This document shows, piece by piece, positions 1 to 64,000 of a DNA stretch of 64,000 nt. Location of the stretch: the NCBI GenBank assembly GCA_009192285.1, contig WBVU01000017.1:434001-498000 (forward strand), given 5' to 3'. The position numbers and the translations under genes were made by a program. This stretch comes from Morchella semilibera. Its lineage: Eukaryota; Ascomycota; Pezizomycetes; Pezizales; Morchellaceae. Every line of letters begins with the position of its first letter. The first letter of the stretch is position 1. The notes under the pieces were generated by a model that saw only the letters and a program-made list of their open reading frames with translations, searched no databases and was not told the DNA's origin.

Positions 1-1172
1 TGAAAGAGTAAAGTAATACCAGTGGTGTAATATATGGCCGCGCGCTGTGTAACTCGAAGGGAGTGGTTTCAGAGCTAGGAATACTACCGGGAGTGAGAGT
101 GTGTGAGTGTGCTCGAGGAGGGGGAGAGAGAGGGGGGGGGGGGAAGGCAGGCGAGACGGCTTGAGTGTGTGTAATTTTTCTTTTTTTCTGTTGGGGGGTT
201 TTGTTTTACTTTTGCACTTTACTATTTTTGTTTGTGTCCTGATCTACATAACATATACATGTATGTACATACACTTGCATGGAGATACCTACTTACTTGT
301 AAGTACACACATTTTTTTTTTATTTCTTTACATGACCTGCAAATTATGTAGGTACTCTAGCTACATACATGTATGTACTTACATCCATCCACATCCATCG
401 GATGAACAAGGCGGGGAAGCACCCCCGTTTCGGACGCTAGTTCAACTTGAGGAGCACTCTTCAATTGCCGGGGTTTAGCTCCTCAGTGCCCAAACATAGG
501 GGTAGAGGGTAGACGGTAGACCTGGGGGAGCGAGAGACAAACACCTGTACTCCACCGGGAGAAACAAAGTTGCGCGGAGAAAAAAAAAAAAAAAAAAAAG
601 GGTGGGGAGGTGGGAAAAAGAATGTCAAGGGTATTTGGACTGGGATATAATCCGAGGTGTGTGTGTTGTGTGTGGGTAAGGTGAGTGAGTGAGTGAGTGC
701 GTGGTGGTAAACAGGTATGTAGGTCATGTACATAGCTGTTTGTCTATGGTGGGACGGGCATGGGAATGAATAGATGGGATGGAGGGTTGGTATGTAGCAC
801 AAGTGGTAAGTAAGTAGCACAAGCGCGTTCGTTGCCAGGGCAACAGGCGATAAGCTTAATGCCCGTCATCCCCACCTGAGAGCTTGGACAGCCACACCTT
901 AACACGACCTCACTCGATCGCCCCGCCTGTACAGTAAGAAAAAAAGATGCACGTGCGATCATCACCCCTCGGCCATCCAAACAACAGCGTGCAACAACAA
1001 CAATAAAAACAACAACAACACTAACAACAACCCGTTCTAGCTATCCAATATACAGCCACTCGCAGTGAAACATATCATATCTCCTCATCCAACCCGGGTT
1101 TCAAATACCACTAGTACTACTAGACAGCAAATACCCAGAACCTTTCCACTTCCCGGAAAGCACAGCCAAACC
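1..1172. other. Intergenic/5' leader region, no convincing gene
   Basis: No open frame here looks like a protein family. The stretch holds simple sequence: alternating TACATGTA/GTACATAC motifs around 255-390, an A-run near 580-599, GTGAGT repeats near 680-700, and a CAA/AAC-rich tract at about 983-1032 that could be the unstructured leader of the gene starting at 1173. Confidence 0.6.
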
Positions 1173-1929
1173 ATGTCAACACCCACAACCAGCAGTTCCT
1201 ACCCTCCAGAGAACTCCCTCCCTCCTGCACCCCCCCCAAAGCCCTCTACCTCCGCAACCCACTCCCGAACAACGTCGCCTATGCCCCACCCAGGCTGGTC
1301 CTCCTTGGCGCCTCCGCCGCCGCCGCCGCCACCACCAACTGACCCCTTCATCCCCTCCATCCTCCACAACAAATCGTATACACCCACCTCCCTTCTTCTC
1401 CCCTGCTACAAAACCCTACCTCAAGAATTACTGACCCATTCGTACCTAGCCGTGACGACCTTGCCCACCTACTCTCCTCCCCCCACCTTCTCGACGCCTT
1501 GTTCACGTCCACCCACCCCCTCTCGCACCAGTCCCAACACGCACTCACCACTACCCTCCACCGCAACGCCGACCTCTCCACGCGTCTCACAACGCTAGAG
1601 CCCCACCTGCACAGCGCGCGCGAGGGCGCCGAGCGCGCCCTCGTCGAGGCCCGCATGCGCGAACGTGAATGGCGCGCCCGCGAGAAGGAGATGTATCAGG
1701 CGCTGCAGCCGTTCTCGTCACCGGCGCTGTACAGCCGTCTCGCGAATGCGGTGGGCGATGCGGAGGTGGTCGCCGAGGCGATGGCAGAGTCGTTTCTCGA
1801 GGAGGGGGCGGCGACGGTAGGGATGTGGGGGAGTTTGTTAGGGAGTATAGGGCCCTGAGGAAGACATATCATCTTCGGAAGGAAAGGAAAGAGAGGTGGG
1901 ATGAGGGACGGGTCGGTGGGTGGAGATAA
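1173..1929 (+). CDS. VPS37: VPS37-like ESCRT-I subunit (Mod(r) domain), with apparent frameshift near the C-terminus
   Basis: Vps37 is a core subunit of ESCRT-I, which sorts ubiquitinated membrane proteins into multivesicular endosomes. The start ATG at 1173 has a good context (aaaccATG); an in-frame ATG at 1065 is possible. Residues 1-60 are a Pro-rich linker with a run of nine prolines. A 74-bp intron at 1376-1449 (GTATAC donor, TACTGAC branch site, CCTAG acceptor) joins the frame to a Mod(r)-type coiled coil: a helix starting SRDDLAHLLSS, then a charged stretch, then FSSPALYSRLANAV and AEAMAESFLEE. The typical fungal Vps37 tail (EFVREYRALRKTYHLR ... RWDEGRVGGWR) follows in a different frame. 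The shift falls in G-rich sequence near 1801-1820, where no intron fits. A one-base deletion, real or a sequencing error, explains it. The family call is from motif recognition and is fairly sure. Confidence 0.72.
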
Positions 1930-2631
1930 GGTAGAATGAAGGGAGGGGTTACATGTATGTATGTCTGTAGGTGTTCTTTCATTTTTTAAAACTTCTACTG
2001 GCCTCCTTGGTTGTTGGTATTTTGTAAGTCGCTTTCTTCCTTTTTTTGTTGCTTTTCTCTTGTGGGCGAGAATGATAATTGCTGCTATTTGGATGATGTA
2101 ATCAGTCCTGCAGTAAGAAGTCTTTTCTTTCTAGATTTATGGTCCATCGGATTTTTATGTATATTCCTTGAAGAGATCGCTAAAAATAACACTCTTCTGT
2201 TTTATATTCAGGGACCCCACAGGGCAATGCTCGGGAAATATGGTAGATGATATCATGATATTTCTTCTAATCAACTATGAAAAGAAATAAACCTGTCGGA
2301 TCTGAAATATAACGCAAGCTCCCTCCATCGCTCGCCAATGCGCTTATGGGACACAAACATAAGAGATGAACAGGATTCGTGAGGATACACACTCAAACAG
2401 TCGTAATATAGAGAAGAGAAAGATATAAAACATGTAATCATCTCGCCTATGCTTTTTTTGTCGTTAGCCTATTGCGGCTCTTACATGTCAACAAGTAAAT
2501 CCAAATACTTGATTTGGATGTTTTTGTTTTTGTCGTCACAACCCATCACTCGATAACCTCCTATCCCACAACGACGCTTGCCTCTGGAATTCCCCCTCAG
2601 TACACGCAGAAAAATAACTCACGGCTATAAA
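1930..2631. other. Convergent 3' intergenic region
   Basis: About 700 bp between the stop codons of the VPS37-like gene (+) and coronin (-). It should contain both 3' UTRs. It is AT-rich with T-runs at 2030-2060 and an AATAAA at about 2286. I see no gene or repeat in it. Confidence 0.6.
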
Positions 2632-4763
2632 CTAGGATCTAGCCTCTTCCAATTCCAGCTCAAGCTTTCTGATGATTTCATCCTTTCTGCTGCTTTCCTC
2701 GTTACCCCGGGCGTCGACCTTGATCTTCAGCGCATCCAGTTCCTTCGTCAGGTCGGAAATATGCTTGTCTTGACTAGCGAGAGTCTTGTTTTGGGTTTCT
2801 AACAATAATGTGATGCGCGCGAGTTGCTCTACAATGTTTGCATCCATTGGCTTCGGGGGGGGCGCCTGGGGTGTTGCTGATTGGGGTATACTTACCGGGC
2901 TCTGAATCTGTTGTCGAACCGGGATAGGGGTAATGCTTGACTTGGTAGGCGAGATACCTGGGTTGGGTATTTCGGGGTTCTTATCGGCTACTTTAGCCGT
3001 TGTTTCGACGTGGATTGGGCTCGGGACACGTTTCTCTGCAGGAGAAGGTGTTTCTTTAGGAGACGCAGGTTTTGAGGCTATAGGTTCAATAGTAGTAGGC
3101 TTCGGGGGAGCGATAGTTGTCTTAGCTGGGGCTGGAGTTGTTGCCACAACGGAGATAGGTGTTTTAGGGGCCGATGATGGGATACTTTCAGGTGTGTAAA
3201 GCGTTTCCATATCAAACATTTTGGGTTCGGCATTGGCGCCCCCGTACCATGCCTCGGCTGTGAGAGATGGTTCACCGCTATACGTTTCAGGATAGATATC
3301 GCTGCAGATAGCTGTCAGTACATACAACATGTGCCCCTAAATTACGGTATAATACCTTTGGAATGTCTCGGCTCTGCGAGGGACAACAAAAGAAATCGGT
3401 TCAATGTAACTATCATTAACGGTTTTGAACGCTCGCATAACCTCATTCTCGTGGACCTATTTAACTTAGCATAGTCCATTTGTATTTTCAGCACTTTCAA
3501 GACCCACAGCAACACCACGCTTAGGCAAGAATGCAACACCACGCTGGGGATCTCCACTCTTGTATTCAGACAAGAAAATGAACTCGTCGTTCGAGTATTC
3601 GAAGTAGCGGATATTTCCGTCACTGTCGTTAAATTAGTATTTTCAACTAATTATGCTTCTTGTACCTTCTTACCCTTTCCCGGCCAAGTAGATGCACTTG
3701 GTACCCTCATCCCAGAATGGCATGCACACTCCCGAAATAGTATCCAGCATTTCGAACCCATTCAGGGGCCCATCCGCAAGAGATCTCAAGTCCCACAGTC
3801 CTAGCTGGCGATCGCTCATTTTGCTGAAGCCAGTAGTGGCGATCTTGTCTTCGCCGATACCTGTCATCCACACAGCACGACTGTTCTTTGCACCTGTATG
3901 GCCAGTAACCTCGTGTACCGCGGTCTCCTGTCGTGGGTCCCAGATACGAAGCTTCTTGTCACGGCATGTTGTGACAAGCATAGATCCATTAGTGGACCAT
4001 GACATAGCCTGAACGACCTCGTTATGCTTTAAAGTGTAATGGGGGGTTCCGGTGGAGATATCCCATAATTTCACGGTGTAATCTCCTGAGGAAGTTGCTA
4101 ACACATTCTCGGCAGTAGGGTGAAAGAGAACATGGCCAACCTTCCTTTGATGGCCAGAAAGCTTGGAAAGAGGTTCCACATCGTTCGGGCCGTCTTCGTC
4201 ATCCGTAAGGAGCGAAAAATTCTCCGGGACAGTCCATATGAATATCTTGCCATCGTCGGAACCAGAAGCAATCAACGAGTCGTTAAATGGGGACCAATCC
4301 GTATCGAGCACAGGGGCAGTGTGGCCGCGAAAGAGGGGGATTTGTTCTGGAAGACGACCGCGGTGGGAAAGTGGGATGACCGCGAAGGCTCCGCCACCAC
4401 CGGATTCCCAGTTAACGGAAAGATACTGAGGATTTGCTTTGATTATGTTGGAGTCCCAAGCATTCTTTGATATGTGGCTGTTTCAGAACAAAGAGAGGTG
4501 TCAGAGGGGTATGCCGATTTGGGGTGGAAGTAAGGGAGAAGAAAGGTGCATTACAGGTTATCGTAGCATTGTTCCTGGTTACTATGTTAGTCATATAACA
4601 ATCTTGGTAAACATATCATGTAGATAGTAAGACCATACCTTTCGAGTTGGTTTTCCATAGACGTGTCCTGGCCACGTGCGTTAGCTTTGTTTACATGGAG
4701 ATACCTGTGGATTTACTGGGTTAACTTACGGAACTTCGAAGACCTTACAAAACGGCCAGCCAT
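2632..4763 (-). CDS. crn1: Coronin, actin-binding WD40 protein (7 exons)
   Basis: Coronin binds F-actin and links it to Arp2/3 at cortical patches. I trace seven exons on the minus strand: 4763-4730, 4667-4639, 4574-4555, 4477-3674, 3622-3508, 3456-3356, 3301-2632. They sum to 1773 nt (590 codons plus stop), with GT...AG introns throughout. The N-terminus reads MAGRFVRSSKF, then HVYGKPTRKEQCYDNLHISK, the usual coronin opening. A WD40 beta-propeller follows (for example GHTAPVLDTDWSPFNDSL, SGDYTVKLWD, RDKKLRIWDPR), then the family-typical DPQRGVAFLPKRGV, VHENEVMRAFKTV and VPRRAE blocks. The last exon has a long Pro/Ser/Thr-rich linker and a C-terminal coiled coil (about residues 526-590, ending LELELEEARS), normally used for oligomerisation. 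Exons 1-3 are tiny (34, 29 and 20 nt) and the fifth intron uses a weak donor, GTGGGT. No lesion is seen. Confidence 0.93.
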
Positions 4764-5324
4764 TGCAGCAGACAAAAAGTAGCGTTAAATATTCCAAGAA
4801 GAATAATAATGATAGAGATGAGTTGAAATGAGCTGATGATTGTTGATGGGAACTGGAATAGGAGGCAGAAGTCAAAACGGGCTGGTGGAATGGACGGGGA
4901 GAGACTGAAGGGGGTGTTCTGTGGCTCTTGGCAACGGCACCGCCACAATACGCGAAACAGGCCAGCCTCGAGCTCTACCATCGCTTTGAATAAAATTGTC
5001 TCAGCTTCGTCCAACTTGAAGGCTGTCAATTAAGTGAGCGAACGGACCCTCACCTGTCAACACCCTATTTAGATTGCTCACTGAATACCAAATGCCGATA
5101 TTGCATATCCCTACAGGATATGGGGATAAGTCGTCCTATTGTGATATCCTTCCAAAGTTTGCGATGAACTGGAACGATATCATAGAAGGAGGTGGCAGAC
5201 GGCAGGAGGTGGCGGCGGCACGGAGTCACGGTGGTGGGTCACCATACAGAACGGGTACGGCACAGGGACAGTGTGGCTGTGCTAGCTTGAGTACAGAACA
5301 CCTAGGACTAAAAACCTCTGAGTC
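4764..5324. other. Coronin promoter side, no gene
   Basis: This contains the coronin 5' UTR and upstream region. A 187-codon open frame that starts at 5074 runs into an LTR remnant and shows no protein family signature, so it is not called. Confidence 0.5.
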
Positions 5325-5830
5325 TGTTACGGAGCAACACAGAGACAATAGACAAGAGAGCCGAGGTACACAACCAAGGCGGAGGCAAGGGCGAGGGAGA
5401 GGAGCAACGGCGAAAAGGCTTAACCGAGGAGCAGGGTTGTGGGGCAGAGGGTCCAAAGGGCCTCTCTTACGAAGACGTGGAGACGAAGATATCAGTAGAC
5501 GATATGTACTACGGTCATGGACTATGGACGAAGCGAGGCGAGGCGAGGGTACTATGGGAGACTCAAGGGGATCTTGGCAGAACTATAATGATGATGTCGT
5601 TTATTCAGAACTAGAGACAAGAGACAAACAGAACTAAACCGTAGGGTTGATAACAGGAAGAACACGTAGGAAAAGAAAGAAGAAGAAAGGAACAAAGGAA
5701 AGATCCGTAGCAACATATATATACCCCTCCTAATCCCTGTACAGTCCTGACTCATATATTGTGTAACAGAAACCTATAGAAACTCCAAGAACCTAAAAGA
5801 AAACACGACAACCAAAAAGCCCATTCTCGA
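5325..5830 (-). mobile_element. LTR remnant, family F (GD-related), minus orientation
   Basis: The sequence matches a second copy at 54.3-54.9 kb over shared blocks such as CCGAGGTACACAACC, AGTAGACGATA and a common GGGTTGA(TA)ACAGGAAGAA stretch. Its left end resembles a GD LTR in minus orientation (TGTTACGGAGC). The promoter module reads on the minus strand: TATA-like 5714-5723 and TGACTCA at 5748-5754. The right boundary is not sharp. Confidence 0.55.
5714..5754 (-). promoter_or_regulatory. LTR core promoter: TGAGTCA plus TATA box (family F)
   Basis: On the minus strand a TGAGTCA site (5748-5754) lies 24 bp upstream of TATATATA-type sequence (5714-5723). The same arrangement recurs in the other LTR families of the window. 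Confidence 0.5.
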
Positions 5831-6077
5831 ATGTCCTCCTCTTCTGCGAAGTCTGTGGTACGCGGTCATAGAGTCTCAGAACCTATATGGAACTTACTAC
5901 TTGTATTTTCTAGACGTTTGGAAAAGTCTCCGGTCCGTATATAAGGTGTATGTGGAGTGAAATCCAATAGTAAGTACTGAAAAGTCTCCGAACTAAATTA
6001 TAAAAAAGTAGGTAACAGTTGGAGGTTGACTCGGAAGATAACAGGATTCTTCAGCTTCACGGCACCGAGATGATTAA

Positions 6078-6752
6078 TGTCCCAGCATCTTGGCACTGGT
6101 CCCGACGATTCGATAGTCGTAGCGCTATTGTGATTGATGGGGTTATGCTAAGCGAGGATGAGGTGAGATAAGGTGAGGTTGTCGTCATTTGTTTATATGA
6201 GGTTCGGTTGCAGGTAGGATTGGTAATGGGATTTATGGAGATGGTGGAGAGGAATACAAGCTGTGGTTACATAGGGATTTCTATATGTTTCCATGAGTTG
6301 ATGTATGAGTCATACTGGACCAGTAGAAGAGATTGTTAAATAGCACGCGTAGTTGTTTTCATCAGCAAACTCAACTTAAGGCTGGAGTCTCCCAGCAGTG
6401 TCCCAGGTCTCCTGAAAGTCTCCTGAGATTCTTCAATATTTTTTAAGTCTCCTGAAGCTCAGGAGACATCAGGAGACAAATGAAGTCTTGCTGGTGTTCC
6501 TTAGTTCTTTTCTTTCTTTTCTCGCCATTTGGTCTTCAAGTTTCTGTCATCTCGCTATATAGGAATATACTCCTATCACTACGCCATAGTTCACGTTATC
6601 TTGGGACCATCGTGCAATAAAACGAAGAAGCTTATAGTATATTTCATCGTTTATATTGAGGTCTATCCGGTCCTCACTTCCCCTGTCTCGTACCTTTTTT
6701 GCCTTTGCCCTTGCCTTTACCCCTGGCCAGTACCAGTGCCTGTGCCTGTTTT
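6078..6752 (+). mobile_element. 5' LTR of element C, 3'-truncated by deletion
   Basis: It begins TGTCCCAGCATCTTGGCA and shares the GA LTR layout up to the TTGCC-rich U5 segment. At about 6752 it jumps directly into gag sequence (starting at the FAEFQRYAADSEF block), so the end of the LTR, the primer-binding site and the first half of gag are missing. A 137-bp element sits inside it. Confidence 0.75.
6360..6496 (+). mobile_element. 137-bp CATCAGCAA element, TT target duplication
   Basis: The ends are CATCAGCAA and TTGCTGGTG (one mutated base). TT flanks both sides (6358-6359, 6497-6498). It is inserted in the R/U5 part of the element C 5' LTR, between TGTT and CCTTAG, which are contiguous in other GA LTRs. 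Confidence 0.85.
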
Positions 6753-7010
6753 TCGGAGTACTTTGCGGAGTTCCAGCGATACGCTGCTGACTCTGAGTTT
6801 AATGAGGTTGCTAAGATTGAATGTCTTTTGTAGGGTCTTAACCAGGAGTTGAAGGCACTAATGATTCAGAATGAGACCCCGACGATGATTAAGGAGTGTG
6901 GACTCCTTCTCCAATGGCTTGATAACAAACAATAGGCACTACAGGCCAGAATTGGGAGATTTAGATTTCAGATTCTCAGTGGTACCTCTTCTCGTCCCTT
7001 TGCTCCTCGC

Positions 7011-7414
7011 TTTCATGGACACGCTAGGTTCGGAGGACTGGAACGATTGGCGGGGATGGGATTACTGTAAGCTCGGAGGCGGGGATGAGTCAGAGTAGGT
7101 TCTATGGGTTTCCGTTACGCAGGAATGTGAGACATAGTTGGGGTTACGCGAGGATATGAGTCAGGCTTGGCTCCGGAATACTGGGTATATAAGGGAGGCA
7201 ATGGTGCCTACTCCTGTACTTTCTTTCTTTCTTCTTTTCTCTTGACGCAACGTCTTCTGTAACTAGTATTCAATATACTTTATAGTCTCTACTTCTTTAG
7301 TGACTATCGCTGCCCGTTCAATCTCCTCCCCATACCTCCCTTATACTTGGGTCGTATCGTTGTCACCACTCGTGCCCTGTGGAACAAAGCTACACTGCCA
7401 CCCTCTCCTTGAGA
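7011..7414 (+). mobile_element. GE solo LTR, TSD CTCGC
   Basis: It runs from TTTCATGGA to CTTGAGA and is flanked by CTCGC at 7006-7010 and 7415-7419. It is about 100 bp shorter than the other GE LTRs. TATGAGTCA and TATATAAGGG mark the promoter (7157-7195). Confidence 0.88.
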
Positions 7415-7763
7415 CTCGCCCACTTGTTGCATCAACAACACCCCCAGTTGTACGAGGACCACCCCAACCACCACCGAAGATTGCTGCGTCAGCGGCCCAC
7501 CCTTCCTATACTCCCGGTGGACCTGTCCCTATGGATTTGTCTAATAGCTGTCGTCATCCGGATCCTAGGGAAAGGGAAGCACGTCGTGTTGAGAATTGTT
7601 GTTATTACTGTAGAGGAGTTGAACATTTGGTTAGGGATTGTACAGTTTCGCCGTCAGGAAGGGTACCATCTAGGATGAGGGGAGCATTGTTGGAACCAAA
7701 GAAGAAGAAGAAGGAAAAGGAGGAAGATATATTGTTGGATGAGGAGGAGTTAAAAGATTTGTC

Positions 7764-7901
7764 CATCAGCAAGACCTCATTTGTCTCCTGATGTCTCCTG
7801 AGCCTCAGGAGACTCAAAAAAATGTCCAAGAATCTCAGGAAAGTCTCAGGAGACCCGGGAGACTGTTGGGAGACTCCAGTCACAAGTTGAGCTTGCTGAT
7901 G
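7764..7901 (-). mobile_element. 138-bp CATCAGCAA element, TC target duplication
   Basis: Inserted just before the gag stop/pol junction of element C. The empty site is seen in A2 at about 24717-24725 (GATTCGTCCCTGGCC), against the filled site GATTTGTC-[element]-TCCCTGGCC. TC is duplicated at 7762-7763 and 7902-7903. Confidence 0.9.
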
Positions 7902-7949
7902 TCCCTGGCCTAAGCGACATAGTCCAGGGATCTCCAAAGGTTTTCTTTA

Positions 7950-10671
7950 AGGTGTCTATTTCAACGTTTTCAGTATCAGAAGAGGAGATGGATGGGAATC
8001 AATTGATGGTAGTCTGTTCTATTTCACAAAATAAAAAATCTATTGTACCCACTTATGCCTTGATTGATACTGGAGCGTCGGGATATGCATTTATTGATGA
8101 AGACTTTGTGTGCTGTCATGAACTGAAGATGAAGAATTTGAGGACTGAAAGGGAGACTGATGTGATTGATGGAAGGCCTATTGAATCAGGGAATGTGACT
8201 AGGAAGGTTACGCTAGAGCTGGAAATTGATGGAAATGTGGAGGAATGTCTTTTCTTTGTTACAAAACTAGGACATTATTCAATTGTGATTGGGATACTTT
8301 AGATGAGGAAGCATGGAGTATTGATCGATAGTGGAAGGAATAAGATTCGCTTCGAGTCATCAGTTTGTTTCGAATACTGCATAGCCAACCACAAACCTAT
8401 TGTTGCTCGAGGGATTTCGACTCCACTGCCAGAAAGACCAGTTACCCACACCTCGGCAGTTACTCCTCGATCGTTTAAGAAACTTTCTCAGGACCCTACT
8501 ATTCAGGTCTATTCGTTTATTCTATACGTTAATAAGGTATTGGAAATGCCCGCCAATCCTGATGGAAAGATTCTGATGGACTATCGACGCTTCCGACAAC
8601 TGTTCGATGAAACCAATACACTGAGGCTACCACCACATTGTCTCTATGATCATAAGATAAAGTTACAGGAAGGGATGGTACCACCTTTTGGTCCCATGTA
8701 TAGCATGTCTTGGGAGAAATTAAAGACATTAAGAGATTATCTGACTGACAATTTGAAGAAAGGATTTCTTCGGTCTAGCAATTCTCCAGCTAGAGCTCCT
8801 GTTCTATTTGTAAAGAAAGCTAATAGATCTTCACGCTTGTGCGTTGATTACCGGAAGCTAAATGTTATTACAGTTAAAGATCGATATCCTCTTCCCCTTA
8901 CACCTGAGATTATGCCAACCTTGCACAAGCCAATTACTTTACCAAGTTGGACTTACGTTGGGGATACAACCAAATTCGAATCAAAGAGGGAGGTGAATGG
9001 AAGACGGCGTTTAGAAAACGGTATAGACATTGGGAATATTTGGTAATGCCCTTTGTCTTGACAAATGCTCGCGCTACCTTTCAGCGTCGGATTAACAATA
9101 TTCTCCAGCCGTTCCTGTACCGTTGTGCTACTGCCTATCTTGATGATATTCTTATTCATTTGGAAACCTTAGAGCAACACCAGCAGGATGTGCAACAAGT
9201 GTTGGAAGCCCTGGAGGCCAATAAAGTTCACTTGAAACTAGAGAAGTGTGAGTTCACTGTACAAGAGACTAAATATTTGGGAATGATCTTGACACCAGGG
9301 GGAATAAAGATGGATCTGGCCAAGGTACAAACAATAGTAGATTGGGAGGCACCAAAGACAGTAAAGGAGGTGCAACAGTTTCTCGGGTTTGCCAATTTTT
9401 ATTGACGCTTTATTTATGCTTATTCCCGAATAGCCCGGCTATTGACTGCTCTAATAAAAAAGCATGTATGATTTGAGTAGACTCGGAGGGTGGGACAGGC
9501 TTTTCGGAGACTTGGGACTGCTTTTGCCGCCACCCCGATATTGATGCACCCGGACCCTGAGAAAGAGTTTATCGTAAAAACAGACGCGTCGGATTATGTG
9601 TCGGCAGGAATATTATCACAACGGGATAATGAACAGATTCTACACCCGGTTGCCTTCTTTTCAAAGACATATTCACCTGCGGAATGCAATTATGACATTT
9701 ACGACAAGGAGTTGTTAGCTATTATTTGTTGCTTTGAGGAGTGGAGACCTCATCTGGAGACGGCCCAATTCCAAGTTAAAGTACTTACAGATCATCGCAA
9801 TCTCGAGTATTTGATGTCGACCAAGTTATTAAATCGACGTCAAACGCATTGGGCGGGATTTTTATCCAGGTTTAATTTTATTATTCAATATAGGCTAGAG
9901 AAGCAAGGACGGAAGGTTGATATTTTGACAAGAAGGCCTAGGGATTTACCCAAGAAAGGAGATGAGAGGTTGGAATAACAAAGGCGAGTGGTTCTAAAAA
10001 AAGGGAATTTGGATCCCAAGATAAGTTTGTTAGCGGGCTCTTGGCAAATCAACCCTCTGAAGGATCATCTCCCGTACTTGATCTGTTTAACCAAGCATAC
10101 CAGTATGATAGCTTCCCAAGCAAAGTCCTATCTATTCTCTGGAACGGTGTTCGACAATCAAAAGAGATTTTGTTGGTTGAGTGTAAGGAAAGCGAGGAGG
10201 GGTTATTGCTTTACCGGAATACACTCTATATTCCTGACTATGACAAACTTAAGCTCTACTTACTATAGGAATACCACGACAAACCCTCTACTGGACACCT
10301 CGGACGATCAAAGACATTGGAACTCCTTAGCCGGAACTATTATTGGCCGACCATGCTGAAATATACAGACCGTTATGTCCAGAGTTGCCATACCTGCCGG
10401 CGGAGTAAAGCGAGTCAAAATCCTCTTCAAGGAGTCCTGCGCCCACCATCAGTACCCAAAGGACCCTTGACAGATGTAACAATAGATTTCGTAACGGAAC
10501 TTCCAGAGAGCAATGGATTTAATACTATACTCGTGGTAGTAGACCAGTTAACAAAAATGAAGTATTTAATTCCCACAATAGAAAATATCAATGCCAGGGA
10601 TCTGTCTCGTCTATATTTGGAGCATGTATGGAAGTTACATGGGCTACCAGAGACTATTGTTTCAGATCGGA
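7950..10671 (+). pseudogene. Pol remnant of element C: protease, RT, RNase H, start of integrase
   Basis: Order of domains: aspartic protease (DTGASG at about 8067-8085), RT (LCVDYRKLN, then AYLDDIL at about 9130), RNase H ([29 protein letters not shown]) and the integrase zinc-binding and catalytic core up to ETIVSDR, where a solo LTR interrupts. Stops and frameshifts are scattered. Examples are TAG in place of Trp after GIL at 8300, TGA for an Arg codon (FYRR) at about 9404 and TAG for Arg at about 10267. Most are C-to-T or G-to-A changes relative to A2. The family is a Ty3/gypsy chromovirus. Confidence 0.85.
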
Positions 10672-10841
10672 TATCACAGCTTTGCCCCCTGCACCTCGTC
10701 TTCCGCCAAGGCGTTTTCAGAGTAGGATTGTTGGTTAGTATCGGTCGATGTCGGAAGCAGGAGGACGCGTTAGGAAGGAGCTCAGGTAATGGAATGTAAG
10801 CGCTAGGAAGGACTGGGTAGTAATGAGATAGAACTAGGGTT

Positions 10842-10938
10842 CATCAGCAAGACTTCATTTGTCTCCTGATGTCTCCTGAGCCTCAGGAGACTTGGGAGAC
10901 TGTTGGGAGACTGCAGTCATAAGTTGAGTTTGCTGATA
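10842..10938 (-). mobile_element. 97-bp CATCAGCAA element with internal deletion, TT duplication
   Basis: Both ends are kept (CATCAGCAA ... TTGCTGATA), with TT at 10840-10841 and 10939-10940. About 40 bp of the central part of the 137-bp unit are missing. Confidence 0.8.
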
Positions 10939-10975
10939 TTATTGGGAATAGTATGGATGGTAAGAGAGTGAGAGA

Positions 10976-11112
10976 CATCAGCAAACTCAACTTGTGACTG
11001 GAGTCTCCAAATAGTCTCCCAGGTCTCCTGAGAGTCTCCTGAGACTCCTGGATATTTTTTGAGTCTCCTGAGACTCAGGAGACATCAGGAGACAAATGAA
11101 GTCTTGCTGATG
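10976..11112 (+). mobile_element. 137-bp CATCAGCAA element, GA target duplication
   Basis: CATCAGCAA ... TTGCTGATG, flanked by GA at 10974-10975 and 11113-11114. It lies 37 bp from the preceding copy and in the opposite orientation, inside the same GB LTR. Confidence 0.87.
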
Positions 11113-11413
11113 GAGTTTCTATGGGATTCTATGGCATGAGTCATCGGCATGAGGAAATAGTTGTATATATAGTGCCTGTTCTTTCCTATGTTTCTGCCTA
11201 CCTAGGCAACGTTTTCTTTCTGCTAGTAATCAATACTTGACTTCGGCCCTTCTGTCCTCGCCTTGTCCCTGAACCTGAACCTGAACTTGAACCTGAACTT
11301 GAACCTGAACCTGCCAGTGCCTTGCCGCTAGTATATCCCGATCTGACCCCACCTCGTCCCGTCTTTCCGACACTACCCCCGTTCGCCCCTCGTCCTGACC
11401 TCATCCCGTTAGA

Positions 11414-11755
11414 TTGAGGGACACAGTTCACCGTTGAGTTTTGGAAAGCTCTTTGCGATCGGTTGAAAATTACTCCCTGGTATTCCACCGCCTTTCAACC
11501 GTAAGCTGACGGACAAATGGAAAGAGCCAATGTGATTATGGAGCAATATTTATGCAGCTATGTCTTTTACCAACAAGATAACTGGACTAATTTCCACCCC
11601 CTTTCTGAGTTTGCTACTAATAATCATATTTCTGAAACTACTAATATATCTCCCTTCCAAGCAAACTATAGACGACATCTCTGGGTGACGTTTGTACCAC
11701 TGGCACTCCAACATGAAAAGACGGTGAATGAGGATCAGGCCAATAGGTTGGCAAG
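11414..11755 (+). pseudogene. Integrase core remnant of element C
   Basis: It encodes the region after the second catalytic Asp: TQFT..FWKAL, ERANVIMEQYL (the ERxN motif with the catalytic Glu) and TNNHISETTNISPFQANY. It is interrupted at 11755 by a GB LTR. Confidence 0.78.
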
Positions 11756-12732
11756 TATCACGGCTCCGCCTCCCGTACTTCGCCTTCCGCCAAGGCGTCT
11801 TCGGAACAGGGTTGTTGAATAGTATCGGCCGATGTCGGAAGTAGAATGAGGGATTAGGAAGGAGTTCTAACGGGGCGGGGTCAGGTCAAGAACTTAGACT
11901 GAGTAGGTCCGGGGACGAGGGCGAAAACAGGGTCGGCTCAGGAGATACCCGAGGCGGGACAGGTTCAGATTCAGGTTCAGATTCGGGTTCGGGGACGAGG
12001 CAGGAGCAGAAGGGCCGGAGCCAAAGTAATATATTGCTAACAGAAAGAAGACGTTGCCTAGAGAGGCAGAAACATAGGAAAGAATACACGCTATATATAC
12101 AACTTCCCCGTCACACCGCTGACTCATAACCATAGAATCCCATAGAATCTACCCCACTCCCGTACCACCCATACTATTCCCAATACCCATACCTCTAGCC
12201 CGATACTACCCCATCCTTCCTAGCGCTTACATTCCATCACCCGAACTCCTTCCCAATCCATCATTCTACTTCCGACATCGACTGATACTATCCAACAACC
12301 CTGTTCCGGAGACGTCTTGGCGAAAGACGAGGTACAGAAGGCGGAGCCGTGATAGGAGTTCGGGTAATGGAATGTAAGCGCTAGGGAGGATGGGGTAGTA
12401 ACAGGATAGAATTGGGGATATCGGGAATAGTATGGGTGGTACGAAGATGTAAGAGTTTCTATGGGATTCTATGGCATGAGTCATCGGTGCGAGGGGATAG
12501 TTGGATATATAGTGTTTGTTCTTTCCTATGTTTTCTGCCTCTCTAGGCAACGTCTTCTTTCTGTTAGGAATATATTACTTTGGCTTCGGCCCTCCTGTTC
12601 TTGCCTCGTCCCCGAACCTGAACCTGAACCTGAACCCGCCTCGCCTCGGGTATCTCCTGAGCCGACCCTGTCCTTGCCCTACGTCCCTGGATTTACCCCG
12701 CTTAGCCCCTGACCCGACCCCGCCCCGTTAGA
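11756..12732 (+). mobile_element. GB solo LTR, TSD GCAAG, containing a second GB solo LTR
   Basis: TATCACGGC to CCGTTAGA, flanked by GCAAG at 11751-11755 and 12733-12737. The inner LTR (11866-12354) is inverted inside it. Confidence 0.9.
11866..12354 (-). mobile_element. GB solo LTR nested in a GB LTR, TSD GGAGT
   Basis: Minus orientation (TCTAACGG ... CCGTGATA), flanked by GGAGT at 11861-11865 and 12355-12359. Confidence 0.92.
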
Positions 12733-12836
12733 GCAAGGGAGATGTCTCAGGTTTTTGATTTTTTGAAGAGCGAATTGTTTAGAGCCCAGAAGATACCAGA
12801 AGAAATCGCCAATATGCACTGTACTCCAGCACCTTG
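12733..12836 (+). pseudogene. Integrase C-terminal remnant of element C, interrupted by element B
   Basis: It reads GDVSGF-type sequence corresponding to the A2 block REMSQVFDFLKSEMFRAQ and on to the TPAP block, where element B is inserted. The same frame resumes after B at 31581. Confidence 0.75.
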
Positions 12837-13063
12837 TATCACGGCTTCGTCTCCTGCCCCTCACCTCCCGCCAAGGCGTCTTCGGAACAGGGTTGTTGGA
12901 TAAGTATCGGGCGATGTCGGAAGTGGAATGAGGGATTAGGAAGGAGCTCGGGTAATGGAATGTAAGCACTAGGAAGGATTGGGAAGTAACGGATAGAATT
13001 GGGATTATTGGGAATAGTACGGGTGGTACGGGAGTGTAGGGGTTTCTATGAGATTCTACGGTA

Positions 13064-13099
13064 TGAGTCATCGGTGCGGGGAAATAGTTGTATTTATAG
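13064..13099 (+). promoter_or_regulatory. GB LTR core promoter: TGAGTCA site and TATA-like box
   Basis: A TGAGTCA heptamer (AP-1/Gcn4-type consensus TGASTCA) lies about 20 bp upstream of TATTTATAG. The same pair is at 31293-31299 and following in the 3' LTR. Confidence 0.5.
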
Positions 13100-13194
13100 T
13101 GTCTGTTCTTTCCTATATTTTTGCCTCTCTAGGCAACGTCTTCTTTCTGTTAGCAATATATTACTTTGGCTTCGGCCCTTCCGTCTCGCCCAGT

Positions 13195-13250
13195 CCCTGA
13201 ACCTGAACCTGAACCTGAACCTGAACCTGAACCCGAACCTGGATCTAAAC
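13195..13250 (+). repeat. CCTGAA hexamer repeat in GB LTR
   Basis: Eight or so near-perfect tandem CCTGAA units. The homologous tract occurs with different unit numbers and point changes in the other GB LTRs (about 11275, 12612, 31432 and 49972, and inverted at about 11960). Confidence 0.85.
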
Positions 13251-13380
13251 CTGTCCCGCCTTGGGTGTATTCTGAGCCAACCCCGTCCTGTTCGGTCCCT
13301 GCAGTTCATCCCGCCCCGTCCCTGAGTCTCTATCAGCCCCGTTAGACTACGTTGCCTCCCCCTTTGGCTCCCGATACACC

Positions 13381-14838
13381 ATGACTACTCAAACAGAATG
13401 GGTATTCCCCGCTGCTCTCGCCGAATTCCTACGGCAATTTGGCGTTGATGCTGTTCTTCTACACCGAAACCTGACTGCGATTTCGCAAATCCGGGACCGG
13501 GTCCTCATTGAGAGAAATCAAGCCCGCGCTGATTTGGCTCATATGACGGCCGAACGAGATCATGCTCTAAACGCAGCAGATGGTGCCCAAGATCTTGCTG
13601 CTCAAGTGGCTGACTTACAAACTCAGTTGACGGAAGTCTGTCAAATTAATGAGATTCTTCGTGGCCAGGTTGCCGCTCCCCCTCCTGTTTCGTCTGCTCC
13701 TCCTCTTAGACAAGTACATTTTGAGCCTCCTCCACCTCCGGCGGGCCCTCCTCCCGCTCCTCCTGTTGCTCCTCCGGTAGTTCCCCCGGTCGCTGCTGCC
13801 CCTCGGTCCGAGAAGGTCCCCGATCCGCCTAAGTTTGATGGCAAGAGGGAGGAGCTTCGTCCTTTTGTGACTCAACTTCGCCTGAAGATGCTCGCTAATC
13901 ACGATCGGTTTCCTGCTGCCCAAGCCCGCCTCGCCTATGCTATTAATTTTCTTTCCGGCCGAGCTCTTGCCCAGGTGATGCCCTTTGTTGTGGGGGGATG
14001 TATTGATCTCGAAGATATCGAAGCCCTGATTACTATCTTGGAAACCGCCTTCGGGGATCCTGATCGTATTGCTACCGCCGAACGAGAACTCGAACGCCTT
14101 ACTCAAGGAAGCCGAGACTTTTCCACCTACTTCGCTGAGTTTCAACACTTGGCTGCTGAGGTAAGGTGGAACGATGAAGCTAAAAAACATGCATTAACTC
14201 AAGGGCTCTCTCGTGAGCTCCGTTCCGCCATGATTCACCACGATGTCCCTGCCGCCACTTCTGAATACGTTCTCCTGCTCCAAAAGTTGGATAATAGACT
14301 CCGAGATGCTCGTGCCAGAGATCGCTCCTCCCCCTTTGTCGCTCGTCAGTCTTTTGCTTCCTCTGCTTCTGCTCGTACTCCTGCTCCTGCTGCTGCTTCG
14401 GCTTCTGCTGCTTCTGCCCCTCACCCCTCTTATTCCCCAGGTGGTGCGGTGCCAATGGACCTCTCTGGTGCCCGCCGTCCTCAACGACGTGGCCCTATTA
14501 CCCCTGCTGAACGCGCCCGTCGTGCCGCTCAAGGACTCTGCATGTATTGCGGAGGTCCTGGGCATTTTGCTGCTGAATGTTCTGCTCGTCCTGTTGCTCG
14601 TCCTGCTCGTGTTGCTGCTACTTCTGAGGTCGGTGTACTTCCTGTTATGTCTGGGGCCGGCACGCCCCCTGTTGTTAACCAAGCCTCTCGTCCTTCTTCT
14701 TCTCCTGGTTATGTTTTTGGGTTTCCTTTTGGTGCTTCTTCTTCTTCTTCTGGCTCTGGATCGTTGGGGTTGGGTTCTCCTGGTTCGATGTCGGCGACTA
14801 CCCCGGATCAGTCGGGTTTTCACGAGGACCTGTCTTAG
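13381..14838 (+). CDS. Gag polyprotein of element B
   Basis: A 485-codon intact frame beginning caccATGACT, 34 bp after the 5' LTR. The N-terminal part is helical and coiled-coil-like (about residues 30-95), followed by a Pro-rich linker (about 100-140) and a retrotransposon gag/capsid region (about 145-300, with FDGKREELRPFVTQLRL and FGDPDRIATAERELERL). A CCHC zinc knuckle at about 387-400 (CX2CX4HX4C) binds RNA. Gag forms the virus-like particle shell. The gene ends at TAG 14836-14838. Just upstream, the heptamer GGGTTTT (14814-14820) sits in the correct phase for -1 frameshifting into the protease frame, which is open across the stop. Confidence 0.92.
   Translation: MTTQTEWVFPAALAEFLRQFGVDAVLLHRNLTAISQIRDRVLIERNQARADLAHMTAERDHALNAADGAQDLAAQVADLQTQLTEVCQINEILRGQVAAPPPVSSAPPLRQVHFEPPPPPAGPPPAPPVAPPVVPPVAAAPRSEKVPDPPKFDGKREELRPFVTQLRLKMLANHDRFPAAQARLAYAINFLSGRALAQVMPFVVGGCIDLEDIEALITILETAFGDPDRIATAERELERLTQGSRDFSTYFAEFQHLAAEVRWNDEAKKHALTQGLSRELRSAMIHHDVPAATSEYVLLLQKLDNRLRDARARDRSSPFVARQSFASSASARTPAPAAASASAASAPHPSYSPGGAVPMDLSGARRPQRRGPITPAERARRAAQGLCMYCGGPGHFAAECSARPVARPARVAATSEVGVLPVMSGAGTPPVVNQASRPSSSPGYVFGFPFGASSSSSGSGSLGLGSPGSMSATTPDQSGFHEDLS
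14814..14820 (+). promoter_or_regulatory. Candidate -1 ribosomal frameshift heptamer (GGGTTTT)
   Basis: In gag phase the bases read G_GGT_TTT, which fits the X_XXY_YYZ rule. Slippage by -1 leads into GPVLGGLGQVPP and on into protease, bypassing the gag TAG at 14836. No downstream pseudoknot was assessed. Confidence 0.55.
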
Positions 14839-15118
14839 GTGGCTTAGGCCAGGTCCCTCCTCTTTCTTTGTCTGCTTCTGCTGCTTCTGGTGTCTCTGGT
14901 GAGAAGGTTTCGGATAACGATCATCTTGTTGTTTCATGTATCGTATCTGATGAGAATAAAACTGTTAAAACCTACTCACTTGTTGACACCGGGGCTTCCG
15001 GATTGGCATTCATTGATGAATCATTTGTACGCCACAAGGAAATTCCCACTACTCTTCTCCCCAACCCCCGTGCTCTTCATGTTATCGATGGAAGAGAAAT
15101 CTCCTCTGGTAGCATTAC
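14815..15118 (+). pseudogene. Element B protease, N-terminal part (interrupted by A1)
   Basis: The -1 frame reads through a Gly/Pro linker into NDHLVVSCIVS and the aspartic protease active site LVDTGASG (about 14980-15000). It is cut after ISSGSIT by A1 (TSD ATTAC 15114-15118) and continues at 21503 with HIAHFSLRIQGHIEK. Confidence 0.9.
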
Positions 15119-15898
15119 TGTGACGGAGTAGCCCGACGCAAAGAAGAAGATGACAATGATAACGCAGAGGGACTCGAGGAGCACAGTGTACTCGACGAGG
15201 GGGCCGATGAAGACAGGGACAACGCCAGGCAGGCACAAGCACAGGCACCGGCGAAGACAAAGGCAAGGGCAAGAGCAAGGGCACAAGAGCACAGAGCAGA
15301 GAAAGTGAGGACCGAAGGGACCTCAACGAGAACGATGAGGGATACTATGAGTTTCCTCTTGTCAGAGGATCGAGTCTTTTGGTACGAGAGACTATGGCTT
15401 TAGAAATAGGAGTAGATTCCTATGTACCGAGATAACAGGAAGACGAGACAGAGAGAAAAGAAAGAAAGAACTAAGGAAAACATCTACATCAGCAAGACCT
15501 CATTTGTCTCCTGATGTCTCCTGAGCCTCAGGAGACTCAAAAAATGTCCAGGGATCTCAGGAGAGTCTCAGGAGACCCGGGAGACTGTTGGGAGACTCCA
15601 GTAACAAGTTGAGCTTGCTGATGTATCCCCGCTATTTAACATACCTCCTCCACCAGTCCGCCAAGACTACATATCATCATCCACAGAATCCCATAGAAAC
15701 CCGTCGCTACCACACCTCGTAATCCTCCCCACCATCTCCGCTATTTACATTACCAATCCATCACGCCACCGAACCTCCTAGAAACCTATGACGACACCCT
15801 CCACCTCGCATTCCCCGCTCTCGCTTAACATTTCCCCAACAACCACAACCGTACACTGCCCACCGAACTGTCGGGACAGATGCCAAGACGCCGGGACA
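15119..15898 (-). mobile_element. 3' LTR of A1, carrying a 137-bp element
   Basis: It begins (plus strand) TGTGACGGAGTAGCCC and ends CGCCGGGACA. The 139-bp excess over its partner LTR is exactly the small element plus its 2-bp duplication. Confidence 0.95.
15487..15623 (-). mobile_element. 137-bp CATCAGCAA element, TA duplication, with empty site in partner LTR
   Basis: TA at 15485-15486 and 15624-15625. The partner LTR at about 21218-21228 reads ACATCTATCCCCGC with no insertion, so this copy arrived after A1 integrated. Confidence 0.97.
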
Positions 15899-15919
15899 GA
15901 TCAGGTCCCCTCCAAGGGC

Positions 15920-18900
15920 CTAGCTCCTGATAGGCCGAGGTTTCGAAGGATATTGGTTGTGAAATATTTTTCTAATATCAGGACTATGCTCTAAATCGCT
16001 CGAAGGTTGCCAGGACGGTTCTTCATATCCAACATATCTAACCAAGTACTCCACCCGTCGCCCCCTCTTCCGCGAATCCAATATTTCCGCTACCTCCCAT
16101 TCGGTCTCTCCTTCAACTTCCACCGGTGGAGGCGGTTCAACGATTTGTCCAGGAACTGGATCTCCAACTGTCGGCGATAATAATGAAACATGGAATACCG
16201 GGTGTATCTTCATAGAGGCTGGTAGTTCCAGTTCATAGGCATAACAACTCACGATTCGTTTGACCAGGTAGGGACCGATTTGTTTCCAATCAAGTTTCTT
16301 CGACGGTCGCTTGGTGTCGATATTCTTGGTGGAAAGCCAGACAGAATCGCCAACTGTATATCGAGGTGCTGGGGTGCGGTGTAAGTTGGCCATTTCCTCC
16401 TGTATCTTCTGTGCCCTAAACATCTCGCTTTTCAGAAAATCAAACACTTGAAACATCTCTCGTGCCAACCCATTAGCCTGGTCCGCATTCACTGTCTGCC
16501 CGTGCTGTAAGGGTCTGAATGTCATCCTCGGGTGTCTCCCATAATTAGCCTGAAAGGGGGACATATTAGTAGTTTCGGAAATGTGATTATTGGTAGCAAA
16601 TTCAGCCAGAGGTAAAAAATCCACCCAGTTATCCTGTTGATATGATACATAACTACGGAGGTACTGTTCCATAATCGCATTGGTCCTTCTGTTTGTCCAT
16701 CGGTTTGAGGATGAAATGCTGTGGAATAACGAGGGGCAATCTCCAGCCGTTCGCAGAGAACTTTCCAAAATTCAGCAGTAAACTGTGTCCCTCGATCGGA
16801 AACAATAGTCTCGGGCAACCCATGTAACTTCCATACCTGCTCCAGGTATAGACGAGACAGATCCCTGGCGTTAACATTCTCCGTCGTGGGAATCAAATGC
16901 TTCATCTTTGTCAACCGATCCACCACTACTAGAATGGCATTAAACCCACGACTTTCCGGAAGTCCCGTTACAAAATCCATCGTGACATCTGTCCAAGGTC
17001 CTTTGGGTACCGACAAGGGGCGCAGAACTCCTTGTAAAGGATTATGGTTCGTCTTACTTCGTCGACAGGTATGGCAATTCTGAACATAGCGGTCTGTATA
17101 TTTCCGCATAGTCGGCCAATAATACTCCCGGCTAAGAAGTTCCAGAGTCTTTGATCGTCCAGGATGTCCAGCCGAAGGTTTATCGTGATACTCTCGTAAC
17201 AGATAGAGTTTGAGTTCGTCAAAGTCAGGGACGTAAAGGGTATTCCGATAAAGCAATAACCCCTCCTCATTTTCCTTGCACTCGCCCAACGAAATCTCTT
17301 TCGATTGTCGAACGCCGTCCCGAAGCATGGACAAAACTTTATTCGGAAAGCTATCGCACTGGTAAGCTTTATTAAATAAATCAAGTACAGGAGACGCTCC
17401 TTCAGCGGGTTCATTTGACAAAGAACCCGCTAACAAACCTATCTTTGCATCTAAATTCTCCTTCTTCAATACCACTCGACTTTGTTGCTCCAATCTCTCA
17501 TCCCCTTCCTTCGGTAAATCCTTAGACCTCCTAGTCAGAATATCCACCTTCCTTCCCTGCTTCCCAGGCCTATATTGAATAATAAAATTAAATCGAGACA
17601 AGAACTCCGCCCAACGAGTTTGGCGCCGATTCAGCAATTTAGTTGACATAAAATATTCCAGATTGCGATGATCTGTGAGCACTTTTACTTGGAATTGAGC
17701 TGTCTCCAGATGAGGTCTCCATTCTTCAAAACAACGAATAATAGCCAGCAACTCTTTGTCATAAATCTCGTAGTTGCATTCCGCAGGCGAATGTATCTTG
17801 GAAAAGAAGGCAACTGGGTGAAGTATTCCTTCGTCATCGCGTTGTGATAATATCCCTGCCGACACATAGTCTGACGCATCGGTTTCCACAATAAATTGAT
17901 TCTCGGGATCAGGATGCATCAATATGGGCGCGGTGGTAAAAGCAGTCTTGAGTCTCTGAAAGGCTTGTTCAACTTTTTGGGTCCACTCAAATCGTACATG
18001 CTTTTTTGTTAGAGTAGTCAATGGCCGAGCCACTCGGGAATAGGCATAGATAAAACGTCGATAGAAATTGGCAAACCCAAGAAATTCCTGAACCTCCTTC
18101 ACTGTCTTGGGCGCTTCCCAGTCCACAATTGTCTGTACCTTAGCAGGATCCATCTTCATTCCTCCAGGGGTCAAGATCATGCCCAAATATTTTGTCTCTT
18201 GTACACTGAATTCGCATTTCTCTGGTTTTAGATGGACCTCATTAGCTTCCAAGGCTTCCAGTACTTGTTGCACATCCTGTTGGTGTTGTTCCAAGGTTTC
18301 CGAATAAATGAGAATATCATCCAGATAAGCAGTAGCGCAACGATCCAGAAAGGGGCGAAGAATATCGTTAATCCAACGTTGAAAGGTAGCAGGAGCGTTA
18401 GTTAGACCAAAAGGCATCACCAAATATTCCCAATGTCCATAGCGTGTTCGAAAAGCCGTTTTCCACTCGTCCCTTTCTTTAATCCTAATCTGATTATATC
18501 CCCATCGTAGGTCCAGCTTGGTAAAATAATTAGCGCGGGCTAAATTGGCCATCGTCTCTGGGGTAAGGGGAAGAGGGTATCGATCCTTGACCGTAATAGC
18601 ATTTAGCTTTCGATAATCGACACACAAGCGTAAGGAACCATCAGCCTTTTTAAACAAATAGCACCGGGGCGCCGGCTGGAGAATTACTAGATCTAAGAAA
18701 TCCTTTCTGCAAATTATCGGCCAAATAGTCCCTCAACGCCTTCAACTCTTCCTGTGACATACTATACATGGGACCAAAGGGTGGTACTGTTCCTTCCTGA
18801 AGTTTGATCTCATGGTCATAGGGACGATGTGGTGGTAATCTAGAAGCATTGGTCTCATCGAACAGCTGTCGGAACCGCTGATAATCAATTGGAATCATTC

Positions 18901-19560
18901 CATCAGGGTTGGCAGGCATCTCCAATACTTTGTTGATAGCATAGAGGGTAGTCGAATAAATTTGCACAGTAGGGTCTTGCGAAAGTTTCTTAAACGATCG
19001 AGGAGTAATTGCCGAAATATTTGTAACAGGCCTTTCGGGTGGTGAAGTTGAAATTCCTCGAGCAACAACAGGTTTGTGGTTGGCTATGCAATGTTCAAGA
19101 CACACTGATGACTGGAAGCGAATCTCATTCCTTCCACTATCAATCAAAACTCCATGCTTCCTCAGCCAAGGGATTCCCATCACAATCGGATAATGTCCCA
19201 ACTTTGTAACAAAGAAAGGACACTCCTCCACATGTCCATTAATTTCCAATTCCAACGTCACCTTCCTGGTCACCTTCCCAGACTCGATAGGCCTTCCATC
19301 AATCACATCAATCTCCCTCTCAGTCCATAAATTTTTCATCTTTAATTCATGGCGGCGCACAAAGTCTTCATCAATAAATGCATATCCCGACGCTCCAGTA
19401 TCAATCAAGGCATAAGTGGGTACAATAGATTTTTTATTTTGTGAAATAGAACACACTACAATCAGTTGATTCCCATCCATCTCCCCTTCTGATACTGAAA
19501 ACGTTGAAATAGACACCTGAGAGAAAACCTTTGGAGGTCCCTGGGCTATGCCGCCTAGGC
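15920..19560 (-). pseudogene. Pol polyprotein of A1 (PR-RT-RNase H-IN-chromodomain), broken by two frameshifts
   Basis: From right to left: protease (LIDTGASG), RT ([19 protein letters not shown]), RNase H ([31 protein letters not shown]), integrase (CHTC zinc motif, MDFVTGLP, VSDRGTQF, TNAIMEQYL for the D,D,E triad), the GPY module (WKQIGPYLVKR) and a chromodomain (EWEVAEILDS ... YLVRYVGYEEPSWQP). Three overlapping open pieces (19516-18650, 18657-16522, 16768-15920) are offset by one base at T-run and A-run positions (about 18655 and 16690). A2 has the other allele at each site, so the lesions are copy-specific. Upstream the frame continues towards the gag end, as in A2. Confidence 0.92.
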
Positions 19561-20795
19561 CAGGGACAAATCTTTTAACTCCTCCTCGTCCGACAATACC
19601 TCCTCTTCCTTTTCCTTCTTTTCCTTTCTTGCTTCCAACAACGCTCCCCTCATCCTAGGTGCTGCCCTTCCCGAGGGCGAAAGCTTACAGTCTCTGACCA
19701 AATGTCCAACCCCCCGCAGTAATAGCAACGATTCTCCACACGACGTGCCTCCCTTTCTCTGGGATCCGGGCGACGATAACTATTAGACAAATCCATGGGA
19801 ACCGCTCCCACAGGAGTATAAGAAGGGTGGGCCGCTGGCGCAGCATTCTTCGGTGGTGGTTGGGGTGATCCTCGTACGACTGAAGATGTTGCTGGTGCAA
19901 CGGGGGGACGAGGAGCAAAGGGACGCGGAGCAGGAGTACTTGGAATCTGAAAACGAAATCTCCCCATCCTGGCCTGTAGCGCCCGTTGCTTATTATCAAG
20001 ACGTTGAAGAAGCAGCCCGCAGTCCTTAATCGTAGTTGGTGTTTCATTCTGAATCATCAGGGCCATTAGGTCCTGGTTAAGTCCTTCCAACAAACATTCA
20101 ATCTTAGCCGTTTCGTTGAACTCAGAGTCGGCAGCATATCGCTGAAACTCTGCAAAGTACTCAGAAAAGGTGCATTGGCGCTGCCTGATCTCCCTCAGAT
20201 TTCGAGCAGCAGTGGCGGCGCGGTCCGGATCCCCAAAAGCATTATCCAAAATTTCAAAAAACTCCGCCATGGAGTCAAGAGCGATTCCTTCATCCGTAAT
20301 ATAAACTAAAAATTGATCCGCCGCCGGTCCCTCCAACCTAGAAATGGAATACGCAAGTTGTTGTGCCGAGGTAGGAAATCGATCAAGGTTGGCCGTAAGC
20401 TTAATTTGTAGTTGCCTCTGAAAGGTCCGAAGAGTCTTGCGGTCGCCCCGGTATTTCTCCGGGTCGGGAAGTTTCTCTGACTTGGAGGGCTTGGTTAAGT
20501 CATCGTGGATCTCCTCTAAACCTCCTTTGACTCCTTCTTGCAACTTCTTGATTTTAGCCCGTAGTCCCTGGATTTCTTTGTGGAACTCGGCCCGGCCTTG
20601 TTCGGTTTCGGAGTGATGCGTGGTGATATCGACCGCATATTGCTGGACCCCTCCGTGCGCTCTTTGCAGGAGGGCATACGCTTGCTTCGCTTCGTCTGTT
20701 GCGGCGGGGTCCACTTCAGGGTGAGCGACAAAGAACCCTTCGAGATCCGTATGGAGCTTTTGATAATCAAATGCATTGGTAGCTGGGGAGGTCAT
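19561..20795 (-). pseudogene. Gag of A1, frameshifted in the zinc knuckle
   Basis: It starts at ATG 20795 with MTSPATNAFDYQKLH, near-identical to A2 gag: coiled coil, capsid (EKYRGDRKTLRTFQRQLQ; FGDPDRAATAARNL) and a CCHC knuckle. A G-run in the knuckle is one base shorter than in A2 (about 19717), so the open frame ends at 19650 instead of near 19561. Confidence 0.9.
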
Positions 20796-20856
20796 GATGA
20801 GCTATGGTGCGAGAAACTCGAACTGTGCCAGTCGAGTGAGGATGGTCTCGTCTTAG

Positions 20857-21497
20857 TGTGACGGAGTAGCCCGACGCAAAGAAGAAGATGACAATGATAA
20901 CGCAGAGGGACTCGAGGAGCACAGTGTACTCGACGAGGGGGCCGATGAAGACAGGGACAACGCCAGGCAGGCACAAGCATAGGCACCGGCGAAGACAAAG
21001 GCAAGGGCAAGAGCAAGGGCACAAGAGCACAGAGCAGAGAAAGTGAGGACCGAAGGGACCTCAACGACAACGATGAGGGATACTATGAGTTTCCTCTTGT
21101 CAGAGGATCGAGTCTTTTGGTACGAGAGACTATGGCTTTAGAAATAGGAGTAGATTCCTATGTACCGAGATAACAGGAAGACGAGACAGAGAGAAAAGAA
21201 AGAAAGAACTAAGGAAAACATCTATCCCCGCTATTTAACATACCTCCTCCACCAGTCCGCCAAGACTACATATCATCATCCACAGAATCCCATAGAAACC
21301 CGTCGCTACCACACCTCGTAATCCTCCCCACCATCTCCGCTATTTACATTACCAATCCATCACGCCACCGAACCTCCTAGAAACCTATGACGACACCCTC
21401 CACCTCGCATTCCCCGCTCTCGCTTAACATTTCCCCAACAACCACAACCGTACACTGCCCACCGAACTGTCGGGACAGATGCCAAGACGCCGGGACA
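20857..21497 (-). mobile_element. 5' LTR of A1
   Basis: 641 bp, TGTGACGG ... CCGGGACA on the plus strand. It provides the empty site for the 137-bp element present in the other LTR. Confidence 0.95.
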
Positions 21498-22793
21498 ATT
21501 ACTCATATTGCCCATTTTTCTCTTCGCATCCAAGGTCATATTGAAAAAATTTCCGCCTATGTTACTCGTCTAGGACATTATCCGTTGGTGTTGGGAATCC
21601 CCTGGTTGCGCCGACATAATGTTGCTATTAATTTTGCCGATAACTCGTTGACCTTCGGGTCCCCTCGCTGTCTCCAACGTTGCAATGATAATCGAGTCTC
21701 CGTTTATGTTAAGGGAATTACTTCGCCACTACCCGCCAAACACGATTTCGAGATTGTTAGTGCTGCTACCTTTGCCGAGACCACCCAGGGACTGACCGTC
21801 TATGCTCTGTTCCTTGGTGGTTCCACGGAATCGATACCCCCGGAAATTGCAACTTTGGTTCCTCCCGAACATCATCACTTTTGGCAACGGTTTGGAAAGG
21901 AAGGTCCCCAGAAGCTGCCCCCGCATCGTCCTTATGATATTCGGATTAATCTTCATGAGGGAAAAGAACCTCCCTTCGGTCCTGTATACAGTATGTCTCG
22001 AGACGAAATGGCGGCATTGATCGAGTACATTGACGATATGTTGAAGAAAGGCTTTATTGAGTCTAGCTCTTCTCCCGCCGGATCTCCCGTGTTGTTTGTG
22101 AAAAAGCCTGGGGGCGGGCTTCGATTTTGTGTGCACTATCGAGGCCTGAATGCTATTACCGTTAAGAATCGTTATCCGCTGCCACTACCCAAGGAAACGT
22201 TCAATCAACTCTGTAAGGCCAAGTGGTATACTAAGTTGGATTTGAAAAATGCCTATAACCTGGTCCGGGTTGCAGCTGGGGATGAGTGGAAAACCGCGTT
22301 TCGTACCCGAGTTGGTCACTTTCAGTATAAAGTGATGCCCTTCGGATTGACTAATGCTCCTGCCGTTTTTCAACATTTTATTAACAATACTCTTCGTCCT
22401 TTCCTGGATCGCTTCTGCACGGCCTATCTTGATGATCTCTTGATCTATAGTGAGGATCTGGAATGACACCGCGATCATGTTAATCAAGTTCTGCAAGCAC
22501 TTACCAATGCCGATCTTTATTGTTCCCCCGAGAAATGCGAGTTTCAAGTCAAAGAGGTTAAATATCTGGGCATGATTGTTACTACCGAAGGTCTTAAGCT
22601 TGATCCCAAGAAAATTGAGACTATTGTGAAATGGGCCCGTCCTCTGAATGTCAGAGATATACAGGTATTTAACGGTTGGGCAAATTTTTATCGACGTTTC
22701 ATCAAGAACTATTCAGGAATTGTTCGCCCTCTTACGACGCTTACTAAGGGAAGTGTGCCGTTTATATGGTCTCCGGATTGTGAAGCGGCGTTC
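21498..22793 (+). pseudogene. Element B protease end and RT, interrupted by A2
   Basis: It resumes protease (RLGHYPLVLGIPWLRRHNV), then RT: FGPVYSMSRDEMAAL, FCVHYRGLNAITVKNRYPLP, FGLTNAPAVFQ and the catalytic YLDD at about 22428. A TGA at 22464-22466 stands where related RTs have Arg or Gln (CGA to TGA would explain it). After WSPDCEAAF the frame is cut by A2 (TSD CGTTC 22789-22793). Confidence 0.9.
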
Positions 22794-23423
22794 TGTCCCG
22801 GCGTCTTGGCATTTGTCCCGATAGCTCGGTAGGCGATGTACGGTTGTGGTTGTTAGGGAAATGTTAAGCGAGAGCGGGGAGTGCGAGGTGGAGGCTGTCG
22901 TCATTAGATTCTGGGAGGTTCGATGGCGTGATGGATTGGTAATGTAGAATAGCGGAGATGGTGGGGAGGATTACGGGGTGTGGTAGTAACAGGTTTCTAT
23001 GAGGTTCTATGAGCGGAGGTGTGAGTCATATTGGACTAGTGGAGGAGGTGTGTTAAATAGTCGAGATAGATGTTTTCCTTAGTTCTTTCTTTCTTTTCTC
23101 TCTGTCTCGTCTTTCTGTTATCTCGGTACATAGGAATCTACTCCTAGTTCTAAAGCCATAGCCTCTCGTACCAAAGACTCGATCCTCTGACAAGAGGAAA
23201 CTCATAGTATCCCTCATCATTCTCGTTGAGGTCCCTTCGGTCCTCACTCTCCCTGCTCTGTGCTCTTGTGCCCTTGCTCTTGCCTTTGTCTTCGCCGGTG
23301 CCTGTGCTTGTGCCTGGCGTTGTCCCTGTCTTCATCGGCCCCCTCGTCGAGTACACTGTGCTCCTCGAGTCCCTCTGCGTCATCATTGTCATCTTCTTCT
23401 TTGCGTCGGGTTACTCCGTCACA
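22794..23423 (+). mobile_element. 5' LTR of A2
   Basis: TGTCCCGG ... GTCACA, 630 bp. TGAGTCA at 23022-23028, TTAAATA at 23053-23059, then a CT-rich start region and a TTGCC-rich U5. Confidence 0.95.
23022..23059 (+). promoter_or_regulatory. GA LTR core promoter: TGAGTCA and TTAAATA
   Basis: TGAGTCA lies 24 bp upstream of TTAAATAG, and a TCTTTCTTTC tract follows. The same arrangement is in the 3' LTR and most solo GA LTRs. Confidence 0.5.
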
Positions 23424-23484
23424 CTAAGACGAGACCATCCTCACTCGACTAGCACAGTCCGAGTTCCTCGCACCACAGTTCACC

Positions 23485-24726
23485 ATGACCGCCCCTGCTA
23501 CCAATGCATTTGATTATCAAAAGCTCCATACGGATCTCGAAGGGTTCTTTGTCGCTCACCCTAAAGTGGACCCCGCCGCAACGGAAGAAGCAAAGCAAGC
23601 GTATGCCCTCCTCCAAAGAGCGCACGGAGGGGTCCAGCAATATGCGGTCGACATCACCACCCATCACTCCGAAACTGAACAAGGCCGGGCCGAGTTTCAC
23701 AAAGAAATCCAGGGACTACGGGCTAAGATCAAAAAGCTGCAAGAAGGAGTCAAAGGAGGTTTAGAGGAGCTTCACGACGACTTAACCAAGCCATCCAAAT
23801 CCGAGAAGCTACCCGACCCGGAGAAATACCGGGGCGATCGCAAGACTCTCAGGACTTTCCAGAGACAACTTCAGATTAAGCTCACGGCTAATTTGGATCG
23901 CTTTCCTACCGCGGCTCAACAACTTGCGTATTCTATTTCTCGATTGGAAGGACCGGCGGCGGATCAATTTTTAGTTTATATTACAGATGAAGGAATCGCT
24001 CTCGATTCCATGGCGGAGTTTTTTGAAATTTTGGATAATGCTTTTGGGGATCCGGACCGCGCCGCCACTGCTGCTCGAAATCTGAGGGAGATCAGGCAGC
24101 GCCAATGCACCTTTTCTGAGTACTTTGCAGAGTTTCAGCGATACGCTGCCGACTCTGAGTTCAACGAAGCGGCTAAGATTGAATGTTTGTTGGAAGGACT
24201 TAACCAGGACCTAATGGCTCTGATGATTCAGAATGAAACACCAACCACCATTAAGGACTGCGGGCTGCTTCTTCAACGTCTTGATAATAAGCAACGGGCG
24301 CTACAGGCCAGGATGGGGAGATTTCGTTTTCAGATTCCAAGTGCTCCTGCTCCGCGTCCCTTTGCTCCTCGTCCCCCCGTTGCACCAGCAACATCCCCAG
24401 TCGTACGAGGACCACCCCAACCACCACCGAAGAATGCTGCGCCAGCGGCCCACCCTTCCTATACTCCTGGGGGAGCTGTTCCTATGGATTTGTCTAATAG
24501 TTATCGTCGCCCGGATCCCAGAGAAAGGGAGGCACGTCGTGTGGAGAATCGTTGCTATTACTGCGGGGGGGTTGGACATTTGGTTAGAGATTGTAAGCTT
24601 TCGCCCTCGGGAAGGGCAGTACCTAGGATGAGGGGAGCATTGTTGGAAGCAAGAAAGGAAAAGAAGGAAAAGGAAGAGGAGGCATTGTCGGATGAGGAGG
24701 AGTTAAAAGATTCGTCCCTGGCCTAG
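23485..24726 (+). CDS. Gag polyprotein of A2
   Basis: 413 codons, intact, start in good context (caccATGACC) 62 bp after the LTR. An N-terminal coiled-coil region (about residues 40-100) precedes a capsid-like retrotransposon gag domain (about 115-290), then a Pro-rich linker and a CCHC knuckle at about 357-370 (CYYCGGVGHLVRDC). The C-terminus is charged (RKEKKEKEEE). The gag stop (24724-24726) overlaps a pol frame offset by -1 that reads VPGLGGIAQGPPKAF, but no classical slippery heptamer is evident here, unlike element B. Confidence 0.93.
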   Translation: MTAPATNAFDYQKLHTDLEGFFVAHPKVDPAATEEAKQAYALLQRAHGGVQQYAVDITTHHSETEQGRAEFHKEIQGLRAKIKKLQEGVKGGLEELHDDLTKPSKSEKLPDPEKYRGDRKTLRTFQRQLQIKLTANLDRFPTAAQQLAYSISRLEGPAADQFLVYITDEGIALDSMAEFFEILDNAFGDPDRAATAARNLREIRQRQCTFSEYFAEFQRYAADSEFNEAAKIECLLEGLNQDLMALMIQNETPTTIKDCGLLLQRLDNKQRALQARMGRFRFQIPSAPAPRPFAPRPPVAPATSPVVRGPPQPPPKNAAPAAHPSYTPGGAVPMDLSNSYRRPDPREREARRVENRCYYCGGVGHLVRDCKLSPSGRAVPRMRGALLEARKEKKEKEEEALSDEEELKDSSLA

Positions 24727-27700
24727 GCGGCATAGCCCAGGGACCTCCAAAGGCTTTCTCTCAGGTGTCTATTTCAACGTTTTCAGTATCAGAAGGGGAG
24801 ATGGATGGGAATCAACTGATTGTAGTGTGTTCTATTTCACAAAATAAAAAAATCTATTGTACCCACTTATGCCTTGATTGATACTGGAGCGTCGGGATAT
24901 GCATTTATTGATGAAGACTTTGTGCGCCGCCATGAATTAAAGATGAAAAATTTATGGACTGAGAGGGAGATTGATGTGATTGATGGAAGGCCTATCGAGT
25001 CTGGGAAGGTGACCAGGAAGGTGACGTTGGAATTGGAAATTAATGGACATGTGGAGGAGTGTCCTTTCTTTGTTACAAAGTTGGGACATTATCCGATTGT
25101 GATGGGAATCCCTTGGCTGAGGAAGCATGGAGTTTTGATTGATAGTGGAAGGAATGAGATTCGCTTCCAGTCATCAGTGTGTCTTGAACATTGCATAGCC
25201 AACCACAAACCTGTTGTTGCTCGAGGAATTTCAACTTCACCACCCGAAAGGCCTGTTACAAATATTTCGGCAATTACTCCTCGATCGTTTTAAGAAACTT
25301 TCGCAAGACCCTACTGTGCAAATTTATTCGACTACCCTCTATGCTATCAACAAAGTATTGGAGATGCCTGCCAACCCTGATGGAATGATTCCAATTGATT
25401 ATCAGCGGTTCCGACAGCTGTTCGATGAGACCAATGCTTCTAGATTACCACCACATCGTCCCTATGACCATGAGATCAAACTTCAGGAAGGAACAGTACC
25501 ACCCTTTGGTCCCATGTATAGTATGTCACAGGAAGAGTTGAAGGCGTTGAGGGACTATTTGGCCGATAATTTGCAGAAAGGATTTCTTAGATCTAGTAAT
25601 TCTCCAGCCGGCGCCCCGGTGCTATTTGTTAAAAAGGCTGATGGTTCCTTACGCTTGTGTGTCGATTATCGAAAGCTAAATGCTATTACGGTCAAGGATC
25701 GATACCCTCTTCCCCTTACCCCAGAGACGATGGCCAATTTAGCCCGCGCTAATTATTTTACCAAGCTGGACCTACGATGGGGATATAATCAGATTAGGAT
25801 TAAAGAAAGGGACGAGTGGAAAACGGCTTTTCGAACACGCTATGGACATTGGGAATATTTGGTGATGCCTTTTGGTCTAACTAACGCTCCTGCTACCTTT
25901 CAACGTTGGATTAACGATATTCTTCGCCCCTTTCTGGATCGTTGCGCTACTGCTTATCTGGATGATATTCTCATTTATTCGGAAACCTTGGAACAACACC
26001 AACAGGATGTGCAACAAGTACTGGAAGCCTTGGAAGCTAATGAGGTCCATCTAAAACCAGAGAAATGCGAATTCAGTGTACAAGAGACAAAATATTTGGG
26101 CATGATCTTGACCCCTGGAGGAATGAAGATGGATCCTGCTAAGGTACAGACAATTGTGGACTGGGAAGCGCCCAAGACAGTGAAGGAGGTTCAGGAATTT
26201 CTTGGGTTTGCCAATTTTTATCGACGCTTTATCTATGCTTATTCCCGAGTGGCTCGGCCATTGACTACTCTGACAAAAAAGCATGTACGATTTGAGTGGA
26301 CCCAAAAAGTTGAACAAGCCTTTCAGAAACTCAAGACTGCTTTTACCACCGCCCCCATATTGATGCACCCTGATCCCGAGAAAGAATTTATTGTGGAAAC
26401 CGATGCGTCAGATTATGTGTCGGCAGGGATATTATCACAACGAGATGATGAAGGAGTTCTGCACCCGGTCGCTTTTTTCTCCAAGACACACTCGCCAGCA
26501 GAATGCAATTACGAAATTTATGATAAGGAGTTGTTAGCCATTATTCGTTGCTTCGAGGAATGGAGACCTCATTTGGAGACAGCTCAATTTCAAGTCAAAG
26601 TACTTACAGATCATCGTAATCTTGAGTACTTTATGTCGACTAAATTGCTGAATAGACGTCAAACCCGTTGGGCGGAGTTTTTGTCTCGGTTTAATTTTGT
26701 TATTCAATATAGGCCCGGGAAGCAGGGAAGGAAGGTTGATATTCTGACCAGGAGGCCTAAGGATTTACCAAAGGAAGGGGATGAGAGATTGGAACAACAA
26801 AGTCGAGTGGTTTTAAAGAGGGAGAATTTAGATGCAAAGATAAGTTTGTTAGCGGGCTCTTTGTCAAATGAACCCGTTGAAGGATCGTCTCCCGTACTTG
26901 ATTTGTTTAATAAAGCTTACCAGAGTGATAGCTTTCCAAACAAAATTCTATCCATGCTCCGAAATGGCGTTCAACAATCGAAAGAGATTTCGTTGGCTGA
27001 GTGCAAGGAGAGCGAGGAGGGGCTATTGCTTTACCGGAATACTCTCTATGTCCCTGATTTCGATGAACTTAAGCTCTACCTGCTACGGGAGTATCATGAT
27101 AAACCCTCTGCTGGACATCCCGGACGATCAAAGACTTTGGAACTTCTCAGCCGGGAATATTATTGGCCGACCATGCGGAAATATACAGACCGCTATGTCC
27201 AGAATTGTCATACCTGTCGGCGAAGCAAGACGAATCATAATCCCCTACAAGGAGTTCTGCGCCCTCTATCGGTGCCCAAAGGACCCTGGACGGATGTCAC
27301 GATGGATTTTGTAACGGGACTTCCGGAGAGTCATGGATTTAATGCCATTCTCGTAGTGGTGGATCGGTTGACAAAGATGAAGCATTTGATTCCTACAACG
27401 GAGAATGTTAACGCCAGGGATCTGTCTCGTCTATACCTGGAACAGGTATGGAAGTTACATGGGCTACCAGAGACTATTGTTTCCGATCGAGGGACACAGT
27501 TTACTGCTGAATTTTGGAAAGTTCTCTGTGAACGGCTGGAAATTGCCCCTCGTTATTCCACAGCATTTCATCCTCAGACCGATGGACAAACAGAAAGGAC
27601 CAATGCGATTATGGAACAGTACCTCCGAAGCTATGTATCATATCAACAGGATAACTGGGTGGATTTTTTACCTCTAGCTGAATTTGCTACCAATAATCAC

Positions 27701-28364
27701 ATCTCCGAGACTACTAATATGTCCCCCTTTCAGGCCAACTATGGGAGACACCCGAGGATGACATTCGGACCTTTACAGCACGGACAGACGGTAAACGAGG
27801 ACCAGGCTAATGGGTTGGCACGGGAGATGTCACAGGTGTTTGATTTCCTGAAAAGTGAAATGTTCAGGGCGCAGAAGATACAGGAGGAGATGGCCAACTT
27901 ACACCGGACTCCGGCACCTCGATATGCGGTTGGCGATTTTGTCTGGCTCTCGACTCGAAATATTGAGACAAAACGACCCTCGAAAAAAACTTGGCTGGAA
28001 ACAAATTGGTCCCTACCCAGTCAAACGAATTGTGAGCCCTTATGCCTACGAGGTGGAGTTACCTGCCCCTATGAAAGTACATCCGGTATTTCATGTTTCA
28101 TTATTATCGCCGACAGTTGGAGATCCTGTTCCCGGACAAATTGTTGAACCACCTCCACCGGTGGAAGTTGAAGGAGAGACTGAATGGGAAGTAGCGGAGA
28201 TATTGGATTCGCGGAAGAGAGGGCGAAGGGTGGAGTACTTGGTTAGATATGTTGGATATGAAGAACCATCCTGGCAACCTTCGGGTGATTTGGAGCATAG
28301 TCCTGATATTAGGAAAGCATTCCACGACCAATATCCTTCGAAACCTCGGCCTATCAGGAGCTAG
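24727..28364 (+). pseudogene. Pol polyprotein of A2, near-intact but with three single-base frameshifts
   Basis: Protease (LIDTGASG at about 24880), RT (AYLDDILIYS at about 25955), RNase H ([13 protein letters not shown]), integrase (CHTCRRSK zinc pair; MDFVTGLP, VSDRGTQF, ERTNAIMEQYL), GPY module and chromodomain (EWEVAEILDSRKRGRR ... EPSWQP). Compared with A1 there is one extra A in an A-run at about 24848, one extra T at about 25291 and an indel in an A-run at about 27990. Between these the central frame is open for over 900 codons. The family is a chromodomain-bearing Ty3/gypsy element, whose chromodomain usually targets heterochromatin. Confidence 0.93.
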
Positions 28365-28385
28365 GCCCTTGGAGGGGACCTGATC

Positions 28386-29015
28386 TGTCCCGGCGTCTTG
28401 GCATTTGTCCCGACAGCTCGGTAGGTGATGTACGGTTGTGGTTGTTAGGGAAATGTTAAGCGAGAGCGGGGAGTGCGAGGTGGAGGCTGTCGTCATTAGA
28501 TTCTGGGAGGTTCGATGGCGTGATGGATTGGTAATGTAGAATAGCGGAGATGGTGGGGAGGATTACGGGGTGTGGTAGTAACAGGTTTCTATGAGGTTCT
28601 ATGAGCGGAGGTGTGAGTCATATTGGACTAGTGGAGGAGGTGTGTTAAATAGTCGAGATAGATGTTTTCCTTAGTTCTTTCTTTCTTTTCTCTCTGTCTC
28701 GTCTTTCTGTTATCTCGGTACATAGGAATCTACTCCTAGTTCTAAAGCCATAGCCTCTCGTACCAAAGACTCGATCCTCTGACAAGAGGAAACTCATAGT
28801 ATCCCTCATCATTCTCGTTGAGGTCCCTTCGGTCCTCACTCTCCCTGCTCTGTGCTCTTGTGCCCTTGCTCTTGCCTTTGTCTTCGCCGGTGCCTGTGCT
28901 TGTGCCTGGCGTTGTCCCTGTCTTCATCGGCCCCCTCGTCGAGTACACTGTGCTCCTCGAGTCCCTCTGCGTCATCATTGTCATCTTCTTCTTTGCGTCG
29001 GGTTACTCCGTCACA
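28386..29015 (+). mobile_element. 3' LTR of A2
   Basis: 630 bp, near-identical to the 5' LTR (for example CCGACAGC against CCGATAGC near the start). Confidence 0.95.
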
Positions 29016-31132
29016 CGTTCGAAGGATTGAAAACTTCTTTTACTACTGCCCCGATTCTTCGACATTTCGATTTCGACCGTAAGGCTATTGTGGAATCAGA
29101 TGCTTCCGACTATGTCTCAGGTGGCACCCTCTCCCAGTATAGCGATGAGAATATTCTCCACCCTGTTGCCTTTTTCTCCGGAACTCACTTTCCTGCTGAA
29201 TGCAATTACGAGATCTACGATAAAGAATTGCTGGCTATTATCAAATGTTTCGAGGAATGGAGAGCCGAATTGATGGGTGTTGCCGAACCTATTGAAGTCC
29301 TTAGCGATCATCAGAATTTGGAATATTTTATGACTAAGAGGGATTTGAATCGCCGACAGGCACGCTGGTCAGAGTTTCTTTCTCGATTTAATTATGTGAT
29401 CAAATATCGGCCAGGGAAGCAAGGAGGGAAACCGGATGCATTGACTAGGAGATCAGGAGATCTGCCTAAAGAGGGGGATGAACGCCTGACGCAGCAAAGT
29501 CAGACAGTGTTGAAGTCCCATAATTTGGGTTTGTTGGCAGCCATTCCGGCTGTCCGAGGACAGTTACCCCTAGAAAAACTTTTTGAATAGGCTTATGTCA
29601 CTGACCCATTTCCAAATAAAATATTAGGACTTCTTCGAGATGGCGTTAGGCACTCCCGAGAGATTACTCTAGCGGAATGTTCGACCAGGAAAGGTCTCCT
29701 GACCTATCGCGGGAAACTTTTTGTTCCAGACGATGCGCCTCTGCACTTGCATTTGTTGAAAGAACATCATGATGCTCCATCTGCAGGTCACCCCGGGAAA
29801 GCTAAAACTTTTCAGCTCCTCGCCCGGTCTTACTATTGGCCAGGGATGTGCAACACGGTGGACCGCTATGTTAGGAATTGCCACACCTGTAGTCGTAGTA
29901 AGACGGCTCGTCACGCTCCCTATGGAGTCCTTCGACCTCTACCGATTTCTCAGAGACCTTGGACACATATTTCTATGGACTTTGTTACGGGACTGCCCGA
30001 GAGTAAGGGAAAGGATGCGATTTTAGTTGTTGTTGACCGCCTTTCCAAGATGAGACACTTTATTTCCTGTCATACTACCACCGGATCTGAGGACTTAGCT
30101 CGTTTGTTTATTGATCATGTTTGGAAACTTCATGGCCTTCCAACCAGTATTGTCTCCGATCGAGGTACTCAGTTTACGTCTCAATTCTGGAAATCTCTTT
30201 GCAAGGCGCTGAGGGTTAATGTGGCCCTATCCTCTGCTTTCCACCCCGAAACCGACGGCCAGACGGAACGAATTAATGCGGTAATGAAACAGTACTTGAG
30301 GAGCTATGTGTCCTATCAGCAAGACGACTGGGTGGATTGGTTACCGCTCGCCGAGTTTGCCTCTAATAATCATGCCTCGGAGACGACTCAGGTCTCTCCC
30401 TTTATGGCTAATTATGGCTTCGACCCACGCTTTACGGAAAACCTGACATCGCCCCCGCTTACGGATCGCCCTCAGGATACGAATGCCCTTGTTCAGAAGA
30501 TGGCTGAGATTCATGATCAGTTGCAAGCTGAAATACGCTATGCTCAAGATCGACAGGAAACTAATGCTAATACCCGTCGAGTTCCTGCTCCTATGTACAA
30601 AGTGGGCGATGAAGTATGGCTTAATGCAAAAAACATTCAGACCAATAGACCCTCCCGAAAGCTCGATTGGAAACGACTCGGCCGGTTTAGGATTAAGTCA
30701 GTTGTTAGCCCCTATGCCTACGAACTTGATCTCCCTTCCACTATGAAAATACATCCTGTTTTTCATGTATCAAAACTCGAGCCCTGTGCCATGGACCCTC
30801 TACCAGGACATATTCCCCCTCCGGCACCTCCGGTAATGGTTGATGATGACAAAGAATGGGAAGTTGATGAACTTCTAGATTCCCGCCTTCGCTATTCACG
30901 TTTGCAGTATTTGGTTAAGTGGAAGGGTTATGATGCACCAACCTGGGAGTATGCTGAAAATCTTACCAATGTTTCCCGCTTGTTGACCCGCTTTCATATG
31001 GCATATCCTACCAAGCCGAGACCTGACGGAGTTCTCGCGGAGCTCGAACCTAATGAGAGGGCAACTATCACGGCTTCGTCTCCTGCCTCTCGCCTCCCGC
31101 CAAGGCGTCTTCGGAACAGGGTTGTTGGATAA
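29016..31132 (+). pseudogene. Element B RNase H, integrase and chromodomain
   Basis: It resumes with [18 protein letters not shown] and RNase H ([38 protein letters not shown]). A TAG at 29588-29590 replaces an expected Gln (LFE-x-AYVTDPFPNK). The integrase then has H...H and CHTC zinc ligands, MDFVTGLP, VSDRGTQF, ERINAVMKQYL, a GPY/F-like block ([23 protein letters not shown]) and a chromodomain (EWEVDELLDSRL ... YLVKWKGYDAPTWE). The frame ends at 31132, 67 bp inside the 3' LTR, so the tail LPPRRLRNRVVG is LTR-encoded. Confidence 0.92.
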
Positions 31133-31575
31133 GTATCGGGCGATGTCAGAAGTGGAATAAGGGGTTAGGAAAAAGCTCGGGTAATGGAATGTAAGCACTA
31201 GGAAGGATTGGGAAGTAACGGATAGAATTGGGATTATTGGGAATAGTACGGGTGGTACGGGAGTGTAGGGGTTTCTATGAGATTCTACGGTATGAGTCAT
31301 CGGTGCGGGGAAATAGTTGTATTTATACCGTCTGTTCTTTCCTATGTTTTTGCCTCTCTAGCCAACGTCTTCTTTCTGTTAGCAATATATTACTTTGGCT
31401 TCGGCCCTTCCGTCTCGCCCAGTCCCTGAACCTGAACCTGAACCTGGACCTGAACCTGAACCCGAACCTGGATCTGAACCTGTCCCGCCTTGGGTGTATC
31501 CTGAGCCGACCCCGTCCTGTTCGGTCCCTGCAGTTCATCCTGCCCCGTCCCTGAGTCTCTATCAGCCCCGTTAGA
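31066..31575 (+). mobile_element. 3' LTR of element B
   Basis: 510 bp, TATCACGG ... CCGTTAGA, followed by TSD CCTTG. Its first 67 bp encode the end of pol. TGAGTCA is at 31293-31299. Confidence 0.94.
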
Positions 31576-31580
31576 CCTTG

Positions 31581-32041
31581 ATATGTGTTCGGCGATTCTG
31601 TCTGGCTTTCTACTCGAAATATCGAAACCAAACGACTATCAAAGAAACTCAATTAGAAGCAAATCGGGCCCTACTTGATCAAACAAATTGTGAGCCCTTA
31701 TGCTTACGAGTTGGAATTACCTGCCTCCATGAAAATACATCTGGTATTTCTTGTTTCATTGTTATCGCCAGTGGTTATCGACCCTGTCCCAGGGCAAATT
31801 GTTGAACCCCCCTACCTGTGGAAGTGAAGGAGAAATTGAATGGAAAGCAGCAGAGATATTGGATTCTAGGAAGAGGGGACGATGAGTGGAGTATTTGGTT
31901 AAATATGTTGGATACGAAGAACCTTCCTGGCAACCTTCAAGTGATCTCTAACATAGCCCTGACCTTTGAAAAGCATTTCACGATCAATAGCCTTTAAAAC
32001 CTAGGCCTATCAGGAGCTAAGCCCTAGGAGGGGACCTGATC
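31581..32041 (+). pseudogene. Element C pol end: GPY module and chromodomain remnant
   Basis: It continues the frame cut at 12836: [34 protein letters not shown], then a degenerate chromodomain (EWKAAEILDSRKRGR-like, YVGYEEPSWQPS) and the purine tract GGAGGGGACC before the LTR. It has several stops. Confidence 0.8.
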
Positions 32042-32142
32042 TGTCCCAGCGTCTTGGCATCGGTTCCGAGAGTTCAGTAGTCGAAGCGCTGTTATGATTA
32101 TTAAGGTAATGCTAAGCGAGAAAGAGGGGAGTTAAGCAGGAG

Positions 32143-32645
32143 TATCACGGAGCGAAGCGAGGACAAGGACGAGGTGTGCCAAGGTACACAACCAAGGCAG
32201 AACGAGGCGAGACGGATAGGTACGAGACTAGGCAAGGTAATGGGCGGGGGTTCAGGGACGGAGGACAGGGCGACACGAAGGTTACAAGGCGAGGGCTAAA
32301 GGTTTTCCTCCTACCTTTGGAAGGCTAGAAGCGGGGGGAACTTTAGAGTAACTAGAGATCCTAAAGCTTTGTATTGGCTAAAGGATAGGAAGGTTGCGTG
32401 AAGAAGAAAGGAAAGAAAGAGAAACTCTACAAGCGAGGGAGAGAGCTCCCTATATATAGCCCCAAAATCCCTTCGCTGACTCATACCATAGAAACCCATA
32501 GAACCCAAAGGAAATCCCTCTATTAGAAATACATACGTAACATTGACTCATGGAATCCCTGCTCAGAAACTCATAGAACACCATAGAAAACTCCTGACTA
32601 ATCCTTCTTCCTGCAGCATCACTCCGTACGCTCCACGCCGTGATA
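32143..32645 (-). mobile_element. GD solo LTR, TSD AGGAG
   Basis: Perfect 8-bp inverted ends TATCACGG/CCGTGATA, 503 bp, flanked by AGGAG at 32138-32142 and 32646-32650. The promoter reads on the minus strand. Confidence 0.92.
32451..32483 (-). promoter_or_regulatory. GD LTR core promoter: TGAGTCA and TATATATA
   Basis: On the minus strand TGAGTCA (32477-32483) is 17-18 bp upstream of CTATATATA (32451-32459). Confidence 0.5.
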
Positions 32646-32799
32646 AGGAGGTGTCGTCATTGGATTCTAGTAGGTTCGATGGCGTGATGGATTTGTAATG
32701 TAAATAGCAGAGATGGTGGGGAAGAATACGAAGTGTGGTTGCGATAGATTTCTACGGGTTTCTATGAACTGACGTATGAGTTATAGTGGACTGGTGAAG

Positions 32800-33433
32800 T
32801 GTCCGGGCATCTTGGCATCGGTCCGAGGGTTAGGTAGGCGAAGCGCTGTTATGGTTGTTAGGGTAATGTTAAGTGAGGAGGAGTAGGTCTGCGAAGTAGG
32901 GGGTATCGTCATTAGAGTTCTAGGAGGTTCGATGGCGTGATGGATTGGTAATGTAAATAGAAAGCATGGTGGGGAAGAATATGAGGTGTGGGTGCGACAG
33001 GTTTCTATGAGTTTCTATGGGCGGATGTATGAGTCATAGCGGACCTGCGGGGGAATGGTGTTATCTAGCGGGTAGAGATGTGTTTCTTAGTTCTTTTTTT
33101 TTTTTCTCTCTGTCTCGTCTTCCTGTTATCTCGGTACATAGGAAACTACTCCTATTTCTAAGCCATAGCTTCTCGAACTAAAAACTCTGTCCTCTAGAAA
33201 GAGGAAATCCATAGTAATTATCATCGTTTTCGTTGAGGTCCATCCGGTCCTCACTCTCCCTGCCCTGCACCCTTGTGCCTTTGCCCTTGCCTTTGCCTTC
33301 GCTGGTGCCTGTGCTTGTGCCTGCCGGGGTTACCGTTGTCTTCGTCGGTCTCTTCGTTGCTTAGGCTGTGCTCCTCGGGTCCTTCTGCGTCATCATTGTC
33401 ATCTTCTTCTTTGAGTTGGATTACTCCGTCACA
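32800..33433 (+). mobile_element. GA solo LTR, near-perfect TSD TGAAG/TTAAG
   Basis: 634 bp, TGTCCGGGC ... GTCACA. The flanking 5-mers differ at one base. Confidence 0.85.
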
Positions 33434-33468
33434 TTAAGGAGGGGTGTTAAATAGCGGGGATAGATGTT

Positions 33469-33605
33469 CATCAGCAAACTCAACTTGTGACTGGAGTCTC
33501 CCAACAGTCTCCCAGGTCTCCTGAGAGTCTCCTGAGACCCCTGGATATTTTCTGAGTCTCCTGAGGCTCAGGAGACATCAGGCGACAAATGAAGTCTTGC
33601 TGATG
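33469..33605 (+). mobile_element. 137-bp CATCAGCAA element, TT duplication
   Basis: GATG-TT-[element]-TT-TTCCTTAG, against the empty GATGTTTTCCTTAG in other GA LTRs (for example 40263). Confidence 0.93.
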
Positions 33606-33799
33606 TTTTCCTTAGTTCTTTCTTTCTTTTCTCTCTGTCTCGTCTTACTGTTATATCTGCACATACATAGGAAACTACTCCTATTCTTGAAGCCATAGTT
33701 TCTCGTCCCTAAAAAACTCTGTCCTCTGAAGAGGAACAACTATAGTATCTCTTATCATTCTCGTTGAGGTCCATCCGGTCCTCACTCTCTCTGCCCTGT

Positions 33800-34269
33800 T
33801 CTAACGGGGCGGGGTCGGGTCAAGGATTAAGCGGGGTAGATCCAGGGATGAGGGCAAGGACAGGGTCGGCTCAGGAGATACCCGAGGCAAGGCAGGTTCC
33901 GGTTCAAGGACGAGACAAGGACAGAAGGGCCGAAGTCAAAGTAATATATTGCTAACAGAAAGAAGACGTTGCCTAGAGAGGCAGAAACATAGGAAAGAAT
34001 ACACGCTATATATACAACTTCCCCGTCACACCGCTGACTCATAACCATAGAATCCCATAGAATCTACCCCACTCCCGTACCACCCATACTATTCCCAATA
34101 CCCATACCTCTAGCCCGATACTACCCCATCCTTCCTAGCGCTTACATTCTATCACCCGACCTCCTTCCTAATCCATCATTCTACTTCCGACATCGACCGA
34201 TACTATCCAATAACCCTGTTCCGAAGACGTCTTGGCGGGAGGCGGGGTACAGGAGGTAGAGCCGTGATA
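33800..34269 (-). mobile_element. GB solo LTR, TSD CCTGT
   Basis: TCTAACGG ... CCGTGATA, flanked by CCTGT at 33795-33799 and 34270-34274. Confidence 0.92.
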
Positions 34270-34503
34270 CCTGTGCTCTTGTGCCTTTGCCCTTGCCTTT
34301 GTCTTTACCGTTACCTATGCTTGTGCCCGCCCGGTGTTACCTCTCTCTTCGTCGGTCTCCTCGTCGTGCAGACTGTGTTCCTCGAGCCCTTCTGCGTCAT
34401 CATTGTCATCTTCTACTTTGCGTCAGGTTACTCCGTTACATAACCGCTCTAACAAAGACAGGAGTGGTTTTTAAGTGGACAGACAAGACAAAGAAAGCAT
34501 TTC

Positions 34504-35575
34504 TATCATGTTATGGAACGTACGTGGTGAGATTGCGGGAAAAAGGATTAGTCAGAGGTTTTCTATGATGTTCTACGAGGTTCTGTTGCCGTGATTCTAT
34601 GAGTCACTGTTGTGCATGTATTTCTAATAGAGGGATTTCCTTAGGATTCTATGGGTTTCTATGGTATGAGTCAGCGAAGGGATTTTTGGGCTATATATAG
34701 GAAGTTCTTTCCCTCGCTTGTAGGGTTTCTCTTTCTTTCCTTTCTTCTTCACGCAACTTTCCTATCAACTAGGCAATACAAGCTTCGGGACTTCAAGTGC
34801 CCTTCTTTAAATCTGTGACGGAGTAACCCGACGCAAAGAAGAAGATGACAATGATGACGCAGAGGGACTCGAGGAGCACAGTCTTCTCGACGAGGAGGCT
34901 GATGAAGACAGGGGCAACACCGGGCAGGCACAATCTCAAGCACCGGCGAAGACAAAGGCAAGAGTAAGGGCACAGAGCAGGAAGACTGAGGACCGAATGG
35001 ACCTCAACGGGAACGATGATAGGTACTATGAGTTTCCTCTTGTCAGAGGACCGAGTCTTTGGTACGAGAGGCTATGGCTTAGAAATAGGATTAGATTCCT
35101 ATATACCGAGATAACAGGAAGACGAGACAGAGAGAAAAGAAAGAAAGAACTAAGGAAAACATCTATCCCCGCTATTTAACACACCTCCTTCCCTAGTCCG
35201 TTATGACTCACACTCTTACTCATAGAACCTCATAGAAACCTGTTACTACCACACCCCGTAATCCTCCCCACCATCTCCGCTATTCCACATTACCAATCCA
35301 TCACGCCATCGAACCTTCCAGAACCTAATGACGACAGCCTCCACCTCGTATTCCCCGCTCTCGCTTAACATTACCCTAACAATCACAACCGTATATCTCC
35401 TACCGAACTATCGGGACAAATGCCAAGACGCCGGGACAAAACCCTGCTCCGCTCCCCGTTCCTAGTAATTCAATAATCTTCGCTCCGCTCCTGTTTCCTG
35501 TTTGACCTCGCTCCGCTCTACCTGGGTGTTATACCTTGGCAAGTCTCGACCCCGCCTACGCTTTGTTCCGTGATA
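34504..35575 (+). mobile_element. GD solo LTR, TSD ATTTC, carrying a GA LTR
   Basis: TATCATG ... CCGTGATA, flanked by ATTTC at 34499-34503 and 35576-35580. It is split by the inverted GA LTR 34814-35438. Net length is about 440 bp. Confidence 0.88.
34814..35438 (-). mobile_element. GA solo LTR, TSD AAATC/AAACC
   Basis: TGTGACGG ... CCGGGACA, 625 bp. The flanking 5-mers differ at one base. Confidence 0.85.
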
Positions 35576-36354
35576 ATTTCAAGATTTTAAGATTGCATTT
35601 ACCTCCGCTCCGATATTCAGATATTTTGATCCCAATCAAGAAACTATAGTAGAAGCAGATGCCTCCCATTACGTCTATGCTGTCATTATGTCACAACGGG
35701 ATAATTAAGGAATACTATACCCTGTTGCCTTCTTCTCCAAGAAACATATCACAACAAAATGCAACCACGAGATATACGATAAGAGGTTATTCGCAATTAT
35801 TCGCGAGTTTAAAGAGTGGCGATATTTCTTAGAGACGGCTATATATCCTATCAGGGTCCTAATTGATGATTGGAACCTTGAATATTTTATGTCAATGATG
35901 CTTTTAAACTGACGTCAGACTACTTGGTCAGAATTTTGACTACGCTTCGACTATGTTATTCAGTTTAGACCAGGGAAATAAGGAGGAAAGCCAGATGTTT
36001 TAATCAGTTGATCAGTGGATCTGCCTAAGGAGAGAGATGAATGACTTGTATATCCGTACAAAACCGTATTGAAGAGAAAAAATTTGAATACTAAGCTAAG
36101 TTTGTTGGCGCATTCTTTGGCAAATGAACCCGATGAAGGAACGCCTACTATCCAAGAGTTATTTTTAACAGCTTACCAAGAAGATAATTTCCCGAATAAG
36201 ATTTTTACTATGTTGAAAGACAGAACGAAGCAATCAAAACAAATTTCGTTTGCCGAATGGACAGACAACGAAGACGGATTCCTTCTATATGGACCCAAAC
36301 TCTTTGTACCAGAATACGAAGAGTTACAACTTAGACTTCTTCAAGAATACCATG
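35576..36354 (+). pseudogene. Element G RNase H and linker, degenerate
   Basis: EADASHYVYAVIMSQRDN, a broken [15 protein letters not shown] and NLEYFMSMM are followed by an intact stretch (36069-36354, LKRKNLNTKLSLLAHSLANEPDEG ...). Several TGA/TAG/TAA stops are present. Confidence 0.8.
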
Positions 36355-36879
36355 TATCACGGAGCGAAGCGAAGGCGAGGGCGTGAGGTGCCAAGGTACA
36401 CAACCAAGGCGGAGCTGGACTAAGTGAATAGGCACGGGACTTGGGCACGAGAAGGAGTGGGTTTCGGGGACGAGGAACAGGGCGAGGCGGGGGTTACGAG
36501 GCGAGGACCATAGGGGTTTCCTCCTACCTTCAGAAGGCTAGGAGCGGGAAAGACGGAGGGGTAACTAGAGATCCTAAAGCTTTGTATTGGTTAAAGGATA
36601 AGAAGGTTGCGTGAAGAGGAAAGAGAAGAAGCTATCTACAAGCGAGAGCAAGACCCATATATATATCACACCGCCCGACCCGATGACTAACCCGAGTATC
36701 CCTGTACAGAACTTCATAGAACCTCCCAAGACCCCTTTTTCCGAACCCGACCTTATCCCCTATACCCGAAACCCTATTTCCGAACCGAACCCCTACTACC
36801 GAAACCCAAAGAACATAAGAGAATCCCTGACTAATCCCTCTTCCCGCAACACCACTAGACTGCGCTCCACGCCGTGATA
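36355..36879 (-). mobile_element. GD solo LTR, TSD CCATG
   Basis: TATCACGGAGC ... CCGTGATA, 525 bp, flanked by CCATG at 36350-36354 and 36880-36884. It lies within the QEYH codons of element G. Confidence 0.92.
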
Positions 36880-37017
36880 CCATGATAAACCATCAGCAGG
36901 TTACCCTGGTAGAACAAAGGCCCTTCAATTTCTCAGTCACGAATATTTTTTGCCAAATATGGGAAGATACACCGACCGCTATATCAGCAAACTCACCTTG
37001 TGACTGCAGTCTCTCAA

Positions 37018-37654
37018 CATCAGCAAGTATCACGGCGTAGAGCTCAGTTGAGTGTTGTTGCGGGAAGAGGGATTAGTCAGGGATTCTCTTATGTTCTTTG
37101 GGTTTCGGTATCAGGGGTTTGGTTCGGAAATAGGGTTTCGGGTATAAGGGATAAGGCCGGGGTCGGACATAGGAGTCTTGGGAGGTTCTATGGGGTTCTG
37201 TACAGGGTTACTTGGGTTAGTCATCGGGTCGGGTGGTGGGATATATATAGGGAGCGTGTCCTCGCTTGTAGATAGCTTTTTTCCTTTCCTCTTCACGCAA
37301 CCTTCCTGTCAATTAAGTCAAGACTTCGGGCCTTCGAGCCAACCCCTTTAGTTTCCGTTTCGCCGCGTGTTCTGTAAATTAATACGACTTCGCTCCGCCT
37401 CGCCTCGCCTCTGTCTCCTCTTCGATTTACTCTACTCCCCTGCCCTGCCCTACCACACCCCGCTTCGATTTGGTGTTATACCTTGGCACGTTCCGACCCT
37501 GTCCTCGCCTCGCTCCGTGATAGCAAGACTTCATTTGTCTCCTGATGTCTCCTTAGCCTCAGGAGACTCAAAAAATATCCAGGAGTTTCAGGAGACTCTC
37601 ATGAGACCCGGGAGACTGCTGGGAGACTCTAGTCACAAGTTGAGTTTGCTGATG
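37018..37654 (-). mobile_element. 137-bp-family element nested in another copy, AA duplication, itself split by a GD LTR
   Basis: CATCAGCAAG at 37018-37027, then the GD LTR, then GCAAGACTTC ... TTGCTGATG ending at 37654. AA flanks at 37016-37017 and 37655-37656. Net length without the LTR and its duplication is about 137 bp. Confidence 0.87.
37028..37522 (+). mobile_element. GD solo LTR in a CATCAGCAA element, TSD GCAAG
   Basis: TATCACGGCG ... CCGTGATA, 495 bp, flanked by GCAAG at 37023-37027 and 37523-37527. Confidence 0.93.
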
Positions 37655-37759
37655 AACAGTCTCCTGGGTCTCCTGAGAGTATCCTGAGACCCTTGGATAT
37701 TTTTTGAGTCTCCTGACACTCAGGAGACATCAGGAAACAAATGAAGTCTTACTGATGTA

Positions 37760-38147
37760 TGTTATGAACTGTCATCATGATAACTGTCGGAGGAGTAAAG
37801 CAAATCGCAATGCTCCTCAAGCAGCTTTCCGCTCTCTCTCAGTTCCCGAAGCATTCTGGACGGATGCCTCTATGTACTTCGTCACAGGATTACCCCTTAG
37901 CGATGGCCATAATGCAATTCTCTTCCTTGTTGGCCACTTCACTAGAATATTCCATGCACTGAGGAGTCAGGAGCAATAGATGTTGCCCGAATATATTTAG
38001 AGAACATCTGGAAACTACATGGTCTTCCAGAAAAGATAGTTTCAGACCACGGTACCTAATTCACCTTCTACTTTTGGAAATCACTCTGCAAACGCCTTGA
38101 GATGTCGTCCCGTTACTTCACTGCTTTTCATTCACAGACTGACAGCC
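37760..38147 (+). pseudogene. Element G integrase, zinc-binding and catalytic core part
   Basis: VMNCHHDNCRRSKANRNAPQ is the degenerate zinc pair, YFVTGLP the first catalytic region and KIVSDHGT the second, ending at FHSQTDS where a GA LTR enters. Confidence 0.78.
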
Positions 38148-38784
38148 TGTAAAGGAGTAACCCGACGCCATGTGACAGATGACAATGATGACACAGAAGG
38201 GCTCAAGGAGTACAGCAAGTACAGCGATGACACTGACGAGGACGAGAACAGAGCCAGCTGGGTGCAAGCATAGGCACCGGCAAAGGCAAAGGCAATGACA
38301 GACGCAGAGGATGCAGTACAGAGGAGAGAAAGCGCGGACCAGGCAAGAACCCAGGCAAGGGTCAAAGGGACTATAGGAGTGCCTCCTGCAAAGGCAAGTT
38401 TGGAGAGGAGAAACTATAACTATAAATAGGAGTATATTCCTATCTACTGAAATAATAGAAAGACAAAACAGAAAGAAAAGAAAGAAAGAACTAAAGAAAA
38501 AGTCTTCCCACACCTTTTAACACTCTCCTCCACCAGTCCACTATGACTCATACCTTCATCTATAGAATCTCATAGAAATCTATCGTAGCAACACCTCGTA
38601 TTCCTCCCCACCATCCTTTCTAAACATATGACAAATCCATCAGACCATAGAATCCCATAGAACCTAATAAAGTCACCTCCACTTTACTGCATCCCCTCCT
38701 CGCTTAATATTCCTTCATTAGTTACATCAGTGCTTTGACCTTCGACAACTGAGCCCTCGGGATCAATGCCAGAACACCGGGACA
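38148..38784 (-). mobile_element. GA solo LTR, TSD CAGCC/CTGCC
   Basis: TGTAAAGGAG ... CCGGGACA, 637 bp. The flanking 5-mers differ at one base. Integrase resumes at 38785. Confidence 0.85.
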
Positions 38785-39485
38785 CTGCCAGACTGCAAGG
38801 ATCAATGCCATTTTGGAACAATATCTTCGAAGCTATTTAGACTATCAACAGGACAACTGGGCTACCTATCTCCCTATAGAGAAATTCGCTACTAATAATC
38901 ATATTTCTGAATCTACAAAACTCTCCCCCTTTGAAGCAAACTATTGATGACACCCTCACATGAATTTCGACCCCTGCGACATGGTACTACTATTAACGAA
39001 GATCAAGCTAATCCCATTGCAAGAGATAAGTCAGAAGTGTTTGACCTACTTCGAGCGGATATGTTTAGAGCTCAACAGATCCAGGAAGAAATGGCGAATC
39101 TGAGTCGTACACCGGCACCTCATTATGCACTTGGGGATAAAGTATGTCTAACAATCAGGAATTTACTCACCAAAAGGCCCTTGAAAAAGCTGGATTGGAA
39201 GCAAATCGGACCTTACCCTATCTTTCGCATTGTCAGCCCTTACGCCTACAAGTTTAATTTGCCCCCGTCAATGTAAGTTCATCAAATGTTCCACGTTTCG
39301 TTACTCTCGCCTGCCAACCACGATACAATCTCAGGACAACTACAACCACCCCTCCCCAAGTTGAGATCGAGGGTGAACAGGAGTGGGAAGTTGATGCTAT
39401 TTTGGATTTTCAGAAACGACGTGGAAGGCTAGAGTAGTATCTCGTTTGGTATATCGGTTACGATGAGTTATTATAGGAATCCTGC
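38785..39485 (+). pseudogene. Element G integrase C-terminus and chromodomain
   Basis: ARINAILEQYLRSYLDYQQDNW carries the catalytic Glu. The GPY module (WKQIGPYPIFRIVSPYAY) and a chromodomain (EQEWEVDAILDFQKRRGR, YLVWYIGYDEL) follow. The chromodomain is cut by the GE LTR at 39486. Confidence 0.8.
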
Positions 39486-39845
39486 CTTCATTTATATACT
39501 AAGTCCAGAGGATTGGGAGAATTGGCAGGGCTGGGATTACTGTACGCTAGGAGATAAGAATGAGTTAAAATAGGTTCTATGGGTTTCTGTTACGTGAAGG
39601 AGTGAGTCATAGTTGAAGTTACGTGAAGGTATGAGTCAGGCTTGGCGACGGAGTAATGGATATATAAGGAAGGCAACGGCGCCTACTCCTGTACTTTCTT
39701 TCCTTTCCTTTTCTCTTCACACAACGTCTTCGGTATCTATCTACCAATATATTTCATAGTCTTTACCTCACTAGTGGCTATTGTTGTCCCTCTATCCCAA
39801 TACTTCCCTTATATTTCCTCTGTCCAGGAAGTATCGTTGTTACTA

Positions 39846-39982
39846 CATCAGCAAGACTTCATTTGTCTCCTGATGTCTCCTGAGTCTCAGGAGACTCAAA
39901 AAATATCCGGGGGTCTCAGGAGACTCTCAGGAGACCTGGGAGACTGTTGGGAGACTCCAGTCACAAGTTGAGTTTGCTGATG
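39846..39982 (-). mobile_element. 137-bp CATCAGCAA element, TA duplication
   Basis: TA at 39844-39845 and 39983-39984. The adjacent GA LTR later inserted right at its edge: the GA duplication GTACC starts with the last base of this element. Confidence 0.9.
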
Positions 39983-39986
39983 TACC

Positions 39987-40619
39987 TGTCCCGGCGTCTT
40001 GGCATCTGTTCCGATAGTTCGGTAGGCAATGTATGGTTGTGGTTGTTAGGGTAATGTTAAGCGAGAGTGGGGAGCGCGAGGTGGAGGTTGTCGTCATGGA
40101 GTTCTGGGAGATTCGATGGCGTGATGGATTGGTAATGTAGAATAGCGGAGATGGTGGGGAGGATTACGAGGTGTGGTAGCGACGGGTTTCTATGGAATTC
40201 TATAAGCGAAAGTGTAAGTCATAGCGGACTAGTGGAGGAGGTGTGTTAAATAGTGGGGATAGATGTTTTCCTTAGTTCTTTCTTTCTTTTCTCTCTGTCT
40301 CGTCTTCCTGTTATCTCGGTACATAGGAATCTACTCCTGTTTCCAAGCCATAGCCTCTTGTACCAAAGACTCGATTCTCTGACAAGAGGAAACTCATAGT
40401 ACTCCTCATAGTTCTCGTTGAGGTCCATTCGGTCCTCACTCTCCCTGCTCTGTGCTCTTGTGCCCTTGCTTTTGCCTTTGCCTTTGCCTGTGCCTGTGCT
40501 TGTGCCTGGCCGGTGTCGCCTCTGTCTTCGTTAGTTCCCTCGTCGCGTAGACTGTGCTCTTCGAGTCCTTCTGCGTCTTCATTGTCATCTTCTTCTTTGC
40601 GTCGGGTTACTCTGTCACA
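39987..40619 (+). mobile_element. GA solo LTR, TSD GTACC
   Basis: TGTCCCGG ... GTCACA, 633 bp, flanked by GTACC at 39982-39986 and 40620-40624. Confidence 0.94.
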
Positions 40620-40669
40620 GTACCCCGCACCCTGCAGAACGAAGCTATACCCCTAATGCCCCCTTGAGA

Positions 40670-40772
40670 CCTGCGGTGAATTAGATGACTCACCTGAGTT
40701 GATTAAAGATTTTTATGAATGATATCCACGCAAGCCTAAGAGGACTTAGGCCTCATAGGGGGACCTAATATC
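40670..40772 (+). pseudogene. Element G pol end and purine tract
   Basis: It resumes the chromodomain end (LIKDFYE, YPRKPKRT) and ends with AGGGGGACC just before the 3' LTR. Confidence 0.7.
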
Positions 40773-41274
40773 TATAACGGCTTAGAACAAGGTTTGGCGA
40801 TGTTGCGGGAAGCGGAGTTAGTTAGGGATTCTTTTATGTTCTATGGGTTTCAGTTATGTGGGTTTGGTTTGGGGTTACAGTTCGGGAATAGGGAATAAGG
40901 TATGGGTTCAGTATTAAGGGTCTTGAGATTTTATGAGGTTCTGTACAGAGTTTTGTAGATGAGTCATCGGGTAGAAGTCGGTGGTTCATAAATAGGCTTC
41001 GCCCTCGCTTGTAGATAGTTTCTTTCCTTTCCTCTTCACGCAATCTTCTTGTCCTTTAAGTCAATATATTCTTTAGGACTCTTAGTCACCACCAAGAGAT
41101 TTCTTCTATCCCTTGAAGGACAGAAGAACACTCATAGTCTCTGCCTCGTCTATAGTCCTCTTGTCCTTACGTACTCCGCCCCTCGTTTCATCTTGCCCCA
41201 CCTCGCTTCGTTCTGCTAAACCTTGTTTCTGTAACTTGGCAAAATTAGTTTCACTTCGCTCCGACTCTGTGATA
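40773..41274 (+). mobile_element. 3' LTR of element G (GD)
   Basis: TATAACGG ... TGTGATA, 502 bp, diverged from the younger GD LTRs, directly after the polypurine tract. Confidence 0.8.
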
Positions 41275-41430
41275 CAATCCTCCCCGCAATTGAACCTCAT
41301 AGAATCTAATGATGACACTATCACCTCACTCCATTCCCTCTTCGGGTAATATAACCCCATCTGTTACAAGAGCGCTACCACTACTGAACTATCAGGACCA
41401 GTGCCAAGACGCCAGAATAATATCATTAAT
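41275..41430 (-). mobile_element. GA-like LTR fragment
   Basis: Ends in GCCAAGACGCCAGAATA, the inverted start of a GA LTR. Only the U3 terminal 150 bp are present. Confidence 0.7.
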
Positions 41431-42677
41431 ATCGTTCTCAGTCAGGTAATCTCATTCCTCTGATGAAGGCGTTTGGGGCCTTCAGGTTGGCCCAGCTACA
41501 ATTGCCGGAGGCCTATGAATTACCGCACAAAATTTTAAGGGTTTTGCCTCTGTGGCCCTGAGCCAACCTTCCAGCTCTTGAGAGTTTCCGATCAACATGT
41601 ATTCCAGATCTGGGGAATAAGCTGCTTGCCTCTGAGGTGCTGAATTGGACATTGCCCCGTAGAAGACTTGAACAGCCTTCTTAGGGTCCCCTGGAGCGGG
41701 TGGTGCGACTCGTTTCAGCGCAAGGGCTGCTAAATCATACATAGACATCACTTCAATAATGCCGGTAAATGACATCAGCGACGCAATCCCATACCAATCA
41801 TATGGATGGTACGTATCACTTGGGATAGTAGTGGCTTTTTCTGTGTCAATAACACGTACGGATATTGCAGACCTGGAAGGTATTCCTAATGTCTTCCAAG
41901 ACTTGATTACTATCTTGTAATAATTTTCGCTATCCACTACACCTTCCAAAGCTTCGTCATGTAATTTGTCTATTCTTTTGCTCTTCTGTGATAAATCTAT
42001 GATGAGATGTGCTAGGGCTGCTTGGATCTTTATCGTTTAGATGGTTAGTCAAAACTGAAATATAAAAGTAACCGTATCTGTGCATCTGCGCTGTATTGAA
42101 CACGCTGAATGTTTATTCCAGCACTTGGTAACCCAGTGTAACACGCTGGGACAATCACAACCTCAATATCAGGATAAACATTAGTGGCGTTCAACACAGA
42201 ACAAATACCAAGTACGGTTAGTTCTATATTTGAAATTGGACTGACCGGCTAAGGGATAGAGTCCTCTGAAGGCTTTTCTACTCACTTGAGCTGCAAAAAT
42301 CGTGAGGGCTTTGTGGTTCATGACATATTCGCACAAATGATTGAATAAAGAATCGCCCGAGCTGGATTCCTTCACCCAGGTTATCCTTGTCATCTCATCG
42401 GCGAGCTCTTTACGTATGTTCCAGCGTCTTAGCATCGATCCTGAGGGTTCAGTAGTCGTCAGGCTGTTGTTACTAATAAAAGAATGTTAAGCGAGGGAGG
42501 GATGTGACATGGGGAGGGTATTATCATTGGATGCTACTGTATTCTATAGCATGATGGATTTGTAATATATTTAGAGAAGATGATGGGGAGGAAGACGAGG
42601 TGTGGTTGCAATAGATTTCTATGGAGTTCTACGGATGAAGGCATGAGTCATAGTGGACTGGCGGAAGAGGATGTTAA

Positions 42678-43643
42678 TGTGACAGAGTAACCCGACGCAA
42701 AGAAGAAGATGACAATGATGACGCAGAAGGACCCGAGGAGCACAGCCTAGACGATGAGGAGACCGACGAATACAAAGGTAACACTAGGCAGGTACAAGCA
42801 CAGGCACCGGTGAAGGCAAAGGCAAGGGCACAAGGGCGTAGAGCAGGGGAAGTGAGGACCAGATGGACCTCAACAAGAACGATGAGAGATGCTATGGGTT
42901 TCCTCATGTCAGAGGATCGAGGATTTGATACGAGAGGCTATGACTTTAGAAATAGGAGTAGATTCCTATGTACCGAGATAACAGAAAGACGAGACAGAGA
43001 GGAAAGAAAGAAAGAACTAAAGAAAACATCTAACTCCGCTATTTAACACCACTCCTCCACCAGTCCGCTATGACTCAAACATCAGTTCATGGAAACCCAC
43101 AGAAACTCATCGTATCCACACCTCGTATTCCTCTCCACCATCTCCGTTATTTATATTACAAATCCATCATGCCATCGAACCTCCCAGATCCTAATGACGA
43201 CAACCTTCCTCAGCACACCCCCCTACTCGCTTGGCCATTCCTAAACAATCACAATAGCGCTTCGACTACCGAACCCTCGGGACCAATGCCAAGACGCCGG
43301 GACAATACATCAGTTCATAGAAGCCCACAGAAATCCGTCGCATTCATACCTCGTATTCCTCTCCACCATCTCCATCAGCAAGATTATACATGTCTCAGGA
43401 GATTATTTGGGTCTCAGGAGACTCAGGAGACTGTCAGGAGACTGGGGAGACTCCAGTCACAAATGGTAAAGCTTGCTGATGTCTGCTATTTGCATTACAA
43501 ATCCATCACGCCATCGAACCTCCTAGAACCCAATGACGACACCCTCCCTTTAGCAAACCCTTGCCTCGCTTAACTCTTCCTAAACAATCACAATAGCCCT
43601 ACGACTACCAAGCTCTCGGGACCGATGACAAGACGCCGGGATA
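42678..43643 (-). mobile_element. GA solo LTR with internal tandem duplication, TSD GTTAA
   Basis: TGTGACAG ... CCGGGATA, flanked by GTTAA at 42673-42677 and 43644-43648. The U3-end segment from CATCAGTTCAT to GCCGGGACA (about 43079-43308) is repeated in tandem from about 43316 to the end, and the second copy contains a 109-bp element. Confidence 0.87.
43373..43481 (-). mobile_element. 109-bp short-subfamily CATCAGCAA element, TC duplication
   Basis: CATCAGCAAG ... TTGCTGATG with TC at 43371-43372 and 43482-43483. The interior differs from the 137-bp form (ATTATTTGGGTCTC; GTAAAGCTTGCTGATG end), as in the copy at 46072. Confidence 0.88.
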
Positions 43644-43705
43644 GTTAAATAGCACGGGAAGACTTTTTCTTTAGTTCTTTCTTTCTTTTCTCTCTGTTTC
43701 GTCTT

Positions 43706-43842
43706 CATCAGTAAACTCAATTTATGACTGGAGTCTCTCAACAATCTCCCTGGTGTCCTGAGAGTCTCCTGAGACTCCTTGATATTTTTTGAGTTTCCTG
43801 AGGCTCAGGAGACACCAGGAGACAAATGAAGTCTTGCTGATG
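43706..43842 (+). mobile_element. 137-bp CATCAGCAA element, TT duplication
   Basis: CATCAGTAA ... TTGCTGATG, with TT at 43704-43705 and 43843-43844. The host LTR reads CGTCTT/CTTGTTAT on either side. Confidence 0.9.
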
Positions 43843-44062
43843 TTCTTGTTATATCGGTACATAGGAATATACTTCTATTCTTAAACCATAGTTCCTCGCA
43901 CCCAAGACCTTGTCTTTTTTAGAAGAAATTCATAGTACCTCTCATCGTTCTCATTGAGGTCACTCCCCCTGACCTGCGTCCTTTTGCCTCAGCCTTTGCC
44001 TTTGCCTTTGCCGGTGCCCATGCTTGTGCCTGCCCGGTGTTGTCTCTATCTTCGTCGGTGTT

Positions 44063-44198
44063 CATCAGCAAACTCAACTTATGACTGGAGTCTCCCAACA
44101 GTCTCCCAGGTCTCCCGAGAGTCCCCTGAGACCCCTGGATATTTTTGAGTATCCTGAGATTCAGGAGACATCAGGAGAAGAATGAAGTCTTGCTGATG
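44063..44198 (+). mobile_element. 136-bp CATCAGCAA element, TT duplication
   Basis: TT at 44061-44062 and 44199-44200. One T is missing from the central T-run. Confidence 0.9.
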
Positions 44199-44740
44199 TT
44201 CTCGTTGTACTGGCTATGCTCCTTGAGTTCTTCTACGTCATCATTGTCATCTTCTACATTACGTCGGGTTACTCTGTCACAGCATAGAGCCTTATAGATG
44301 CCATCTTTATCTAAGTGCAAGACTCTCCGGTAGTCGTATATAGTCTGGCAAATGTACTTGTCGGGCTGTTTGTATCGTGGTGCCATTTCAGGGGCCTCCT
44401 TGGACATTTGGACCCGTTTCCTGATTTGTGGGTCTAACTTGAAGGGTATGGAATATCGAGAATTAGGGGTAGGTGTCATTGAGGAGGCATTAGGGGCCAT
44501 CGATAAGCCCTTGAGAGTCCTAGATACTGAAGGCCTGAATCCTAGAGGACGTAGAACGGTGCTTTTCGCAGGCTCCTCAGATATTCCCTTCTTTTCTTTT
44601 TGGGCGCTCCAGGGTATCTCTTCCTCTGATTCCATCTCTATGTAAAATCCAATACTACTACCAGAGGCTGAATCAAGGCTAGAGTTCGAGCTCTCAATAT
44701 CAATGTACTGCCCGGGAATTAATAGTCCGACCTCATATTT

Positions 44741-45079
44741 TTTGATCCGTTCTTATCATTATGGGAGGATATGCGGCTTTGTTTTTGCCTTTGTTTAGGA
44801 GTTGCTGGGGTGTTGTCGGGGGTCTTTGGTGAAGGGTGTGGTTTGGATGCCGGCTTATAGAAAGACGAAAAAAAGCCTCATGTATATATGTTAATTGTTT
44901 GAATATAGAGTAATAGAGAGGATAAGATACCATCTTATATCATGTAGTATTAACTCTTGAAGGCTTCGAGAGACTTGAAGATAGTATAGTAAGCTTGAGC
45001 CAATGTATCGATCCTAGGAATAGCTAGAGAGAGAAGTATGAGAATAGGAGAATGCGGGGTATCTTCGATCAAACTTCAC
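44741..45079. other. Upstream side of the unknown gene
   Basis: It may contain a 5' exon of the minus-strand gene (Pro/Lys-rich frame at about 44760-44850). Otherwise no feature is recognised. Confidence 0.4.
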
Positions 45080-45712
45080 TGTGACGGAGTAAGCCGACGC
45101 AAAGTAGAAGATGACAATGATGATGCAGAAGGACTTGAGAAGCATAGTCTACTCGAGGAGGAGACCAACGAACACAGGGACAACACCGGGCAGGCACAAG
45201 CACAGGTACAGGCGAAGGTAAAGGCAAAAGCAAAGGCACAAGGACACAGAGCAGAGAGAGTGAAGGTTAGATGGACCTCAATGAGAACGATGAGAGGTAC
45301 TATGAGTTTTCCTCTTACAAGGGACAGGAGCTTGGAGAAGAGAAACTATGGCTTAGAAATAGGAGTATATTCCTATATACTGAAATAACAGGAAGACGAG
45401 ACAGAGAAGAAAGAAAAAAAAAAATTAAGGAAAACATCTATCCCTACTATTTAACACATCTCCTCCACCAGTCCACTATGACTCATATATTAGCTCATAG
45501 AATTCCATGGATATCCGTCGCAATCACATTTCGTATTTCTCTCCACCATTTCTCTTATTTACATTACAAATCAATCATGCCATCGAACCTCCTAGAACCT
45601 AATGACGACATCCCCTCCTCAGCACACCCCTTCCTCGCTTAACATTACCCTAACAATCGCAACAACGCTTCGAGTACCAAACCCTCAGGACTGATACTAA
45701 TACGCCGGGACA
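45080..45712 (-). mobile_element. GA solo LTR without matching target duplication
   Basis: TGTGACGG ... CCGGGACA, 633 bp. Left flank TTCAC, right flank CCAAC. Sequence upstream of the unknown gene lies on one side and element H RT on the other, suggesting recombination or deletion at this LTR. Confidence 0.85.
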
Positions 45713-46297
45713 CCAACTTGGTATACCACTTGGCTTTTGAGAGTCGATCCAAGGTTTCCCGAATTAAGGGTAGCAGGTATCAATTCTTAACCTCCAGCTT
45801 GTTTAGTCTTCGGTAGTCCATACACAAGCAAAAAGATCCATCGGCCTTTTTAACAAATAACATCGGGGCTCCCGCTGGGGATAAGCTTGCGCGAACAAAG
45901 CCCTTGAAGAGAGGTTCTTGTAGATATAGTCCTTTAGTGCAAGTAGTTCGTCCCTAAACATACCCTAGAGGGGGCCAAATAGTGGTTCCTTCTCTTTCTT
46001 CAGGGATATCCTATGATTATAGAGGCGACGAGGTGCTAGGTCTTGCCAGTGGGCCAGGGCTTCATCGAACACATCAGCAAGCTTTACCATTTGTGACTGG
46101 AGTCTCCTGAGTCTCCTGACGGTCTCCTGAGTCTCCTGAGACCCAAATAATCTCCTGAGACCTATGAAATCTTGCTGATTCATACTTAGCCCATTGTGGT
46201 AGTGTTCTGGGATCTTTTGTTTCTATTCATCTTTCGGGGTATCCTGGAGGGCCTTTTAAATTTTGTAAAGAATTATACTGCAAATTTGTAATTGTTT
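45713..46297 (-). pseudogene. Element H RT remnant
   Basis: It contains [14 protein letters not shown], a corrupted LFVKK region and an [12 protein letters not shown] stretch matching LCMDYRRLN of relatives, plus FGKPWIDSQKPSG. It is frameshifted and split by a 109-bp element. Confidence 0.7.
46072..46180 (+). mobile_element. 109-bp short-subfamily CATCAGCAA element, CA duplication
   Basis: CATCAGCAAG ... TTGCTGATT with CA at 46070-46071 and 46181-46182, in the RT of element H. Confidence 0.85.
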
Positions 46298-46840
46298 TCA
46301 GTGGGCGAAATGACTAAAAGAGACGGGGCCTATCATGTAGGTTACAGGTTTAATGCCTGAGATGATATCGGTAGTAACTGTAGAGTTGCAGTTCCTTTTA
46401 CAAAACTCTGAGTCAAAAGCTACTGTATTGTTCTTAAATTTGAGGGGAGCGTCGTGATGTTGTAGCCAAGGGATACCAAGAACTAGGGAGTAATGTCTCA
46501 GTTTGGTAACAAAGAACGGAAATTGTTCTTGATGAGAGCCGATAAGTAGAGGAACACGGCATACTGAGGCAATTTGTCCGGATGCTATATGTCTTTCATC
46601 GATACCCTCAAGCATACGGGAAGTTTTGAGAGAAAAAATAGAAAGTTGGTGGCGCGTAAAGGTTTCATCGATAAATGCAAATGCCAAAGCCCTAGTATCG
46701 ATCATAGCATAAGTAGATATAGAGTTTTTATTGTGAGCAATGTTACAAGCTACAACTAGGTGGTCTCTATTTAAGTTCTCCTCTGCCATAACCAAAACCG
46801 AAAACCCAGAAATAGAAAACGCAGATAAAGAAAAATCTTT
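46298..46840 (-). pseudogene. Element H protease
   Basis: Reads DHLVVACNIAHNKNSI, MIDTRALAFAFIDE and LRHYSLVLGIPWLQHH. The active site expected as DTGA(S) reads DTRA, so the glycine is lost. The preceding linker VPGTFKRF-type sequence marks the gag-pol junction. Confidence 0.78.
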
Positions 46841-46971
46841 TGAAGGTCCCTGGCGAGGGCCATAATACTAACCAGGGACTACTCAAAACCCGAATCACCA
46901 GAAGAAAGAACAACATCCGTAGAAGAAGAGAGAGAAGAAGCTATAGTGGCGGGGCCTTTAATAGGGGCAGC

Positions 46972-47108
46972 CATCAGCAAGACCTCATTTGTCTCCTGAT
47001 GTCTCCTGAGCCTCAGGAGACTCAAAAAATGTCCAGGAATCTCAGCAGAGTCTCAGGAGACCCAGGAGACTGTTGGGAGACTCCAGTCCCAAGTTGAGCT
47101 TGCTGATG
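46972..47108 (-). mobile_element. 137-bp CATCAGCAA element, GC/AC flank
   Basis: CATCAGCAA ... TTGCTGATG. The 2-bp flanks differ by one transition (GC at 46970-46971, AC at 47109-47110). It lies at the gag end of element H. Confidence 0.83.
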
Positions 47109-48890
47109 ACGGGGTAAGCAAACAGCGCGGCGCCTCTCATAGTCGGGGGAGGGCCGCGTAGACGATTGCCTTGTGGGTAGTTGGCAAACACATGGTCAGG
47201 GGCGTTTCATGGATACGCTAGGTTCGGAGGACTGGAAGGATTGGCAGGGTTGGGATTACTGTAAGCTAGGAGGCGGGGATGAGTCAGAATAGGTTCTATG
47301 GGTTTCTGTTACGCGAGAATGTGAGTCATGGTTGGGGTTACGCGAGTGTATGAGTCAGGCTTGGCTCCGGAAATAAGGGATATATAAGGGAGGCAACGGC
47401 GCCTACTTCGGTTCTTTTCTTTCTTTCTCTTTTCTCTTTACGCAACGTCTTCTGTATCTATCAATATACTTCATAGTCTCTATTCTCACTAGTGACTATC
47501 GCTGCCTCTCTACTTCTTCTCACATACTTCCCCCTCCTGGAAGTATCGCTGCTACCTATCCCACACCCTATGACCGCGACAAGAGCCATCTACTGGTATC
47601 TTCGCTTATACGTTACGATCAGAGACTCCCTGTGGACTCTCTGTCCCACTATATTGTTGTTATAACTTCGCACCCTGCGGAACAAAGCTACCTCTCGACA
47701 CCCCCCTGAGAGGGCGGCACAGTAGGTGCAGCAGTCATTGTCCATTTTCCATTTCTTTTCGGCGGCGGTAGTGTGTCGGCGGCCATTAGCGAACATATCT
47801 TCCCTCTGGTGGGGGGCGGGTAGTGAGGCGAGCCTGGAGAGCTGAGAGGTCCGCAGGAGCGAGGCCTTCTGGTGTATGCGATGGGCGCGGTGTGGCAGGT
47901 TGTGAGACGAATTGTTCTATTGGGTTTCTATTAGTCTTATAGGAATCCTTCCTGGCCCTAATCCTATTATCCATGGTCATAAGTCTCCTAACATAGGTAT
48001 CAAAGCCTTCCTCGGTCGTATCCTGATAGATCATTGCGTTCTTGAGATCGTCGGATAGTCCAGTCTCCAGGGTGTCTTTTTTGGCTTCCTCATTGTAGTC
48101 GAGTTGGCCCATAATACGTAGGGATTGTGTCAGGTAGGTCGCGAAGTCTCCTTTGCCTTGGCAGAGGCTTTCAAGCTCCCTCCTGGCTGTGCCTCAGGGG
48201 TCTGGGTCTTCAAAGGAAGCTTCCAAAAATGCAACGAAGGTGGTGACAGAAGCGAACGGAGCAACGTTTCCAGTGGCCATAGAGATAACCTGATCTAGTG
48301 TCTTCCCTTCCAACCGACTTACTGCATAGAAACCTTTAGCCTCCTCATTCATGAACCTATCGTGGTTAATCCTGAGTTTGGTGGGGAGCAGGTTGAGGAA
48401 CCCAGGTAGCTCCTTACGGGTCCCATTAAATTTAGGTGGGTCTGAGAATTTCTCTGAACGGAAGACTGGAGGCTGATTATTAGCGGGTGGAGGAGGGACT
48501 GCTGGTGGAGGTGGCGGTAGTAGTGGTGGTGGTGCAGCATAGGCTGTGGCGAGTTGGAATTCCATGGTTCGGACCTAGGCTTCTAAGGCGTCTGTGTGGT
48601 AATTGAAGGCGGTAAGTTGGTCTCTTGCTGTGGCCAACTCTTGTCTGGTTTGAACATGTAAAGCCCGGCTATCGTCCCATTCTGTTTTCCATCGATTTCC
48701 TTCATGTATAAGGGTGAGGAAATGTATATAATGATAGTGTTTGTCCTCAACTGCTTCAAACTCCTCAAAGGTTTGGGGGATCTGGTAACTGCCATCGAAG
48801 GTGACCCTATACACGATGCGGGCTGGAGGAGGGGGCGGAGGAGCAGGAGTAGATATAGGTGTGTTTGGTGCGGATGACGACACAATGTAA
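47109..48890 (-). pseudogene. Element H gag
   Basis: Minus strand: a start such as MDYIVSSS after the LTR, a helical region (EVEDKHYHYIHFLTLIHE, RQELATARDQLTAF), a Pro-rich linker, capsid (SEKFSDPPKFNGTRKELPGFL; ASFEDPDP), and the start of a zinc knuckle (CCTYC) where the GE LTR 47205-47711 enters. A TGA at about 48192 replaces the Arg expected in DPDR (CGA to TGA). The end of gag lies at 47109-47204. Confidence 0.78.
47205..47711 (+). mobile_element. GE solo LTR, TSD GGGCG
   Basis: TTTCATGGATACGC ... CCTGAGA, 507 bp, flanked by GGGCG at 47200-47204 and 47712-47716, opposite to element H. Confidence 0.93.
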
Positions 48891-49219
48891 TCCCAAGAGG
48901 GTGTCAGGGGTGTAGCTTCGTTCCGTAAGGTGCGTGGTAGTAACAGTGATAGTTCCAAGAGGGAGAAAATATATACGAGAGAATAAAGGGATAGCAATAG
49001 TCACTAGTGTATAATAGGGACTATAATAAATTGGTATATAGATATAGAAGACGTTGTGTGAAGAGAAAAAAGAAACAAAGAAAGTACAGGAGTATGCGCC
49101 GTTGCCTCCCTTATATATCCAACATCTTGTGACCAAGCCTGACTCATTCTCGTATCTTAGCTCGCAGTAATTCCAGCCCTGCCAATCCTTCCAACCCCCT
49201 ATACCTAGTGTATCCATGA
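48891..49219 (-). mobile_element. 5' LTR of element H (GE, internally deleted)
   Basis: TCCCAAGAGGG ... GTATCCATGAAA on the plus strand. It is 329 bp, about 180 bp shorter than the full GE LTR. Confidence 0.78.
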
Positions 49220-49604
49220 AATCAGACAGATTTTATTGTCAATGCAATTTGGACAATACTTAATTTCACCGCAAGTATATATACCCTTTCAAATGCTGTC
49301 ATAAATCAGCATTGTAGAGAATACGGTATAGATAAGAATACCACACTACTACCATAGTGCTACAGTAGTGATCTCACTCTATTTTTTCATACTGTAGATT
49401 AAAACAGAGTCACTTCGTGTACATACATGTACCTCCCCAGTTTCAGGTTACTGCTATGTATTATATATAGCACATGATGAATTTTTTTCTTACATAAGTA
49501 TCTCTCAAGCTATTCATTGATTGATAATTCATACACGCATGTACCCCGAAGGTTATGACGAAATCTTACCTCCTACCGGAGACGGAGAAAAATACCTCTC
49601 AAGC
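49220..49604. other. AT-rich intergenic sequence
   Basis: Contains palindromic TACATGTA and TATATATA motifs. A short open stretch (YPEGYDEILPPTGDGEKYL) continues across the GB LTR into PLQFHLAI, but it is too short to call a gene. Confidence 0.4.
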
Positions 49605-50088
49605 TATCACGGCTCCACCTCCTGCACCCCGCCTCCTGCCAAGGCGTCTTCGGAACAGGATTGTTAGATAGTATCGGTCGATATCGGAAGTAGAATGACG
49701 GGTTAGGAAGGATCTCGGGTAATGGAATGTAAGCGCTAGGAAGGATTGGGTAGTAACGGGAAAGAATTGGAGTTATCGGGAATAGCCTGAGTATGGGTAG
49801 TACGGGGATATAGGAGTTTCTATGGGATTCTACGGTATGAGTCATCGGCGTGGGTGATTAGTTGTATATATAGGGCTCGTTCTTTTCTATGTTTCTGACT
49901 CTCTAGGCAACGTCTTCTTTCTGTTAGCAATATATTACTTTGGCTTCGGCCCTCCTGTCTCCGCCTCGTCCCTGAACCTGAACCTGAACCTGTCTCGCCT
50001 CGGATGTCTCCTGACTCGCCGACCCCGACCCTGTTTCTGTCCCTGAATCTACCCCGCTCTGTCCCTGACCCGACCCCGTCCCGTTAGA
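49605..50088 (+). mobile_element. GB solo LTR, TSD CAAGC
   Basis: TATCACGG ... CCGTTAGA, 484 bp, flanked by CAAGC at 49600-49604 and 50089-50093. A short CCTGAA tract lies near 49972. Confidence 0.93.
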
Positions 50089-50659
50089 CAAGCCAACCCT
50101 TACAGTTTCATCTGGCAATCTAGCCAAAGCCTTAACTAAAGATGTCTGGTAAATTTGCCTAATTTTGCAAGGATCGTTCTATTGTCGTGTTTGGCTGTCT
50201 AATGTGATGAAAATAGCTGTAACCAAAACCTACGAAAACGTACTATTCCACCATATATACATGGGGCCAAATAAAGAGTAATTGGGGTCTCTAATACGGA
50301 GACAATATATATTTCATCTGTTTTCCGTCGCCCGAAATCAAACAATCGATCGATCCGCGGCTCGAAAACAAAAATACCCCGCGATTATCCGAGTGACTTT
50401 CTATGATGGTACAAGATTGTCCAAGCGTGAAACGTATGCTAAGGTATGAGATAACTTGCTAAGGGAGAAGAGGGAAAGCTAAACGCCAATAATATATGCC
50501 GCCCCTGACTTTTTGCCACCCCTCCAGGCGCCAAACTAGAAGTGGGCCAATGTCCCACTAGTAATAAAATAAACAAGGGATGATAGAGGATGAGAAAAAG
50601 AAACCGCACTCGGCCCGATTTATAACTAACTACCACTGGTGTCTAATACACCCTGCTGT
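50089..50659. other. Downstream flank of the carrier gene
   Basis: Non-repetitive sequence including the 3' UTR of the minus-strand carrier gene. No gene recognised. Confidence 0.5.
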
Positions 50660-51962
50660 TTATTCTGAATACTCATGCTCTTTGGGGGCCTGCCACTTCT
50701 CAATATGCCCACGAATAAACTCGTAGACCATGAATGTCACAGCCTAATTACTGAGTTTTAGATATCATCTTTAAAATTAATCTAAGACTTGACTTACCTG
50801 CCCAGGTGCCACACGCATGATCCTAGGGGTGATCCCTTGATAAAACGCCCGGAATCCTTCATGTTTGAACATGTCTTTCGAAATTGCAACAATTCTTGAT
50901 GCCGCGCTCTCGCCCGGAACGGCTGTTGACCGCTGAAGACGTGTCTCTGGACAAACTATAAGTATATACGCGTATATAGCGAACCTAGGTCTACTCACTA
51001 ATGGTATCGATTGGCGCATTTGATAGAGGGCCCATAGCCCCGGAGATAAGACCCAATACCAGATGTTGGTAACTAGGTAACTCTTTCATCTCTGGTTGAA
51101 GTTCCTGTGCGAATTTCTTCATGTATGTGTAAGCTGTGAAGTTTACTGCCTGGTTAGTTGCTTGTCTGAGTGCGGTAAGTGTAACTCCGCGGTACAGGGT
51201 GAGAAAGCCTTCCTCGCGGATAACAGTGTAGGCAGCATGGGCAGCATTGCGATACTTTGGGATATCAAGGGGGTCTGCCATGGAGTGGTGTTGCGCCTGT
51301 AGTCGGATCTTGACAACTTCCATGGGAGTTACAACAGCGACGGCTTCCGTTGCTCCTGCCATAAGACCAGCTGTAGGTGACTTTGTTAATATATGTATAT
51401 AGGCTAGGCTTGGGGGCAGGAGTTTTTCATACAGAGGAACACAGCCTTCGCCGAGATAGCACCAGTCTCGGGGTTAACCTTGGCCAAACTTTTGTAGAAC
51501 TCGAAACTCGAAAACCGAATGGCCATTTTGGGCACAATTCCTGTAACGACGGCTCCAAGACCTTTGTAAAGACCTAAAGGGGTTTCCTTCTTGACAATGT
51601 CCTTTCCAACGGTGAAAAAACCCTTTCGTTTTACTCCTGGAGCACGATTCCGTCGAGACAGCTGCATTCGCACCTGTAATCATATTATATATTATATTAG
51701 CCGAATATCCTACTTCCGTAAGAAAAAAGAAGGTTGGACCTTAATGGTATCTAGGAAAGGTCGTCAGCAATATTTTTCCATAAAGCGCTTTAGAAATCCT
51801 TACCCAATGGGTGGCATGCGAGCGCCTCACAGAGACCCGCTCCCCCACCGGCTGCAAAGGTCTCATATCAGTAACAGAACAGCTAATGGTATATCAATAT
51901 GGGTAATAACCAATCAAAGTGACTGCCATCGTAGGTCTTTTTTTCTGTTCTGCTGGGGGCAT
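50660..51962 (-). CDS. SFC1: Mitochondrial succinate/fumarate carrier (7 exons, one of 11 nt)
   Basis: A member of the mitochondrial carrier family in the inner membrane, closest by recognition to yeast Sfc1 (Acr1). That carrier imports cytosolic succinate in exchange for fumarate and is needed for growth on C2 compounds. Exons on the minus strand: 51962-51911, 51851-51804, 51750-51740, 51673-51433, 51370-50999, 50946-50798, 50743-50660. They total 957 nt, exactly 319 codons with stop (318 aa). Three carrier repeats are marked by HPLDTIK (residues about 32-38), TPMEVVKIRLQ (about 131) and APIDTIKTRLQ (about 238). Each matches the PX[DE]XX[KR] signature. Supporting blocks are AGGGAGLCEALACHPL, QAQHHSMADPLD and GLISGAMGPLSNAPID. 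The 11-nt exon supplies DTIK of the first signature. No lesion is seen. Confidence 0.93.
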
Positions 51963-53265
51963 GGCTGTGAATATCTATAACTGATGCGATATTAGGAGGT
52001 ATTGGACTAAAGCTCGGGAGTGTCCAAATAACTATAGTTGTGCACGGTAATGTACTGAATGGCAGAGAGAACAAGGCAAAGAACAAGAGATGTGTCAGGT
52101 CTGTTGAGGGATTATAAGACTTGAGTGTGAACGGAATAAAGTTTAGATCAACTTTCCAGAGCCGAGGATGAACCGAGAGAAATTGTTCGTTTATGTTAAC
52201 TGACCGCTCCCTCTCTTTCCGGGGACTAGAGACAGGGGCCAATAATTTCATCTTGCGTCAGTTAGCAGTGTCTTTCTTTTTCCCACGCGCCTCTTGCTCA
52301 GATTCCCCCAACGCGATCCCCCTCCCTCACCCCAGGAACCAGAGACTGGGACGGATTAACCAAGTTGCTTCGGGCCAGCGGGGTGGTTTGTGCGCGGGGG
52401 GTCTCCGTGGTCGTAATAGCAACTAACAATGGCATAAAGCACCCCGAGACTTCACCGTAGTGGTTGCTTTTACGGCCCGAGGTTGGGTCCGGACGGGCGC
52501 AGTCGGAATTTACTATGTTCATGCACTATCACATGGGAAGGATTTTCGGCGAAACCAGGAACGGAGAAACAAAGAACATGCGCCATGTGCTTATCTACAT
52601 GCACTTTACTTACTCTTAGCGGAGATATTCGGGGATAACTGTGTGTAGTGATCCATTAAATCACATGATTCTGGGCAAAAAGTGGATATCTCAGAAAACT
52701 TATCTAGCTGGCAGGATAAGTCAATAGTCAAGTTTTTATCAATAAGACTTCGGTTGCTACAGCTATTACCTACCCCGTCCTATTGATGAAAATTTGGCAA
52801 GTCTATATAGTACTACAATAGAGGTTTTCAGTTACCACCGTAGACTCATTTCTAAAGTTAAAAACAAATTCATGTAGCCAAGCTGCACATCCATATGCTA
52901 TAGTAGCACAAGTAATAATCCACCTTTAGTTCTCAATGCCGAACTCAAAGTCTTCCTACAACAAATCAAACACGCATTTGCCAAATATGAATACCCAAAA
53001 CCTTTTGGGGATGATAGACAAAAAGGATAGAGAGGTATTGGAAAAGGCTCAGAGAAAGTTTATTTTTTTTTACTTTACTGAACACTTCTATTTGTATCAT
53101 CATAAGAGGTTTTATATTGGTTGCCTGACTCTAACCAATGATAATTTCTGTCACTTTACTCGCTTTACAACTGGTGATACGCTTAAGTTAAAAAATCAAA
53201 TGGAATTATTTAACTAATTATATAAATCACAGGCTTACTCCAACTCCCTATATTGAGTATGGAAA
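51963..53265. other. Upstream region of the carrier gene; no supported gene
   Basis: The first 250 bp should hold the carrier promoter and 5' UTR. Around 52300-52520 the sequence is GC-richer without coding signature. A 93-codon open frame at 52936-53217 (MPNSKSSYNKSNTHL start) is unrelated to anything I know and is not called. Confidence 0.5.
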
Positions 53266-53464
53266 CAATCTCTTGGATCTTCTGAGGCTCTTGAATATGT
53301 TTTGAGTCTCCTGAGACTCAGGAGACATCAGGGGACAAATGAGGTCTTGCTGATACAGAGTCTCCCAACAATCTTCCAAGTCTCCTGAGAGTCTCCTAAA
53401 GCTCTTGGATAATTTTCAAGTCTTCTGAGGCTCAGGAGACATCAACAGCCAAACATAGTCTTGC
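53266..53464 (+). mobile_element. Two tandem degenerate CATCAGCAA-element fragments
   Basis: The first (to about 53355) keeps TTTTGAGTCTCCTGAGAC and GGTCTTGCTGAT. The second starts at GAGTCTCCCAACAATC and reaches AGTCTTGC, where a GA LTR enters. Its last bases (CTTGCTAAT) follow the LTR at 54238. Confidence 0.8.
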
Positions 53465-54237
53465 TGTCCCGGCGTCTTGGCATCCGTCCCGAGAGTTTAG
53501 TATATCAGCAAACTCAACTTGTGACTGGAGTCTCCCAACAATCTCTCAGGTCTCCTGAGAGTCTCCTGAGACCCCTAGATATTTTTTGATTCTCCTGAGG
53601 CTCAGGAGACATCAGGAGATAAATGAAGTCTTGCTGATGTAGTCAAAGCGCTGTTGTGATTATTAAGGTAATGCTAAGCGAGGAAGGGGAGTGCTGAAAG
53701 GGGGGTTTCGTCATTGAGTTCTATGCGATTCTATAGAGTGACGGATTTGTAATATAATTTTAGAGAAGGTGGTGGGGAGGAATACGGGGTGTGGTTGCGA
53801 TGGATTTCTATGGGTTTCTATGAATGAAGATATGAGTCATAGTGGACTGGCGGAGGGGGTTGTTAAATAGTGCGGGAAGACTTTTTCTTTAGTTTCTTTC
53901 TCTCTTTTCTCTCTGTCTCGTCTTCCTGTTATCTCGGTATATAGGAATATACTCCTATTCTCAAGTCATAGTTCCTCGCCTCCAAGATCTTGTCCTCTTA
54001 TAGAAGGAAACCCATAGCACCTCTTATCGTTCTTGTTGAGGTCTATCCAGTCCTCACTCTTTCTGCTTTGTGTCCGTGTACCTTTGCTCTTTCCTTTGAC
54101 TTCCCCAATGCCTCTACTTGTACCCTCCCGGCGTCGTCCCTGTCTTCATCGGTTTCCTCGTCGAACTGGCTGTGCTTCTCGAGTCTTTCTGCATCGTCAT
54201 TGTCATCTTTTACTTTACGTCGAGTTACTCCGTCACA
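53465..54237 (+). mobile_element. GA solo LTR in a CATCAGCAA element, TSD CTTGC
   Basis: TGTCCCGG ... GTCACA, flanked by CTTGC at 53460-53464 and 54238-54242. It contains a 137-bp element. Confidence 0.93.
53503..53639 (+). mobile_element. 137-bp CATCAGCAA element, TA duplication
   Basis: TA at 53501-53502 and 53640-53641. The empty equivalent in element C reads CAGTAGTCGAAGCG (about 32070). Confidence 0.9.
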
Positions 54238-54309
54238 CTTGCTAATCTAAAACATTCAATACCCAATTGGCTATTCTATTCATGTTACAGGGTTTGGCGT
54301 TGACCGGGA

Positions 54310-54913
54310 TCAATAGAGCCGAGGTACACAACCGAGGCGGTGACAAGAACAAAGGAGAGGGACGATGATAAGAGAACCCAACTGGGGAGCAGGGTGGTGG
54401 GGCAGAGATTCTAGATGGCCTCTCAGACAAAGACTCGGACTTGGAGACAAAGATACCAGTAGACGATACTAACTACATCAGCAAACTCAACTTGTGACTG
54501 GAGTCTCCCAACAGTCTCCTGGGTCTCCTGAGAGTCTCCTGAAACTCCTGTATACTTTTTAAGTCTCCTGAGGCTCAGGAGACATCAGGGGACAAATTAA
54601 GTTTTGCTGATGTATAGTCATGGGCGATGGACGACTCAGAGGCGAGGCGAGATGAGATACTATGGAAGACTCGAGGGGGCATTGGCAAGAACTATGATTA
54701 TAACGTTGTTTATTGTGAATAAAGACACAAGGTGAAACGAAACTAAACTAGGGTTGACAACAGGAAGAACAGGTAAGGAAAGAAAGAGAAAGGAAAGGAC
54801 AAAGGAAAGATCCGTAGTAATATATATACCCCTCCTAATCCCTGTACAGTTATGACTCATAACATCGTGTAACAGAAACCCATAGAAACTCCAAGACTCT
54901 GAAAGAAAGCTTG
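54310..54913 (-). mobile_element. LTR remnant, family F, with small-element insertion
   Basis: Shares GCCGAGGTACACAACC, GGCAGAGAT and the GGGTTGACAACAGGAAGAAC block with the copy at 5.3-5.8 kb. Split by the element at 54476-54612. Its right end meets a GD LTR at 54914. Confidence 0.65.
54476..54612 (+). mobile_element. 137-bp CATCAGCAA element, TA duplication
   Basis: TA at 54474-54475 and 54613-54614. The family F copy at 5.5 kb reads GACGATATGTACTACGG here without insertion. Confidence 0.9.
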
Positions 54914-55310
54914 TGTCACGGCGTAGAACGTACTTAGTAATGTTGCGGGAAGAAGGATTAGTCAGGGATTTTCTATACTGTTCTATGAGTTTCTGAGCAG
55001 GGATTCTATGAGTCAATGTTACGCATGTATTTCTAATAGAGGGATTTCCTTTGGGTTCTATGGGTTTCTATGGTATGAGTCAGCGAAGGGATTTTGGGGC
55101 TATATATAGGGAGCTCTCTCCCTCGCTTGTAGAATTTCTCTTTCCTTCCTTTCTTCTTCACGCAACCTTCCTGTTCTTTAGCCAATACAAAGCTTTAGGA
55201 TCTCTAGCTACTATTGAGTCCTCCTGCTCCTACTTCCTAGAAGGTAAGAGGAAACCTATAGTTCTTGCCTCGTACCCCATTTCGTCTTGTTTCGTCCCCT
55301 CGTCCTTTAC
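54914..55310 (+). mobile_element. GD LTR, 3'-truncated
   Basis: Starts TGTCACGGCGTAG and follows the GD LTR through TATGAGTCAGCGAAGG and GGGCTATATATAGGG. It stops where the GA LTR begins at 55311. Confidence 0.8.
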
Positions 55311-55945
55311 TGTGACGGAGTAAACCGACGCAAAGAAGAAGATGACAATGATGATGCAGATAGACTCGAGGAGCACAGTCTGCGCGACGAGGAGGCTGAC
55401 GAAGATAGACACAACACCAGGCAGGCACAAGCACAGGCACCGGCGAAGGCAAGGGCAAGGACAAGGGCACAGGAGCGTAGGGCAGAGAAAGTGAGGACCG
55501 AATGGACCTCAACGAGAACGATGATAGTTCTTATGGGTTTCCTCTTTGTTGGAGGACAGAGTCTTTGGTACTAGAGGCTATGGCTTTGAAAATAGGAGTG
55601 AATTCCTATGTACCGAGATAACAGGAAGACGAGACAGAGAGAAAAGAAAGAAAGAACTAAGAAAAACATCTATCCCCGCTATTTAACACACCTCCTCCAC
55701 TAGTCCGCTATGACTCACACTTTCACTCATAGAACCCCATGGAAACCCGTCGCTACCACACCTCGTAATCCTTCCCACCATCTCTGCTATTCTACATTAC
55801 CAATCCATCACGCCATCAAACCTCCTAGAACCTAATGACGACAACCTCCACCTCGCGCTCCCCACTCTCGCTTAACATTGCCCTAACAACCACAACCATA
55901 CATCGCCTACCAAACTGTCGGGACAGGTGCCAAGACGCCGGGACA
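55311..55945 (-). mobile_element. GA solo LTR, flanks not matching
   Basis: TGTGACGG ... CCGGGACA, 635 bp. Flanks TTTAC and GTTGA differ, and the GD LTR does not resume on the right. Confidence 0.87.
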
Positions 55946-56262
55946 GTTGATAACAAGAACTGTAGTGAGGGGGAGTGATGTGTAGAATGAGAGCTCTGGT
56001 ACCTGGAGTTAACAAGAGCTTAAAACCACACAACGCCAAGAGATTGAATTGAACTCACAAGAGGGTTACACTAACCGCACCTAGACAAACACATAACACA
56101 ATATGAGAAGAAGAGGAACGCTACAGAATATACCAGACAGGATCCGGAGGCTGTCGAGTAAGATTACATACTGGTCTCCTGATATATTTAAATTGACGCC
56201 ATATTGAATCTTAAGGGGTACAGCGTCAACGCACTCTGTCATCACTGCCGTCATCGGGGAGT
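55946..56262. other. Left flank of the transposase gene
   Basis: No recognised gene. It may hold the promoter and 5' terminus of the DNA transposon. No CACTA-type end or CATCAGCAA end was found by eye. Confidence 0.4.
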
Positions 56263-56958
56263 GTGCTCAGACACGACACAGACCAAGTACAAATATGGGA
56301 AGACGAGGGACAAAGAGAGGTTGATATAGTGGAAGATGATATCGACCCGCCAGAAATCATACACGACTCGAGTCGCTTACCATTACGAGAACTGAATATC
56401 AATCTTATGGGGATCAATTATAACCACGATGACGAACCTCAAGAAGAGGAAGGCAATGGCGATGAGGATAGCGACCATATGATAGATATTTAAGGTCCAT
56501 CCTCTTCCGAAATTCACAAGGAGACGATCATTCCCCCAGAGGTGAGGCGAGCGGCCCAAATATATACACACATGCAATGTTTCTAATAAACGAAGGCCAT
56601 GGCAAACCCGTTAGATCAAACAGTGCCCATCCAAGAGGAAATTATAGCAGATGGACACAACAATAAGCAACAATGCCCAGTTCATGACTTCCACATGGCA
56701 ATGATGCTCTTTGTGACGAGCGCGGATCTTTCTACAACACAATACGAGGCCCTGGTCGAAGTTCTTGCTCTTGCCACTCCAGAGAGCATAAACACTCTAC
56801 CAAAGAATTTTAAGATATTGCGTGACCACTGCCGGAACCAATTCCCTTTATTACCAATCAAAGCTCGCGCTGTCGATGTGAGCCTGGATAATACACCCCC
56901 TAAGACAGAAAGTCCTAGACTGGCATATTATTTCGAAGTATCCGAATATTGTCGTATA

Positions 56959-57095
56959 CATCAGCAAGACTTCATTTGTCTCCTGATGTCTCCTGAGCCT
57001 CAGGAGACTCAAACAATATCCAGGAGTCTCAGGAGACTCTCAGGAGACCTGGGAGACTGTTGGGAGACTCCAGTCACAAGTTGAGTTTGCTGATG
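56959..57095 (-). mobile_element. 137-bp CATCAGCAA element in transposase exon, TA duplication
   Basis: TA at 56957-56958 and 57096-57097. The insertion is 139 bp including the duplication, not a multiple of three. Deleting it joins EYCRI to WLSDPKLRRS in one frame. Confidence 0.95.
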
Positions 57096-58822
57096 TATGG
57101 CTCAGTGATCCAAAACTGAGACGAAGTATCCATTATGGCTTCGGTGAAATAGTCAACAATCCAGTAGAGCTATGGCACGGAGACGCGTGGATGGAAAGTA
57201 TAGGATCAACATCAGGAAGATTCGCATACATCAAGGAAGGCGATAAACAAGTCCCAATACTACCTTCAGATTGCGTGGAATTCATGGATCCATCTGGAGT
57301 ACAAGTCCTCGGAAGAGTTAAAGCAGTGGGTTTAGACCGGCGTTCAAACAAAGACGAGATATTGAGTGCCATTATCAACCGACTAGTACCACGGGAGTCA
57401 ATACCTTATATGCAAGGAGGTGCGGTTGTTGGCAACCAGGAAGAGTATCCTTCATACCCTTCACATCTACCAGAATTGGTTCTTTTCGAGTCTCGTGAAA
57501 TCGTTCCATGCGCAACGATAACATCAAAAATATAGGTTTATTTTAGAGACTATGAATCCCCAGAGAGTCTGACACAGAGTCTGTTGCCATACGAACCTTC
57601 GTTCTGTGTACGGAATATTGTCTATAGGACACATAATCGCGTAAGACCGCCCATGCACCCGGTACACAAACGACACAGAGTGACTGCAGAGGCCGAATTG
57701 ATATATCTGACGCGCGATTTCATCTACTCGAACTTTGCAAATTACAAACCCACAGAAGAGGAAAACTCGGTACCAAGCAATCCCATGCGAACAATAGCTA
57801 TACCATATACAGTATTTCTGGACGGTTTTGGCCTTTATCAAAATGCATACCACTCATTAAAAGGAATGTATATTACGCCATGTGGTTTACCGGTAGAGGA
57901 ACGCACAAACTTGACGAATATGCACGTCTTAATGATCGGTCCTTTTGGGACATACGAACTGAATATGGCGATTTGTCTAGAACGCGACAGTCTGTCCATG
58001 GGTTCAGGCCGTATAATAACACTCGACAGTACAGAACGTGTTCGCGTTATTGCATTTCCTCTATTGTTTACAGGCGACATGCCACAGCAGAACCAAAACT
58101 CTGGAAATAAAACACACAACGCTAAATTTGGTTGCAAATCATGCTTTGTGGCAGATACAGAGAGAGGAAACATAGACCTGGATATCCATGCGTTGGGTAG
58201 GTATTAGGCGCCTGTAAAGAGACTATTTGAACAAGCAAAAAACCTCAAAACCAAGACTACCCGCAACACTGCCCTACAAAAATAGGGATTATCAGCAGAA
58301 GCACCATACTTCGCCAAATGCTATCCAATGATGGACCCACAGAGAGCAAACCCCAACGACCCTTTTCATGCTGAGCTCAGATTATGTAAATATTACTCAG
58401 AAGCACTAATCGATGGCCTATTATCACCAGCAGGTGTCACGGCCTACAGAAATGCCTGGAACAAGGTGAACGTGCCATTTGGATGGGGACAGCCACAAAA
58501 CCCAGTCAACTACAAAGAATCGATGGTTTTTAGCGAACATGGCCAGATGGCGACAATAAATCCATTCGTACTGATGATAATGTTTAACGACGGAGAAGGA
58601 TCGAATACCACAAAATCATACCTCAAGGCGGGAGTTGAAGCTCGTATGAACAATGCTTTTGAGAACAGAGGTGTCGCGCAAAGACAACCGAAACATCAGA
58701 TTTTGCGCACAGCTTTCATATTGTCAAAATGTATATATTTGACACTCAAAAAATATCTTACACAAAAAGAAAGGGCTGAATTAAACCCTACGATTACAGA
58801 GGTATGAATACATATTTATATC

Positions 58823-59330
58823 TCTCAAGGGGGTGTCGAGGTGGATGGCTTCGTTCCGCAAGGTGCGAAGTTATAACAGCAATAGAGTGGGGCAGAGAGT
58901 CCACAGGGAGTCTCTGATCGCGACGTGTAAGCGAAGATACCAGTAGACGGCTCTTGTCACAGTCATAAGGTGTGGAGTAGGTGGCAGCGATACTTCCAGA
59001 AGAGGAAGTATGTGAGAGAAGATAGAGAGGCAGCGATAGTCACTAGTAGAAAATAGAGACTATGATGTATTGTAGATAGATACAGAAGATGTTGCGTAAA
59101 GAGAAAAGAGAAGAAAGGAAAGTACAGGAGTAGGCGCTGTTGCCTCCCTTATATACCCGTTATTCCAGAGCCAAGCCTGACTCATATCCTCGCGTAATCC
59201 CAACCATGACTCACATTCTCGCGTAACAGAAACCCATAGAACCTATTCTGACTTATCCCCGCCTCCTAGCTTACAATAATCCCAACACTGCCAATCGTTC
59301 CAGCCCTCCGAACCTAGCGTATCCGTGAAA
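58823..59330 (-). mobile_element. GE solo LTR inside an intron of the transposase gene, TSD ATATC
   Basis: TCTCAAGG ... TCCGTGAAA, 508 bp, flanked by ATATC at 58818-58822 and 59331-59335. Without it the intron is 53 nt: GTATGA donor, GCTAATAC branch, TACCAG acceptor. Confidence 0.93.
59148..59184 (-). promoter_or_regulatory. GE LTR core promoter: TGAGTCA and TATATAAG
   Basis: On the minus strand TGAGTCA (59178-59184) lies about 21 bp upstream of GTATATAAG (59148-59156). Confidence 0.5.
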
Positions 59331-60644
59331 ATATCATACAATGTGTAATTGTGCTAATACGTACCAGATGCGAGTTATATTACGGCAATTCTTCAACTCA
59401 ACGATTCCATCTAAAGGCGGATACCAGAAATACGCGGAGGTCCCTAATATCCACCTTGGACTTCACTATGAAGATGATGTCGAAAACTTCGCTACCACAT
59501 ACAACGCGACTACTATGATGGGTGAACAGAAGCACAAAGTCTTCAAAATGCACGCGCATCACACAAATTCACACGAAAACGACCTGCAGCTACTGAAACT
59601 TATCAACACATTACAGACTCTTCGATTCCTTCTAGACGGAAGCTTTGTTCGATCAAAACCAGAATTAACCACACAGCTCCATGCTATAATCGATAAATGT
59701 CCAGTTTTAAGAGAACGTTTTCTGGGTTTTCAAAACGGACAAAAATACCAAGGGGCTACACAGAACCCAACAGATACAGGAGTGGATATTGTATTGTCAC
59801 TATTACTATCAGCTAAGACAGGCAAGCAAATACCGGCGAAGAACATTCCAAAACTCGACAAAGACAACGACCAATTATCCATCGAGACTACATACAATAC
59901 AGAGTATGGAGTTGCTATACACCTTACGCATAGACTGAAATACAATGTGTCATACTGGGGATATTTCAGCGGAAACCCATCAGTTAAATCGATTGAATTT
60001 GACGGTAGACATCAGTTCAGAGTCCGTGTCGGAGATTTTGCTCGGTTGCGCAACGGCCCAACACCTTATCAGATACACCGCATTATAACAATAACAATCG
60101 GAATATCAACACGCGTTTTCTTCGTAATGCGCGTTCTAGAAAGAGACAAAAACAAAGAAGTTGATGCAGCGCCGTATCCTGTATATAAATGTACCCCCCA
60201 ATATATCCGAGTGGGTATTAGTAGACGGTTGGACCCCACAATACTACACATGGTTTCAATAGGAGAAGGAATGTCATCTTGGTGGTACAACTCATATGTA
60301 CCACGATTCTTGTAGATTATATACATATATACTCATACGAGCATTCCAACTTATAATAAGACTGTAACTGGACTACATGTACATGTATCCAGCAAATGCT
60401 AGCACCACAATCGAATGCGCGAATTAGCAATGAAAAAATAAATATACTCATAACGACCTGTTACAACACTAATCCAAGACGAAATAATTATTTGTTTAGT
60501 AACTGGATTAATTACGTAAATAAACCGGAATAACTCAAAAACAAAAGTGACACTGTAATGATACAGTAAAAACATTTTTTTTTGGAGAAGACTTCTTATA
60601 ATAAATACCATAATAATACCAAATCGATATCTCTACCAACTATA

Positions 60645-61135
60645 TAAATGAATCAAAAAAAACATCATTTTCGCTTATTATGTTTCTATGTGAAATGAAT
60701 CACTTTTACTGTGCTCTCTAAAGGGATCAAAAACCGATGGAAAAGGCACCGTTTACTATGGGTAAACGAATCAAAAAATGAATCCTTAGTTCCATTTGAT
60801 ACATTTAAAGTGCTTTTTCTTATGAAACTTTAAAAGAAAAAAAAGAATTGATCTCCCAAGGAACTGAACCTTGGCTATTGCGATTACTTAACCTGAATCT
60901 TATCACCTATGCTATCAGACAACATATTGAAATATTATTTGAGCTGTGTTGAATCGCCAGAGAAGAAAAGCATCAAAAAATTGGTAAGGAAAAGGCACCC
61001 TGGAAAAGCATCATGAAAAGGCATCATGGAAATGAATCCGAGTGCCTTTTACAAAAGCATACCCTCTAAACGAATCAGAGATTCATTTACCAAAACTGAC
61101 TGTGTGGGAAACGAATCAAAAGATTCATTTACATG
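60645..61135. repeat. Cluster of short direct and inverted ATGAATC/GATTCAT motifs
   Basis: At least seven (A)(T/C)GAATC(A) and two GATTCATTTA motifs. Two form small hairpins (AACGAATCAGAGATTCATTT; AACGAATC...GATTCATTT), interspersed with repeats of GGAAAAGGCACC and GCATCATG. They resemble subterminal repeats of a DNA transposon, but no element ends were identified. Confidence 0.45.
60848..60925 (-). other. tRNA-like sequence with box A and box B, probably tRNA pseudogene or SINE head
   Basis: On the minus strand TAGCATAGGTGATAAG resembles box A and GGTTCAGTTCC box B, with a CAAGG/CCTTG T-stem and a downstream TTTT. The acceptor stem pairs poorly (about 4 of 7) and the T-loop deviates, so a functional tRNA is not claimed. 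Confidence 0.3.
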
Positions 61136-62735
61136 GCTGGTAGAGTATAAACGTGGCGCAACTATTATATTGGCATAAAGACCATAATATTACAGAACAA
61201 CACATATATCATAGAGATTACGGATTATATACAACCGATGAATAATAACTATTTCATACGGTTTTTATCCAAATACTAAATAAGTACCATATTCATATCC
61301 ACCCAACTATGATACAAAACTACGATCGTATCGAGATAGTATTCACATAACATAGAATATCAAAATAACAATTTTTTGAAGACGTGAGAAAGCAGTAGGG
61401 GTGAAAATACAGTAGCCATACGGAAGTTATACAAACAATGCATTTGACTGAATTATATACTGCTACCATAGTCATATGGTATTTCCGAGAATATAGACTT
61501 CAACAAAGCGGGTACTTGGACCGTGACGGTAGTTATTTAAACAACATACTTTTACGAGTATTTTATTAGTATAGTATTAACATAGCATTATTAAGAAATG
61601 GTATTGTAAGCAACCGGTAGTCTTGGCGGACCAATGAGGTATTGAACAAAAAAATGGAGTGCTACAAGACGAAAAATATATTTATGGAGAGACAAGGGTA
61701 AGAGGGATGGTATACGGAAAATAAACAAAGAATAAAACAGTAAAACAAATGAGTAATCGTGAGACAATACGAACTTGAGCAACTCGCGTAATAATATAGA
61801 CAATATAAGACAACGCACTCATACTAATTTTTATTGTTCCCGAAAATGTATTTAACCGACTACCATAGCGGTACCGTTGTCTGACAAATAAAACAGTACT
61901 CCAGGAGTAAGGGCACCCCCATTTCCGCTATTGTAGTTAAGTTAGTCGTTACCCCCCAGAGAAGGGTACTGTTTTGGTTAATCGGCAATGTTGGGGTACT
62001 ATCTGTACGGATACATACATCGAGCATCATTACCACGCTACAAACCAATGTGGCAAGCGTGGTATACTGACAAGTGATAGTTTATGATTATTTTCTATTT
62101 CAGTGAACCTATATATATATAGGGATCCGTACCTTTGCTCTGTGGTATTGGGATATACCGATACACTCACCAAAACGTCCGAGACATCAATTAGCTCTAT
62201 GCCCTCTCAGTATTTAGGGAGGGAGTCAAGATGTTCCGGCCAAGGGGCCAAGAAGCTGATGAGAGTACCATGCCCCGATTGTCCGAGGTACCTACTGTGC
62301 GCGGGATCTTTATTTTGGTCTACAAAGATGGATTGGTTAATATAACTGTACTACTAGGCGCGGATAAAATAAATACCTTTGAATCGAATAGATATTGGCT
62401 TACGGCCAGCTGGCGAGTTAGTTGTCCGTAGAGTCATGGTTTCGTACATCGACCCTAAACATCTTTCTTTGCCTCTCAAGGCGCCGATTTCTATCCCTCT
62501 CACAATGGAAGTAATATACTTTCAAGACAAGACTGTCGAGGGAAATCGCCCAAACAGCTACCCGGAGTAGAAAATATAGAACTTATGGACAAACAGGAAG
62601 GTCTTTAAACTCCGCGCAAAATGAGCCCCCAAAAAGGGAAACCTAAAAGTGAACAAACAAAAATAGCGGATCTGATAAAAACTAGCTATATGGCCCCAGA
62701 AGATAACAAGGAATGCAAAAGTGTTTATGCAAGGG

Positions 62736-64000
62736 TTACAGGCATTCAACCGCCGATATTACCTCCTCCTCCGCGACCTTAATCCATTTTTTCTTATCGC
62801 CTTCTATATCAGAGTCCTTATCAGCCTCCACAAGCTGATAGAGCTTACGAGAAACACTCTTATTAATTTGAGTAAAATCATCCTTAGATAACCTTTCTGG
62901 ATAGTAAGGTCTCAGGACGGATCGAACCATATCTGCTATGTCTGCCTTGACTTGGGATGTAATTGCTGAATGTGCTCCTCCATGCTTATGATGCTGGTGC
63001 TTTTTGCTCGTAGAATCTATATCAGAAGGTGATGCCCCACCTCGAGTATCATCAGGCCCGGGGTCTTCGTCTACACGCTGCTGTTGTCGCTGGATCGGCG
63101 AATTTGCCCGGCTGGGGGGCGGTGATGAAGACAGTTCCCATGCTCGGGTAGGAGAAGGCTGTAAATGAGAGACAGCTGGAATTCTTCGTGTAGGAGATGA
63201 TGGAGAAAGTGGTATCTGACTTGTATCGATAGGTGATTGAGGCCTACTTCTAAGGAGAGATGGAATTATGTATGGTGACTGAGCGGCTGGAGATGTTGGC
63301 CTACTACGAGGACTAGCAGCATTGGATGGTTCAGGTGATAAAGGTCGCATTTTACTGAGATCAATTCCCCAAAGCCCTACCTGAGGCGGATCCGGCGCTA
63401 CTGTCTCTGCACACTTCGCGATGCTTTCCAATATATGGCCTAGATAACTCCCGGGGGCTGTAGGGGCATGGCTTCCTTGCTCTCTATCGCCTAAGGCTGA
63501 GACTGAGGCTGAGGATGTGGCTGTAGCTGTAGCTGTTGTGGCTGTAGAATTACCTGAAGATTCAGTGTTCACTGTGTTCCCATCAATCAATTGGGAGTCA
63601 CGTCTGGTTCTGGGCCTTTTTCGTCTAGGTTTCTCGTCATTGTCTGATCCGGGGGGCCTAGTTATCTCTTGACTATTCCCTCTGCTTCTTTTTGAGTTTT
63701 CTATTCCTTCAGCTATATCAAACATTCTCCATGCTGACTGCTCTTCCTCACTAATTGGCTGTTGGTGATCTGGGAATGTTCTAGGCCGGGAAGTTGGTAT
63801 CATCCATGCTAGTTGCTCGTTAAATCCATTGTGTCCCTCGCCAATTTGAGCAGCTGCCACCTCACGCCGACGTATCATACGCTCCATCTGAGCATCGCGC
63901 TGATTCATCATGCTTTGCGCGGTGGTGACATCAGTTACTGATGCACGCTCCCCAAGATCTGAGTCTAGGCGCTGCCAGGCGCTCTGCCAAGCTCGATCTT
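62736..64000 (-). CDS. SRI (Set2-Rpb1 interacting) domain protein, 3' part; 5' end beyond the window
   Basis: A single open frame of over 420 codons that stays open to the right edge (Met at 63911 is internal or one possible start). The N-terminal visible part is Gln/Arg-rich. The middle is disordered: a basic patch (RRKRPRTRRD, nuclear-localisation-like), Thr/Ala repeats, and many SP/TP sites (RPTSPAAQSP). The C-terminal 75 residues are folded: VKADIADMVRSVLRPYYPER, then DDFTQINKSVSRKLYQLVEA and KKKWIKVAEEEVISAV. This matches the three-helix SRI fold, which in Set2 binds the doubly phosphorylated CTD of RNA polymerase II. No SET domain is in the visible part, so it may be the Set2 tail or a separate SRI protein. 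The SP-rich middle suggests phosphorylation (inference). Confidence 0.65.
   Translation of the reverse strand, partial: DRAWQSAWQRLDSDLGERASVTDVTTAQSMMNQRDAQMERMIRRREVAAAQIGEGHNGFNEQLAWMIPTSRPRTFPDHQQPISEEEQSAWRMFDIAEGIENSKRSRGNSQEITRPPGSDNDEKPRRKRPRTRRDSQLIDGNTVNTESSGNSTATTATATATSSASVSALGDREQGSHAPTAPGSYLGHILESIAKCAETVAPDPPQVGLWGIDLSKMRPLSPEPSNAASPRSRPTSPAAQSPYIIPSLLRSRPQSPIDTSQIPLSPSSPTRRIPAVSHLQPSPTRAWELSSSPPPSRANSPIQRQQQRVDEDPGPDDTRGGASPSDIDSTSKKHQHHKHGGAHSAITSQVKADIADMVRSVLRPYYPERLSKDDFTQINKSVSRKLYQLVEADKDSDIEGDKKKWIKVAEEEVISAVECL

Follow-up and report, generated by a model that had tools for sequence, protein, structure and literature searches.

A 137-bp repeat family of Morchella is probably a non-autonomous PlavakaB-type MITE

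Introduction

PlavakaB transposons are described as having 5'-CATCA..TGATG-3' termini and 2–3 bp target duplications, and the families described with them were reconstructed from Agaricomycotina (Kojima 2025, PMC12730594). PlavakaA, which belongs to the same transposase group, also makes 2-bp duplications but has 5'-TGT..ACA-3' termini, and rust-fungus EnSpm families combine CAC..GTG ends with 3-bp duplications (PMC12730594). In the repeat library of the Plavaka-rich Marasmius oreades genome, non-autonomous DNA elements are grouped into families according to their terminal motif and the length of their duplication (PMC8290104). For the single species Agaricus bisporus, one table counts 28 Plavaka and 8 MITE families, without the MITEs being linked to Plavaka in the passage concerned (PMC7473861). 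Within the open-licence PMC literature, no Plavaka MITE was named in the titles and abstract openings of the top-ranked part of larger result sets, and papers that use both ‘Plavaka’ and ‘MITE’ do not link the two in the passages concerned.

Here we describe a gene-less element of 137 bp from Morchella that has CATCA..TGATG termini and a 2-bp duplication, as in PlavakaB, and whose CATCAGCAA end differs from the termini of both PlavakaA and the rust EnSpm families, the latter differing in their 3-bp duplications as well. Judging from its sequence, and with a probability of about 0.87, we take it to be a non-autonomous PlavakaB-type MITE of the CMCT clade (CACTA/EnSpm–Mirage–Chapaev–Transib) that would be moved in trans by Plavaka transposases. 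The MITE family itself is new; the combination of ends and duplication, for which the sequence-only reading of this DNA had inferred novelty, is already published as the PlavakaB signature (PMC12730594).

Results

Copies in the 64-kb window

The window, which is the whole 64-kb stretch of DNA analysed, contains 17 bounded copies with the 9-bp ends CATCAGCAA/TTGCTGATG, lying in both orientations (ends with at most one mismatch, blastn, and inspection of the nested stretch; Table 1). Ten of these are exactly 137 bp long, and the remainder measure 138, 136 and 97 bp (one each) and 109 bp (two) or are interrupted (two). Identical 2-bp flanks border 16 of the 17, reading TA (6), TT (5), TC (2), GA, CA and AA (1 each), with a single mismatched pair, GC/AC. 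All of this agrees with the sequence-only reading, which had reported at least 17 bounded copies and two fragments, ten copies of 137 bp with others of 136 and 138 bp, this same flank tally, both orientations and nesting of the family in its own copies. The two 109-bp copies are members of a shorter subfamily. Copies inserted into retrotransposons were recognised by eye.

Table 1 Features of the window (positions count from its first base)
Feature	Position	Strand	Flanks and remarks
MITE copy, 137 bp	6360..6496	-	TT/TT; host-repeat relatives without the MITE occur elsewhere
MITE copy, 138 bp	7764..7901	+	TC/TC; 3' end of gag-like open frame (by eye)
MITE copy, 97 bp, internally deleted	10842..10938	+	TT/TT
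MITE copy, 137 bp	10976..11112	-	GA/GA
MITE copy, 137 bp	15487..15623	+	TA/TA
MITE copy, 137 bp	33469..33605	-	TT/TT
MITE copy split by nested MITE 37018..37654	36982..37757	-	TA/TA; 776 - 637 - 2-bp duplication = exactly 137
MITE copy inside MITE 36982..37757	37018..37654	+	AA/AA; split by solo LTR-like insert
Solo LTR-like insert in MITE 37018..37654	~37028-37522		5-bp duplication GCAAG
MITE copy, 137 bp	39846..39982	+	TA/TA
Relic of large L063 Plavaka family, second-protein region	41420..45080	+ (strand of L063)	86-88% DNA identity
109-bp subfamily copy	43373..43481	+	TC/TC
MITE copy, 137 bp	43706..43842	-	TT/TT
MITE copy, 136 bp	44063..44198	-	TT/TT
109-bp subfamily copy	46072..46180	-	CA/CA
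MITE copy, 137 bp	46972..47108	+	GC/AC, sole flank mismatch
Two MITE fragments, 53278-53354 and 53358-53466	53278..53466	-	blastn
MITE copy, 137 bp	53503..53639	-	TA/TA
MITE copy, 137 bp	54476..54612	-	TA/TA
MITE copy, 137 bp	56959..57095	+	TA/TA; 0.7% from consensus; start of transposase-like region; may split an exon (sequence-only reading)

The stretch from 37018 to 37654 was considered as a larger, 637-bp relative and rejected, being a nested MITE whose sequence is broken up by a solo LTR-like insert. Removing this nested copy together with its 2-bp duplication leaves exactly 137 bp of the outer one. Small size, high copy number and insertion into retrotransposons (as seen by eye) would also suit a SINE, a solo LTR or some other RNA-copied repeat. 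We give that origin next to no weight: the ends are inverted, both are conserved and the duplications are fixed at 2 bp, whereas the solo LTR-like insert in the nested copy made a 5-bp duplication instead.

Genome-wide copies and the 2-bp target duplication

The sequence-only reading had suggested a genome search with the ends and their spacing. This recovered 612 copies of 118–148 bp and 58 shorter copies of 88–117 bp, all with exact CATCAGCAA/TTGCTGATG ends, as whole-genome counts that include allelic or duplicated copies because certain contigs appear to form near-identical pairs (C9/C10, C12/C13 and C21/C22). The reversed-pattern control gave 0 in both size classes. Among the matches listed, 33 of 50 distinct places in the shorter class measured 108–109 bp. 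With inverted ends, high copy number (the 612 with exact ends), a length far too short for a transposase gene and no transposase, the element has the make-up of a MITE.

Of the 612 copies, 133 have TA on the left and 132 on the right; 126 have it on both sides, where 28.7 would be expected (hypergeometric P ~1e-113). The genome-wide tally covered TA, TT and AA, and the other two gave 69 copies with TT..TT and 55 with AA..AA. Across the window and loci L001–L087, duplicated flanks also included TC, GA, CA, GC and TG, and 22 of 23 uninterrupted bounded copies (89–150 bp; ends with at most one mismatch) were flanked by identical 2 bp.

Empty sites for the insertion at 6360 gave the same duplication length: among the matches listed, 19 of 19 MITE-free junctions imply exactly 2 duplicated bases. 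These were drawn from 72 listed matches touching either half of the site, both halves having to reach the insertion point, and one listed match spanning the site was left out of the count. For five further listed junction pairs, in which the left half stopped 15–16 bases short, the gaps fit a 2-bp duplication in four and miss it by a single base in the fifth. A second allele of this site was looked for in the genome and not found among the matches listed, which were relatives of the host repeat. The 2-bp target duplication is real, and the proposal of a tiny mobile family whose 2-bp duplications are not restricted to TA, for which the sequence-only reading had advised a check of flanks genome-wide and against empty sites, holds on both counts.

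Because TA is the commonest of the three flanks tallied genome-wide, a Tc1/mariner-type MITE with a relaxed TA target might be considered. We regard it as extremely improbable, given that most copies are not TA-flanked, that other duplicated flanks are common and that the empty site at 6360 reads TT. A strict Tc1/mariner TA element, already excluded from the window alone, is refuted by the genome-wide count of copies with TA on both sides.

A 3' terminus shared with Plavaka transposons

Pieces of the Plavaka transposase domain (PF18759) number 128 in this genome and 0 in 14 control genomes, and the closest named Plavaka proteins are those of Morchella (Ascomycota, Pezizales). The 3' ends of these transposons read CATCAGCAAG. 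We found CATCAGCAAGCTTG at 37 places in the genome (control, 0). At 30 of these a Plavaka domain precedes the word by 1.4–3.1 kb, in the right orientation every time (all 128 domain matches considered); random places gave a mean of 0.33 and a maximum of 3 of 37 by the same test. Around the other seven, no Plavaka domain was found up to 6 kb away, and at two of them (C21:784499 and C22:785920) CATCAGCAAGCTTG is adjoined by a subterminal repeat of the L085 type. The likeness to PlavakaB (PMC12730594) extends, for the 3' end, to large elements of this genome that share the MITE's terminus and encode a Plavaka transposase (PF18759).

In one large Plavaka family (L063), all four copies read end at TTGCTGATG, beyond which the sequence differs, the first 8 bases being common to two of the four. 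Copies of this family are up to 100% alike, and therefore a recently moving source existed. The sequence-only reading had pointed to a larger, transposase-coding relative with the same ends; what we found is the common terminus of the PF18759-coding elements, and the match with the MITE covers their 3' ends only. A further Plavaka family (L062) was scanned over 9 kb for exact CATCAGCAA, which did not occur there. The CATCAGCAAG terminus was absent from 5 of 12 further Plavaka 3' stretches (L079, L082, L083, L086 and L087), in one of which, L083, the word sits just past the stretch that was scanned. Two candidate element ends were rejected. For the left end of the L063 family, CATCAGCAG at L063:964 was considered, but this word is repeated within a 101-bp tandem array, and many copies of the family run far past it. 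Several Plavaka loci also have TTGCTGATG at their position 1783, where it falls inside the domain match.

CMCT lineages mostly share CA..TG termini and 2–5 bp duplications (PMC12730594). The MITE might accordingly derive from another of them (CACTA/EnSpm, Chapaev, Mirage, ESTA or the unnamed transposase at 56.6–60.3 kb of the window), its CA..TG ends and 2-bp duplication being shared with Plavaka by chance, which we consider unlikely. A second transposase family in the window is weakly Plavaka-like (E 0.0097, below the cut-off) and is matched at 26 loci of the genome. Two of these, the near-identical L007 and L008, carry a trio of TTGCTGATG words on the 3' side of the match, spaced by about 100 bp, but none is followed by CAAG as in Plavaka ends. 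The other 24, taken with ~1.5 kb on each side, yielded nothing in 19; L021 contained two MITE copies, L019 and L027 one word each, and L012 and L013 variants of the word. The CATCAGCAAGCTTG terminus is tied to PF18759 domains at most of its places.

Proposed movement and its significance

The MITE is most likely a hitchhiker of a Plavaka enzyme, because its ends and 2-letter scar are those published for PlavakaB and its terminus matches the 3' ends of Plavaka transposons in the same genome. We infer its movement as follows. A Plavaka transposase encoded elsewhere in the genome would bind the MITE at its outermost 10 bp and at the repeated TCTCCTGA/TCAGGAGA modules and excise it. The target would be cut with a stagger that leaves overhangs of 2 bases, and fill-in after joining would produce the 2-bp duplication. 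Copy number would subsequently grow as in other cut-and-paste MITEs. CACTA/EnSpm elements and their non-autonomous derivatives, members of the same larger clade, likewise have short terminal repeats and repeated subterminal modules, and such modules have a role in CACTA/EnSpm elements.

We suggest tentatively, at somewhat less than even odds, that this is the first PlavakaB MITE described, and in Ascomycota. On this reading, a terminus of 10 bp and a few TCTCCTGA-type modules, all within 137 bp, would be nearly everything that a Plavaka transposase requires in cis, and a single MITE could be served by several Plavaka families at once because CATCAGCAAG is common to their 3' ends.

The PlavakaB reading would give a place, within a transposon lineage defined only recently, to a high-copy fungal repeat that otherwise has none, and would extend the non-autonomous side of that lineage to Morchella. 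The element may also provide a natural substrate of very small size (137 bp, with variants of 108–109 and 97 bp) for probing which end sequences are required by a Plavaka transposase. In annotation, elements of this kind would escape a MITE search based on TA but are detected by the rule ‘CATCA..TGATG plus 2 bp’.

Similarity to individual Plavaka families

Likeness of the MITE to the nine Plavaka 3' ends tested is confined to the termini and short modules. Beyond the 9-bp ends, the 137-bp MITE and the L063 3' end share GAGAGTCTCCTGAG, a match reached by 1 of 500 dinucleotide shuffles. At six of the nine ends the longest word shared beyond the terminus was matched by more than 100 of 500 shuffles, with intermediate values for L085 (37/500) and L080 (32/500). 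The 109-bp copy gave longest shared words matched by 8/500 shuffles for L080 and 9/500 for L063, which is not unique in this respect. Seven near-copies of the MITE module lie within 306 bp of the L063 3' end, against a mean of 0.28 and a maximum of 2 in 300 shuffles. Over the first 25 bp, L064 is identical to the MITE at 21 positions, four other families at 20 and L063 at 19. The most similar subterminal modules are those of the L063 family and the most similar first 25 bp those of the L064 family, the two measures thus pointing to different candidate drivers of the MITE. The relic of the L063 family in the window (Table 1) is broken by two inserts, the larger of which (42417–44281) holds three MITE copies.

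Copies of the MITE and their flanks

The sequence-only reading had described a family of about 137 bp with at least 17 bounded copies, two fragments and 2-bp target duplications of mixed sequence, and each of these points was reproduced. The 17 copies bounded by CATCAGCAA and TTGCTGATG lie in both orientations; ten are 137 bp long, one each is 138, 136 and 97 bp, two are 109 bp and two are interrupted. The 2-bp flanks were identical in 16 of them (TA in six, TT in five, TC in two, and GA, CA and AA), the sole mismatch being GC/AC at the copy at 46972. With loci fetched from the same genome included, flanks matched in 22 of 23 uninterrupted copies of 89–150 bp, and TG and GC joined the list of duplications.

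Searching the genome (56.76 Mb in 23 contigs, with the window in contig C14) for CATCAGCAA-N100-130-TTGCTGATG returned 612 occurrences, against none for the reversed control, and a spacing class of 88–117 bp added 58 more (control, 0); these counts take in allelic or duplicated copies, including those on the near-identical contig pairs C9/C10, C12/C13 and C21/C22. Among the 50 distinct places listed for the short class, 33 were 108–109 bp and 5 were 97–98 bp. Coordinates are shifted between the two members of each contig pair, which looks like the assembly of two nuclear haplotypes; the pairs would be useful for studying insertion polymorphism.

A TA left flank was counted in 133 of the 612 copies and a TA right flank in 132; the two coincided in 126, compared with 28.7 expected if the sides were independent (P ~1e-113). 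TT and AA flanked both sides in 69 and 55 copies. The both-sided TA excess together with the TT and AA pairs indicates that the 2-bp duplication is general. A strict TA target, already rejected from the window, is thus excluded genome-wide, as TA is not required.

Insertion sites and internal structure

The host repeat of the copy at 6360 was also found elsewhere free of the MITE. Both halves of the repeat reached the insertion point in at least 19 listed pairs, and their overlap implied exactly two duplicated bases in 19 of 19, pairs that represent a single insertion event compared with many relatives rather than 19 events. In five other pairs the left half ended 15–16 bases early, with a gap that fitted 2 bp in four and was one base off in one. 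Nesting gave a further reconstruction: the outer of two nested copies is split by another copy with AA flanks, and once the inserted 637 bp and one of the two AA are taken out, the remainder is exactly 137 bp. The inner copy is split in turn by a solo LTR-like insert.

Across 20 full-length copies (window and fetched loci), distance from the consensus ranged from 0.7 to 9.4%. As single-stranded DNA, the consensus folded better than all 200 dinucleotide shuffles (z = −4.1), and the 109-bp copy gave z = −4.95. The 137 bp hold five occurrences of an internal TCTCCTGA/TCAGGAGA module, against a mean of 0.1 in shuffled sequence with one mismatch allowed; by analogy to CACTA elements, we take these modules to be putative binding sites.

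A 3' terminus shared with Plavaka elements

Termini of the form 5'-CATCA..TGATG-3' and duplications of 2 or 3 bp are given for PlavakaB families in the available excerpt of Kojima 2025 (PMC12730594); the MITE has CATCAGCAA/TTGCTGATG ends and 2-bp duplications. The Plavaka transposase domain (PF18759) gave at least 128 matches in this genome (123 of 153 candidates scored) and none in 14 control genomes; the matches are exon pieces, so the elements are fewer than 128.

In two Plavaka families the 3' terminus was seen to recur: it read CATCAGCAAGCTTGCAGTTGTCTC.. in the loci L064 and L061 and CATCAGCAAGATTCAAAC.. in the L063 family, where four of four copies had the same end base and differing sequence beyond; the copies on C2 and C7 have their first eight flank bases in common and then diverge. 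Of 12 further Plavaka 3' stretches, seven carried an exact CATCAGCAAGCTTG terminus (L076, L077, L078, L080, L081, L084 and L085) and five (L079, L082, L083, L086 and L087) had none within the stretch, the word lying ~340 bp past the fetched stretch of L083. Genome-wide, CATCAGCAAGCTTG occurred at 37 places (control, 0), which include allelic pairs and are not fully independent; 30 lay 1.4–3.1 kb behind a Plavaka domain (all 128 rows), all 30 in 3'-terminus orientation, compared with a mean of 0.33 and a maximum of 3 for positions drawn at random from the contigs and strands concerned. From these shared ends, read in the large elements at the 3' terminus, we infer that the MITE would be moved in trans by a Plavaka transposase.

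Candidate partner families

The L063 family is at least 10.3 kb long, its copies running on past the sequence read, and, with 40 of 104 candidates scored, its upstream 3.2 kb was matched at 10 or more places other than the query itself, each at 95–100% across 3,200 bases or more. The L063 3' end holds seven module near-copies in 306 bp (mean 0.28, maximum 2 in 300 mononucleotide shuffles); L085, with four, and L080, with three, also exceeded their own shuffles, more weakly. Nine Plavaka 3' ends were compared with two MITE sequences, uncorrected for that number: L063 and the 137-bp MITE have GAGAGTCTCCTGAG in common beyond the terminus, a likeness that one dinucleotide shuffle in 500 reached; over its first 25 bp, the MITE best matched L064 (21 of 25; four other ends, 20; L063, 19); and for the 109-bp copy L080 was as good as L063 (8 and 9 of 500 shuffles). 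L063, closest in the subterminal modules, and L064, closest in the first 25 bp, are therefore candidate partners of the MITE.

Coordinates of the MITE copies, candidate partners and associated features
Feature	Location	Remarks
Bounded MITE copies	window 6.36–57.1 kb	
MITE fragments	window 53278–53466	two
Host repeat of 6360 copy	window 6078–6359 and 6497–6748	many clustered copies at C20:4602–4610 kb, C23:1207–1210 kb, C14:635–638 kb; MITE matches present among them
Outer nested copy	window 36982–37757	
Inner nested copy	window 37018–37654	
Solo LTR-like insert	window 37028–37522	495 bp; 5-bp GCAAG duplication; similar pieces at 36591–36880 and 40773–41064
L063-family copy	C2:1737800–1748077	
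L063-family relic	window 41420–45080	86–88% identical over matching DNA; split by two inserts, the larger with three MITE copies
Second protein of L063 family	L063:1742–3328 (−); window 41420–45080	528 aa open frame, encoded opposite the transposase; no Pfam match at 0.001
101-bp tandem array	L063:905–1450	in large Plavaka family, upstream of transposase; units with CATCAGYAG and GGAG-rich modules
Second transposase-like gene family	window 56590–60315	little-diverged MITE copy at 56959
Three TTGCTGATG words	L007:2900–3110; L008:2900–3112	~100 bp apart, 3' of second-transposase match; near-identical loci; candidate repeat or element end

Relatives and novelty

The nearest named Plavaka proteins to the L064 transposase were from Morchella importuna (66% identity) and Morchella sextelata (64%); Terfezia and Tuber proteins stood at ~30%, and those of basidiomycetes were similar or lower in identity and score. 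For the coronin gene in the window, the nearest named records among the matches listed were from Pezizomycotina. Judged by these two proteins, the host probably belongs to the Pezizales but to neither of the two Morchella species.

A literature search (Plavaka with MITE, Pezizales or Morchella; MITEs more widely, best matches only) listed no paper naming a Plavaka MITE. In the excerpts available, eight MITE and 28 Plavaka families of Agaricus bisporus are tabulated with no link drawn between them (PMC7473861), a Rhizophagus paper defines MITEs in general terms (PMC11075540), and in the genome paper on Marasmius oreades, terminal motifs serve to classify the non-autonomous elements and Plavaka is reported as one of the main kinds of DNA element (PMC8290104). 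The novelty suggested from sequence alone thus holds for the family and not for the kind, PlavakaB termini and duplications being published (excerpt of PMC12730594). Existing repeat libraries may well hold unnamed relatives.

The second transposase-like family has 26 matches in the genome, and a longer relative (L006) matched Plavaka weakly, below the cut-off (E = 0.0097); the family may be another lineage of the CACTA/EnSpm-Mirage-Chapaev-Transib clade.
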